A DNA stretch of 64,000 nucleotides, taken from assembly GCA_026874595.1 (NCBI GenBank), contig CM049320.1:34561714-34625713 (forward strand). The letters run 5' to 3'. The DNA is from Sipunculus nudus (Eukaryota > Annelida > Sipuncula > Golfingiida > Sipunculidae). Position 1 is the stretch's first letter, and each line of letters begins with the position of its first letter. The translations under genes were made by a program, and so were the position numbers. Below are positions 1-64,000 of this stretch, in pieces. The notes beneath the pieces were generated by a model. It saw nothing but the letters and a program-made list of their open reading frames with translations. It was not told the DNA's origin and made no database searches.

Positions 1-227
1 GCAAGTGAGATTTTACTGCGTGTCACGGTGTCGAGAAAAAGGTTCATCTTTTCCCCTTACCTGGACTATTTATAAAAAAAGGAAACTGAAAAGTGCACTA
101 CTTGCATTATTTTACAATTCTAACGATATTTTTCTAAAAATTAAGTTTTGATGTATCAAAATCAGGATTAAAAAAAAATCACCAAGAAAACCCTTGAAAT
201 GCGACGTTTTCTGTAAATATACCCAAA

Positions 228-396
228 GACTTTAACCTACATGGGTTTTACAAGGTTGTTTCGTAAGGGCCCGTTATAGGTCCTCACTCTTCGGAAACCC
301 ATTATGAAGTGGACCATTATTCATAACAGGTTTCCGAAGAGTGAGGACCTACAGCCCTTACGAAGCAACGTTGTAAAACCAATGTAGGTTAAAGTC
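228..396. repeat. Fold-back (hairpin) MITE-like element
   Basis: The left arm (about 228-301) and right arm (about 327-396) are near-perfect reverse complements. Both end in a match of GACTTTAACCTAC to GTAGGTTAAAGTC, and they are separated by a loop of about 25 bases. No ORF is present. A 169-bp stem-loop of this kind is typical of a non-autonomous DNA transposon. No target-site duplication could be recognised. Confidence 0.75.
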
Positions 397-402
397 GAAC
401 TA

Positions 403-403
403 C

Positions 404-473
<70 letters not shown>
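403..473. repeat. (CATA)n/(TA)n microsatellite
   Basis: A short CATA repeat runs directly into about 48 bp of pure TA dinucleotides. Similar TA tracts recur through the window. Confidence 0.95.
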
Positions 474-476
<3 letters not shown>

Positions 477-604
477 TATTCATATATATATATATAATTT
501 TTATTTTATAATTATTGCTTTTTGATAAATTTTTTTTCCGTATTAAAATTGATGATTATAAAATAGGCCTACCGAGAGTGTATCCTGAAAATTTATTATT
601 TCAG

Positions 605-704
605 ATGGAGTCAGACTGCAGTAAAAAGAGAAAAGTCTGTCCGGAACGGGAAAACGTGCAAGGTTCCTCCATTCATGTGTACATTATACTCGTGCATTCT
701 ACAG
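605..704 (+). CDS. Putative TSP1 gene, exon a
   Basis: The exon is preceded by the acceptor TTATTATTTCAG and followed by the donor CAG|GTCAGA. Its open frame begins MESDCSKKRKVCPE and ends in phase 1. The stretch is lysine/arginine-rich and contains two cysteines. It is not recognised as a named domain. An earlier donor-like AAG|GTTCCT at about 661 is weaker. Confidence 0.45.
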
Positions 705-3700
705 GTCAGATGTCAGGGTACGTGTTGGATGACAGCAGATACGAATAACATGTAACAAGTTACGCTCCCCCACGTGCGGTAGACACCGGGCCCGGGTGAC
801 ACTAGAATACATAATAAAAAATGAGAGGAAGCGAGTGCTACCGCCCTGTCAAGTAGTCCCAAACCGAAACGGAAACTCTGCAGATGTACATACTTAGGTT
901 TAGAATTAGATTAGATAAGTCTGCATAAAACAATGGAGTCAGTTACCTCAACAAAAAATGTTACGCTCATTAATACTTTGCAATCTTATCAAATTTATAG
1001 GCTAAGGTCCGTTGTATAAAAAAAAATCAAAGTTTGCTACTCATTCGTTTGGTGAACTTATGTGAACATACACGTTTCCAAGGAGATTTTTATAGATTCC
1101 AGGTCCAATGTTTATGATTTGTGCCCTGCTTGGGTATCAAATATTTAATTATGATGGTGGGTGCTCAAAGCCCAATAGCTCAGGGAATATGGGTAACAGA
1201 GACCTAATTTCAGGTTTCCATGGAGACTTTTTATGTATCTCTCTGGATGTAAAGTGGGAAGATTCCATGTCTAGTTGCTACGGTTTGAGCCCTGTTAACA
1301 GATGACGGCATCTTTTGAGGTCTCAAAAATAGATAAAAAAATGGTAAAAATTTAAAAAAAAATACAGGTGGCACCACCAGTCTGCAAAAACTGATTAAAA
1401 ACTCCATGATGAATAACCGTGCAAAGAATCATTGTGATCAATGCATTAATTGTACAGATACTTGAGCTTTGGTATCAATTTTTTCATTATTCTGGAGGGT
1501 ACTTGTTAACAGATGACCACATCTTTAAGGTCTCAAAAATAGTGGGAAAAAAAATCGTAAAAAATAAAAAAAAAATACAAGTGGCGCCAACAGTCTGCAA
1601 AAACTGATGAAACACTCCATGATCAATATCCATGCTAAGAATCATGGTGATCAATGCATTAGTTGTTCAGATACTTGTGCTTTTGTATCAATTTTTTCAT
1701 TATTCTGGGGGGTACTTCAGAGCCCAATAGCTTGAAGAATATGGGTACCAGAGACCTTATTCCAAGTGTCCAAATAGACTTTTCATGGGCCTCCCTGCAT
1801 GTCGAGACAGAAGATTTTAAGTCCAGCGGTTACGATTTGTGCCCTGTTAACAGATGACCACATCTTTATGGTCTCAAAAATAGTGAAAAATGAGATGTTG
1901 ACATATTGAGATGTTGCAGTTTTTTTTATCAAATTTTCTATTATTCTGGGTGGTAATTCGGAGCCCCACAGCTCAAAGGATATGGGTAACAGAGACCTTA
2001 TTTCAGGTTTCCATGGAGACTTTTCATAGGTCTCTCACTGTGTCAAGAATGATGATTCTAGGTCCAGTCTTTAAGATTTGTGGCCTGTTAACAGATGTTC
2101 ACATTTTTAAAGGTCTCAAAAATAGAGAAAACAATTCGTAAAAAATCGAAAAATACAGGTGGCGCCACCAGTGTGCAGAAACTGATGAAACATCTCATGA
2201 TCAATAAGTATGCAAAAATCATGACCATCAGTGATCTAGTAAATGAGATAATGAAGTTTTTGTATGAAATTTTTGACTGATCGGGGGGGGGGTATTTTGG
2301 GGCCATATAGCTCAAAGGATATGGGTAACAGAGACCTAATTTCTGGTTTCCCTGAAGACTTTTCATAGGTCTCTCAGTGTGTCAAGAATGAAGATTCTAG
2401 GTAAAGTCTTTACGATTTGTGCCCTGTTAACGGACAGACGACAGGACGACCGGACGGCCGGACGGACGACGGACAAAGAGTGATTGCTAAAGCTCAGATG
2501 ATTTACAGTCAGCTGAGCTAAAAAATGCTACACATGCTATAACTTTCAGTTAGTTTTTTTATGGATTACGCTTAACTGGTATTTATTACAAACGTTCATA
2601 TTATTATAACGTCTTAAAATGATTGGATTTGAAAATACGCACGTCGAATTTCCTTATTTGATGATCGTTAGATCTTAACGAGAAATAAATGTTGTTTTAT
2701 ACATTCAGATAATCAACTGAATCCGGCAAGGAAGAGGTCCATTCCTGGAAAGAAAAGCAAAGAAACGCAGATTCCCAAGGCCCCTGAAAGTTACCCTGTG
2801 ATGGAATTTGAAAGTTGGAGATTCTTGACGCGTGAAGAAACCGCACTCACCTGCGAAATGGTACCAATATCTTACGGTTAGTATCATCCATATACATTTA
2901 TGATTGTATTATTTTCTTTCAGAACTGGAGGCGCTTAGGGCTGGATCGATGTATCGTTAGATATTGATACGCCAAGTCGATACGCGTTACATGCTGTTTC
3001 GTCGTATCGAGGAAAAACAACTGCTATAGAAAATAGATATTTTTTATAGAAAAATAACCTAACTATAGAACTATAACCTAAACTGTAATCCAAACATTTA
3101 TATAGCTACAGCTATTTTATATTTGTTATATTGGCTTTTTAAGACTGAATATCGTATGTTTTGCTCTGGGGTAGACTGGATGAGAAACATATACATGAAT
3201 GTGTTTCCATGACAAGCCGGAGCATGTGTGCAATGATAGAGGAATATTATACTAACAGTCTTCGTAATTGTAAAAAATCAATACTCACTTTATATATTAC
3301 TTCATTTTTTTCCTATTTTATTTTTTATCTCGATAGGTTATGTAATTTACCTTATAATCAATTAGTTAACCTCTAATTGTTTTTTACGTTCTCGCATTTG
3401 AAGTTCTTCAAATTCTTTGCAGAATGTACAGTTTGGCTGTTCTAATAATTTAATTTTAAACGACATGTCGTTAACAAAAAATGTTCTGCTAAATATCTTA
3501 TACTTAAAAATTTGGAGCTGAAATGCATTTGTCTTTAAGATTAAAATTGCTGAGATAATAATTACTCTCACGTATGGTTAGTATATTTTCTTGAATATTA
3601 AGATTTTATTTTCTAACAGACTATTCGGTATATTGTTTTAAGGAAAAGGGAGATGACACAGGGTTCAGAGTGTTTATTTTGTGTCTTATGCCCTTTATAA

Positions 3701-3772
3701 AACGATAGATTTGGTCCATGATCGGAAAAGAGTGCTAGTAACTCCTAAAGGAAAAGTGCACCCAGTACTGGC

Positions 3773-3822
<50 letters not shown>

Positions 3823-4005
3823 GGGGGGGGGTTAATTTGTTTAAGAGAAATCTAACTCAATTCACAGAGCTTTTAATCAGAAAACGTTATTTAATAAACA
3901 ATATAAAGCGTATCGTCAATACGTATCGGGTATCGCTTTAAGTGTATCGTAGTTCCCATCGAACTTGAATAGGCTGACCGATACCAAGCTAAAGAAGCAG
4001 TCAAC

Positions 4006-4064
<59 letters not shown>

Positions 4065-4487
4065 CCTAAACCACCTGAGTCAAATGCATGTCATATTCAT
4101 CCTTGCTAAACTTATTGTAATATTTCAACATTTAACAGAGTGAAAGGAAATCAAATTCCGTGGTCTAGGGGTAGGGCACGCGGCGCAAAGCCAGGAGATA
4201 GTGAGTTCGAATCTCAGCCGAGGAGTGGTAAGATTTTTCACGGTTGGCCCCACGCAGGGTTAGCGTAATGAAAACATAAGATAAAAATGCATATTTTTCT
4301 TCTACCTTTAGGTAAAAGAAACCTGTTCTGGGCCAACTGGTCTGCCTGGAGTGTATGCGCCAATGGGCATCTCACAAGGCCACGTGGCAGTATTACACAT
4401 ACAGCAGCTGATGGCAGTCCCTGCTTTGCCAGACAATTTGAGATGAGAGTATGTTCGGTGCTTCCACTTCTCTACATAAAGGAATAA
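605..4487 (+). CDS. Putative 3' part of a TSP1-domain protein gene (three exons)
   Basis: Three plus-strand exons join in phase: 605-704, 2709-2876 and 4312-4487. Each internal junction is phase 1 with GT-AG ends. The first two segments are basic and unrecognised. The last is a thrombospondin type-1 repeat, with the pattern W-x2-W-x2-W-x2-C, then G, R-x-R, DGSPC and E-x-R-x-C. TSP1 domains occur in secreted or cell-surface adhesion and signalling proteins, so an extracellular product is likely. The 5' end is missing. The Met at 605 lies directly after a splice acceptor, so the true start is probably further upstream, before this window or unrecognised. Introns carry a family A array, a hAT-like element and a SINE. 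The TSP1 call is fairly firm. The joining of exons is inferred from phase, and the gene identity is unknown. Confidence 0.6.
1080..2524 (+). repeat. Family A modular tandem repeat with 3' terminal hairpin
   Basis: Degenerate modules of roughly 340 bp repeat here. Each module contains AACAGAGACCTAATTTCAGG, GATTCTAGGTCCAG, CGATTTGTGCCCTGTTAAC and a GGTGGCGCCACCAG-like palindrome (2160; variants near 1369 and 1579). The array ends in a GGAC-rich tract (2430-2475) and a hairpin at 2491-2519, followed by A6. Short ORFs here are artefacts. The 5' terminal motif of the family is not found upstream, so this copy is probably truncated. It lies in the first intron of the putative TSP1 gene. Confidence 0.8.
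2709..2876 (+). CDS. Putative TSP1 gene, exon b
   Basis: The acceptor is TTTTATACATTCAG and the donor is ACG|GTTAGT. The exon is 168 nt, phase 1 in and phase 1 out. It encodes a basic segment (NQLNPARKRSIPGKKSK) followed by an acidic/aromatic segment (FESWRFLTREETALTCEM). The frame is open throughout and flanked by AT-rich non-coding DNA. No named domain is recognised. Confidence 0.55.
2937..3985 (+). mobile_element. hAT-like TATCG-rich non-autonomous element
   Basis: The left end AGGGCTG is followed by repeated ATCGAT/GTATCG words. The interior reads TTGGCTTTTTAAGACT and TTCCATGACAAGCCGG. The same start and interior occur at 18651-18960, defining a dispersed family. TATCG-rich sequence recurs at 3905-3985 and may be the degenerate right end. 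An AGGGCTG-type terminus resembles hAT transposons, but that assignment is tentative. A (TA)n tract with a G8 run (3775-3831) lies inside. Confidence 0.45.
3775..3831. repeat. (TA)n microsatellite followed by a G-run
   Basis: About 45 bp of TA dinucleotides, then CATG and eight or more G residues. Confidence 0.95.
4011..4064. repeat. (GA)n microsatellite
   Basis: About 54 bp of GA dinucleotides with one AAAG interruption near the 3' end. Confidence 0.95.
4150..4300 (+). mobile_element. tRNA-derived SINE-like sequence
   Basis: TGGTCTAGGGG (4161-4171) fits the RNA polymerase III A box, and GAGTTCGAATC (4203-4213) fits the B box. Their spacing of about 32 bp is tRNA-like. The acceptor arms do not pair, so this is not a functional tRNA. 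A tRNA-unrelated body and an A-rich end (about 4270-4286) follow. It lies just upstream of the TSP1 exon. Confidence 0.6.
4312..4487 (+). CDS. TSP1-domain terminal exon
   Basis: The acceptor TTCTACCTTTAG precedes a frame encoding FWANWSAWSVCANGH, then R-P-R, ADGSPC and FEMRVC, and a stop at 4485-4487. The Trp spacing, three cysteines and Arg pair match the thrombospondin type-1 repeat. The first cysteine pair of a canonical group 1/2 domain is not complete. An alternative donor AGA|GTATGT at 4449 would cut off the last cysteine, so the stop reading is preferred. Confidence 0.65.
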
Positions 4488-4725
4488 TACGTGATGGGCA
4501 AGTGAGGTCTATAGCCGCGGCAGTCTCTTGCCTGAGGTGAAAATATGAATTCATGTGACTTTCAGTATTGTGCAATGCAGATGCTGGATCTAATTTGCTT
4601 CATACTAATTATTTTGTAATTATGTGGTATGATACACATTTGTATATATTTGCAGCGATTACATAAAAGTTGGTTAATTTAAAACCACCTTTTTTAACCT
4701 TAAAATAGTAAGTGTACACACACAC

Positions 4726-4729
<4 letters not shown>

Positions 4730-4771
<42 letters not shown>
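4730..4771. repeat. (TA)n microsatellite
   Basis: TA dinucleotide run preceded by a short CA run. Confidence 0.95.
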
Positions 4772-4774
<3 letters not shown>

Positions 4775-4856
4775 TCTTGTTAAAAAATCATAGAATAAAA
4801 TACTATGAAATTCATGGACCAGGGTCTTCCTTTTTTTCTTAAGAAGTAAATATCTA

Positions 4857-4936
4857 CAGTGAAACCTCAATAATGTGGGCACCATCCTGACTGGGACAAA
4901 AACTCCATTTTTTAGAGGTGTCCACTACACTGAGGT
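4857..4936 (+). mobile_element. Truncated pogo-like MITE fragment
   Basis: It starts at a TA with CAGTGAAACCTCAATAATGT. The internal part of an opposite arm (GGTGTCCACTACACTGAGGT) is present, but the terminal inverted repeat is lost. The left terminus matches the intact MITEs at 20090-20272 and 57889-58066. Confidence 0.55.
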
Positions 4937-4978
4937 AGTTCCCGCAACATAAATAATAATGGGAGAACAAATGGAACG

Positions 4979-5603
4979 GTCAATAAGTGACCAATGGGTC
5001 ATGACGCTCAGCTGTCTAGAAAGACATTCCCAAAAGGAAACTGATCACCTGAATGCCAAATTTTGTAGGTGGTATCCATATTCAACTGAAGCATAGCTCA
5101 AAGGGTATGGGTAACAGGAACCTAAGTCAAATGAGAAGATTCAAGGTCCAATAGTTATGATGTGTGTCCTGTTAACGGACGACCGCATCTTTAAAGGTCC
5201 TAGAAATGAAAATTTAAAGAAAATGCGTAAAAATAGAAAAAAAAATCCAGGTGGTGCCACCAGTCAGCAGGAACTGATGAAACAGTCCATGATTAATAAG
5301 CATGCAAATAATCATGGTGATCAATGCATAAGTTGTTCAGATACTGGAGCTTTTGTATATTTTTTTTTATTTATTCTGGTAGATATTTCTGAGCCCCATA
5401 GCTCAGAGGATATGAGTATTACAGAGACCTAATTTCAGGTTTCCTAGGAGATTTCTCATGGACATCCCTGGATGTCAAGTTTGTAGATTCCAGGTCCAGC
5501 GGTTACGATTTGTGCCTGGTTAATGGACAGACGGACAGGCAGACAGACGGACGGATGGACGACGGGCAAAGGCTGATGACTTTCAGTGAGCTAAGCTAAA
5601 AAC
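4979..5603 (+). repeat. Family A element, short form with both ends
   Basis: The 5' motif GTGACCAATGGGTCATGACG (4989-5008) is followed by CTCAGCTG. Module sequence with GGTGGTGCCACCAG (about 5251) follows. A GGACAGACGG-type tract (about 5523-5572) and a degraded hairpin plus TAAAAA close the element. This copy shows that the 5' motif and the 3' hairpin delimit one unit of about 620 bp. Confidence 0.7.
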
Positions 5604-6159
5604 TGCTTTCTGTATAAAGGTGCACACTTTAAGCATGCGCAAGGCGCCCTGTAAACACCTTCAGTGTTCGGGTCATGTGTATCACTCTGTATATGTGTGT
5701 ATAAGAAAAAGGGTTGTCAGAACTTTGGGTTTCTCTTGTATACGAGTGTTAAAAACAGTGGACCGGGCTCGATCGCAGATGTCAACAAAAACACAGTGCG
5801 TGGGGCCGTGTGCAGCGCGGAGCCGCAACACGTGTCAATTAGGAGATGCCCTGGCTGACTTGGCCAAAAAAATAAAATACATGTTCCCCCTAGCTGAAAC
5901 AGCGCTTGTTGCCTCTCTTTATCGGATCTCCGGTCACGCGTCCTTGCAATGGTAATCAGAGACTCGTGGACCGTGTTTACCAACACGCACAGTCATAACA
6001 AGGTGGTAAACAGCCGTATGCGAGGAAATGAGACTGTGCTGGGATGTTTCTGCTGGGAAACTTTGTATAAAGCAAAACTGAACTGATAGTGTGAAAGAAT
6101 AGGCATAATATTGATCCCGTTAATGTCCCTTTAATATAGCAAACTTTTATACACAAATA
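5604..6159. other. Intergenic, locally GC-richer stretch
   Basis: An open frame at 5620-5955 (plus, 111 codons) lies in a GC-richer patch (about 5750-5960). It has no recognisable domain, no splice context and overlapping frames on the other strand, so it is not called a gene. A mobile-element origin is possible. Confidence 0.4.
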
Positions 6160-6365
6160 GCCAAAGGCGCTTAACAATCATAAAATAGTTTTTTTTTAAT
6201 GAGTCTTTAGCCCTTGATTAAAACAATTCAGTAGACATGTCATCTGTGTTTCTGAAGTTCTGGGGAAAAGCATTCCATAGCCTAGGAGCTACCTGTTCAA
6301 AACAACCGTGACGAGTTAAAGACAAATTACACCTGGCAGGGATCGGTACCTTGCCAGCTGTGGCT
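6160..6365 (-). pseudogene. LINE reverse-transcriptase ORF, C-terminal fragment
   Basis: The minus strand reads GKVPIPARCNLSLTRHGCFE, then QVAPRLWNAFPQNFR, then a degraded tail with a stop. The RLWNxxPxxxR motif near a short Lys-rich end is the hallmark of the extreme C terminus of CR1/jockey-group non-LTR retrotransposon ORF2. There are no catalytic RT motifs and no intact ORF. It is an old truncated copy. Confidence 0.7.
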
Positions 6366-6621
6366 GACTTTAACCGTTTGATTTAATCTAAGTTTCAATC
6401 AGATATTCTGGGGCTGTTCCCTAAATGCACTTAAACGTTAATGATTTATTCTGTATGAAAATTTCGGCCACTGAAGGGCTTTCAGTGAGAGCGAGATGTG
6501 GTCATATTTTTTAGACCTGTTACAAGGCGAGCACACATGTTACGAATATTCTGCAAACGGTTCAATTCCTTCTGGGACGCAGCAACGAATTAACTGTTGC
6601 AATAACCGTCCCTACTCATAG

Positions 6622-7185
6622 CGCCATATCGGCCCTCTGATCTTACGATCAGATTACTGGCTGTCAGAGTGCCTTTACATCTAGGTCTGAGAACGCAATT
6701 TGAGGCTCCACGAGGATGCAAATCTTGTCATTTTTGCCAACGCCTCGTGGCCTACAGGTACACTGTCAATCGACATAAACCAGACTATTCGTTTTTGTTT
6801 TTAGTGCACTTTCTAACAACACCAAGCATTAGCAAGACAATAATTGCCCTTTCATCTCAGCATATTGGGAAACCTCTCCGCATGTTTGTTGAATTTCTGA
6901 CCGCATGAATACAGGCATGGCTCGCACATGTTACCAGACGCATCCAAATTGTACGCGATACAGGTAATGATTCCTTTCCATAGAGACGGGGTTTCATTTT
7001 GGGTTGTGAGTTCACATGTATTCTCTTGTGTAATTCATCATTCGTAGCATAATTAACCACAGTATGAATGCAACATGATTGAAGACCACTGCGATATATT
7101 CTTCGATTTTGCTTGTATCACAGATCAAGTAGGCTTACCAACCCGATTATTAATGCCTTCTGAGTCGGGTTGTCACGGCTGTCCA
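6622..7185 (+). repeat. Dispersed repeat R1, copy 1
   Basis: About 560 bp aligns by eye along its length with 59332-59922. Shared anchors are GCCATATCGGCC, GAGTGCCTTTACATCTAGG, GGCCTACAGGTACACT, GGGTTGTGAGTTCACATG and GAGTCGGGTTGTCACGGCT. Inverted copies lie in the 2.09-kb units. There is no ORF and no obvious terminal inverted repeats. Element class is unknown. Confidence 0.8.
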
Positions 7186-7717
7186 ATTCATGACTTATTG
7201 AGCTAAGATTTTCCTTGTATCAGTATCTATATAGTGTTTCAACCTAAACAATCGCTTTAACATGAGATATGAGGAAAAGCATACTTAATATATATATATG
7301 CTCTCTAGCACTGAGTGTATTACCAATATAAAAAAACAAGGTTTCGTACCCATTTAGTTTTAAACAATCTAGGGTAAGCTTTGTCCTTTGTGCAAAGGAA
7401 ATATGAACGTGTTAAAACAAACAGAACTCACACTAATTCTTTGTTACTATATAGTCCCGGTGACCTATCATTTAATCATGCTGCTGACGTCACGGACGTC
7501 CTGGTTGGATGGGTGGTCACATTGTATTGCACTGGCAGCAATACGGTTATATCACACTTTATAGATACTTACAGTCTTACAAAATGCATCATCTATAATA
7601 CACTCGTGCATACATTACAGAAATATTTTTACAAATGAAAAAAAAAATGTGTAACATAAAACAAACAAACAAGTACACCCAAACAGAAACAAACCCACCA
7701 TCACACACACATACTGT

Positions 7718-7777
<60 letters not shown>

Positions 7778-7809
7778 ATATGGGAAAGGGATGCACAAAA
7801 AGTTCGATT

Positions 7810-7859
<50 letters not shown>

Positions 7860-8114
7860 TTTAAAACCACAACATTACCACCATATAATAACCATACATT
7901 GTGAATAAACAAAGGCTACCTTGTTCCTCGTCCTGGCTATGTGGATGAGAACGAAATGATATATAATCTGTATAATCACAAGCTTGTATACGGAATTATA
8001 TGTTAGGATTTTTCAAAACCACACATACGGCACTATCAAAACAGCAAGCAGTGTCCAAGATACAGTTTAATGATAGCAAGCCGACATTCGTTTCAACAAG
8101 AATCGTGAAAACAC
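7186..8114. other. Region upstream of the GPCR gene
   Basis: No gene is seen. Two (TA)n tracts occur at about 7720-7781 and 7812-7856, separated by GGGAAAGGGATGCAC. The rest is AT-rich single-copy-looking DNA. Confidence 0.5.
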
Positions 8115-8121
8115 TATAAAA
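8115..8121 (+). promoter_or_regulatory. Candidate TATA box
   Basis: TATAAAA lies 34 bp before the GPCR start codon, followed by CTCAGTCAG at 8132. A start about 30 bp downstream would leave almost no leader. It may therefore be fortuitous, or the leader may be extremely short. Confidence 0.3.
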
Positions 8122-8148
8122 CCTTGATCAGCTCAGTCAGACACAATC

Positions 8149-9132
8149 ATGGAACATGTAACAAGGAATGTAACAGCCTCTAACTCATCTGAAGGAACAG
8201 ATTTTGATATATTAATCAATGTTCTTTCAAAAAATACTAGGGTCGCATACGCTGTAATTTTCGCAATGTTTGGGACGATTATATTAGGCGGAAACGGATT
8301 ATTTCTATATGGATACAGACAAGGGAAGAACCGAGATCTTCGAACAAATGCTACGTACTTTCTTGTTCATTTAGCATTAGCGGACATACTAGTTGGACTC
8401 AATATGCCATTGGCAGCAGCGCTCATGTGGAATGACGATTTGGAAAGAATATACCCGTTATGTATTACGCGCTACCTATTTCTTAATTTGCCCCTTATTG
8501 CTTCAGTTCTGATACTGCTAGCGTTGTCTGTGGAGCGGTATGTTGCTTTAGCACAACCGATGAAATACGACATTATACTTTCCCGGCGGAGAGTTCATAT
8601 AATCGTAGCTTTGATATGGGTAGTGGCTGTTAATTTCGGTATTGTGGTACCGCTGTTTTCTCTGACTGAATGGGAAAGACCTGATCAGTTTATATGCCAA
8701 CTGACCATGAGGTTTAAACGTGAGTATTTTTTAACATACATTCCTCTCTTCGTGTTGGTCACTGTTGCACTGGCTATAGTCTATTGTCTTCTGATCAAGG
8801 AGCGCTGGAAAATGATCAAGAGTGAAGCAAACCTGTCGATAGCAACACCTGAAGCTAGTTATTACCGGAGACAGGAGATCAGGGTAGTCTTAACAGCCCT
8901 GGTGCTGGTAGGCGTGTTCTACCTGTGTTTATTACCTCTGTTTATTGTCCTTGCCGTGCAGACGTATGGTAACAAAATGGAAGATGTAGATTTGAACCGT
9001 TTGCGGACAATGGCTACCGTTCTGGCGGTTGGAAATTCAGCGCTGAACGTGTTCATCTATACTTTGCGTATATCTCACTTTCGTGTTTTAGTGAAGGAGT
9101 TGTTCGTTACAAGAGGAATCGTGAATGATTAG
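8149..9132 (+). CDS. Class A (rhodopsin-like) G protein-coupled receptor, single exon
   Basis: An intact 327-residue ORF with seven membrane segments (about 33-55, 67-92, 105-128, 149-170, 194-216, 246-270, 287-308). Family hallmarks are visible: N49 in TM1, LALAD with D79 in TM2, the C105-C183 disulfide pair, ERY (129-131) in place of DRY, W157 in TM4 and P199 in TM5. TM6 has CLLP (260-263) instead of CWxP. TM7 has NVFIY (300-304) instead of NPxxY. N-terminal NVT and NSS are N-glycosylation sequons. The cytoplasmic tail is very short. The start is the first Met of the frame and gives a normal extracellular N terminus. The layout resembles amine/adenosine/melanocortin-type receptors, but the ligand cannot be assigned. 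It should act at the plasma membrane through heterotrimeric G proteins. Its neighbours are repeats only. Confidence 0.95.
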   Translation: MEHVTRNVTASNSSEGTDFDILINVLSKNTRVAYAVIFAMFGTIILGGNGLFLYGYRQGKNRDLRTNATYFLVHLALADILVGLNMPLAAALMWNDDLERIYPLCITRYLFLNLPLIASVLILLALSVERYVALAQPMKYDIILSRRRVHIIVALIWVVAVNFGIVVPLFSLTEWERPDQFICQLTMRFKREYFLTYIPLFVLVTVALAIVYCLLIKERWKMIKSEANLSIATPEASYYRRQEIRVVLTALVLVGVFYLCLLPLFIVLAVQTYGNKMEDVDLNRLRTMATVLAVGNSALNVFIYTLRISHFRVLVKELFVTRGIVND

Positions 9133-9244
9133 GTTTTGTGTGTCTAAGAAAAAAAACATCAGTAGATGTAGAACGGGAAGGAGAATCATCATGGAATGGA
9201 CTTGAGTTGTGAGACAAGTCATAGGCCAGAACGCACTGCAACCG

Positions 9245-9530
9245 CCATCCATCCTACAACATCAATACCGTGGTAAACAGTCGGCAATCTTAACATTATG
9301 CTACAAATGGTGAATTAACACATACGAATATGTGAGCTCACAAGACAAAGTGTAAATCCATCTCCATTGTAAAAGGACAATTGTTGCGTAGAGTTGGTTT
9401 TCATCCAGTAATCCGTGCGAAACATGCAGGGGGATTTACAAATCTGCTGTGTTGAAACGGAAACTTCTGGCATATATTAGGTGTTGTTAGAAAGTATACG
9501 CAAATATCTCACGATTGGTCTGGATTTTCA
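9245..9530 (-). repeat. Dispersed repeat R1, degenerate copy
   Basis: Sequence just 3' of the GPCR resembles the R1 part of the 2.09-kb units. Shared anchors are GTGGTAAACAG, GAATTAACACA, GGGGGATTTA followed by a TTGCTG-like word, TTGTTAGAAAGTATAC and GATTGGTCTGG. It is clearly more diverged than the other copies. Confidence 0.6.
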
Positions 9531-9780
9531 ATAATGACTTCGTAAAAGTAGCCCATGAGGCTTTATCAAATATGGCATCCGCATAGAGCCTTTAGTGCGG
9601 TCCTACATACAAGATGTAAAAGCAATCTGACGCAGGTCGGAGACTTGGCGCTTATCATGGAATAATTATTACCAAACACGAGCGCCTACCTTACAAGAGA
9701 CAGTGGTGGATTAACAGCACTGATTTGATCTATATTATACATTTTCTGTGAATTTCCACGATGAGGCTGCGAAAAAGATG

Positions 9781-10235
9781 TATATATCCGCCGATATCCA
9801 AGGTAAACTTAATCTGCTTGTGGTTCCCAAGACAAGGACGAAACCATTGGCGTCAAGGGCACCATTGCTGCACCAGCCGTTTGGAATAAACTTCTGGAAC
9901 ACATCAAAATGCCAAGACAGAATTAATACATTTAAAGTCTTATTAAAAACACATTTATTCAGAACTGCCTATCATATGTAAAATATACACCGATCACACA
10001 AAAGGTTAACGCTATCATTTTATTTGCAATTTAGTTTTTAGTCTCTTTAGTCATTCATTTAATCAGGTCATGATCTTATTATATTCTGTTTTAATTTAAT
10101 ATTTGTTGTATGATCTTGTAAATAGATTTCATTGTGAATGTATTATTTGAATTTTAGTCTGTAACTGAGTATTACACATGTTGTTTATGTTTTATTGTGG
10201 CGCTATATTAATTTAATAAACTCTAACTAAAAACT
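9781..10235 (+). pseudogene. LINE 3' end: reverse-transcriptase C terminus plus 3' UTR
   Basis: The frame at 9781-9981 reads LNLLVVPKTRTKPLASRAPL, then FGINFWNTSKCQDRINTFK, then LLKTHLFRTAYHM and a stop. VPKTRTK and the FK-x-LLKTHLFRTA end are characteristic of the last residues of CR1/jockey-group LINE ORF2. About 230 bp of AT-rich 3' sequence with AATAAACTCTAACTAAAAAC follows. The copy is 5'-truncated, as expected for target-primed insertion. Confidence 0.75.
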
Positions 10236-10436
10236 ATAAGGATGAAAAAAAGTGCGGTTCACTGTTCGGCTTGAGGAAATAAATGCACGTGAACTTGATC
10301 CCAGATATAGTCTAACTGGCCAGATTCATTTTTGCCACTGACTGAAATGAAATCGGGTATGTTTGTGAAAAAAAAATTAACAATTCCCTCTTGATCTGTT
10401 CTCGCACGTTGTTCATAATTGATAGAAAAGTACCGT

Positions 10437-10555
10437 CGGTCCAGAGCGGACCTAGGATTTAGGAAAAAGGGTTCCAACCCAGGAGGACTAATTACAAAAC
10501 CTGAAAATGGTCCCAATCCCCCCCCCCCCCCCCCCGGATCCGCTTCTGCAGTCAT
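10437..10555 (+). mobile_element. Short hAT-like MITE with C-run
   Basis: AGAGCGGACCTAGGATTTAGG at the left and CGGATCCGCTTCTGCAGTC at the right form imperfect inverted repeats related to the element at 49028-49202. A run of C residues (10518-10535) lies inside. No clear target duplication is visible. Confidence 0.4.
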
Positions 10556-11600
10556 TGAAGGTCAAGCAAACATATTCCAAATCTCATTATTTTATCATAT
10601 AACATAATTGCCTATGAAAAAAATATTAATATAGATTTTACATAAAATGAGCCCAATTCCTGGAGGAAAAACATTTTTTCTATCTATTTTTCCACTAAAA
10701 ACATGAGGTTGTGTGATTTGTTCAAAAACTATGGGCACATCTATGAGCACTGTCAAATCGGCAGTGACGTCACACACTGGGAAATCCCCTTTGACTAAAA
10801 ATTCTAGATCTCAGTTAAAGCACAGTATTTCCACCTCTGTCAGTCCCAAATTTTTAGCAGAGAATAAAAACAACATGCATTACTAGATCTGAGTTGTTGA
10901 TAAAATTCAGTCCATGGTGTCACACGTGTACCAGCCAATCAAATCAGGGCAAAGTTTGGGATCTGGGTGAAATTCCCCATCACACAACAAACGCACGTGG
11001 TAAAGGTTTACTTAACCTGAACGAAGGCATTATGGTCCCTCAGTGGATGTAGCCTTGGGTGTTTATTCTCATTTTAGCAAAACATTTAAGTGCAACTTTC
11101 CTTTTTAACAATAAAATTTTACCTGAATTTTGGGCGGAGTTTCTCATATTTGCAAGCAAAATATGTGGTGTAGCTAAAGAACAAACCATCGCCGACAAGA
11201 TTAATAAATAGCATATCGGCATGCCTATCTGTTTTGCACAGGTGAAGCAGAGATAACAAACATAAATTTCACAGATGTGACATATAAAATATACACTGGC
11301 AAAATAAAGATTTTACCTTAATCCGTTGTTTTTTTGTTTGTTTTTCTTCTGTCCGTTCTTCTCTTTTTATTTTTATTTCTATGGTTTATCTCGCATATTT
11401 ATATGAGGCATATTTTCCGCCTTCCGTAAAGAGTTGTCATTTTTATTACGCAGGTTTTCCTGTACACTAGCCTGGGCATGTAGCTTATGATTTAACAAAC
11501 TATACCAGCACACTGTTTACAGCGAAACGTCAAAGAGATGCTTTCTGGCAGCACTTGATACTCAGTATGTTTTTTCAATGAGACCAGCAATATACCCATA
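10556..11600. other. Intergenic, nothing recognised
   Basis: AT-rich, with no ORF of interest, no inverted-repeat element and no tandem array seen on either strand. Confidence 0.5.
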
Positions 11601-11608
11601 CTTTCCAC

Positions 11609-12155
11609 ATGCGATCTGTGGTTTTAGTGTGTACCCAAAATGGCAGCCCCCATGTCATGAGCGGTTTCCGCGGAACTAAGAGAAACAAGCAACTCAAGAA
11701 ATTCATGTCCTCCGGTTTCACCTTCAAGTCCGGGATGATTTTAAAGTCGGTGGTAAGTATAAATAGTTTTAACCACGCTCAAAAGATGGCAACACCTGGC
11801 ACATACTGCCAAAAAATCAAGTATTTTATGTCCACCGCTAGCGACACCTGTTGGTGATTATAGTGAAACTAAATGTGCTGATTCATCATATAAAAAAATT
11901 AAATATCATATTTTATTGTTATCTTGTGAGACAGACACTCTAAAACCAATCCCAACCAAGGTAAACATGAAAGCAATCAATGACCCAAATTTGAATGAAA
12001 TCGGATAAAATTTAGGAAAGTTATCGAATGGAAACGAAAAACCTGACGTACGGACAGAGAGACAAACAGACAGACAGACGGATAGACAGACAGACAGACA
12101 AACAGACAAACCCTAATCAATGTCCCCCGTTCCTTCCAAGGAAGCGGGGGAAAAA
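11609..12155 (+). repeat. Family B element with terminal hairpin
   Basis: Shared with 47150-47370 are TTCAAGTC-GGGATGATTTTAAAG (written with a break) and ATAGTTTTAACCACGC followed by TCAAAAGATGG. A GACA-rich tract (about 12050-12110) precedes a strong hairpin at 12124-12150. The outer stem is CCCCCG/CGGGGG, the inner stem TTCCT/AGGAA, the loop TCCA, and there is one bulged G. AAAAATAAA follows. The small ORF at 11609-11857 is part of the repeat, not a gene. Confidence 0.7.
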
Positions 12156-13191
12156 TAAACCTGTCAAGATTTGATCAGGGGATGCGACACTGAGGTACAC
12201 AGAGGAAAGCGTTCAGGTGAGAATCTTTCTGCGGAATCTGTATCGACACAATTAGAACGGAATAACGTTTTTTTTAACCACGCCAACATCCTCAAATTAC
12301 TGTAGTATAAACGAGAGGCAGGTATGTAATGATACGCAATGAAAAATTTTATGACTTTTCTCTCCCAAACAATAATACCATTATGACGCAGAACATCCGA
12401 AAGGTCGATTTAAGATGTTTTAAAACTAACTGTTTGTTAAATGTTTACTTGTGAAATATGGGCAAATCGTTTACAATCCAAAATTGATATACAAATAGGA
12501 TATAGTTGTAAGAAAATGTTAGATATAATCCTATTAAATTGAACTGTTAATTACGCGTTTAGTATTACAAAATAAATGTCGGTTAATAAGTAGAATATAA
12601 CTCTATAGTATTTTTTTCAGAGTTTGGTATAATTAAATCCATGTCTAGAGATATCATCAGTAGAAATAATATACCTGCAGTATTCAGGATTATAATAACT
12701 GATATTTACAAACTTATTAATTCTTCTGCTGCAGTTCTAGCTTTTTTTGCGCTGGGCCTTATAAACACGGTGACCCACTAACATCGCTCACATGTTACAA
12801 CTCAGAAAATTAAGTCAAAACTCACATAGAATATCAACGGGAAATTAATACACACGCAAAAGATTTTTTTTTATTCAAAGAGATCAGACATAAAAAAAAG
12901 AAAATGGTCCAAAACAATACTGTAAAAGGGTGTAAACACTGCTGACTTAGTTTGATAAACAAAGCATCACTTGGATTTTCGTGAACACAAAATATACAAC
13001 TATTTGTTCCGGAACCAAAATGGCGTCTAAACTGAGTTTTATAAATAATTAGGTGTTTTCTTTAGAGGTCACTTATTTATTAATTTGACAATCAGGATCA
13101 AATATTTCCATTCTTGTTATAATGGCGTCCAAAAGGGACGCCAAAATGGCTGATATGGTATGAAAATAGCACACTTTCCAAAAAAATGGTA
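12156..13191. other. Intergenic, AT-rich
   Basis: No gene seen. A small perfect inverted repeat GGCGTCC/GGACGCC lies at about 13124-13143. The rest is low-complexity AT-rich sequence. Confidence 0.5.
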
Positions 13192-13374
13192 TCAAAATTT
13201 ATCATCATTAGTTAATATGAATTGTTTTGAGAAAACACCGACACTAAATATACTACGATCTGACACATGTTGATTTTATTTTTTACATTTCCGACCAAGA
13301 TAATATTTATAAACTTGATTTATTTTACATGGATTGTACAACTAGTAATAAAAACTAATACGAGGAACTCTCCA

Positions 13375-13520
13375 TGGCTCAGATGGTGGCGGTCGGTAAT
13401 TTGTAGGGGTGAAGGAAACCGGAGAACCCGGAGATTCTTACAGCCACGCCGGGAATCGAACCTGGGTCGCCAGCGAAAGGGAGCTAAGCGTTTTACCCCT
13501 CGACTCTCTATGGCTGCAAC
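13375..13520 (-). mobile_element. tRNA-derived SINE, unit copy 1
   Basis: On the minus strand AGAGTCGAGGGG (A box-like) precedes GGTTCGATTCC (B box, 13452-13462) at tRNA-like spacing. A conserved-looking downstream segment GGGTTCTCCGGTTTCCTTC follows. It is a Pol III-type retroposon rather than a tRNA gene. Confidence 0.7.
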
Positions 13521-14184
13521 CAAGATGTCACAAAAACATCAATATCTCTGCCGTGATGGCCGCTGATAGGAAATTCTGATTGAGTAGTGAGAACAGTTAG
13601 AGTGGATGTTACATGGGCGCTTAACAATGAGTAATGTGACAATAGAAGACAGAGCAGCAAAACAGCTTTAAATGACATTCAAAATGGATTCATATTTATC
13701 GGTAATTAGCCGATGGTGGTTGTGAACTGATGACAGATACAGTCAATTTTTAGTAATATTATTTACAAGGAAAATCGCACGCAATTGAGTAAGTGACCTT
13801 CTCTAATCCAGGTATATACTGATACGGTACTGGTATTCTTTTGTATTGTATATAATGAAAGAAAGTACCCAGCTTCGGTCTGTAGTACCGTGAAATAAAA
13901 TATATCAAAGACTAACAACATGATCACAAAAAACTTGCGATTTAATACAGTATCAATAATGCTCTCCGGCACCGTATATTTCAAAGCGGCAGCACTTGTT
14001 ACATCGAAAATCACACTAAAAACATAAACTAAACGGAAACATAGATTTTCCGCATTTTAAACAATATTTTACGGTCAATGAGTATGTTGCCACATAAAAT
14101 AGGCAGTCCGACCATTAACCATGCTTATGTCACATAAAATAGGCAGTCCGACCATTAAACACGCTTATGTGCTTCCTAATTGCT

Positions 14185-14625
14185 CCCATCATGGATCGGC
14201 TGGTAAGCATAACTTGAGTCGTGATAGAAGCCATATCGAGGAATGCATTGCAGTGGTCGTTCATCATGTTACATTCACATTGTGGAAAACAGCCCATAAT
14301 ATCAACATCATAGGTTACGAATGATGAATTAACACAAAAGAATACATGTGATCCCACAACCCAAACTGAAACTCCCTCTCTGTGGTAACGAGTATCTCGT
14401 ACAAGTTGGCTCCGTCAAGTCACCCATGGAAGCAATGCCTGTATTCATGCGTTCAGAAATTCAACAATCATGCGGAGGGATTTAACAATTTGCTGAGTTT
14501 TTCTCGCTCATGTTAGCCTTGTTAGAAAGTATACTAAATAATTTTAATGATTGGTCTGGTTTATGTCAACTGACAGCCAGTATGCTGGTCGTACACTCTC
14601 AGGGGCCCTAATAGCGCTATGTTCA
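14185..14625 (-). repeat. Dispersed repeat R1 within unit 1
   Basis: The reverse complement matches R1 at 6622-7185 and 59332-59922 through GGGTTGTGGGATCACATG, GGGCTGTTTTCCACAATG and TGAATACAGGCA. Equivalent segments lie at 16273-16713 and 18240-18650. Confidence 0.75.
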
Positions 14626-15279
14626 CACAACACCGGTAGTACACCTATATACATGTATTCGATTAATACGGTATCGAATACGGTTTTATTGTCTCCAAAC
14701 CCACCATTTCTTCACGCTGCTCGTATCCGTTTGCGTTTCGAAACGACCCATCTGGAGATAGTTTCTTTAACAAATTCATTAATTTTAATACGGTATTCAC
14801 ACCAACGCAGTGTGAACGCGCAGTAAAGTATGCGTGTTGAAAACCGCCTAAGCAATGCATACAAGAAAGGAACATAGCACATAGTGTACATTTTTTTTTC
14901 ATTGAAGCCGCATTGGAACATGAGGCACAAAACTATAAACGATTATTCTATGGTGTCTTTAGAAAGGAATGGGTAAAGGAAGGTGCCCTGTGCAATTCAC
15001 ATACAAATATCGCTTGGTCAGTGGCCGAAAGCCATTCATTCCGTATGCAGATAGAGATGGTATTTCTAAAAATCATAAGCCCCCGCCACCACCTACACTG
15101 AAAATGACCAGCGTGGCCGACTAACGACACATGACAACACGGTTGAACGCGTGTGCATGAATACTAATTACCCCCCCCCCCCCCACCTGCGAACCTTCCC
15201 AGTGTATAACGGTCATCAGCGTGTCAAGGTGCATTCCATTATACCTGTATAACGGGACCGCATTCCCATTATACCTTCC

Positions 15280-17370
15280 ATCAAAATGAATCGTCATTAG
15301 TTAATATGAATTGTTTTGCGAAAACACCGACACTTACCATACCACGATCTGACAGATGTTGATTTCTTTTTTACATTTCCGACCAAGATAATATTTATAA
15401 ACTTGATTTATTTTACATGGATTGTACAACTAGTAATAATAACTAATACGAGGAACTCTCCATGGCTCAGATGGTGGCGGTCGGTAATTTGTAGGGGTGA
15501 AGGACACCGGAGAACCCGGAGATTCTTACAGCCACGCCGGGAATCGAACCTGGGTCGCCAGCGAAAGGGAGCTCAGCGTTTTACCTTTTGACTGTCTATG
15601 GCTGCAACCAAGATGTCACAAAAACATCAATATCTCTGCCGTGATGGCCGTTGATAGGAAATTCTGATTGAATAGTGAGAACAGTTAGAGTGGATGTTAC
15701 ATGGGCGCTTAACAATGAGTAATGTGACAATAGAAGACAGAGCAGCAAAACAGCTTTAAATGACATTCAAAATGGATTCATATTTATCGGTAATTAGCCG
15801 ACGGTGGTTGTGAACTGATGACAGATACAGTCAATTTTTAGTAATATTATTTACAAGGAAAATCGCACGCAATTGAGTAAGTGACCTTCTCTAATCCAGG
15901 TATATACTGATACGGTACTTGTATTCTTTTGTATTGTATATAATGAAAGAAAGTACCCAGCTTCGGTCTCTAGTACCGTGAAATAAAATATATCAAGGAC
16001 TAACAACATGATCACAAAAAACTTGCGATTTAATACAGTATCAATAATGCTCTCCGGCACCGTATATTTCAAAGCGGCAGCACTTGTTACATCGAAAATC
16101 ACACTAAAAACATAAACTAAACGGAAACATAGATTTTCCGCATTTTAAACAATATTTTACGGTCAATGAGTATGTTGCCACATAAAATAGGCAGTCCGAC
16201 CATTAACCATGCTTATGTCACATAAAATAGGCAGTCCGACCATTAAACACGCTTATGTGCTTCCTAATTGCTCCCATCATGGATCGGCTGGTAAGCATAA
16301 CTTGAGTCGTGATAGAAGCCATATCGAGGAATGCATTGCAGTGGTCGTTCATCATGTTACATTCACATTGTGGAAAACAGCCCATAATATCAACATCATA
16401 GGTTACGAATGATGAATTAACACAAAAGAATACATGTGATCCCACAACCCAAACTGAAACTCCCTCTCTGTGGTAACGAGTATCTCGTACAAGTTGGCTC
16501 CGTCAAGTCACCCATGGAAGCAATGCCTGTATTCATGCGTTCAGAAATTCAACAATCATGCGGAGGGATTTAACAATTTGCTGAGTTTTTCTCGCTCATG
16601 TTAGCCTTGTTAGAAAGTATACTAAATAATTTTAATGATTGGTCTGGTTTATGTCAACTGACAGCCAGTATGCTGGTCGTACACTCTCAGGGGCCCTAAT
16701 AGCGCTATGTTCACACAACACCGGTAGTACACCTATATACATGTATTCGATTAATACGGTATCGAATACGGTTTTATTGTCTCCAAACCCACCATTTCTT
16801 CACGCTGCTCGTATCCGTTTGCGTTTCGAAACGACCCATCTGGAGATAGTTTCTTTAACAAATTCATTAATTTTAATACGGTATTCACACCAACGCAGTG
16901 TGAACGCGCAGTAAAGTATGCGTGTTGAAAACCGCCTAAGCAATGCATACAAGAAAGGAACCTAGCACATAGTGTACATTTTTTTTTCATTGAAGCCGCA
17001 TTGGAACATGAGGCACAAAACTATAAACGATTATTCTATGGTGTCTTTAGAAAGGAATGGGTAAAGGAAGGTGCCCTGTGCAATTCACATACAAATATCG
17101 CTTGGTCAGTGGCCGAAAGCCATTCATTTCGTATGCAGATAGAGATGGTATTTCTAAAAATCATAAGCCCCCGCCACCACCTACACTGAAAATGACCAGC
17201 GTGGCCGACTAACGACACATGACAACACGGTTGAACGCGTGTGCATGAATACTAATTACCCCCCCCCCCCCCCCCACCTGCAAACCTTCCCAGTGTATAA
17301 CGGTCATCAGCGTGTCAAGGTGCATTCCATTATACCTGTATAACGGGACCGCATTCCCATTATACCTTCC
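15280..17370. repeat. Tandem ~2.09-kb unit, copy 2
   Basis: It repeats copy 1 nearly exactly. The first ~80 bp agree better with copy 3 (CTTACCATACCACGATCTGA) than with copy 1, which suggests unequal crossing-over or conversion among copies. Confidence 0.95.
15462..15610 (-). mobile_element. tRNA-derived SINE, unit copy 2
   Basis: Same element carried in the second tandem unit. Its B box GGTTCGATTCC is intact. Confidence 0.7.
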
Positions 17371-17549
17371 ATCAAAATGAATCGTCATTAGTTAATATGA
17401 ATTGTTTTGCGAAAACACCGACACTTACCATACCACGATCTGACAGATGTTGATATTTTTTTACATTTCCGACCAAGATAATATTTATAAACTTGATTTA
17501 TTTTACATGAATTGTACAACTAGTAATAGTAACTAATACGAGAAATCTC

Positions 17550-17690
17550 AATGGCTCAGATGGTGGCGGTCGGTAATTTGTAGGTGTGAAGGAAACCGGA
17601 GAACCCGGAGACTCTTACAGCCACGCCGGGAATCGAACCAGCGAAAGGGAGCTCAGCGTTTTACCTCTCGACTGTCTATGGCTGCAACAA
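17550..17690 (-). mobile_element. tRNA-derived SINE, unit copy 3, damaged
   Basis: Same element in the third unit. A small deletion next to the B box removes the TGGGTCGC stretch found in the other two copies. Confidence 0.65.
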
Positions 17691-18650
17691 AGATGTCACA
17701 AAAACATCAATATCTCTGCCGTGATGGCCGCTGATAGGAAATTCTGATTGAGTAGTGAGAGCAGTTAGAGTGGATATTACAATGAGTAATATGACAATAG
17801 AAGACTGAGCACCATAACAGCTTTCAATTACATTCAAAATGGCCTCGTTTTTATCAGCATTTAGCCGATGGTGGTTGTGAATTGATGACAGATACAGTTT
17901 ATTTTCAGTAATATTATTTAGAAGGAAATCACATGCAGTTGAGTAAGTGACCTTCTGTAATCCATGTATATACTGATACGGTACTGATATTCTTTTGTAT
18001 TGTATGTAATGAAATAAAGTATCCAGCTTCGGTCTCTAGTTCCGTGAAATAAAATATATCAAGGACGTACAACATGATCACAAAAAAACTTGCGATTTGA
18101 TACAGCATCAAAAATGCTCTCTTGCACCCAATATATCAAAGCGGCAGCACTTGTAAAATCGAAAATCACACTAAAAACATAAACGAAATGGAAACATAAT
18201 TTTCCGCATATTTAACAATGTCTTACGGTCAAAGGGTAACATGCTTATGTGCATGATTTCTAATTGCTCCCATCATGGCTGGGCTGGTAAGCATAACTTG
18301 AGTCGTGATACAAGCCATATCGAGGAATACATCGCAGTGGTTTTCAATCATGTTGCATTCACATCGTGGTAAACAGCCCATAATATCAAAATCATAGGTG
18401 ACGAATGATGAGTCAACACAAATGAATACATGTGATCCCACAACCGTAACTGAAACTCCCTCTCTGTGGTAACGAGTATCGCGTACCAGTTTGCTGCGTC
18501 AAGTCACCCATGGAAGCAATGCCTGCATTCATGTGTTCAGAAATTCAACAATCATGCGGAGGGATTTAACAATTTGCTGAGTTTTTCTCGCTCATTCTCG
18601 CCTTGTTTGAAAGTATACTAAATAATTTTAATGATTGGTCTGGTTAATAT

Positions 18651-18960
18651 AGGGCTGTACCAATATATCGATATATCGATACGAATCGATACAAGACGTC
18701 GATACGATAATCGAAATGCGTTGCATGCTGTTTTGGTCGTATCGATTGATTGTTAATGCATAGGGATATAACTCTAACTTTAAATATAACCATAACGATT
18801 TATAAATTTAAATGCACTGTATATTTGTTGCTTTGGCTTTTAAAACTTGTTAATAAAAGTATATACGCATGCACATCAGTACTTTCATGACAAGCAGGCA
18901 CATGTGAGTGATAATAGGAGAATGATTCTGACAATCCGATATAATACAAAAAATTTATTT
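18651..18960 (+). mobile_element. hAT-like TATCG-rich element, copy 2
   Basis: It starts AGGGCTGTACCAATATATCG and contains TGCATGCTGTTTTGGTCG and TTTCATGACAAGC, matching 2937-3270. It interrupts unit copy 3 exactly where homology to the other units stops. The right end is not resolved. Confidence 0.5.
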
Positions 18961-19292
18961 TATGTCGGTTTTTACAAACAAAGACAACATTACCATAGGC
19001 TATTATGACCGACCACACTCTTATCATACATTAATTAAAATTAAATAATTTAAAATATTATAAATAATTATAAAAATACATTAACTTACATAATAATAAA
19101 TATCACAAGTCTGATCAATTTTAAGGATCTAAGTTAAGCATAAAGTTGTATAATGCGAATAACATTTGATTTATAGTCCTTAAAAATTACAGTGACCAAT
19201 TCATATTGAAAAAAAATCACAATAAGGCATCAAGTGACAAAACAAATAGGAAATGGCATACGGCCCAAAGAAGGAGGTCAGTTTTTACAAAG

Positions 19293-19620
19293 TGATATTA
19301 AGTATTACACAGTTTACAACCGCAGGATGCCACTTTACAGTACGATAACTTTATTTTGAATGCTTTAAGGGACTCTACATTTTTATAGTCTATCAGAAGA
19401 GAATTCCATAGCATAGTACCAAAATGTTTTAGCGAGTGGGTTCCATACGTAACACTATTTGTTACCCGGTGCATAGCTAGCTAGTCTGGTGACACGACCA
19501 GAAATAGGTGTAGTGAAGTATTGTTTAAGATACACTGGACTTAGATTATGAATTATTTTAAAGATCTTTACGCAGCAAGTCATAGGTTACTCGGAACTCC
19601 CGCGTTGGACATCAGATGTC
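19293..19620 (-). pseudogene. LINE reverse-transcriptase ORF, C-terminal fragment, frameshifted
   Basis: The minus strand reads VKIFKIIHNLSPVYLKQYF, then ISGRVTRLASYAPGNK and a stop. One frame over it reads SVTYGTHSLKHFGTMLWNS, then LLIDYKNVESLKAFKIKL. These are consecutive pieces of the C-terminal region of a CR1/jockey-group LINE ORF2 separated by one frameshift. It is an inactive remnant inside the interrupted third unit. Confidence 0.75.
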
Positions 19621-20089
19621 AAATAAATGGTTAAAGCCTGGGGACAAATCCTGTACAAACAGGAGAGTGACTAATGGGATTCATATTCACAGAAATATAC
19701 AAAACTGTGGGGGGGGGGGGGTGCATAAGGCACAAAGAGGAAGAAGAAGGTATTCACACCAACGCAGTGTGAACGCGCAGTAAAGTATGCGTGTTGAAAA
19801 CCGCCTTTTTTATCTATAAACATTTTTTATGGTGTCTTTAGAAAGGTATGGGTAAAGGAAGGTGCCCTGTGCAATTCACATACAAATATCGCTTGGTCAG
19901 TGGCCGAAAGCCATTCATTCCGTATGCAGATAGAGATGGTATTTCTAAAAATCATATTACTGATATGTATCTGCAGTTCTAATTATTTACTTGTTATATC
20001 TCACAGGAGGAGATATGAATTGACTGTTTTGATATATGACCAGTAATTACATTTCCAGAATATACACTTTGCAATGGTTTAAGGATATA

Positions 20090-20269
20090 CAGTGAAACCT
20101 CCTTGTGTCGAACTCGCTTAAGTCGATTACCCCACTTATGTCGAAGTTACAGACTCGATATTCCGGACGATTCTAGTTAAATTATAACCAAATAAAACCC
20201 GCTTGTGTCGAATCTCGGATGTGTCGAAGTTTTCGGAGGGCCCCTTCGACTTGACACAACGAAGTTTCA

Positions 20270-20272
<3 letters not shown>
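20090..20272. mobile_element. pogo-like MITE, copy 1
   Basis: 183 bp flanked by TA on both sides (20088-20089 and 20273-20274). The termini CAGTGAAACCTCCTTGTGTC and GACACAACGAAGTTTCACTG are inverted repeats. TA duplication and a CAGTGAAACC end fit Tc1/mariner-pogo (Tigger) non-autonomous elements. There is no ORF. A (TA)n tract (20271-20350) starts at the right TA. Confidence 0.85.
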
Positions 20273-20359
<87 letters not shown>

Positions 20360-20514
20360 CATATTGTTCAAATAGCTTGAATTCAAAACATCCTGGTTCG
20401 GGTGATAGCTACTGCTCTACCATATGGGAGCGTTTATTATTAATCAATCAATTATTAATTGTAACCAAAAGTACCACACTAATAAATAGATGATATAGGC
20501 CGGGTATTAATGTG

Positions 20515-20959
20515 AGATGCTTATTCTCGGCCCATTATCGCCCATATTCATCACATGTGACCATTGCTCCCTTTCTATTTTACCGAACCTGTGAGCTTAT
20601 GCGTCGGTGTGGCGTCGTCCATCGGCGTTTCTCCGTCGTCCGTACGTTAACCCATACTATCTCAAAAATGGCAGGAGCCAGCATCACTAAATTGTATGCA
20701 AAAATCAACCATCTATAAAACTATCAAATTGTGCTTTTTTTAATTGGGCCAGATGTTACAAGAAAAAGCTAAAAAAAATTAAAAATATTCGTCTCCGAAA
20801 CCGTCGGCATGGTGTGTTCAATATTTCACAAAAATCATCCCACAGACAGGCTCTCTCAACTTGAGAGTCTCAAGTTTATTCGGCTGTTCCAGTTAATTGA
20901 TTTTTGGCCGAGTTACAGAAATTTTTTGAACCAGAGTCATTTGGCAAAGTAAGCATACT

Positions 20960-21020
<61 letters not shown>

Positions 21021-21170
21021 CAATCACAGGAGCTAGCATCGTCAAATGTTATGCAAGTGATGGTCACACGATTCATATTTGAAACTGACGTACTGGTGGC
21101 GCCACCTGCATCGACCCGGTTTTTTACAGGTAAAAACTCGCAATTTTAGCCTCCTTGTTTGATATTTCAC
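20515..21170 (-). repeat. GGTGGCGCCACC-containing modular repeat (family E), minus orientation
   Basis: Read on the minus strand, a module with GGTGGCGCCACC (21095-21106) is followed by GGACGACGG-type sequence (about 20620-20650) and ATAAGCTCACAG. This is the same order as in family A. The two sections CAGGAGCCAGCATCACTAAA and CAGGAGCTAGCATCGTCAAA (plus strand, about 20672 and 21029) are module repeats. A (TA)n tract (20962-21019) interrupts it. Confidence 0.5.
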
Positions 21171-21729
21171 CTGATTTATTCTTGGTAGGGTTCTCTCAGG
21201 AATAGTTCAGGTTCATTTTATTTTGGTAGAGTCATGATCATGGAAAGATGAAGTTGTTCATGTGACCAAGTAAGCCTATCTCAAACTGGGGGCTGCAATA
21301 GTCTCCTTCCGCAAAACTGTTGTATCAAATTATATAACATTGCACAAAAATGATTCTTGGTTGGCCTTTCTTCAAGTTTTCTCGATGATTTTTGGCTGAA
21401 TAATTGGACATTTAACAATGCAAGGACTGGGAGGTACCTTGATAACAAAGCTAATTTACTGTAGTAGGAAAGTGTATATAAACAGAGCTGGACAGGCAAT
21501 ATAAATGATTGGTGTCCATATCAAGCTATGTGTAAGATTAATACATCAAATTACTTTGATGCCAGCTAGATTTCATGCTTCAATGGATTGATTCAGGAAT
21601 AATCCAGAAGTCATAGCCTGTCGTTAACACGTTGGAGTGAATCTCTGAGGTTTAACTGAGATAAATGGGACCTTTTCACATATAAGGCATCTTAAATAAA
21701 CTTGAAATATATTGTGTGATACCTCACAT

Positions 21730-23425
21730 ACGGATCATTTTCCTTGGAACTCTTGTACACACAACAGAGGGAGATACCTACCACAATTATAATTCATAGG
21801 TCTCTTGTACTCACAACACAGGGAGTTACCTCACAAAGGCATCATTCATGGAGCTCTTGTACACACAACATAGGGAGTTACCTCACAAAGACATCATTCA
21901 TGGAGCTCTTGTACACACAACAGAGGGAGTTACCTCACACAGGTACCATTCATGATGCTCTTGTACACACAACACAGGGTGATACCTCGCATAGGGATCA
22001 TTCATGGAGCTCTTGTACACATAACAGAGGGAGATAACTCACAAAGGCACTATTCATGGAGCTCTTGTACACACATCAGAGAAACATAACTCACACAGGC
22101 ATCATTCATGGAGCTCTTGTACACACAACAGAGGGAGATACCTCACATCGGGATCATTCATGGAGCTCTTGTACACACAACAGAGGGAGATACCTCACAA
22201 AGACATCATTCATGGAGCCTTTGTACACCTCAGGGGACAATTCATGAGGCTCTTTTACACACAACAGAGGGAGATACCTCACACTGGGACCATTCATGAG
22301 GCTCTTGTTCACACAACAGAGGGAGATACCTCACACAGGTACCATTCATGATGCTCTTGTACACACAACACAGGGTGATACCTCGCATAGGGATCATTCA
22401 TGGAGCTCTTGTACACACACAAGAGGGAGATAACTCACAAAGGCACCACAAAGCCATGATTTATGGAGCTCTTGTACACACAACAGAGGGAGATACCTCA
22501 CATTGGGATCAATCATGGAGCTCTTGTACACACAACAGAGGGAGATAACTCACAAAGGCACCATTCATGGAGCTCTTGTACACACATCAGAGAAACATAA
22601 CTCACACAGGCATCATTCAAGGAGCTCTTGTACACACAACAGAGGGAGATATCTCACAAAGGCATGATTCATGGAGCTCTTGTACACACAACAGAGGGAG
22701 ATACCTCACATTGGGATCATTCATGGAGCTCTTGTACACACAACAGAGGGAGATACCTCACAAAGAGATCATTCATGGAGCCTTTGTACACCTCAGGGGA
22801 CAATTCATGAGGCTCTTGTACACACAACAGAGGGAGATACCTCACACAGGGACCATTCATGAGGCTCTTGTTCACACAACAGAGGGAGATACCTCACACA
22901 GGTACCATTCATGAAGCCCTTTTACACACAACATAGGGAGATACCTCACACAGGGACCATTCACGAGGCTCTTATAAACACAACACAGGGTGATACCTCA
23001 CACAGGGGCTATTCATGAGGCTCTTGTACACACACAAGAGGGAGTGCCTCACACATGAACAATTAATGAGGCTTTTTTACACACAACAGAGGGAGATACC
23101 TCACACAGGGACTATTCATGAAGCTCTTTTACACACAACGTAAAAATATACCTCACACAGGGGCCATTCATGAGGGTCTTGTACACACACAAGAGGGAGA
23201 CACCTCACACATGAACAATTCAAGAGGCTCTTGTACACACAACACAGGGAGATACCTCACACAGGGACCATTCATGAGACTCTTATACACACAAAATAAA
23301 AATATACCTCACACAGGGACCATCCATGAGACTCTTATACACACAACAGAGGGAGATATGTCACACATCACACAGGGATCATCCATGGGGCTCTTGTACA
23401 AAACACGGAGGGAGACACTTTACAC
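21730..23425. repeat. 52-bp minisatellite, about 32 copies
   Basis: Unit core: TTCATGGAGCTCTTGTACAC, ACAACAGAGGGAGATACCTC, then ACA and a variable 8-9 nt. The period is 52 bp, so open frames appear in all three phases and are not genes. Longer segments recur, for example the variant GGAGCCTTTGTACACC at 22214 and 22777. That shows block duplication of about 10-11 units. Confidence 0.95.
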
Positions 23426-24283
23426 ATTCACTTGTTAGGATTAGTGTTCACACAGAAGCACCTTGCAATCAATCCACAGCAGTGTTGCTCATATATCATG
23501 ACTAAATCATATGTCCTGAGTTCTTGCAGCATTAATGTAAATACTAATATATGGACAACATCAGGATTTTATTTTCAAACATCAACCATTGCATATAAAG
23601 CTGTACACAAGAGACTACAATGTAGTAGCCACCTTACAATGAAAAAGTCTTAACACATCAGGTCTTGACTAATTATGACATAAAACTAAGATTTTTAAAA
23701 CAATTACACTTAAAACCAGTAACCCAGAACATAATAAAACAAATGCTACATTGATACAGTATTTACCAATAATGTATCCTATGTCAAGAACATAAGCTCT
23801 AGCAATAAAATTGTAGAACTTCTGTGAGGGTTTGGTATCATATAGAAAATAACTGACATTTAAAAGATAACACCAAAAATTTAAGTTCAGTAATGCCAAA
23901 CCTGATAGTTCTGAAGTCTAGTCGAGATCCATTCTGTTAAGATCATAAATTACCAACCACTAGATCTGCAGTGTATGTAAGTTCCAGTACACTTATATAC
24001 ACTAATAAAACATTTAAAACATGATATATCACATACAAAACAATCTTGGGTAGATTAAGAAAAGTTTTAACATTTTCATTATTTTGGTAATTTGCATATT
24101 CATATATGATCATTTGTCATTTTCTACTTTAAAACAGCTATATCCCTGATAATTACCAAAATGAAAGGGTCCTAGATTTTTCAAAATAAATTATTATTGC
24201 TAATTCTACCAAAAGGATGGTCTTCTTTGCCTTATCCGTAAAGTCTATGAGTATGCCCAGTTTAAAACAAAAACAGTGTGTAT

Positions 24284-24290
<7 letters not shown>
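23426..24290. other. AT-rich intergenic
   Basis: No gene, RNA or element recognised. A 12-bp inverted pair ATTTTGGTAATT/AATTACCAAAAT (about 24082 and 24152) is the only structure seen. Confidence 0.5.

Positions 24291-24370
<80 letters not shown>
24291..24370. repeat. (TA)n microsatellite, 80 bp
   Basis: Pure TA dinucleotides following CATACATA. Confidence 0.95.
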
Positions 24371-24372
<2 letters not shown>

Positions 24373-24889
24373 CATAGTGGAATATGTTGATAGAAAATTG
24401 GTTTTTAAATATGGTCATACTGAGTGTGACAATGCAGTCACTATGACATATCCCTGTCTGTGATTAAAACAAGGTATAATTTCACATGAACTATAATGGT
24501 AAAGTTTACACATGTATTTGAGTTTATTGGGTAACATATGTAAATTAGTCAATATGTAAACTGTCAGTATATTTTTCAGAGATATTTGCTGAAGTCAATA
24601 AAACAGGTGAAGTATATTTTCAAATTTCTCAAAAATGTAAGAGGTCATTCTTATAAATATTACAAGTGATATGAATATTCCTGAAAAATCAATGTAACAG
24701 GTATGTGTGATGCCAAAGTGAAAATACAAGAAAGGATAGGCTTATATCAGTATAAAGGTAAGAATGTATAGAAACAATATTTCCCCCTTACAGAAAGTCT
24801 TGCTTGCACTGAAGTAAAAAGCATAAAGTGTCATCTTTGTCTAAGAGTATTATATTAAATGACAAATATCCTCAAGTATAAGTATTATT

Positions 24890-25480
24890 TTCATAAGAAT
24901 CCCTATAATAGTATCTGGTTATAAAAAGTATTTTTACCAACAGCAAGCATCCTCGAAGCTAGAGTATCCTCTGAACAGGATCTCTATACTAGAGTCACAA
25001 TACTAGAGTATTTTTTTCAAGGACTGATAATATCAAAATCAGAGTATGTTTTGAATCACACTGAAAGAAGTTTCTTACATAATACTAGAAATTCTCAAAT
25101 TCAGGAGAATCATCTAAATACAGTGTCATTATATTAGAGACACACAAGTTAAGAGTATTTTAAACGAGTGTAATTAATTAATCTCAAATTTAAAAGAGTA
25201 TCCTCTGAATGCATTGGCCCTAAAGTAGCACCTATGCATGGAGTATTTTCAGTAATAATTGATATTCTAAAATATGTATGGAATATCCCCCTAATACAGC
25301 ATCCCTAGACATGCTAGAGTCTCCTTGCAGAGTATTTGAACAGCAGATAATCTCAAACATAGAGTATCCTTCACACAAAGTCCATATACTGGACAGTCAC
25401 AACATAAAGAATATTTTAATTATGGATAATCTTGAGTTAGAGTATCATCAGACCATAGTGTATATGCACTAGAGCTGTAC
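24890..25480. repeat. Degenerate AGAGTAT tandem-like region
   Basis: AGAGTATCCTCTGAA-like and AGAGTATTTT words recur irregularly every 40-80 bp (for example 24963, 25016, 25196, 25329, 25360). It looks like an eroded minisatellite. The period is not fixed. Confidence 0.45.
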
Positions 25481-27100
25481 TTTAAAAAGACTTACTTAAT
25501 ACAGGATCTAACAGCCGGAATGTTAATTGCATGGAGTGTCTTGACAGACCTGTCTTTTGCATATTTGTAGAATTCTGTAAAGTTGGAAATGTTACTCCAT
25601 TTTGGGATTAAAATTAAATGTGTCTTATAATACACATTAAACAGAAGATTTCTTCCAACTTACATACACCAAACAATGTTCATGTCAGCTGCTACACTGT
25701 GTACTTTTTTGTTTCAGTAGAATCTATGCACCATTCAATATAATTTACTTGCTTTTAATCAGCAATTGATTTATTTAGACAAAAAAAAGGAGGAGACATT
25801 TAGTCAATTTTCTGATTTTAACCATGTCAATGACCTGATCCGCTTTCTTATGAAATAAAAATTACATGCAAAGAGTTGGAAGATGTCCTATGTACCATTA
25901 TCAAAAAAGTTATAAAAGACTATAAGATGCAAAAGCAGATTTCATGATATATCTGAGACAACTGGATCTCCTCATTTGGGAATTTTAAACTTGCATAGCA
26001 TTAATATAAATGGTATAATACTAATACTGGTATTAAAATAAAGCTTGTGCCATATAGTAATATTGGTATAAGCAGATAATTAAAGCATACATTCATTACA
26101 TTGTAACATGCAATTATAACCTGTCAAGTATAATCAATCTGAGTACTGATTTATCTTTACAGCTGAAAACAAGAATTCCAATGTTTCTGCAAGTAAGACT
26201 GAGAAATTCAAGGTCATCAGTTTTCAAAGTCATCTGTAATACTGCATTTCCTAAAAATTGAGAAAAAATACGCACCACTTCAATCATTTAATAGTTGGAC
26301 TCCCATGTGCATGTTTGTTGCTGTATAGTTTGCAGAAGATGGGTCACAGTGACCTAATTTTAGGTTTCTTATGAGATTTTACTAAGATCTCCCTGGATAC
26401 TAAGTAAGAAGTTTCTCAGTTTCTTGGTTACAATACAGGTCAATGGGCACACACCCTGTCACATCTCCTGACTGTTTTTCAGACAGTTATAGTTGAAGTA
26501 TACATAATTGACAGAGCTGCTTTGGAAAGGATGCATATCACTGAGATGAATACAATTAGCTGCCCAAGGTGTCCACTCACCTGTTTCAAAATTCATGAGA
26601 ATACATGCGTCTAGTTTGGTAGTTTTTCTAACCAAGGACATTAATGCACATGTTAGTGATTACATATATCTTTGATTATGAGATGGGCTAGTGAATACTG
26701 ATAAAGCTTTGTTTACTTGGGTTTATTTACTTATACACTAATAGATCTTAGAACCACTTGAATATGCATACAGTAAATAAAAACATCTATATCACTATTT
26801 GATATATATTTCTGTACATCACTTGAAACGTTTGAACATCTAATACAAAATTACCAATCACCTGAATTATAAATGTTCTCAATTGAACATGAATTACAAT
26901 GTCAATATGCCTATGACCACATTTTTTTATGTGTTGTATGTATCCTAACATCAAAATCACTGGGGAATGAAATTTCACATAAAATGTATTAAACATCAGG
27001 GATACTTTTAATATTATTTTGATATATGGGCACTTCCTGCAGGTCATCTAATGATGTAAGTGTAAAACACTGTTATACAATACTGCTATTTCTATTTATA
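25481..27100. other. AT-rich intergenic with one relic family A module
   Basis: The only recognisable item is at about 26326-26460. There GTTTGCAGAAGATGGGTCAC and GTGACCTAATTTTAGG, followed by a CTCCCTGGATACTAAGTA stretch, match family A module sequence in diverged form. No gene seen. Confidence 0.5.
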
Positions 27101-27108
27101 GGTTTATT

Positions 27109-27223
27109 TATGAACCTTTCTGTTCTGTATTGCCTTTGTATACGCCTGAAGCTCATAGGGACTTGGGCTGAGAAGTCTGACTGAAGGCCAATACAGACGC
27201 AATACCCAACAAGCTGGTTCATA
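27109..27223. repeat. Imperfect fold-back element
   Basis: TATGAACCTTTCTGTTCTGT at the left pairs with GCTGGTTCATA and its upstream bases at the right. The arms are about 38 bp, about three quarters matching. It is a short MITE-like hairpin without an ORF. Confidence 0.5.
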
Positions 27224-27972
27224 ATACTTTTACTTAATAGCAATGCATGTTATGAACTCAACTGTATACGGTCACTCTGTTTTACTCAAGTAAAACACTT
27301 CAAAAGCACACATGCGCTGACACCTTCAAACATTCCGAGACATCTTTGTTGTCAGTTTCATTTCAAGGGCGGTGCATCCCAATGCATAGCGGCATGTGTG
27401 ATGCTTGTCAATTTCATTCAGGGTGGTAAGTCACTATGCACAGTGACTTCACATGAATCATGATACTCATACATTTCATCTGAGGCATTGCATCACTGAG
27501 TATACTGAGGGACCGGTTGATATGAGCCCAATTTATTTAATATGTAAGCTACATCACCCATGGGCATTTATATGAACCTTGAATGATGTGTCTTATCATG
27601 TATGCTGCAGCTTCTGTATCCAGATGATATCATGTGACCAGTTAAAAATTGATTGTACCTACAGATACAAAATGATAATATTACGTTTGGCAAAGATAAC
27701 AAGTTCAAATTATCCCCAACCTACACAAAAAATATTATATATCATGGAATATTAAAAGATTTTACTCAGCCAAACCAATTTCCATCTAAAGTAAAGTTCC
27801 CCACAACCTTAACGAAGTACTAGTTCAATAACTTGTTTTCTCCCTAATTCTTAGCTTAGCATAAACCATGCATAAAACAGAATGTAGGAGCCTCTTAAAA
27901 TAACATGATTTTATATACACTTCTATTGATTTACTTAAAGACAAAGTTATCTTTTTTTTGTTAGTCATATGC

Positions 27973-27973
<1 letters not shown>

Positions 27974-28019
<46 letters not shown>
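27974..28019. repeat. (TA)n microsatellite
   Basis: TA dinucleotide run of about 45 bp. Confidence 0.95.
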
Positions 28020-28021
<2 letters not shown>

Positions 28022-29526
28022 ATCATTCTAACAGTTTAACCGAGACAAGTCTATGCGAGGTGTATTCATGATAACATATATGCAGATAATATATCAATTG
28101 TGCATGCATGACAACTTTTGTGCTTGTATATTACAGTGAAAGCCTGGGATACAATTATGAATCAGAAATTCTCTCCCAAGAGAACCCTGAGTTTGACCCA
28201 GAACCTTCTATGACATGGTATCCTGCTACATGTTTGAAAATTGTTTTTTTTTTTATTTGGGAAACAACAGTTAACTCAGTGATAAATTGGATAATGACTT
28301 TTTAATATACAGGCCAGATTAAGTCAAAACCTACTTATAAAATACTTTTCTGTGCAAGTCCTTCATCACATTTCCTATCAGTAATCTATCAGCTGTTAAG
28401 TGCAGTGCATTGTCAGTGCTTAAACTAGATTCACACTAAATGCACCATACTGTGTCTATATAAACAAAGCCTTGCATACCAGTATATGGTTAAGCCCCCC
28501 CCCCCCCCCATATTTAAAAAAAATAATAATTGTCCAATGCATTCACTGCTCCTATTTTTTGCAAATATATTTCTTGTTTGCAAGTACCTTTGTCATGTTA
28601 GTAATTGGGGCTTTGGCATCAATTCCTTCTAGGATATCACTGAGTGTACACATTTTCATTCATAAATGTTTATCTGTACAACTTACTGTTGTACATATGC
28701 ATCATTCAAGAACTGAAGCACTTTTTTGTATCATTCCGGCAAGGAGGCAAAATTAAAATTGCCTTGATTTTTTTATTTTAAAAGTTTAAATTGAATTATA
28801 CACATCCCTCAAAAAGTTTGGTCCCAGAATTCATAGAACAATTTTTTGTGTGTGACCAGAATGACACCTTCTCTGCAAAGAAATAAAAGATTTGTTTTGA
28901 TTTATGTTCCCGGCATTAATACACAAATATGAGGTAACATAGTTGTGAACTCAATGGCTCAGCTGCACCCTTATATTTAAAAACCTATATTTAAAATACC
29001 TTTGTCATCAGTGAGGTTACACATACAAAACAATGACAGTAAATACATAATAGCACGTGTTAATTTGGCTCCTTTCGATGATCCCTCTCCTCCCCATCCT
29101 TTTTCACAGAGGTAAAATCTTTAGTAGCATCATCAGTCCACTTGGATACAGGCAGGTGAAAAAAGAAAGTGAACAGATAGGAGTTCTTACATGAATTCTA
29201 TCCACAGCCCCCTATCTTGTACATGTGGACAACTAAATATGTTATGATCTACTGTTATTTGATGTATATAGATGTAAAATATAATGAATACCTCTACATG
29301 TATAAAATACTTGATACAGCTACCATATCTATCCTGTACTTGTATTAATTTCCTGCATGAGTAATAAGGCTGATGATATTGCATAAGCATGGTCATTTTG
29401 ACCTTTGACCTGTGTACATATTGAATTCTCGAAAGTACTACATGGTGGCCCATGATATCCTTCAGGCTGTGGATTGTGGATCCTCTATGTAGCAGCAATG
29501 AACATCTCTCAGCTCCTGAATCTTGT
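28020..29526. other. Intergenic, no gene recognised
   Basis: A C-run lies at about 28495-28509. A short open stretch at about 28136-28217 has an acceptor-like upstream tract but no good donor or domain. Otherwise AT-rich. Confidence 0.45.
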
Positions 29527-29912
29527 ACGAGACTGTGGAAACTGAACAGACAGAAAACATGTTATATCAGTGAGACTGTGGAAACTGCACAGAGAGAAAA
29601 CATTTTAAATCAGTTAGACTGTGGTAAATGACCAGAGAGAAAACATGTTATATCAGTGAGACTGTGGTACCTGAACAGAGAGAAAACATGTTATATAAGT
29701 GAGACTGCCAGAACTGAACAGAGAGAAAACATGTTATATAAGTGAGACTGCCAGAACTGAACATAGAGAAAACATGTTATATAATTGAGACTGTCAGAAC
29801 TGAACAGAGAGAAAACATGTTATATAGGTGAGACTGCCAGAACTGAACAGAGAGAAAACATTTTATATAAGTGAGACTGCAAGAACTGAACAGAGAGAAA
29901 ACATGCTGTATT
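29527..29912. repeat. 43-bp minisatellite, about 9 copies
   Basis: Unit: GAGACTGCCAGAACTGAACA then GAGAGAAAACATGTTATATA then AGT. Copies are 43 bp apart with scattered substitutions. The 3' end runs into diverged AAAGGCCT-containing sequence. Confidence 0.9.
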
Positions 29913-30349
29913 AAAGGCCTGTGCATGTACAAAACATATGCTATTAAAGGCCTATACACAAAACATGTTATCTTATACAAAACATGTCATATCAGTGTAA
30001 CTGTATACAAAACAAGTTATATTAAAGGCCTATACACAATCAATGTGGGAAAATGACAAGACATCTTTAAAGACTTTAAATCTGAAAAGACATGACATGA
30101 TCAGGGCTGGACACAAATAGAGAACTGCTTTGCAGGGGCAAGTATCAGTTCCAGAAAATGGTGGTAGGGCAACCAAAGGTAGGTTCCTACTTGCCAGCTG
30201 GGCAATTAGGTCCAACATAAACCTTTACCAAAAGGCCCGAATCTTTATCTTTAGATAGCCATATTTTTTTTAGATAAAACGAATAATACTGTAATCTTAA
30301 TTTACAAATGAATCTGTGCAATTACTAAAGAGAAATATCATTAAACTAG

Positions 30350-31090
30350 GGACCCATGTGTTTTAACATTCAGCTGAATTTGTCTGTAAGGATATTTTTA
30401 TGACCTTACTCAAAATGTGGGTCCTGTGACCTTGGCCCATAAACTTGTGACCAAAAAATCTGAGAACTAACCTTGAACTTACAGCAGTTTGATTTTCATG
30501 ACAGTCTGTCGAAACGAGTGGCCCATAGGCCATGACGCTCAGCTGAATTCAAGTAGCCTTGAACAATGGGTAAAATTACTACTGGAGTGCTCAAAATCAT
30601 GCATTTTGTCAATAGACCTTAGCTACAGGTTACATTGACCTTATTCTAAATCCAGCTGCTACCATTTGTGCCCATCTGACTAATACTATGATATGAAAAT
30701 CATATTCTTTCACAAAGCTTGCAGAATATAGGTCATAGTGACATAATTTCAGGTTTCCAAGGCGGCTTTGAATGGACCTCCCTGAAAGTCATGTTTGAGA
30801 ATTCTAGGCCAAATGGATACCATTTGTGCCCAATCTGACTCACTGAGTACTTAAAAATCATGTTAACCCCCTTAATCACAAAATAGAGGTCACCATGACC
30901 TAATTTCAGGTTTCCAGTGAAATTTGCCAAGGAACTCCCTGGGTGTAAAGTTAGAAATGTATAGGTCTAACAGTTATGGTTTGTACCCTATTAAGAGCCA
31001 GACCACTTAATTTGAAGTTCTCAAAAATAGGGAAAAATGTGTAAAAATAGAAACAAGGGACCTATGGGTCACGACGCTCAGCTGTTATAT
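30350..31090 (+). repeat. Diverged family A modules with two 5' motifs
   Basis: GTGGCCCATAGGCCATGACG at 30519 and GGGACCTATGGGTCACGACG at 31057 are variants of the family A 5' motif, each followed by CTCAGCTG. Between them are diverged modules with ACATAATTTCAGGTTTCC and CCTAATTTCAGGTTTCCAG. Probably two adjacent old copies. Confidence 0.6.
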
Positions 31091-32299
31091 ATGATAAAAA
31101 AATATTATTTAGAAATGAGGCACATGCTGGTTTTGTGTGGTAATAAATATAAGCTGTATTATGAGTTGTTGTTGTTTAGCATATGTATGATTTTGATAGT
31201 ACCTTTGGAGACAGGGAAGAGGATTGATTTCATTTATTTTATTAACAATTGGAGTACTATTGTCACAAAGATTTTGACTTGGCCATATAACTTATAAGCA
31301 GAACATATAATATAAGAGTTTAACTATTTATTAAAAAAATTACAAATATTGTCCCAAATATAATTTTTATTAAAAATAATAAGAGAATCATATGATTCTT
31401 TAAAATGAAATATAACTGATATGATTATTAAAATAATATTAAAGAATATATTCATGAATGCATTCATGAATACATTTTGAAAGTATTTGCACAAGTATTC
31501 ATATACTTTCATTTTTACCTGAATTCCCATTCTTTATGCAAGAAATTTTATAATGGAGTACATAATCATATTTGTATTTAAATACAATTACAAAGTATTC
31601 GCACCATGTCTGGTATTTATTCAATTTTCACCAAACAATGATGTTGAGAATCCAGAATATACAAAATTCACACATTTAAATAATGATCATAAGTACCTGG
31701 TTTTATGGCTTTTATTTATATTAAAAAATTACTGTAAAAAATTCATTTTGGACTAATTTCACATCAATGTACACACTAGACACAGTAGGAATCTAGATTA
31801 ATATTATCAACTGCATCTTTGTCTATCATTAATTTCCTTCATATGATCCCAAATGATTAGTAATGAATAATATGATTTACTTCTTTATCATTAAAATTGA
31901 ACTAAAAAATGCCATAGGTGACTGCATGGTGTTATTTGGAATATGTGACATTCTACCCATCGATACAAGATTCTTATATCATCAGTAACTGCAAGTTAAT
32001 TTCCTGTTATTATAAACTAACAAATTCCTTTTCTATTTTTCTTTAATTTGTTATTAAAAACCAATAAAAATTTATTAATTTGTTGTTTATTGATATGTTG
32101 TTGGTTAAAACTACTAGATGAGTTGGGTTGGACACCTGGATCAACTGTGGCTGGCCATAAGCTGCCTGGATTCCTGTATGCCTCGCCTCAAGCGTGCATA
32201 ATTTGATGAAAGGTCAACAAGGTCAACATACAGGTGACTCAAGAGGGGCTGGAGAGAGCCAAAGTCTGACAGGGTCTCATAAAAAACATTAATAAAAGC
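31091..32299. other. Very AT-rich spacer
   Basis: Long A/T runs and ORFs of biased Ile/Lys/Asn/Phe composition. No gene seen. It may be an expanded interior of the family A element that starts near 31057 and ends at 33684. Confidence 0.45.
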
Positions 32300-33690
32300 T
32301 ACAATTTTTGGCCAATTTCTTTCAGCTTTCTAAACTAAAAAGCTGAAATCCTTATGTGTGCATGATATGAAAATTATATCAACAGTGCTCACGGGAAACA
32401 AACGTGCCATGGTCACAGTTGGGCAAAATTTAAGGTACTAATTTTATATTTATACTAATAACTAATAAAATTTGAAAAATTCAGAACTAATTTTGGGTAT
32501 TCAATTGAATCTTGATTAAATAATGTTACATCCCTGACAAAAAAATCTCCAGCAATGCCCTTGTTAAGGGAGTAAATATATTTCTTGATTTTTTACAAAG
32601 TGCATTATGTTTGGGCCCATAACTTAAAACAATTACGCAATACTGACATCATTCTGGGATGTGCATAGAGAATGAAAAATATGTATATTGTTTATGATTA
32701 AAGTCAGATCAGTGGTTTTGATATTAGGCAGTCTTGAAGTGTAACAATGGGTTTTTAATGGAAAAATGAAGTTTTTCATTAATATCTCGAAGGTATTAAG
32801 TCCGAGTGACCAAATTCTTGGCATGGTAGGGGATTTTGGAGACATCTAACTGTATGCTGAATTTAAGGAACTTAGAGCTGAAGCTGGGGAGCTGAGCTTT
32901 TGCAAACTGCATAACACTAGCTTGATGTAAACAATATGTTACATGGTGCTTGAAAACTTGATTAAAATCTGCAGTTTTTGATCAACTGGTTTCAAATTCT
33001 TGGTGTTAACAGTTGAAATGCTGACAAAAACATGCTGTGAAAATTAAATCCACAGTACTTACAGGAAAAAAACGTGCCATGGTCAAAGTTGGGCAAAATT
33101 TAAGGTACCAATTTTTTATTTTTATTAATATTTTAAAAAATTTAAAAGATTTTCATCTAATTTTGGGTATGCAATTTAATTTTGATTAATTAAAGTTATA
33201 TTACTGGAAAAAAGGTCCACAGCTTTAACATTTTTTGTGTTAAGTGATCAAATATCTTTCCTTATTTTTTTCAAAATGCATTATGATTGGGCCCAGAACT
33301 TTTTTAAATTAAATAATACAGACATAATTTCTGCCATGTACATAGGAACTATATAGAGGAATATTTATGGTAAATATGAGGAAAAACAGATGAGTGGTTT
33401 TGATATTAGGCAGTCCTAAAGTGTGAAAATAGGTTTTTAATAAAAAATTGAGGTTTTTCCTTAATTTCTCAAAGGAACAAAGTTGCAAAGACCCAGTTTT
33501 CGGCTTGGTAGGAGATCTTGGGGACATCTAACATTATGCTGAATTTTGGATTCCTAGGTCTTACGGTTTCAAAACGTGCCACATCTACGGACGGACGGAC
33601 GGACGGACGGACGGACAGACGGACGGACGGACGACGGACAATGGACCACGACTATAGCTCAGATGACTTATAGTCAGCTGAGCTAAAAAT
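32300..33690 (+). repeat. ~669-bp tandem modules ending in the family A 3' hairpin
   Basis: ACGTGCCATGGTCACAGTTG (32402) and its near copy (33071) are 669 bp apart, and the following sequence matches again (GTGGTTTTGATATTAGGCAG). The array closes with a pure GGAC tract (33589-33640) and a hairpin at 33656-33684 with the family A stem and AAAAA. So the same 3' terminus caps a different internal module. Confidence 0.75.
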
Positions 33691-34015
33691 ACAGGTGGTG
33701 CCACCAGCCTGCAGGAAGACCCCAGGGTCAATATGCATGAAAGATATCATGGCAACCAATAAATTAGTTTCCAGGTTATTTTTTTTGTTATTACTCTGAG
33801 TGTACTTATGAGCCCTATCACTGATGATTTGGGCAACAGAGACCTAATTTCAGGGTTTCCAAAGAGATTTTTCATTGACCTTCCTGGATGTCAAGTACGA
33901 AGATTTTAGGTCCAACTGTTACTATTTGTGCCCAGTTATTGGACAGACAGATGGACGATGGACAAAGAATGATTGCAATAGATCAGATAACTTACAGTTG
34001 GCTAAGGTAAAAATT
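33691..34015 (+). repeat. Partial family A copy, second hairpin end
   Basis: GGTGGTGCCACCAGCCTGCA (about 33697), module sequence, GGACAGACAG, then a hairpin-like end at 33980-34008 and AAAAA. The inner stem TAACT/AGTTG differs from TGACT/AGTCA of the other copies but stays paired. The outer stem has decayed. Confidence 0.6.
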
Positions 34016-34177
34016 TCTTGTTTTGTCTTTCTTTTCAGCAGTTTTCTGTAAATATACAAACTGTCATCGTCAGAATTGCATGTTTCCATATATGGCTGTT
34101 ATTAATAACCTTTCAATGGCAGAAGTTTTACATTAATTTATAGACTAAGCCAGCTTTCCCTCTGATGGATGTCTTAC

Positions 34178-34224
34178 CTCTAGTTGTTGTTATTGTTCTG
34201 ATTCTGTTCAAAGAACATGAAATC
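34178..34224 (-). CDS. PLSCR-like: Scramblase exon 10 (stop at 34180-34182), possible further splice
   Basis: Encodes [14 protein letters not shown] and TAG. The acceptor is TTCTTGCAG. Two bases after the stop is AG|GTAAGAC, a consensus donor, so the 3' UTR may be spliced to another exon at lower coordinates. No minus-strand AATAAA right after the stop was identified. Confidence 0.9.
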
Positions 34225-37200
34225 CTGCAAGAAAAAGGTAAAATTCATTTAGATAAAAGCAGAAGGTTTTAAGATAATTCACTTCACACCTGACTGTATT
34301 TCTATTTCTATAACACTCTACTGGTCAACTGCTGGCAGTTTTTTTACCTCATTAATCACTGCTCATTTATACATTAAGACACTGTTACCCCTCAAGCCAC
34401 ACTGAAAATTATTGCAATATTTCAACACAGACAACACAGAGTATCTGGTGCAAAACCACAAATAAGTAAATACATTTAAAAATATGTTTAAAAATTAAAC
34501 AGCTGTGTTCTCTTGCATCCTCAGTACAGATTGATGTTAAAGTCTTAGGGTTGTATGAATATTCATGAGGCAATTAAAGACAAGATATCCATACAGTTGT
34601 TTAGCACATGGGTGAATTAATTCAATTTTTTATTTAGGCCTAAAATTAAGGCCTTATACAAAAGTTAAATGTTTTTTTTTTCAGGAAGTTAAATACCATT
34701 GTATAATATTCAATTATAACTGTATGATAAGACTCCATAATGAAATTAGGTCTGAAGAGATTGTTAAAAATGTACTTACAATCAAGAACACGGCACCCAT
34801 TAGAGCAGCCTTCATCTTCACATCCAGATCCATTGGGACTGTAAAACACATAACCAGAAAATCATTGTACATATTTCTCATACTCTCTCATTAAAAAGTA
34901 ATATAAAAGAGAAGCTCTTATACCGGAGTCTCATTTATCAGAAAAATTAAAACACAGGGACACCTGTTCATAAGATTATGTACACTATGAATGATGTTTG
35001 TAAGCATATAACGTAAAACATACTAAATATCCTTTTTAAATAATGGGATTAAAGGTGGGGGTTTATAGTCTGATATTACCAATGAGTATAGATTGACAAG
35101 CATATGTTAATTTCTGCATTTGGATTTTTCTTGTTAACTAATTACTAAATACTGAATGTATATGTTATTATTCATGTAATGGTTAAAAGATGAAACTTTG
35201 TTCTTATCTCAGAACCAAGATCTGAGAGATAATCTTGCTTATACAATTAATATATTGGAATTCATTATGAAATCATTTTTAATAGAGCAATTAGAACAAT
35301 TCGAGGTCATTTTCTCTGGGAAGTGAGCTCCTTAAAAAGGCTTACTGATTCACTCATTTCTGATACTGATAGTAATGGTGTGCACTTACAAGAAACGCCA
35401 AAATTGTCAGCCTGTGTGAAGTATTCCTTTACCAGTCCACTCCACTGTTTGCTGATTTTACCAACTTCTTGACCCATGTCAGGTGAAAACACCTGCAATA
35501 ATAAATCATTAACAAACCATTAATACCACAAAGGTAGTAAGCTGCAGCTCTCTAGGAATAACACAAACATACATTACAACAAATATATATATTTAATATC
35601 AAATAATAAAGAGAGCAGTGACTGTTACTGTAGATTTGGCATAAGGTGACATTGTTCTTTCTATGTGTGACCAGTTTGTATTATTCCCAATTATGATCCA
35701 TGCATGTTAATTTATTGTTAACCCTGCAGGAAGTGTGGTTTATTTGATTCTGGGTTTGTGTGCATCTGCATGATATGTGACGAAAGGTATCATGGATATT
35801 ATTGAAATTTATCATATAGGTTGCTATTGTGAAAGTGTCCATGAATTTAAATTTTGGTGTAAATCCAAGTGTAAATAACCCTTGAATGAGTGTTTAATGG
35901 GATTTTAAAGCACATTTTACCACTTACACTTGTTGCATGTGACCATATGGCTATCTGTCAAGCTTGATCTGTTATGTAAAAGGCAACAATGATGTCACAC
36001 CAGGCCAGTTTTCCTTGAAAGGTGGTGGTAACTAAACAATTAGCATGGTCATGGATACTGTGGTTGCCTTTTTGTTAGGGATGGTTTCAAATTTGGGATG
36101 TTTGCAAAAAGGGAATTTATCGCTAAAATAAAACCTTCAGGAATAAGAGGTCCCTTCATCGAAGGCTATTCAAGATGAATATTATAAATAATAATTGATC
36201 CTATACATGTAACCGTTAACCTAAGATAGTTATCATTAATAATAATCTTTAAATTATCTGCCAACAATAAACAGTGATTTCTTCTCATTCGATATTCACT
36301 TTGGTCCCTGTGCAATTTTTTTTTTATTCTGTGAACATATCACTTCGTATAATTAATACATAAAAAGATGGATATACTCTACTCTGTGTAGAATATTGTA
36401 TGGTGAGTATGCGAAAATTGAACCCTTGCAAAACAGTGAAAATGTTAAAATTGCGATATTTCAACCTCGTGAACATGAAGCCAACCACAGTATACAATTT
36501 AAGCAGGACCAACTATAAATATTAATGTTTTATGTTACAGGGCAGTATCTTTGAGCACAACCTTCCCCAAGTACTTGAAGTGAGTGTAAATATTAAATGC
36601 ATGTGCTGGTGACAATGCCTGAATATTTCCCTAATAGGCCTATCAAGAACACGAACGTCATCATGTAACTTATATTTTAAAAGCAAATATTATTTTAGCA
36701 CAGAAAACTGGAAATAATGATGATAAGAAGCCTGCTAATTTTTACTAGATTCTGGGTGTGTCCGCAAGATATCTGAAGAACAGCATCATGGATGTTATTG
36801 AAATTTATCATATAGGTTGGTATTATGAAAATCTCAAAAAAGTGTAATTAAGGTGTAAATCCAAGAGTAAATACCCCAAAATAAGTGTTTTGTGGGTTTT
36901 TATAACACATGTTTGTTTACACTAGGGCATAGCATGTGACCATATGCCCATCTTTGGAGTGTGAGTCATGATGTCACAGAGGACAATGACATCACTCAAC
37001 ATGCCATTTTCCTGAAAGGTGTCAGTAAACCAACATACACCACAGGGGGAGGGGGGAATGGTTGTTGTTCGTTGTGTTTATAGACTAGAACAACAATACC
37101 TGGATGTCCAGGGTGTCTTCCAAAATATTATCAGCTAAAAAGTTCTCAAGAATCACCACAGTTTAATTAACATTCCAAGGCACCAATTTTGAACAATATC

Positions 37201-40200
37201 TTCCGTGCAGGGTTTGCAAACTCATAAAGGATGCTTTTTTTATTTAAAGTTGAAATTATTCTGCAGTGAATGACATGTGACCTAAGATGTAAAATATCAA
37301 TAATATATTTAATATTTTATTCAGTGTGTGGAGGTTTCCTGGTTAAGAAATATCCATCAGCTGATGGAGTCTTCATCAAGACAATTTTTTATCCCTTTTA
37401 CACACAGAAAATAAGCCTTAGACCTGTCAAGCAATGTCTGTTCTTCTGAGTTCAAAGCAATATCAATAAGTCTCATCCATTTTCACATAAAAATAAAATA
37501 TTCAAAAGACCCCAATGACAGCATTCTAATACTATATCCAAAGCATGATTTCAAAATCTGATTACAACAAATAAGAGCAATTTCAGACTGCTGTGCAAAT
37601 GCTGAATTAACATAATAAATGGCCGATGGGTCATGACAACAGCTGTTGTGTTGATCTGTGACATAATATGCACATTATTCACAATACATGAATAAACGTT
37701 CAATACAAAATACTTCTTTCTGATATAAAACTCTGCCTTGATACCTAATTCCCAAGTCTTAAAATAGAGTCAAATGTGTGTATTCATCTGGTGACACCCC
37801 TGTACCTTAAAGCTCCCGTGTTTTCAGGTGCTGGCCCTTTGTTACCTAAGGGAGCCTATCAAAAGCTCCTGTTTCTGACAGCTGAGCCTGCCAAACCAAT
37901 GACTTACCTTGTGGCTCTGTCTGACGGAGGTCCCGCGGACCCTCCTGACTGAAACCTCTGGCCACTAGGCTGAATGGAACGGTGGGAGCCAGTGCGGATG
38001 ACATGAGCTCTGACCAGACGGAGCAGACTGTCTATCCGATCAGAGATACTAAGTGTGGATCAGAAGGACTTCCTCCCAATGCCACTCGTGGAACCAACAT
38101 ATGAGGAGTGGGCTGAGATGTGATTATCAGAGGTAACAGCATGGGCATGCCTCGAGGTGGTTCTATCACTTCAGATACCAGAGTAAGATGTGGCAAACTG
38201 GAACTCGGAACTGAAAAAACTTTTGCAAAAGGAGCTAAAGAGTGGTCCTCCGGTCTAAGATCCTTGGTTTTAGAAGAGGAACTAGTCCCCCCCCCCCCCC
38301 CCCCCAGCATTCCTGGTACAATCTAATTCCTCATAATGAAACCAATGAGATTGTCTTTGTCCTTTGGCCAGCATGTTACCACAACCACTTGATGGCTGGG
38401 AATAACAACTGAAGTGGTGTGACTTCCAGGAGGAATCCAACAGGAACACAAATGTTTCCATGCACATGGTACAGCTGATTTTAATGTTTTTCTTTCAACG
38501 CAACGGAAACCCTAGTTTCTGCTTGCATGGAAAAGGGGCTTAACTGAAAAACAGCTGAGCTGAAAACAATCTATTTTAAAGGTCTAGTGTGTGTGTTCAT
38601 ATGTTCATGTATGTTTGTGTCTTACATTAAACTCTTGATCCCAGGTACAACATGGCCCCTGGCAGATACACACTGGACCCTCAACTGCCAAGATACACTG
38701 ACGCTGGGCGTTCTGGATCTCGTACTTTGGTGCCAAACAGCTGGCCCTGCATCCAAAACCCAACCATTAATATGACATACAAATAAGGAACCATATGATT
38801 AGAAATAAAAAGTCACATAATCAAGTTCACATTTTACCTGAGTATACACTGTAATAAATCATCAAATGCAAACTGATTCAGGATTATGACTAAATTCATA
38901 CTTGCTCAAAGGTAGCAGAATGCCTCAAATGTCTTTCATAAGTTATAGTTTTGATTAAGCAATTTAACATAAAGTGTTTCAGCTAGTTTCAAGAAGTAAC
39001 TCACATTGGTTTGCTCATTTGCATGTGTTAATTTCCATGCTGAATAGAGGAATTTTATGATAACTGACAAAATACAGTGATACTGTTGTGACAGTATGTA
39101 AAGTAACTGATGTGCAGTGTTTGGCATGACAAGTGCCACAACTCAATGGTATACTTTGAATGCTTACTACACCATGTTTCCACAGCAAGTTAGCATGTGA
39201 ATTAAATTTGGCTTTAGCTTTGGATCATAATCTGGGTGTAATTTAACCTTGTGACAGAAAATAAGACATAAAGAAAAGTTCTGATGGAGACCCACGTTTG
39301 ATGAACATATCCCACAACTTGTCCGACTGGAGCTTCAATTTCTATCTCCATAGAACAACAGTCCATCCCAGCACAACAATTAACGCCAGCACAGCATTTA
39401 AATGGTCTTGTGATGCAGATCACCTCCTGTAACATCAAAGTAAATAATTGTGGTTAAATATAAAACAAGGTTTGCTATATCAGATGTATTCCCAGGTAGA
39501 GGAGAAAGGTGGATTCATTGTTAATTGAAGTACAGTAGACTGTTGTTTATCTGAAAGGCTAGGGTGACACTGACAGGTTTCTGTTCAAATAAATGATCAT
39601 TGGGATAAATAATATCACAGGATTTACCATGACTGCCAAATCCTAGACATTATCAGCTACTGACAGTTATGCACAAATTAATTAACCTTGTCCAAAATAA
39701 ACCTTGGCATTAACATCTGTATTACATTTTTCATCAATTTACTAGATGTATATAAAATACATTGAAATTACTGCTAACTGGTCCTGGAATATTAACCTGC
39801 AGTACTTATACTAGCTAATCTCTATACACTTGTTTGGAATTACACAATCTCTGATACAAACCTTTCAGACATTTGTTCATTGTTTGGATTTCTGACAACC
39901 AATCAAATTTTTTGGTTCTCAGTTTTCAATTTCAGATAAACAATTTTTCAGATAAACAGTGTTTGGATAAATAATGCTCTATTGTAATTAAAAATGCTTT
40001 AATTATTATTGACAGTGATAAAATTACAGCTTAGCAGCACCACCAACTGACAATTCAGAGAGACACAGTAACACCAGGGACCAAGAGGATTTTTCAATGT
40101 AATGTCAAGGATAAACTCTGCCTACACCCATTTGTGTTCCATACTTTCACACTGAAATTGAACTGCTCTTCATATAAATGGAAATTTAAACCTAAGTAAA

Positions 40201-43200
40201 CAGAGAAAATATCTAAAGCATGCATCAATGACATCAATTTCAAAATTAACAAAAATAATGTAATTTACTGTTCAACATATTTTATATTTTGAATAACCTT
40301 TGGAGCTACTTTGCCATGTAAAGGCTGTGTAGCAGCATTGTAAATATTAAAATAGAAACTTATACAAGCGCTAGCTTGGTGATAATGTGATACAACAGTT
40401 TTAAGAATGATTGAAGATGTAGATGCAGTGTGATAATGCAGTGATTCATGTTGTGGTCATTTTAACATTACGTCCCAGGATAAACTGGATACAGTAAATC
40501 AGAGGAATGACCAAATGTTACAGAATGGTGATATAACAAGTGAGGGCCTGGAGACCCAGGGTCACAAAGTGTTCACAGTACTTACAATGTAATTGTTCAG
40601 ACACTAACCAAAAGTCAGGTCAACCATGTTTAAATATGTTATAGTCAGCAGGGTTTATTCATATGCCATAATAACATATTGTGCTGTCCACACGTGTCAA
40701 AAGGTTAAATTTTAAAAGCAGATTGATTCTGTTGGATAAGCTTCCATTGTTAGCAATTTTGTATTGCAAGCAATAATTGATGAGTATTAACAAAAAGAAA
40801 TTATTAACAAATAAAAAAAGAATTTGATTCCAAGCAAAAGCACTAGATGGTGCTGATAAGTAACAGATGTATTACTGTAAGAGGCAAATAACCTGACTTA
40901 AAGACTTCACACAGGTAAAACAGCTTGAGGACGGAAACACAAGAACATAATCTGTAAGAAAAGAATTTAGCAAGATATTTTTCAAAGGCTGTGTAGTATT
41001 ATAACTGTTGTAATTAAATGGGAACTCTGCGCTAAAAGCGTCTTATTGGAAAAGAGTGGAAACAGAAGTTGCTCTTGTTAAGAGAGGTAAAATAGACCTG
41101 TAAAGAAGCATGCATGTCATCCCTAGGTGAGCAGACATAACCAGAGAGGACTAACGATGAAAGATCACTTGGATTTCTATAACACCCGCAGTTACACCAG
41201 TATTTTGATGTGTACCAATGACTGTTGGATTTATGTGAGTATACTTTTACTTATCCAAGACTTTTCATAGTACATTTTTAAAAGCGTGTTATTTTTAGGG
41301 AGACCACTGCCTCAATATTCAATGCATAAACATAATGCATATATATATGTACAGTTACCTAATGGATGCACACTCAGGATCCCTGATTTTGTAACCTTGG
41401 TATGAGCACTGTATCCTGCATGTTACCCTGGGACAGCCAACCCTTGATTGATACACTAGTACACCAATGGTTTCTCTTGTAGAGACAGGCTATGCTGATC
41501 ACATAGTATGTCATCTCCATATCAAAAGTTCTGTAATCATTCATGTCAGTGAATAAAAGGGTGAGCCAAGTCCAATATCAGACATTAAAGTAATCTTGAC
41601 ATTTACTGTAAGACTACTGTATATCACCATTTATGGCCACTTGTTTATTTATTGCTGCAGCCTGGGTATGAAAGGCCCCTTTAAGGAGCTTCCACTGAGG
41701 TACAAACACTTGGAACCCTTCAAAGCTGCCACAGACTTTGTCCTCTTGTACCTGGCCAAGGTCTAGTGTTACTGTTAGTCAGCTGCACGGCCCACCATGG
41801 GCAGCTTTTATAAACTAAATAAATCACAACATAGCAGCTTCAGTGATGATTAAAAAAGTGACTTTGATCAATTGGAGCACAGATAGATTACTTGATAAAA
41901 TTATATTGCTTGTGAAATATTATATATATATAACAAAGTGTAAAAAGCAAAAAAAAGCAAAATATTTAAAGCTTATTCAATCATCTGTTTAGAAAGGATT
42001 AATAAAAAAATATAAAGAAAAGGAAAATAAACATTTCTTGACCATTCTGATGCAAATTTGGATGTTCACAAGTCAAGAAAATGACATGGATGGACATGAA
42101 AAGTGTCCCATGAAAACTTTCAATCTGTCGATTTGGCACACTGGAATTCTTCAGCAGTTTGTAGAAAATCATAAAACTTGTAGAGAAAAACTTGCATGCA
42201 TCTGTGCGTACTTTGGCAAAAGCAAAATCAGTTCTTTGGGTTACAAATACTGTGGTTGCCTTTATATCGGCGGGGCTGAATTTTCGCGGTTTTTATATTT
42301 CTAAAAGTTTCACGGGTTCCTTTTTCGCGCTCTATCATTGGTCTAGTAGTAAATTTAATAACAAAAATAATTTCATTAACCGGTGATTTCACTATTATCT
42401 TGGTCTACTATTTCTCTGTCCGGATATCGCACGTTGGAACATTCAAAGACGGCTGAGCCGACGCCTGTGGGAAGCATTGACCCCGTTGGCTGTAATTAGT
42501 TCAGGGCCGAGATTCATTATTCACCGTATATTAAGTATATTTAGGGAAACTGTCTTGATTAAGGGATATCTTGCTACTGTTAATTAAAAGTCGAGTCGTA
42601 ATCACCTGCTCAACCAACAAGGGACGCCTGTAGGTAGCACCCTTGTTTCAATATCAAAGGCAGGGATGTGCCAAGAATAATTTGAGTGCCATTTATATGT
42701 TGCTAATTAGGCCTACTTCCATATAGGTGGAAGAAGGAACCGTATTCAGTTTCTTACAGTTAAAATCTGAAGCAAAACATAATATTCCACTGTTTTATGG
42801 CACTTTGGCCCAAAAATGAACTGTGACCTTTCAAATATATTAAAAATTCACGTCATCACTAGCCAATCATATACATCGTTTGGCGAGTCATGATTCACAG
42901 AATTAGTCCTTTATACAGTTACAAGGTGGCGCAACCCTAGCGGCTACGTTCACTACTTTAGTGGCAAATTTTATTCATTAACATGACTAAATACAGCACA
43001 ATGTGAAAGCGTACTTCTACTAAATATTCATTTTAAGCGGCACTGGATGTCATCTAACTTGGCATACATCCACATAATTTTTAAATATTACTGCCCAGCG
43101 GGCACTGACACTTTCCAGTCATGTACCCGGGGACAGGAAAAACTGCCGGGCGCGTCCACCGGCGTTAGCACACACTTGCAAAGGTTCACGGTTTTTGCAT

Positions 43201-46200
43201 CTAGGCCAACCGATATTATTTTAAATGGGCCCTGTCATTCTCCCTGAATCATTTAACGTATATGCACCAGGCTCGATGAACATCACTACGTTGCTGGAGA
43301 TAAATCTCAACTGTCGCAAACTATCGGGAGCTTCTGAAATTAATGATCATGGTCTGGAATATATGCATTAAAATCTGCGTGGTTTCAATTTCGCGGTTAG
43401 AGAGCGACTGCGAATATCGCGAATTTGAAACCACCGCAAATAAGAAGACAACCACAGTATAGAATGGCAAAGATAAGCAATAAACATGTGAGAGCTTGGC
43501 TTGTTTGGTTAGAACCTTAAAGGTGTCTATTCTGATACCTGACACCTATCGACTAAAGATAATCCCTTGAACCTTTTATAAAATTAGGCCAGTAATACCA
43601 ATCCCATCACACAGAGGTTATTTATTTTGTATATATTCACATGTTTATAACATGTGGGGTATCTGCCAAAATAATCCAGAGACATTCAAAAAGGGCTTAA
43701 GTCAGATGAACAGGGGTACTGCAACTGGTGATCCCTCGGCTTCCACACATATGCAAGCAAACACCTGAGGTCGCATGGTTTTTCCCTTTGGAAACATTGC
43801 TGTGTGTACCAACAATTTGTAAATTAACAAGCTCATATATCTGTCACTGTGGCATTGTTGGAACTATTTTTAAAAAAAAAGAGAATACTTAAGAGTTCAT
43901 CCAATTTATAGGTGTGGAGAGTAAGCCAGAAATCACATAAGTTCTTTAGAAAGAGCAGGTGAATAGTTGTCTTTAATAAAATAATTGCCTCTGCCAGCAG
44001 AAGGGCATGCATTTATTCCCATTTGTGTACATGTATGTTTGCTCACAACATAACTCAGGCAATCATGAATGGAATCTCAATGGAAAATATTCAGGGCATT
44101 TTGGGATTGGGCCTGGGAAAAATCTATTTGATTTTGGTGTGCATCCGGCTGCTTCTCTGGATTAATCAAGGAATATTCACAAATGTACGGTCACAAGCAC
44201 GAATGAACCTGGGAATGTGGGCCAAAAAATAAGTGAAGGCAGACAGTTCCGCGCAGTGTGGCCAATAGCTACCTGTTCATGTCAAGTTTAAGCACCTAGC
44301 ACCTGGGACTAATGGTCTCCAGTGTGTTCACAGAGTGTTTCTGAAATGTGTGTTCTTAGTTCTGAGGTGAGTGGATGCACACACTAGTTAGAGAGCATCC
44401 CACAATAGAGATCACTATATGGCGGAGGCATGCATCCATTGGGATGCAGATTTCTAGTTATAAAGTGTTATCAGGTATTTGATCTACTTGGGAAGAGAGG
44501 AGGCTAGTGGTCAGACAGACAATAGTAACTGTCACACACAAGGAAATTATTCATATTAACACTTTTTAATACTTACATATATGGCATGTCTGACTGGCAT
44601 GTTTGGATTGAAGGTACCGTGAAATCTCCACTTAAAACCGCGGTTTAATCAAGAAATTCAAAATCTTGAAATTGGGTTGATTTCCTGAAAGCACTGTGCG
44701 GTTTATACTAGAAGGGTTTCCTGAATATCTTCCTGACAGACATCGTTTTTGGGCTGAGTGGGCGATAATATTGCAACTTTCAAAGGCCGTTCTTAGCAGC
44801 AGTCTCGCATGCATGGGAGCCGTGTTTAAATGTATTATTTACGATTATTTGTTATTTATAAACTAAATATTGCTGATTAGTTTCTTGTGATATATAACTT
44901 GTTATAAAATCTTGGTAACTGTCACCAAATAATACGTTTACAACAACCCTGCTGTAACACACAGCGGCCCACTTCGTTTGGCATGGTCAAGCAAAATTGA
45001 AATAAAAGCCTACTTTAAACCCATTTGCGGCATTATTTAGCAATGATTATTTGTCAAAACGTAAAATGAATAAAAAACTGACATCGTAAAGAGTCACACA
45101 ATGGCAGACGATCGTTTTAAAATCAAGTTTGAGTGCCGCCATGTGCTGAAACGCCCCGGTATTCTGCTAAGAATATTTTGAACGGCTGTACGCGGTGGGT
45201 GGTAAACAGAACAGCCACCTATTTCGTCCCAGCGTGCCTTGCGCGAACACTGCTTTGACAAAATGGCTCCCCACACGGAAACTTTCTTCAGGAAAAAAAA
45301 AAAACTTGCTTACCCCGACTTGCCACTTTAATTTTACCTTAAATCACTCGATTTCAAGCGTCATGTTTCCTATACGTGCGTATCTCGACAAGGTAACTTC
45401 ATTTACTTAGATATTTAGTTAAGCTGACCAGCGATGTTTTCAAACGCACCAGCAAATTGTGACATGGAGTGATGTCACCGTACGATGTGACGATGATAAT
45501 ACCGAAGTAACCGGTATGAAAATGATTTGAATCTTCCGAGTAATTCCAGAAAATGGAATTTTCATCAAAAATTAAGATTTTAAAAATTTTACTTTTAGAA
45601 TTAAAATATACAGTGACTTGAAATGGATCAGCAGAATATTTTTTCTAAAATATAATGACAAATCAGTAGCAAACAAGAATACGGCACGGAATAAAATCTG
45701 TATAAACGGGCAGAGGTTCACCGGCCCTTACGTCTTCCCAAACTTCATGCTTGAGTGACCCTGCAAAAAAGTGTTATGATGTGTTTAAATAAAATGCCCA
45801 AGGAATTTTAAAGTGGACAGGAATGGCCGAGTCGCAACCTACGCGTGTTCATTTCTAGATGATAGCTTGATTGTGTCCTTTGTCAAATCATTCCGTAGTG
45901 AAAGTTGGTGCTGTTTTAAAGGGGGGTTCTTAGTATTTGAGCCCCTCGCGGTGTCTCACCTGGAATTTCGGCGAAGTCTGGGTGCGGTTTTAATCGGATG
46001 TGCGGTTTTAAGTGGAGATTTTACGGTACTGAAAGTGCATGCCAGGAAAATTTACATAAAGATAATCATTAACAAATGTTTATCTTTCCCATCATCTGTG
46101 TATCCACTGACCTTGCCCTTGTTTTATGAAGGAGATCTAAAAGATAAATCAACCTTTTTTTATTGGAAATACAATATATAACTGACTATTCATCCAAAGC

Positions 46201-49200
46201 ATTTATTTTATAAGTATCTTTGAAGTATAAGAATACAATTATTACAGACAGAATACTAAAAATTGCCAAAGATCCTCCATGGTATGCTGATATTTTTTAA
46301 TGATATAAACTGTAGTTTTTCTTTTTGTTTGCCAGGGTTTCAAAATCCTGATATTCACGAATGCGATTTATAGGGATACTAAACACATCATGAACAGGAG
46401 ACACTTTTGTTGAAGGCAAGATTGATATAATGGAATATCACAGATCTTTTATGTTGAAAGACTGCTATTGTAAATGATATCGGATCTGTTAAATTATATG
46501 CCATTAATGAGCAGTTATTTTTACATACTATGATAGTTGATATAATTAATTCATATAATAAGGGTTTTACTGTTGGAAGGACTTTTTGTTTTGTAAGATT
46601 GTGAAAATGGAACTCAAACATAACATTGAAAAGGTGAAAATTGCAAAATTTTAACCCAGCAAACATGAGGCCAACCACAGTTTAAGGTGAATAAATGTTC
46701 ACATATCAAGTCCCTCTCCCCTGTTCACGGAGAGTAACAACATGTCCTTTCATGATTTAAACTTTGTAATGCCACTGTAAGATCTCAGGAGTAGTGAATA
46801 ATGAGGGAGATTATAAGTTTATAACAAATGTCCTCGTCAAGGGCTAACATATATTTGGTATGAACATCTGCCTAGTCAGCAGCTAAGCTCACCAAATGTC
46901 AATACATCAAACAATTTTACATCATTTTCAACAATGAGAGTTGTGAGGTGCATAACTTCTCAGCGTAAAACCTGGTACTAAGGCTTTGCCTCTGTTTTTC
47001 TTTGTCATGTGTGCAGTGCACGTGCTAAGCCTTCTTTAAAATTTATATGAGTTTATCTGTAATTGAGTTTATATGTGAAATGGACAAAAACAATGATAAT
47101 ACTATCAGGCTATTATTTACATATGTGTGCATGCATAGGGACAGATGGAACAAGCAAATTCAAGGAATTTATGTCCCCCTCTTCAGCCTTCAAGTCCCGG
47201 ATGATTTTAAAGTCTGTAGTGACCAAGTACAAATAGTTTTAACCACGCTCAAAAGATGGAAACTTATCACATGGAAACAAAAACCTAATGGACGGACAGA
47301 CAGGCAGGGGGACAGAAAAACAAACCCAAATCAATGTCCCCTGTTCCTTCCAAGGAAGCAGGGGAACATAAAGTTGCAAGATGGGCAGTTCAAGATGTTG
47401 TAAAGGCAACTGACCTCAGGAAAAACACTCTGAAAACAACTTTTGCTGCCTTGAGTGCCCCAGGGTATCATTAAAACAATTAGGTTCCTTTAAGAGGAAA
47501 CAGTGACATACCTGGCCCAAGTTGTCTGTAATGTGCATGGTAAATCCTCGCTGTGGTCCACAACACTGACGCATACAGGTGTCAGACTCTGTGAAGGACA
47601 AGAACAGAATGCATAGAATTTATATCATGTGGACAAAGTACATCAGCAGGTAACTTTTTCAAAGATGCACAACTCTATATCATAAGCACTATAATCAGAC
47701 TGATAGGGCCTATCTTGAGTGGTATCAACAGTCATGTAGAAAACTGCACTGAAATGACTGCTAATTCTCTCACAATAACATCACTGTATACAGCCATTAA
47801 CCATAACACAAGGCTATAAGCTAGGCAGGAATTAACACAACAGAATACATGTGAATTTACAAAGAATAAACCAAATATCAGTCACATAACCCATTGAAAA
47901 CAATTTAAACATGCTTGTATAAAGTCAGAAATTAAAAAAACATGCACATTAATTTACTAATTCCCTGGTAAATAATATATTTTTAATTCAAGGAATTATA
48001 TATCATTATGACTCAGGGCAATTCCTTTGTTAAGCAGATAATAGGGTGAAAACTTTTACTGAAGCTTGACACTGGGTATAACACATGAATGCTTGATAAG
48101 GGAATCCTCTGGCCTGCCAAAGGTAAATAACCAAAAAAAAAACGAGTATGTGCTCCGGGAAAAAAAAGTAGACTTCTTTGAAATAAAGAGTAAAAATTAC
48201 CTTCAATTTCCCCATTATTTATCGCAGACTGAATAAAGATGTGCTTCGCTTACCACAACATATATCGACACATATCATTCCCAAAGTCAGAAACATACAT
48301 GGCCCCTGCAGAAAGATAAGGGCATTTTCCACATGTTGTGACACATACTGGACATTTGCACCCAAAAATTGTGAAATATTCCATTTTTGTTCTAACTGAA
48401 CTGTTAAAACAGGAGAAAAAATAGTAAATACAAAGCTGATTGATTTCATGAAAAAAAAAGAGGAAAAAAAAAAAAAAAAGAGTGCTGCTGAAAAAGATTC
48501 ATCAGGAACCTGTATGGTGGGGGTATCCAGGTTGTCGTACGACAGTAACCACTATATTCATCTAGTTTACGATATTTTCTCTCTCTCTCTATATATATAT
48601 ACTAAGCATATGATGAGGCGTGCTGTATGTAGATTAGAAAGTGTTCCTTTACAAGTGGTGCATTGCTGGACAGGATTGGCAATATCACATTGAAAAGAAA
48701 TCACTATGTATTTTAATAAATATTTTTGGGAAAACTCATAAATCACCAGGTAATTTTTAATAGATTTTTTTAAATTCAGCAGTTAATGTGGTATATGCTC
48801 AGAAAGAATGACTGACTGCAAATATCTATGAAGCTAAGGAGACTGTTGTATGAAGGAGTAAGCAGGCAAAGTAGAATAGCTCTCGGGTAAAAGCTCATAC
48901 CAAACACCAGAATATTTCATATGTGGACTATATTCAGTATTCATTTTTCAGCAGTGGTTCCAGGCTAAATATCAAGCAAAACAAAAAATGTCATGCATAC
49001 TTATCTGAACTGCATGTTAGTGGGGTCAGTGGCGGATCCAGGAGTCCTTACCCCCTCCTTTTGACCCGCAAAAAACTCTTTCCAGGGTTTATAACCAATT
49101 TATCTGGCCTGGACTTCCCCCTTTCTGGATCTGAGTAAAGTTTTCGTATTAGACTTCAAGGGTTGGACCTTCCCCTTTCCAAAATTCTTGATCCGCAGAC

Positions 49201-52200
49201 TGTGGTTGGCTTCATACTTGCACAGTTAAATTTTCATGATTTCAACTTTTCCAGTGTTTTATTAGGGTGCCTTAGGTTATCATAAAAACACGATCCAATT
49301 TTAAATACTTTATTGATTGTTTAAGACACACAAAATCTTTATTAATTGACCAAAATGTTAGGTACACTGAAGGAGTGACAATTTTTTGTTGATTTATGGG
49401 ATTTAATTTAGAAGATTTGATATTATTTTCAACATTAATCTTGGATTTTAGGGCAATATAAAATATATGTTATTATATATAATGCCAATATTTTGTCTTT
49501 CCTCCTTTGATGCTATGGATAACCGACAATATACATGTACGTGAGGCAGAAGTATGAATGACTCTTCGTTTCTTAAGATGAGGTGTCTTTTGAATGAAGG
49601 TTTCATTTTAATGATGAAAATCGAGAATTTGAAACCCTCCCAAACAAAAATTCAAATTTTGTCTTACGACTGCCTGACTTACATGATTACTGCCTCTGCA
49701 AGGAGGGCATGCATTCATCCGTGTTTGTGTGTGTGTGTTTGTTCACAAAACAACTCACACAATCATAAACAGAATCCTATGAAATTTTCAGGGCACCTCT
49801 GGGATGGGCCAATGAAGTATCATCTTAAATTTTAATATGGAACCGGCTCATGATCAGGATCTAGGAAGGACTTCAAGGAATATTCACACAAGTACAGTCA
49901 CATATGCCCAAATGGAACCTGGGGATCTTGGCCGAATAAATTAATAGCGGAGGCTTGTATTCATTAGAATGCATTTTTCTAGTTTGTTTTGTACCCCTGA
50001 GTAAAGAGAGAGAATTCAGACAAGCATTTGACAAGACTCACCTTCATTCTATAGTTAGTAGAAAGCAAGCATAGAGACACATGCACCTGACACAAAGAAA
50101 GAAGAATGCAAAGTAAGACAGTAGTTAAGACAAGTGGATCAGCCAAAACCTGTGTGCCAACCAGGGCTGTAATTTCTGATCATACAATACATAATGCGAT
50201 ACTTCACTCACAATACAATTCACAGGCATATTACAATACATATTGTGAATGTGATACAGTGAAACCTATCTGAAAGACCACCTGTCTATTTAGACCATCT
50301 TTAAGTGAATTGAAAGCAACCACATTTGTTATAACAGACCACCTGTGAATTAAGACCCGTTCTTGTCAGTTCCACAGGTGGTCTTATTACACAGGTTTTA
50401 CTGTATTTAATCACAATATGATATACAATATGACACATAAAAGGGTACTTTTTAGAGGAGATTCCAACCATTTTTTTCCTTGTTCATACAATCCTTATGC
50501 AGTGGTCATTCCATATTCCCTTCACATTAACCATTGCTTTGTACAGCAAGATCCTCCAGCATTCACCACCAAGGCAGGCGCAGGGCAAAATTGTAATCAG
50601 ACCAATGAGAGTTTGGTTTCACAATGTGCATCCAACTCCCAAGTTTCAAACCTGCAATACCCAGCTCTCATTAGTTTGATGCACAATGTGAAACAATGCT
50701 CTAATTGGTCTTATCACAGTTCTTGACCCTGTGACAGGCCTGGTGTAGAAGCATAGAAAATAAACTTGCTTTGCAAAGCAGCGGTTAAAGTAAAGGAGAT
50801 CTGGAAGATAGCTGTGTATAACCACATCATCAGGAGTGTACCTTGTTCATAGAAAAACAATATGTTTCCATGGATCCATAATTGATATTTTAACATCATA
50901 TCAATAAAGATTGCTGTTCAGCTGATTTCTGACCAATGACATGTCACCTTGCATGTCATCAGACTATACTTTAATGTATGACGTTGCTTTCAAATTAAAC
51001 AGATGACAAAGTATGATCTACCTAATTATAAAGAGACATTGGGTTATATGGATATGATGCTTGACTTTCTCTCGATATGTATTGATGCACTAATTTATCA
51101 TTACAGCCCCAGTGAAAACAAAGGAAAAAAAAGTTAGCATACACAAATAAAAAATCAACACAAAATAATAATCTGAACACCAACACCTGAAGAAGATGCT
51201 TGGTACAGTGTTAGTTTATAGGTAAACGGCCTGTTGGTGGCACTGTCTGTTGAATGAGGAAGTAGATACCCAGACATAAAGTAGATACCTATCACAACTG
51301 GTCACTCAAGTTACTCCCTTATTACACTGAAAAATGTTGTCATTTCATGAATTTTCTGCAATTATGTAAATCTGACAAAATTTTGCATATAGTTTTATTT
51401 CAGATGATAAAAAAGTTTAGTATATATTGCAAGATGTGCAAAATAAAGCAGAGACCAATAATATAATTATAACTATAAATTAATTAAGAGCAACCATGCA
51501 AAGTTTGCTATGTAATGTTAAAAGCAAATTCTTGTTAGTCCATCATGCAAGGAACATTAAGGTGCAGAGATTTCCCATGATAAAACCTTTTAAAATATGA
51601 TCCATACTTGTTCTATATTATCTTTGTATAACTCACCCTCAGCTGCAAAATAAACTTGCTGTCCCATAGAGTTCTTGATTTGGTATTTGTTCTTTGTTTC
51701 CCAGCTTGTAAATGCTAAAACAAGAGAGAGAAAAATGTTAATATGAAGCCCACATTCATAAAATTATTTTGGGATAACAATTTATTATGTATAGTACAGC
51801 CACTTGCCACAGTGCTGCATATCCTACTGTAAACTGAGGACTTGGACATGGTCAATAAAAAGTGTTATTCCACTCCCAACTTTAGCCACAAACTCTTTCT
51901 GTAGTTAGGTTCTCGCCTGGACACTGTGGTCTGAGTACTTCAAAGTGACATCTCAACACCCTTATCAAATCCTGGCAGGTTTATTTCTCCCAGTTTCTTG
52001 AAACTACTCATGGGGACTGCCATTTTGCATGTACACACTTCGGCCAGGATGTCACACATTGCATGTTGAAATTATGGGTATATTGCTAGTTCTTGATAAT
52101 TAATAATTACAGACAAATTGTGTTTAGAGAAGGTGGTGGAGGCCTGCAAGTATTTTATCTAAATTCTCTATTAACAGTACTGTGTATATCTATATTTTTC

Positions 52201-55200
52201 AATGAAGTGGTCTCAAACATAGAATTCCTTCATGTTCTTGGTTTGCAAATATTTGTGCAACATATTAATTTTTTAATGAATTGACAGTTATTCACAATTT
52301 TTTTATGAGGGGGTAAAATTGCATACATCGTCCAGCTGTTGTGTCAGTCATTGTGCTCCAAAGGTCTTATCCACTGCAACTCTTTGCACAACAGACTGGC
52401 TAGCTTTATTTTCTAATTAAGAACATTTGACATGGGCCTCAGACAAAGTTACGACTATATTCCACATGAATGCATTGGTAAATACAAGTTTATAATAACC
52501 TACCTTCAAACAGTTCTACCTGTTGATGGATAAGTATCTGATCCACCTGCGTGAGGTACTCAAGGCCAGGTGGACATCCAGGGATTGCTGCTGGACGCTG
52601 CATCCATTGTATCTGTCCCTGTCCTGGTGCTGCTCCTGATTAAAACAAGGATATATGTACAGAACAAAACCCATTAGTGCTATAATAGGTCACTCCATGG
52701 AATAGTGGTCTGCTATGATCAGATCTAGTGAACCAATATTAGGTGTTTTCTTCATTTGAATGAGATACAGGGCAAAAACTCTGACAAGAACCTCTTAGTT
52801 TTTTCATTTGATATATAATAAATACAATCTTTATCTGTTGATATAACCTGAACACAGTGTAAGTAGTTGCCAACAGATGTTACTCATGTGATATATATAT
52901 ATATATATATACATGGGTCATGCCACAGTAAAATGGGCAATTACCTATTTATCTGGTCTCTCCTCATTCACTTGTCAGCAACTAGTAAAATGTTTAACAC
53001 AGATCTGTACATATATATGCAAACCTTGGCATATAAAGAATAGATTATTGCATGAGAAGGCCTTTCCCAATACATGCATTGTCAAACAAATAACATGTCC
53101 CCAATGCCAGGAGTTAGGATATCACATCATTTGCAACACTGGATAAAGAATTTATTCATTACCTTAATAATCTAAATTCAAGTCCAAGGTTGCAAGGAGC
53201 ATTTGCCCACATTAATATTTTTTTGGAAGCTTTCCTGTCCTGTCCCCCAGTTTTATGTCAACTCTGTCACAAAAAGAATTGTATCAAAGCAGATTGACAA
53301 TTATTTACTCAAATCTTTATTCAAATATAAAATGTTGCATGGACATATTTTATCCATGTAACACTGTTTTCTACATTACATGTATGAAGTATAAGATGTG
53401 AGCCCTTTATATCCCTATAATGGAGAGAGGAAATTAACATGTCAAATATGTCACAGCTTATTCATCCTAAGAAATATATAAATGTGTAAAATCTTATTAT
53501 GTTCATGAAAAAACATGTAATTTCTGTTAAAAATCTTTAATCACAAGCTTTAAACAAAATTTAAGCAATTGTCAACTCTGTTGCAGTCAACTGCCTTGCG
53601 TGACCTGGTTGACATGTCTGTGTTTTGAGCACTGACTATTTAACAAAGCTTTAACCATTATAAGAAATGCTAATATATTGCATATTCTATCATATTTCAA
53701 ATATACTTTATGTGTATGCTTATTTGAAATTCAATTTATTTAGTTTCAGGCAATGCTTATGATTTATGAACTGCCCAACTACAGTTACCCTGCAGAAAAA
53801 TCACGGCATTATGATTTTTCATCTGAAACACCCCATGCTATTTACAAAACTGAATGTTATCATATTTAACAGTTTGGGTAATAGGCCATCAAAGTTATTT
53901 GAAAACTAGACATTTCTTGGCATTGTAGATGCCATGGTATCCCCAGATAATTTATCCTCCCCCCCCCTAAAACAAGTGACCCATGGGTCATGACGCTCAG
54001 CTGACTGGGAAGAGATTCGCAAAAGGAAATTTTATCATTAGAATGGTAGTATATACCCATTCAACTGAAGCATCAAACAGATTAACCAACAGGCCAAGAT
54101 TTAGTCTGTATTTATATATCTCAAAAATAGAGAAAAATGTGTAAACTTTTAAAACTAGAATACGGGTAACCGACAAGTGACTACATGTATCTGCCAAAAT
54201 CGGATAGTGAGGCATGGATTGAGTGGCAAGGGGAAATAGAGTGAGGTATGTTGCATATTAGCATGGATGTCTGCAGCCTAAATGTGTATGTAGGTTGTGC
54301 CACCTACCACAAATCCAGAAAGCTGTCCAAGTTGTATACACCTGCAAAATTTTAGGCAGAAAAGTCAAACCACTACATGTATATGAGCGATTTTTGCCCA
54401 TGGCAGACAAACAGACAAACACTGTGCAAAAATCTTTGCAGGTAACCCCTCCAGTTTTGTGTATGATAAAGACCTATGTGAGATCTAAACACATGCACAA
54501 TTTTGGCCCAATCGGTCAAATGGTTCCTGAGATATGAGCTTGGATGTGTGCAGCGTTAACTAGAATGTAGGTGGCGCCACCTGTCATAAAATCAAGAAAG
54601 CTGTCCACGATGTAAAAACCTGCAAAATTTTAGGCAGTTATGTCGAACCACTTCAGAGAAATGAGTGATTTTAGGCCACGGCAGACTAACAGACAGACGC
54701 TGTGCAAACATTGTTACAGGTGGCGCCACCATTTTTTGTGTATGTTACAGAGCTATCAAAGGGCTACATTTGTATAAATTTTATTTCCTGATCGGTCAAA
54801 CGGTTCCCAAGATATAAGCTTGGATGTCATCAGCGTGAACGTGAACGTAGGTGGCGCCACCTGTCATAAAATCAAGAAAGCTATCCTGGATCAATATGCA
54901 TGACGAATTTCAGGTGAATTAGTCAATTCACTGCAGAGATATGAGTGATTTTAACCCAAGGCAGATGAACAGATGGACACTGTGCAAACATGGTTACAGG
55001 TGGCGCCACCATTTTTTGTGTATGTTATAAAGCAATCCAAGGGCTACATTTGTATCAATTTTATTTCCTGATTGGTCAAACGGTTCCCGAGATATGAGGG
55101 TTTATGAGTGGAAACAGACCCACAAATGGACACTGGATAGAGAGGAAAGGTCAGAGGTCAACGCAAATTGGTGAGGCACCAGTTCACATGTGACCCGATA

Positions 55201-58200
55201 ATAGGTGTAAGTTTGGGAAAAATCGGTCCATTATTCTCCGAGGAGCTCTCTGGAAACGAATGCCGCCGCGGTGGAGGAACTCGGTCAAAAACATAGTATC
55301 CGCAAAACTTCGTTTTGGCGGATACAAAAATACAGGTGGCTCCACCAGTCTGCAGAAACTAATAAAAACACTTAATGGTCAATATCCATGCAAAAAATCA
55401 TGGTGATCTCTGCATTAGTTGTTCAGATACTTCAGTTTTTGTATCAAATTGTCCATTATTCTGAGGGATACTTCGGAGTCCTATAGCTTGAAGGATATGG
55501 GTAACAGAGACCTAATTTCAAGTTTCCACAGGCACCTTTCATGGGCCTCCTTGCATGACAAGAATGAAGATTCTAGGTCCAGTTGTTGCGATTTGTACCC
55601 TGTTGACAGATAAACACATCTTTAAAGGTCTCAAAAAAAAGAAAAAAATTTGTAAAAATTTGAAAAAAAATAGAGGTGGCACACCCAGTCTGCAGAAACT
55701 GATGGAACAGCTCATGATCAATATGTATGCCGAAAATTATGACCATCAGTGTTGTAGTTATTGAAATACTGCAGTTTTTGTATCAAATTTTCCATTATTC
55801 TGGGGGGGGGGTATTTTGGACCCATACAGCTTAAAGAATATGGGTAACAGAGACCTAATTTCAAGTTTCCATGGAGACTTTTCATGGGTCTCCCTGTGTG
55901 TCAAGAATGAAGATTCTTGGTCCAGTTTTTATGATTTGTGCCCTGTTAACAGATGTTCATATCTTTAAAGGTCTCAAAAATACAGAAAAATTTCGTAAAA
56001 AAAACCTAACAAATACAGGTGGTGCCACCAGTCTGCAGAAACTTATGAAACACTCCATGATCAATATCCATGCAAACAATTATGGTTATCTCTGCATTAG
56101 TTGTTCAGATACTTTAGCTTTTGTATCAAATTTTCCATTATTCTGAGCTGTACTTTGGAGTGCCATAGCTCAAAGGATATGAGTAACAGAGACCAAATTT
56201 CAGGTTTCCATGGAGACTTATCATGGGTCTCCCTGTGTGTCAAGAACGAAGATTCTAGGTCAAGTCGTTACGATTTGTACCCTGTTGACAGATAACTACA
56301 TCCTTAAAGGTCTCAAAAATGGAGAAAACAATTCGTGAACATTGAAAAGAAGGTGGCGCCACCAGTCTGCACAAACTGATGAAACATCTCATGATCAATA
56401 TGTATGTTGAAAATCATGACCATCAGTGATGTAGTTAATGAGATATTGAAGTTTTTGTATGAAATTATTGACTATTCTGGGGGGTAATTTTGGGCCCCAT
56501 AGCTCGAAGGATATGGGTAACAGAGACCTAATTTCTGGTTTCCATGGAGACTTTTCATAGGTCTCTCAGTGTGTCGAAAATGAAGATTCTAGGTCCAGTC
56601 GTTACGATTTGTGCCACGCTAACAGATGACAGCATCCTCAAAGGTCTCAAAAATAGAGGAAAAAATCGTAAAAAATCAAACAGTACAGGTGGCGCCACCA
56701 GTCTGCAGGAACTGATCGAACATCTCATGATCAATATGTATGCCAAAAATGAAGACCATCAGTGATGTAGTTATTGAAATATTGAAGTTTTTGTATGAAA
56801 TTTTTTACTATTCTTGGGGGGTACTTTGGGGCCCCATAGCTCGAAGGATATGGGTAACAGAGACCTAATTTCTGGTTTCCAAGGAGATTTTTCATGGACC
56901 TCTCAGTATGTCAAGAATTAAGATTCTAAGTCCAGTCTTTATGATTTGTGCCTTGTTAACAGATGTTCAAATTTTTAAAGGTCTCAAAAATAGAGAAAAA
57001 AATTCGTAAAAAATCGAAAAATACAGGTGGCGCCACCAGTCTGCAGGAAGTGATGTAACATCTCATGATCAATATGTATGCCAAAAATCATGACCATCAG
57101 TCAAGTAGTTAATGAGATATTGAAGTTTTTGTATGAAATTTTTGACTTTTCTGGGGGGTACTTTGGGGCCACATAGCTCGAAGGATATGGGTAACAGAGA
57201 CCTAATTTCTGGTTTCCAAGGAGATTTTTTATGGACCTCTCAGAATCCCAAGTTACAAGGTTCTAGGTCCAGTTTTTACGATTTGTGCCTGGTTAACGGA
57301 CGGACAGACGGACGACGGACAAAGAGTGATCGCTATAGCTCAGATGACTTTCAGTCAGCTGAGCTAAAAAATGACCCCCTATCTTTAGAAGCATACACTG
57401 ACACTTTGCAAGCCACCAGGGTTTCTTCAGGTGTTAGCTTCGAAAGCAGGGTCAAGGTCACTAATCTCTTTCAACAACTTTCATCATCTGACATCTTTCA
57501 TTTTGATTTTCAGATTGATACAGCTATCCACTTGGGTAACAATATTTTTCACCATATATGGGAATATTCAAGGTCAAGGCCATTCAGAAAAGGTCATAAC
57601 CCCAATTTAAATAGATATCATTCCATAGCCCATATGCATAATATGAAAAGAATCTTTCCATTAGTTTTTTACTTATAATGGTCACAGTACTGTCAAGTTG
57701 CAATGATGGGGGTATTAAAAGGCGCAAAAAAAAAAAAAAAAAAAACAGGTAGTGCCACCAGTGTTAGGTACATGACAATGCTATCTAAGTTCTTCAGTCA
57801 ACTTGATTTTGGAACAATCCATGCGAGATGTTTTGAAAAACTTAAGAAATTGTGTGTTTTTTTTTTAAAAATTGACCTATAATATATACAGTGAAACCTC
57901 GTTGTGTCGAAGGGACCCTCAGAAAACTCTGACACATCTGAGGTTCGACACAAGCGGGTTTCATTTAGTTAAAATTTAACTAGAGTTGTCCGGAATATTG
58001 AGTATGTAACTTGGACATAAGTGGGGTATTCGACTTTAGCAAGTTCGACACATTGAGGTTTCACTGTACTTCTTTCTGACACTGATGCACATTTACATCT
58101 CAGAGCGTTTGTAGTTCTGTTCAATCATAAAGACCTCACAGAGGTTGGCTTGTATGATTTTGCATAGACTTAACTTAATCAGGTCAGTCATCAAGTTTGG

Positions 58201-60116
58201 TCAACACTTCTTGGGTAATAAAACAAATCATGAAGGGTAAATACCATTATGTCATATTTTGGATCTGATATCTCTTAGTTTCAGTGTAAGGTCATTATAT
58301 TTCATTATTTTCACAGTTCCCTGTTTATTCATGGTGAGATTATTCTATATCTTTGGATAGGTGGTCCTACTTACCTGGTTGTACTGGTGCCCCCATTCCT
58401 GGGGCTGGCTGGTAGTAAACTGGTTGGCCAGGAGGGGGTGCATACCCAGCCTGGGGTGGAGGGTAGCCTGCCTGGGGTGGGGGGTATCCTGCTTGAGCTG
58501 GCGCCCCATACCCTGGGGCAGGGGCTCCGTAAGCTGGAGCTCCGGGTTGAGGGTATGGCTGACCTGCAATACATGGAAAATCTAACATGAACATAACCTA
58601 TTATGACCTTGTAAATCTACAACATAAACCACAGCCTTCAGTATTAATTGATCAAGTAATAGATTTTTTATATTTCAGTAATACATTTAGGAAATATGAA
58701 AACACACAACACATTAAGTATTATGTGGTTGATTACAATTTTATGATAAAATAATTTTGTGACTAAAAAACACAAATTTGACTAAAATCAAATTAATGTG
58801 GAAAAAAATTATGGCTAAAATTTGTTCAAGGGGAGAGACTTGTGACCAAAATTACATTGTGTATGGATGGTAACAGTAACAAGTATGAAACATCTGTACT
58901 CGCATCAGCCACATAGTTCTGTATTTGTACTTGTAAATTTCTCAAATTCAGTTTATAGACTTAAACTAGAGATGCATGTAGGACTGCTGCTCTTGCCATT
59001 TTATAACAGATGTGGTGTACTTATAGATCAGTGTGATGATAATCACTCTGAAGGGGATTAGCTGTAAAATAAGATGCTCTTAGGTACAGCAGAGGGCACT
59101 AATAACGTGACCACTTTGAATTTGTTGTTATGTACCTCTCCCCTCAACAAAAGAAGTATCTATTTTTAATTTTTTTTCTTCAGAACACTCACTCACAAGA
59201 TCATTTTCTATAAATAGCTGTAACCTTGAAAAGCAGGTCAACGTGACCAATCTATAAAGTAAATAAACCTGACTGAGATTCTGTTGGAATATGTCTTCCC
59301 TGAAGAAATGAAGTATCTATACTTAATTTAGTGCCATATCGGCCGTCTGACATTGTGACCAGATAACTGGCTGCCAGAGTGCCTTTACATCTAGGTCTGA
59401 GGAACGCATTCATAAGGCCCCATGAGGATGCAAATATTTTCGTCATTTTTAACAACACCTCATGGCCTACAGGTACACTCTCAATTGACATAAACCAGGC
59501 AGGACTTTTAGAATTTTTACTGTACTTTCAAACAACAGCAAACATGAGGGAGAAAAGTTCCATTTTAACTCGGCATATTGGAGTTGGTAAACCCCTCCGC
59601 GTGTTTTTTTAATTTCTGACTGCATGAATACAGGCATGGCCGGCTCGGGTAACAGGGTGCAGCCAACTTGTATGCGATACAGGAAATGACTCATTACCAT
59701 AGAGACGGGGTTTCAGTTTGGGTTGTGAGTTCACATGTATTCTCTTGTGTTTATTCATCATTCGTAGCATAATGTTAAGATTATGGGCTGTTTACCACAA
59801 TATGAATGCAACATGATGGAAGACCACTGCGATGCATTCCTCAATACTGCTTGTATCACAACTAAAGTAGGCTTACCAGCCCAATTATCATTGCCTACTG
59901 AGTCGGGTTGTCACGGCTATACTTAATTATTTTTTAATTATCCTGCTCCTATGGTAAATGTTAACAGCCAAGCGCCAGATGGACATCAAATGTGATGACA
60001 ACAGTCAATCAGCCATCAGAGGCTGGAGGCTTTTGATGGAACTAACTGATCCACAACTGATACTAACCTGGAGGAGGCTGACCGTATCCTGGAGGGGGCT
60101 GCTGCTGCATATTCAT
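34180..60116 (-). CDS. PLSCR-like: Phospholipid scramblase, complete, ten coding exons
   Basis: Ten minus-strand exons join in phase to 984 nt, 327 residues plus stop. All introns are GT-AG. Scramblases are palmitoylated, calcium-responsive proteins of the plasma membrane inner face and nucleus. Residues 1-95 are a Pro/Gly/Tyr/Gln-rich tail with GYPPPQA repeats, as in PLSCR1. The conserved core starts with CPPGLEYL (100-107). It includes QCCGPQR (157-163), a CC-x4-CC-x4-CC cluster (186-199) at the palmitoylation site, [10 protein letters not shown] (270-279, the human NLS-equivalent), and the loop [12 protein letters not shown] (286-297). [20 protein letters not shown] (299-318) is the membrane helix. 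Human PLSCR1 has Asp at loop position 1; here it is Gln286. The Asn-rich C-terminal tail is short. The 26-kb span is mostly transposon-filled introns. Which PLSCR paralogue it matches cannot be told by eye. Confidence 0.97.
34780..34838 (-). CDS. PLSCR-like: Scramblase exon 9 (membrane helix)
   Basis: 59 nt, phase 1 to 0. Encodes [20 protein letters not shown] with the split Phe. The acceptor is TGTTTTACAG and the donor is GATT|GTAAGT. Confidence 0.97.
35390..35492 (-). CDS. PLSCR-like: Scramblase exon 8 (NLS-equivalent and calcium loop)
   Basis: 103 nt, phase 0 to 1. Encodes [34 protein letters not shown]. The acceptor is TTATTGCAG and the donor is TCTT|GTAAGT. The first loop residue is Gln where human PLSCR1 has Asp273. 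Confidence 0.97.
35750..36030. repeat. Direct repeat F, copy 1 (scramblase intron)
   Basis: GATTCTGGGTTTGTGTGCAT, ATTGAAATTTATCATATAGG, GGTGTAAATCCAAG and GCATGTGACCATATG recur in order at 36750-37030, about 1 kb away. Diverged, no ORF. Confidence 0.75.
36058..36490. mobile_element. CTGTGGTTG-ended TA transposon, copy 1
   Basis: The inverted termini CTGTGGTTG and CAACCACAG lie between TA dinucleotides (36056-36057, 36491-36492). Subterminal TTTCAAATTTGGGATGTTTGC (left) and GCGATATTTCAACC plus TCGTGAACATGAAG (right) are also roughly complementary. 433 bp, no transposase. Confidence 0.8.
36750..37030. repeat. Direct repeat F, copy 2 (scramblase intron)
   Basis: Second copy of repeat F in the same orientation. 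A TA-flanked transposon (36058-36490) lies between the two copies. Confidence 0.75.
37908..38330 (-). other. GC-rich island with broken minus-strand coding-like frame
   Basis: The minus strand starts at a long G-run (38287-38306) and reads [20 protein letters not shown], then [13 protein letters not shown], to a stop at 38034. One frame over it continues [19 protein letters not shown] and [11 protein letters not shown] to the donor-like CACAAG|GTAAGT (37902-37907). One frameshift separates the parts. The composition differs from the surrounding intron. It is not recognised and could be a decayed transposon gene or captured exon. Confidence 0.35.
38626..38746 (-). CDS. PLSCR-like: Scramblase exon 7
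   Basis: 121 nt, phase 2 to 0. Encodes [20 protein letters not shown] then [20 protein letters not shown]. The acceptor is TTTGGATGCAG and the donor is AAT|GTAAGA. It aligns with the family segment CLPKFTIQN...GPC..C.CC..DFE. The frame is confirmed by the motif; in the opposite strand a longer but meaningless frame exists. Confidence 0.93.
39296..39426 (-). CDS. PLSCR-like: Scramblase exon 6 (cysteine cluster)
   Basis: 131 nt, phase 0 to 2. Encodes [20 protein letters not shown], then [13 protein letters not shown], then GYVHQ. The donor AAAC|GTGGGT is chosen because it joins to give [10 protein letters not shown], the same length as the human QT-WHPCLPKF. A further donor (ACAAG|GTTAAA, 38 bp downstream of the frame end) would insert an unmatched hydrophobic stretch and is disfavoured. 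Confidence 0.92.
39533..39984. mobile_element. pogo/Tigger-like element in scramblase intron
   Basis: TA-flanked (39531-39532, 39985-39986). The left end CAGTAGACTGTTGTTTATC and right end GATAAATAATGCTCTATTG are imperfect inverted repeats. Several TCAGATAAACA words are subterminal. CAGTAGAC..TTTATC is typical of Tigger/pogo ends. No ORF. Confidence 0.7.
41157..41766 (+). CDS. Candidate 68-residue spliced ORF nested antisense in the scramblase gene
   Basis: Three plus-strand pieces join in phase: 41157-41234 (ATG to TAT|GTGAGT), a 23-nt piece 41483-41505 (TTTCTCTTGTAG acceptor, ACATA|GTATGT donor) and 41661-41766 (ATTGCTGCAG acceptor to TAG). The last piece encodes [19 protein letters not shown] then [21 protein letters not shown] follows at 41818, 52 nt after the stop. 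No family is recognised. The terminal piece looks most convincing. The short middle piece was chosen because it fits, so chance is a real possibility. Confidence 0.35.
42250..43457. mobile_element. CTGTGGTTG-ended TA transposon, copy 2 (1.2 kb)
   Basis: CTGTGGTTGCC and ACAACCACAG inverted ends lie between TA dinucleotides. Subterminal TTTTCGCGGTTTTTAT (left) and TTTCGCGG plus ACCACCGCAAAT (right) mirror each other. The interior has ORFs under 90 codons with no transposase motif. Confidence 0.8.
43985..44462 (+). repeat. Dispersed repeat C, copy 1
   Basis: Starts TTGCCTCTGCCAGCAGAAGG and ends GGCGGAGGCATGCATCC to TTCTAGTT. Shares CAAGGAATATTCACA, TCAGGGCA and GAACCTGGG with 49685-49985. I recall similar GGCGGAGG...TTCTAGTT repeats in other animals, but cannot name a class. 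Confidence 0.6.
44617..46026. mobile_element. 1.4-kb TA-flanked transposon with 25-bp inverted ends
   Basis: The left end CCGTGAAATCTCCACTTAAA then ACCGC matches the reverse complement of the right end CCGTAAAATCTCCACTTAAA then ACCGC at 24 of 25 positions. TA lies on both sides (44615-44616, 46027-46028). The interior is GC-richer with ORFs up to about 75 codons inside the element but no recognised transposase. It is probably a non-autonomous Tc1/mariner-superfamily relative. Confidence 0.85.
46310..46680. mobile_element. CTGTGGTTG-family transposon, copy 3, diverged
   Basis: Left CTGTAGTTTTTC with TTTGCCAGGGTTTCAAAATC. Right GCAAAATTTTAACCCAGC then AAACATGAGGCCAACCACAG. The target TA is no longer intact at the right side. 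371 bp, no ORF. Confidence 0.65.
47150..47370 (+). repeat. Family B element, internally deleted, with hairpin
   Basis: Matches 11685-11790, then jumps to a GGACAGACAGG tract and a hairpin at 47338-47364: CCCCTG/CAGGGG outer, TTCCT/AGGAA inner, loop TCCA, one bulged G. The outer stem differs from the other copy by a compensated T:A for C:G pair. Confidence 0.7.
47512..47588 (-). CDS. PLSCR-like: Scramblase exon 5
   Basis: 77 nt, phase 1 to 0. Encodes [19 protein letters not shown] then TDNLGQ. The acceptor is TCCTTCACAG and the donor is CCAG|GTATGT. Confidence 0.96.
49028..49202. mobile_element. hAT-like MITE with GGATC ends
   Basis: CAGTGGCGGATCCAGGAG (left) and TTCTTGATCCGCAGACTG (right) are imperfect inverted repeats. 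An internal CCCCCTCCTTTTGACC/GACTTCCCCC pattern repeats. The right end abuts a CTGTGGTTGG element end at 49201. Confidence 0.6.
49201..49680 (+). mobile_element. CTGTGGTTG-family transposon, left end only
   Basis: CTGTGGTTGGCTTCATACTT with AAATTTTCATGATTTCAAC is a left terminus of this family. No matching right end was found before repeat C starts near 49685. Confidence 0.5.
49685..49985 (+). repeat. Dispersed repeat C, copy 2
   Basis: TACTGCCTCTGCAAGGAGGG to AGCGGAGGCTTGTATTC and TTTTTCTAGTTT. Same order of anchors as 43985-44462 but shorter. Confidence 0.6.
50257..50403. mobile_element. pogo-like MITE, 147 bp
   Basis: Starts TA|CAGTGAAACCTATCTGAAAG and ends ACACAGGTTTTACTG|TA. GACCACCT/AGGTGGTC continue the inverted arms. 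No ORF. Confidence 0.8.
50404..51636. other. Scramblase intron, nothing recognised
   Basis: An open frame at 50418-50726 shows no domain, no splice context and mixed composition, so it is not called. Confidence 0.45.
51637..51714 (-). CDS. PLSCR-like: Scramblase exon 4
   Basis: 78 nt, phase 1 to 1. Encodes [19 protein letters not shown] then VYFAAE. The acceptor is CTTGTTTTAG and the donor is GAGG|GTGAGT. It matches the family segment before the CCxxCCG motif. Confidence 0.95.
52504..52635 (-). CDS. PLSCR-like: Scramblase exon 3 (core start)
   Basis: 132 nt, phase 1 to 1. Encodes [19 protein letters not shown], then [19 protein letters not shown], then VELFE, the most conserved family entry motif. 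The acceptor is TTTTAATCAG and the donor is GAAG|GTAGGT. Confidence 0.97.
52636..53975. other. Scramblase intron 2, AT-rich, nothing recognised
   Basis: A short (TA)n at 52892-52911 and a C-run at about 53960. No element ends or coding exon seen. Confidence 0.5.
53976..57366 (+). repeat. Family A element, long form, with nested family D element
   Basis: The 5' end has the perfect 14-bp palindrome TGACCCATGGGTCA (53977-53990) and TGACGCTCAGCTGA. From 55335 six modules of about 338 bp follow, with GGTGGCGCCACC-type cores at 55335, 55675, 56018, 56352, 56688 and 57026. GGACAGACGGACGACGG (57299 on) and the hairpin 57337-57365 with AAAAAA end it. Family D (54155-55325) interrupts the first module. 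Confidence 0.8.
54155..55325 (+). repeat. Family D element nested in family A
   Basis: Starts CTAGAATACGGGTAACCGAC, as does the copy at 60521. Internal modules contain GTAGGTGGCGCCACCTGTC and CAGGTGGCGCCACCA. It ends in a hairpin at 55296-55325: GTATCCGC/GCGGATAC outer, AAAAC/GTTTT inner, loop TTC, one bulged G, then AAAAA. Family A sequence resumes immediately after the A-run. Confidence 0.75.
57720..57888. other. A-run and spacer in scramblase intron 2
   Basis: About 20 A residues (57726-57745) followed by AGGTAGTGCCACCAG, a lone relic of a family A module start. Confidence 0.5.
57889..58066. mobile_element. pogo-like MITE, copy 2
   Basis: TA|CAGTGAAACCTCGTTGTGTC at the left and GACACATTGAGGTTTCACTG|TA at the right. 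178 bp. It shares internal TTCGACACAAGCGGGTTTCA with 20090-20272, there in the opposite orientation. Confidence 0.85.
58375..58563 (-). CDS. PLSCR-like: Scramblase exon 2 (proline-rich tail)
   Basis: 189 nt, phase 1 to phase 1. Encodes residues 18-79, including GYPPPQA repeats and [10 protein letters not shown]. The acceptor is GTATTGCAG and the donor is CCAG|GTAAGT. Several overlapping long frames on both strands here come from its GC-rich, codon-repetitive make-up. Confidence 0.95.
59332..59922 (+). repeat. Dispersed repeat R1, copy 2 (scramblase intron 1)
   Basis: Parallel to 6622-7185 end to end: GCCATATCGGCC, GAGTGCCTTTACATCTAGG, GGCCTACAGGTACACT, GAGACGGGGTTTCAGTTTGG, GAGTCGGGTTGTCACGGCT. 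Confidence 0.8.
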
Positions 60117-60128
60117 CTTGCTTTATCT
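60068..60128 (-). CDS. PLSCR-like: Scramblase exon 1 (CDS 60068-60116) with upstream acceptor
   Basis: It encodes [16 protein letters not shown] plus one base. The donor is CCAG|GTTAGT. Upstream of the ATG a pyrimidine-rich tract ending CATTAG (60129-60134) is a good acceptor, leaving 12 nt of leader. A non-coding 5' exon is therefore expected at higher coordinates. A second in-frame ATG lies at codon 3. Confidence 0.9.
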
Positions 60129-60520
60129 CTAATGAAAAATACAGAAAAATAGTGTTTAACTAACAATATCTGTGATAGAACTACTCAAATATTATATTAT
60201 ATAGCACATCTTGTCCCAGTATGGCACAGCATTTCTATCTCAAATTGTTTATTCTTTAATAATTGACAATAAAACTCAATTAGAATTTGTTGATGTTGAA
60301 CTGCAGTTTCACTATCCCTAAAATCACAGTAAATTATACGATCAAACTCACAAAGATATTACTCTTTTTCATGCCTTCACTCTTTTTATGGGGACATCCA
60401 CCAGTCTTTCCTATAAACCAGTCATCATTCTTTGTACAATTTCAAGCCTTCAGTCCCCACTGACAATTGACCTAACCATGAACTCTATATGGGACCTTAA
60501 TCACATATTCATGCAATGAA

Positions 60521-63500
60521 CTAGACTACGGGTAGTCGACAAGCGACTGTGTATCCACCAAAATCAGAGTGGAACGGGTAAAGTGAGGCATGGATTGAGC
60601 GACAAGGAGAAATAGAGTGAGGTGTGTTGCATATTAGCATGGAAGTCTCCAGCCAAAATGTGTATGTAGGTTGCCCCACCTACCACAAAATCCAGAAAGC
60701 TGTCCAAGTTGTATATGACATATGTCACAGGCGAAATTAGAATCCAGGCAGATTTAAAATCTGCCTAGGCAAAATTAAAATTTCAATATCGCCTAGGCCA
60801 GATTAAAATTTCAATCTCGCCTAGGCGGATTTAAAATCCACCTAGGCGAGATTGAAATTTAGATTCCACCTAGGCGAGATTAAAATCCTGTTATGATTAT
60901 ATGTAGGATTTCAATCTCTCCTAGGCGGATTTAAAATCTGCCTAGGCGAGATTGAAATTCTGATTTTGCCTAGGCCAGATTAAAATCTTAGCTATTGATC
61001 TGCTTCATTCAATTCTTTGGTTTAATCATGCAGATTAATAGCTAAGTTTTAATCTGGCCTAGGCAAAATCAGAATTTCAATCTCACCTAGGCAGATTTCA
61101 AATCAGCTTAGGAGAGATTGAAATCCTACATATAATCATAACAGGATTTTAATCTCGCCTAGGCGGAATCAAAATTTCAATCTCACCCAGGCAGATTTAA
61201 AATCCGCCTGGATTTTAATTTCGCCTGTGACATATACATATGCAAAATTGAAGGCAGATAAGTCAAACCACTACATGTATATGAGTGATTTTATCCCACA
61301 GCAGACAAACAGAAGGACTTGTGCAAAAATGGTGGCAGGTGGCACCACCAATTTTGTATATGATTAAGAGCTATGTGAGATCTATACACATGCAAAACTT
61401 CAGGGGGATATGTCCAACCAGTCCTGAGATATAAGCCTGAATGTCTGCAGCGTCAACATAAATGTAGGTGGCACCACCTGCAAAAAAAAAAACAAGAAAG
61501 CTGTCCAAGATGTATAAACACGCAAAATTTCAGACAGATATGTCAAACCACTAATGAGATATGAGTGATTTTAGCCCACGGCAGACAAAGAGGCGGATGC
61601 TTTGCAAAAATGGTTACAGGTGGCCCCTCCAGTTTTGTGTATGATAAAGAGCTATGTGAGATCTATACACATGCAAAATTTTGGCCCAATCGGTCAAACA
61701 GTTTCCGTGATATGAGCTTGGGTGTCTGCAGCGTAAACTAGCAGGTAGGTTGGCCACCTGTCATTAAATCAAGAAAGCTGTCCATGATGTATAAACCTGC
61801 AAAATTTTAGGGAGAAATGTCAAACCACTGCCGAGATATGAGTGATTTTATCCCACGGCAGACAAACAGATGGACGCTGTGCAAAAATGGTTGCAGATGG
61901 TGCCACCAGTTTCTTGTATGAAAAAGAGCTTTGTGAGATCTATACACATGCAAATTTTCAGGAAGATAAGTCAAACCAGTCCGTAGATATAAGCATGGAT
62001 GTTTGCAGCATGAACATGAATGTAGGTGGCGCCACCTGTCATAAAATCAAGAAAATTGTCCAGGATGTATAAACCTGCAAAATTTCAGGTGGATAGGTCA
62101 AACCACTGCTGAGATATGAGTGGTTTTATCCCAAGGCAGATAAACAGATTGATGCTGTGCATAAGCGGTTGCAGGTGGCGCCACCAGTTTTGTCTATGAT
62201 GAAGAGCTATGTGAGATCTATACACAAGCAGAATTTTGGCCCAATCGGTCAAACTGTTCCCGAGATATGAGCTTGGATGTCTGAAGAGTAAACGTGAATG
62301 TAGGTGGCGCCACCTGTCATAAAATCGAGAAAGCTGTCCAGGATGTATAAACCTGCAAAATTTCAGGTGGATAAGTCAAACCACTAATGAGATATGAGTG
62401 ATTTTATCCCAAGGCAGATGAATAGATGGACGCTGTGCATAAATGGTTGCAGGTGGCGCCTCCAGTTTTGCCTATGATGAAGAGCTATGTGAGATCTATA
62501 AACATGCAAAATTTTGGCCTAATCAGTCAAACGGTTCCCGAGATATGAGCTTGGATGTCTGCAGAGTAAATGTGAATGCAGGTGGAGCCACCTGTCATAA
62601 AATCGAGAAAGCTGTCCATGATGTATAAACCTGCAAAATTTCAGGTGGATAAGTCAAACCACTGCTGAGATATGAGTGATTTTATCCAAAGGCAGATGAA
62701 CAGATGGATGCTGTGCATTAATAGTTGCAGTTGGCGCCACCAGTTTTGCCTATGATGTAGAGCTATGTAAGATCTATACACATGCAAAATTTTGGCCCAA
62801 TCTGTCAAACAGTTCCCAAGATATGAGCTTGGATGTCTGCAGAGTAAATGTGAATGTAGGTGGCGCCACCTGATATAAATCGAGGAAGTTGTCCGGGATG
62901 TATAAACCTGCAAAATTTCAGGTGGATAAGTCAAACCACTGCTGAAATATGAGTGATTTTATCCAAAGGCAGATCAACAGATGGACGCTGTGCATAAGTG
63001 GTTGCAAGTGGCGCCACCAGTTTTTGTGTATGTTATAAAGCAATCCAAGGGCTACATTTGTATCAATTTTATTTCCTGATTGGTCAAGAGCTATGTAAGA
63101 TCTATACACATGCAAAATTTTGGCCCTATCAGTCAAACGGTTCTCGAGATATGAGCTTGGATGTCTGCAGAGTAAATGTGAATGTAGGTGGCGCCACCTG
63201 TCATAAAATCGAGAAAGCTGTCCAGGATGTATAAACCTGCAAAATTTCAGGTTGATAAGTCAAACCACTCCAGAGATATGAGTAATATTATCCGAAGGAA
63301 GATGAACAGATGGACGCTGTGCAAAAATGGTTGCAGGTGGCGCCACCATTTTTAGTGTATGTTATAAAGCTATCAAAGGGCTACATTTGTGCAAAATTTT
63401 TAGCCTGATCAGTCAAACGGTTCCTGAGATGTGGGTTTATGTGTGGAAACAGCTGCACAAATGGACGCTGGGCAGCAAGGAAAGGTCAGAGGTCAACCAA

Positions 63501-63545
63501 AAATGAGGGTGCAGCAGTTCACATGTGACCTGATGATAAACCGAT
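60521..63545 (+). repeat. Family D tandem array, 278-bp period
   Basis: Starts CTAGACTACGGGTAGTCGAC with a perfect GACTAC/GTAGTC stem. Modules recur at 277-280 bp (GTAGGTGGCGCCACCTGTC at about 62024, 62302, 62579, 62857). Each holds two palindromes of the GGTGGCGCCACC type. One unit near 63020 carries an extra ~50 bp copied from another variant. The array ends GAAAGGTCAGAGGTCAACC without the terminal hairpin, so the 3' end is lost. Short ORFs are repeat artefacts. Confidence 0.85.
60720..61235. mobile_element. ~0.5-kb fold-back element built of CCTAGG mini-palindromes
   Basis: Outer ends ATATGTCACAGGCGAAATTA and CGCCTGTGACATAT are inverted. The two arms mirror each other to a centre near 61000-61020. 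Each arm is made of about 30-bp units containing GCCTAGGC flanked by GATTTAAAATC or GAGATTGAAATTT. It splits a family D module between GTTGTAT and ATGCAAAATTG, proving insertion. No ORF. Confidence 0.9.
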
Positions 63546-64000
63546 TCGCTTAAAATGCAAACCAAGTTTTTTCAAACAGTTGAAAGATACAGTTCCAATA
63601 ATCTGGGAATTCTGCTTCTAAACATTGTGTCTAGACGTCTAGACACTGTGTCTAGACGTCTAGACACTTTGTCTAGACACCCCCCCCCCATTGCCAGGTC
63701 AGTTGCCATGGTGATGTCTGGACCCCACCTGTTTGTACTGAGTGACCTCTTGACTTGGCTGCTGAAACTCAGTATGAAGTCAAATCTGTTTTTAAATACA
63801 GAAAGCCTTTTTCAATTGGCTACAATGCTTTTTTAAAACTGTATTTACCCAATCTATTCTTATAAAACTGGCAGAACCCTACCACAGAATAATTCTTGTA
63901 AAGTTTAAACCAATCAGCTGAACAGTTTCATCATAAATCAGTGTATAAGCTAGAAAAGTTTAAAATTACGTTTTTGCTTGTAAAAAATACATCAATGTAG
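63546..64000. other. 3' edge of the window with paired 20-bp palindromes
   Basis: GTGTCTAGACGTCTAGACAC is a perfect palindrome at 63627-63646 and again at 63648-63667, followed by a half copy and a C-run (63681-63689). The rest is AT-rich with no gene seen. Confidence 0.7.

Follow-up and report, generated by a model that had tools for sequence, protein, structure and literature searches.

The window, i.e., the whole 64-kb stretch of the source genome that was analysed and to which all copy counts refer, contains three families of repeat elements, A, B and D, all of which are read on the minus strand (Table 1). On this strand, a T-run comes first in the element plan, ahead of a subterminal inverted repeat (subTIR) and a partial inverted repeat (IR) that together form a hairpin. 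Next come, except in D, a GTCC/GTCY microsatellite and then, except in B, satellite-like modules; another subTIR and a palindrome lie towards the 3' end. The copies A4 and A5 and the second D-type copy D' were absent from the earlier note on this DNA. For A1 no 3' end was detected, its module similarity beginning at 1089-1094. D' is missing its 5' hairpin end and is interrupted by a foldback element, and B2 is shorter than B1, relative to which an internal portion is absent. No autonomous Helentron was seen in the window, the ten ORFs scanned giving one Pfam match, to a GPCR.

Table 1. Elements of families A, B and D and their terminal features (positions in the window).
Feature	Position	Strand	Remarks
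A1, element	1094..2520	-	modules; GTCC tract (about 2430-2475); 5' hairpin 2491-2519
A2, complete HINE-like element	31055..33685	-	both ends match A3; sits in A5 module; empty site reconstructed
A2, 5' hairpin (subTIR + IR)	33656..33684	-	unpaired C, loop ATA; DNA fold z -4.42
A2, GTCC/GTCY microsatellite	33589..33640	-	GGAC when read on +
A2, 3' subTIR core	31075..31084	-	CGCTCAGCTG on +; exact core; 9/13 to 5' subTIR
A2, 3' palindrome	31059..31070	-	4 bp folded
A3, HINE-like element	53971..57366	-	interrupted by D; module spacing about 337 bp
A3, 5' hairpin	57337..57365	-	unpaired C, loop GAA; z -3.58
A3, GTCC/GTCY microsatellite	57298..57319	-	
A3, 3' subTIR	53994..54006	-	12/13 complementary to 5' subTIR
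A3, 3' palindrome	53977..53990	-	TGACCCATGGGTCA
A4, HINE-like element with modules	4982..5602	-	3' subTIR 5005-5017 (11/13); palindrome 4988-5001
A5, HINE-like element	30512..34006	-	interrupted by A2; 3' subTIR 30536-30548 (11/13); palindrome 30519-30532
B1, element	11684..12150	-	hairpin 12124-12150; GTCT/GTCC tract
B2, element	47149..47364	-	hairpin 47338-47364; palindrome 47156-47170; weak 3' subTIR 47175-47187 (9/13)
D, HINE-like element	54153..55325	-	278-bp modules; sits in A3 module
D, 5' hairpin	55296..55325	-	unpaired C, loop GAA; z -6.47
D, 3' subTIR	54188..54200	-	11/13 complementary to 5' subTIR
D', second D-type element	60519..63540 (right edge approximate)	-	278-bp modules
D', 3' end		-	palindrome 60524-60537 (GACTACGGGTAGTC); 3' subTIR 60552-60564 (11/13)

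The six hairpins described in the earlier note (A1, A2, A3, B1, B2 and D) were all recovered at the positions it had given and, read on the plus strand, with the arrangement of stems, unpaired base and loop that it had reported. They had been taken for 3' ends running into an A-rich tail. This orientation was corrected: on the minus strand the hairpins mark 5' ends, and the "A-rich tail" is the T-run seen on the opposite strand. The common fold consists of the 5' subTIR and, paired with it, the partial inverted repeat just inside. HINEs carry at the 5' edge a subTIR of 11-15 bp with an IR or palindrome that forms a hairpin, and such a hairpin folds in all six copies, in A1 with a C/A mismatch in the inner stem of the element strand and only 3 bp folded there, while the hairpins of two of the five A copies are decayed (A4, near 5602, z 0.17; A5, near 34006, z -0.06; DNA fold). 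A motif scan gave 16 matches in total versus a mean of 0.67 in 60 simulations. Five matches, namely three copies of A together with B1 and D, had at least five A in the six bases past the stem (four A in B2); in the 60 simulations such matches averaged 0.017 and never exceeded 1. As the motif was derived from the hairpins themselves and three matches are copies of one family, this test shows the non-randomness of three families and is not an independent discovery. Rfam returned no match at gathering score.

In each of the three families, one C of the 5' subTIR has no partner in the local inverted repeat. By alignment the loops of A1 to A5 and D are GTA, ATA, GAA, GAA, GTA and GAA, i.e., five of six are of GNA type; in folding, a 3-nt loop was obtained only for A2, A3 and D (GNA in two of these three), and the loop of the B hairpin is TGGA. 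The GGAC/GACA tracts that had been noted ahead of the A and B hairpins were found at A1-A5, B1 and B2 (A4, A5 and B2 by reading); on the minus strand, the GTCC/GTCY tract is the next feature after the 5' hairpin in A and B. In D, a GTCC tract is absent from the 96 nt adjoining the hairpin; a microsatellite is usual in HINEs and not universal.

A 3' subTIR complementary to the 5' subTIR was found in four of five A copies and in both D copies, and convincingly in neither B copy (8 and 9 of 13). The two-ended architecture is thereby shown directly for A and D. The best ungapped 13-nt matches of the 3' ends to the 5' subTIR of the own family were 12, 11, 11 and 9 in A and 11 and 11 in D, compared to at most 8 of 13 for the subTIRs of other families at these six ends, and at most 10 (A) and 11 (D; 2 of 2400) for shuffled 3' ends. 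For A2 the 9/13 match alone was equalled by 78 of 2400 shuffles, and the 3' subTIR was called because of the exact core and the A3-like edge, not because of this match alone; the core occurs exactly four times on the plus strand, each time past a palindrome and where an A element has its left edge. In B2, 23 of 2400 shuffles score 9 or more, and the 3' subTIR of B1 (8/13, within chance) is doubtful, its palindrome not folding. The 3' subTIRs lie inside the elements, some 23-35 nt away from the 3' edge, and the base opposite the unpaired C is kept as G in 4/4 A, 2/2 D and 1/2 B 3' ends. The 3' palindromes have stems of 4-6 bp in A2, A3, A4, A5, D' and B2, only 3 bp in D and none in B1, and they are energetically modest, with 3 to 40 of 200 shuffles folding as well for the seven that fold (B1: 200/200). 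All eight 3' edges found read CT(T/A/C)(G/A) followed by TT, and B shares with A the edge CTTG then TT. A canonical Helitron (Helitron1: 5' TC, 3' CTRR, A|T target, no inverted repeats) was considered and rejected, as the ends have inverted repeats and the target is a T-run; among the edges CTTG, CTTA, CTCG and CTAG before TT, only CTAG fits CTRR (D and D'; 2/8).

Repeat modules had been reported to precede all of the hairpins, which holds for A and D and not for B (467 and 216 bp), in which no tandem modules were found. A2 contains two modules with a spacing of 670 bp (32283-32864 and 32953-33546) that are 74% identical. The families had further been described as lacking visible sequence similarity; this is true for the ends, but the modules of A and D are related, with a score of 54 versus a maximum of 38 in 500 shuffles. 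Two of 15 module pairs beat all 200 shuffles, namely A-D (z 9.8) and, within one family, A-A5 (z 26); the A2-D pair (z 5.7) scored 45, below the best shuffle (46). For B versus the A and D modules, five comparisons revealed no homology (z between -0.7 and 0.2). A conserved core box in all families (about GAAC..TTGACCGATT..GAAATTTG) was not borne out by a profile search. Trained on 22 sites of D modules, the profile matched best, apart from its training regions, at 57084 in an A module (9.6 bits). The boxes next to the tract in B1, D and A2 did not appear among its 45 best sites elsewhere, which included weak A2 sites (32607, -1.8 bits; 32303, -3.3 bits), a B1 site on the wrong strand (11778) and many apparently random ones, so that the box is not shown across families. 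The GTCC-tract pattern was found at 10 loci of viral contigs, and the core-box patterns at none there and at six in bacterial genomes, estimated to be near chance; a hairpin scan of these 16 loci gave six matches in four loci (L003, L005, L007, L008), none A-flanked. The A hairpin pattern and an approximate query for the Drosophila DINE-1 start each gave 0 loci in viral contigs. As these collections are viral and prokaryotic, absence of relatives there says little.

Two nested insertions, A2 inside a module of A5 and D inside a module of A3, allowed empty sites to be reconstructed. In both cases, joining the flanks gives back an uninterrupted module, the junction lying in a T-run and no duplication being visible. 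For D, they align through the junction to another module with 83% identity over 166 columns; for A2, the identity is 91% over 54 ungapped columns to the A4 module and 71% over 177 columns to another one. A T-rich or TT target without visible target-site duplication (TSD) was found at the two empty sites, although a TSD confined to one T or a few would go undetected in a T-run.

It is very probable that A, B and D are three HINE/DINE-1-like families, i.e., rolling-circle transposons of the non-autonomous Helentron type in minus-strand orientation, with B as the weakest case of the three. In favour of this are also compensatory changes, namely in the B hairpin, with CCCCCG/CGGGGG in B1 versus CCCCTG/CAGGGG in B2, and in the palindrome of A5 versus A3, in which one A-T pair is replaced by G-C. 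Since the hairpins are the starts of a known kind of element, the shared fold is real and mostly explained already. The same plan was published in PMC2374699, PMC4067079 and PMC7492417, and for Calliphora in PMC3630058, and HINE/DINE-1-like elements, Pearl and Cg_HINE constitute a named group with this layout; the earlier note had known of no such family but had left room for one. Among the nearest known systems are Cg_HINE of Crassostrea gigas and the related or comparable bivalve elements Pearl, DTC84 and MgE (PMC7492417). Cg_HINE has a 5' subTIR of 11-12 bp with a complementary IR 1-12 nt away, arrays of satellite-like modules, a 3' subTIR plus palindrome and a T-rich target without TSD; several of the elements also have a GTCY/GTCC/GTCK microsatellite, and group 2 combines similar ends with unrelated modules, comparable to A2 versus A3 (PMC7492417). 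Its modules of 138-181 bp differ from the spacings of about 337, 278 and 670 bp found here, the comparison being one of descriptions and not of sequences (PMC7492417). Drosophila DINE-1 resembles the present elements in its 13-bp subTIR, the partial or interrupted IR adjoining the 5' subTIR, the GTCY-rich microsatellite, central repeats, 3' stem-loop and TT insertion, but its subTIR sequences differ (PMC2374699, Table 1). HINE-Mo of the mite Metaseiulus occidentalis likewise has a subTIR near the 5' edge, a 3' palindrome and a T-rich target, with the 3' subTIR about 38-60 bp from the 3' edge; unlike A, B and D, the mite HINEs have palindromic subTIRs and no separate IR (PMC4067079). FoHeli1 and FoHeli2 from Fusarium oxysporum (Helitron2-type) possess a 5' hairpin with a GAA loop, as A3 and D do, and their inverted repeat lies 38-51 bp inside the 3' end; they differ in their length of about 5-6 kb, in belonging to an autonomous Helitron2-like group, in their short 5' hairpin and in insertion between TNAT and A (PMC5148889).

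Alternatively, the families could be retrotransposons of LINE/SINE type that share a 3' hairpin as the recognition site of their reverse transcriptase and end in an A-rich tail. The 5-6 A within a base of the hairpin on the plus strand in A, B1 and D are in line with this, but the A-run belongs to the T-rich target or boundary, and in A and D a palindrome and a sequence complementary to an arm of the hairpin itself are found at the opposite end. Together with the lack of a TSD at the two empty sites, of a tRNA-type gene (ARAGORN, bacterial setting) and of an RT domain among the ten ORFs scanned, this makes a retrotransposon highly improbable; for DINE-1 the reverse-transcriptase idea was raised and then set aside (PMC2374699). 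Terminal-inverted-repeat DNA transposons (MITEs) with subterminal repeats would account for the inverted complementary ends of 11-13 nt, and DINE-1 and Pearl were formerly called MITEs (PMC2374699; PMC7492417). However, the 3' copy is clearly internal, no TSD beyond T was found, and a 3' palindrome and a 5' microsatellite are present, which leaves hardly any room for a MITE. That B alone is a different, unrelated repeat, with a similar hairpin beside a GACA tract by chance, would agree with its weak 3' subTIR and the missing module homology with A or D. Against this, B has the hairpin layout of A and D, an oligo-T edge (B1; TGTT in B2), a GTCY tract, a palindrome in B2 and the A-like 3' edge, and we regard an unrelated origin of B as unlikely.

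For the Helentron-type elements, the literature suggests that a Rep/helicase from an autonomous Helentron elsewhere in the genome would recognise the 5' subTIR hairpin as single-stranded DNA, nick in the T-run and displace the strand, probably via a circular intermediate; displacement would end at the 3' subTIR plus palindrome, and insertion would occur between T and T. Of the earlier proposal of one mobilising machinery, the shared machinery and the rolling-circle alternative fit, but an RT-bound 3' hairpin and a role of this hairpin as rolling-circle terminator do not, since it is the 5' subTIR/IR; a terminator role was suggested for the separate 3' stem-loop of DINE-1 (PMC2374699). We propose that each 5' subTIR evolves in concert with the inverted repeat and the 3' subTIR that belong to it, so that the fold and not the sequence is kept across families. 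Drosophila, the mite and the Pacific oyster are already known to have elements of this layout. The novelty lies in the families A, B and D and, possibly, in a rule on the unpaired C and the loop type. Thereby, the apparent mystery of unrelated repeats with one fold turns into new families of an abundant, poorly understood rolling-circle group, which carry satellite-like modules and insert into T-runs within one another's modules.

Comparing the three families within the window also suggests a testable code by which a Helentron transposase could recognise sequence-unrelated non-autonomous families. Tentatively, and with more doubt than confidence, the Helentron-type 5' end might be read as a single-stranded DNA shape and not as a sequence, i.e., an outer stem of 6-8 bp and an inner one of 5 bp, separated by a base that must stay unpaired and often capped by a triloop of GNA type. 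As the local inverted repeat offers the C no partner and the 3' subTIR keeps the G, a transposase could tell the start hairpin from a paired-ends complex. In the literature we found no mention of an unpaired base as a fixed part of the 5' hairpin: the term "bulge" is absent from the main text of PMC4067079 and PMC7492417, and PMC2374699 terms the DINE-1 IR "partial and/or interrupted".

On the plus strand, the three repeat families A, B and D follow, apart from the missing tract of D and the missing tandem modules of B, the order modules, GGAC/GACA tract, hairpin and A-run, which on the minus strand, the element strand, reads T-run, hairpin, GTCC/GTCY tract and modules. For non-autonomous Helentrons of the HINE/DINE-1 type, the published accounts of the 5′ end give a subterminal inverted repeat (subTIR) with a complementary partial inverted repeat (IR) a few nucleotides farther in, then a GTCY-type microsatellite and satellite-like repeats, and the minus-strand order found here corresponds to this layout (PMC7492417; PMC2374699; PMC4067079; PMC3630058). 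From these accounts, a second subTIR with a palindrome is expected at the other end and a T-rich target without target-site duplication at the insertion site. The comparison of A, B and D with named HINE families was by published description, and they may equal a named family.

The six hairpins (three A, two B, one D), taken in the earlier note as 3′ ends with an A-rich tail, were recovered in place by a structural scan of both strands of the whole window, which returned 16 motif matches, five of them with A at five or more of the six positions following the stem. In simulated sequence (first-order Markov, 2-kb blocks, 60 runs) the means were 0.67 matches and 0.017 with such a flank; as the motif was modelled on the very hairpins tested and one family supplies three of the five A-flanked matches, the independent count is three families.

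Folded as DNA, the hairpins of A1, A2, A3, B1, B2 and D reach -6.7 to -10 kcal/mol (z -3.0 to -6.5), the inner stem of A1 being only 3 bp long due to a C/A mismatch; those of A4 and A5 do not form on DNA folding. In all three families the local IR leaves one subTIR C unpaired, which is bulged in B and D and opposite T in A, and the G pairing with this C is kept in the 3′ subTIR of 4/4 A, 2/2 D and 1/2 B ends. Predicted duplex energies for subTIR with IR and subTIR with 3′ subTIR were -12.0/-16.6 (A3), -12.0/-13.6 (A2), -12.4/-10.8 (D), -12.4/-13.0 (D 5′ subTIR with the 3′ subTIR of D′, the second D-type element), -13.3/-5.2 (B1) and -12.1/-8.8 (B2), so that only three of the six comparisons favour the paired-ends duplex. 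One stem pair has undergone a compensatory change between B1 and B2. Speculatively, the hairpin might be recognised by shape, not sequence. By alignment the loops are GTA, ATA, GAA, GAA and GTA in A1-A5, GAA in D and TGGA in B, with a 3-nt loop on folding in A2, A3 and D only. GNA triloops in DNA are unusually stable (compare the GCGAAGC mini-hairpin), and Drosophila melanogaster DINE-1 starts with the same hairpin layout and a GTA loop. Its subTIR is given as ATACCCGTTACTC (PMC2374699), and FoHeli1 and FoHeli2 are likewise described as having a GAA loop in their 5′ hairpin (PMC5148889).

A and D have a two-ended architecture. The family A 5′ subTIR is AGCTCAGCTGACT (element strand), and the plus strand holds exactly four copies of the 3′ core CGCTCAGCTG, each preceded by a palindrome of type TGACCCATGGGTCA and lying at sites whose mutual similarity begins at one common edge; for A1 no such 3′ edge was found. 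The family D 5′ subTIR, TATCCGCCAAAAC, is matched at the left edges of both 278-bp-module arrays, and two more plus-strand matches away from any array are presumably chance. For eight elements the 3′-terminal 61 nt were matched to the subTIR of their own family, with best values of 9, 12, 11 and 11 of 13 (A2, A3, A4, A5), 11/13 in both D and D′, and 8/13 (B1) and 9/13 (B2); shuffled ends gave at least 9 in 78/2400 (A), 11 in 2/2400 (D) and at least 9 in 23/2400 (B). All eight 3′ edges read CT(T/A/C)(G/A), then TT. With 3′ subTIR matches of only 8 and 9 of 13, the case for B rests mainly on its 5′ side, the folding palindrome at the 3′ end of B2 and the 3′ edge.

Nested insertion provides two empty sites, as A2 and D each lie within a module of another A element. 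The joined D flanks align to intact modules at 83% over query 61-221, and the joined A2 flanks to the module of A4 at 91% (ungapped, query 80-133) and in a second alignment to an intact module at 71% (query 20-185), each across the junction. Across the A2 junction the sequence of the element strand is cacctgtatttt / (g)tttctattttt, with cacctggattttttttt ctattttta as its counterpart in A4's module, and across the D junction it is cacctgtattttt / ttaaaagtttacac. Both insertions went into a T-run, with no duplication visible; the A-run after the hairpins on the plus strand is thus this T-run seen from the other strand and not an A-rich tail. B2 is the exception, with no A-run and the flank AACATAAA. 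In Culex, the published description counts a T-string of variable number as part of the element (PMC4067079); here, too, some of the T may belong to the element.

The families had been thought to share no visible similarity, which holds for B, without similarity to A or D in module comparisons, and fails for A versus D, whose modules align with a local score of 54 (500 shuffles: mean 22, maximum 38) starting at a CAGGTGGCGCC(A/T)CC motif. A2 combines A-family ends with a different module (z 1.5 against the A module), similar to Cg_HINE group 2, described as having similar flanks with unrelated repeats (PMC7492417).

Features of the window and hairpins on the element strand
Feature	Position	Strand	Detail
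A3 hairpin		minus	AGCTCAG-C-TGACT-GAA-AGTCA-T-CTGAGCT
B1 hairpin		minus	CCCCCG-C-TTCCT-TGGA-AGGAA-CGGGGG
D hairpin		minus	GTATCCGC-C-AAAAC-GAA-GTTTT-GCGGATAC
A 3′ core	5005	plus	left edge of A4
A 3′ core	30536	plus	left edge of A5
A 3′ core	31075	plus	left edge of A2
A 3′ core	53994	plus	left edge of A3
D subTIR matches, array edges	54188, 60552		11/13
D subTIR matches, no array	43660, 50137	plus	11/13
A2	31055-33685	minus	nested
D	54153-55325	minus	nested
Foldback-like element	60720-61215		interrupts D′
Foldback arms	60823-60985, 61047-61209		93% complementary
2.0-2.1 kb unit	13772-18553		three tandem copies
GGTTCGATTCCCGGCGTGG	before 13412, 17589	minus	in/near 2.0-2.1 kb units
52-bp minisatellite	21624-23453		28 copies of 300-nt reference in register
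GPCR reading frame	8128-9132	plus	Pfam 7tm_1, E 1e-37
170-nt inverted repeat	20081-20250, 57906-58075		87% complementary

All nine HINE copies (A1-A5, B1, B2, D, D′) share one orientation; that of the two nested copies may have been forced by the T-run strand, and setting these aside leaves seven independent cases (two-sided chance ~0.016, by hand). Read by eye, the foldback-like element ends in GTCACAGGCGAAAT.../...ATTTCGCCTGTGAC. Aligned stretches of the tandem 2.0-2.1 kb unit are 91-100% identical to the reference copy, and GGTTCGATTCCCGGCGTGG, near or in these units, resembles a tRNA-type B box of a SINE. The 170-nt copies adjoin CAGTGAAACCTCGTTGTGTCGAAGG and, by resemblance, are perhaps a dispersed DNA transposon remnant. 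The rhodopsin-family GPCR frame is intronless and, together with the bivalve-like repeats, gives the window an animal and probably molluscan look. The minisatellite gives rise to repetitive ORFs.
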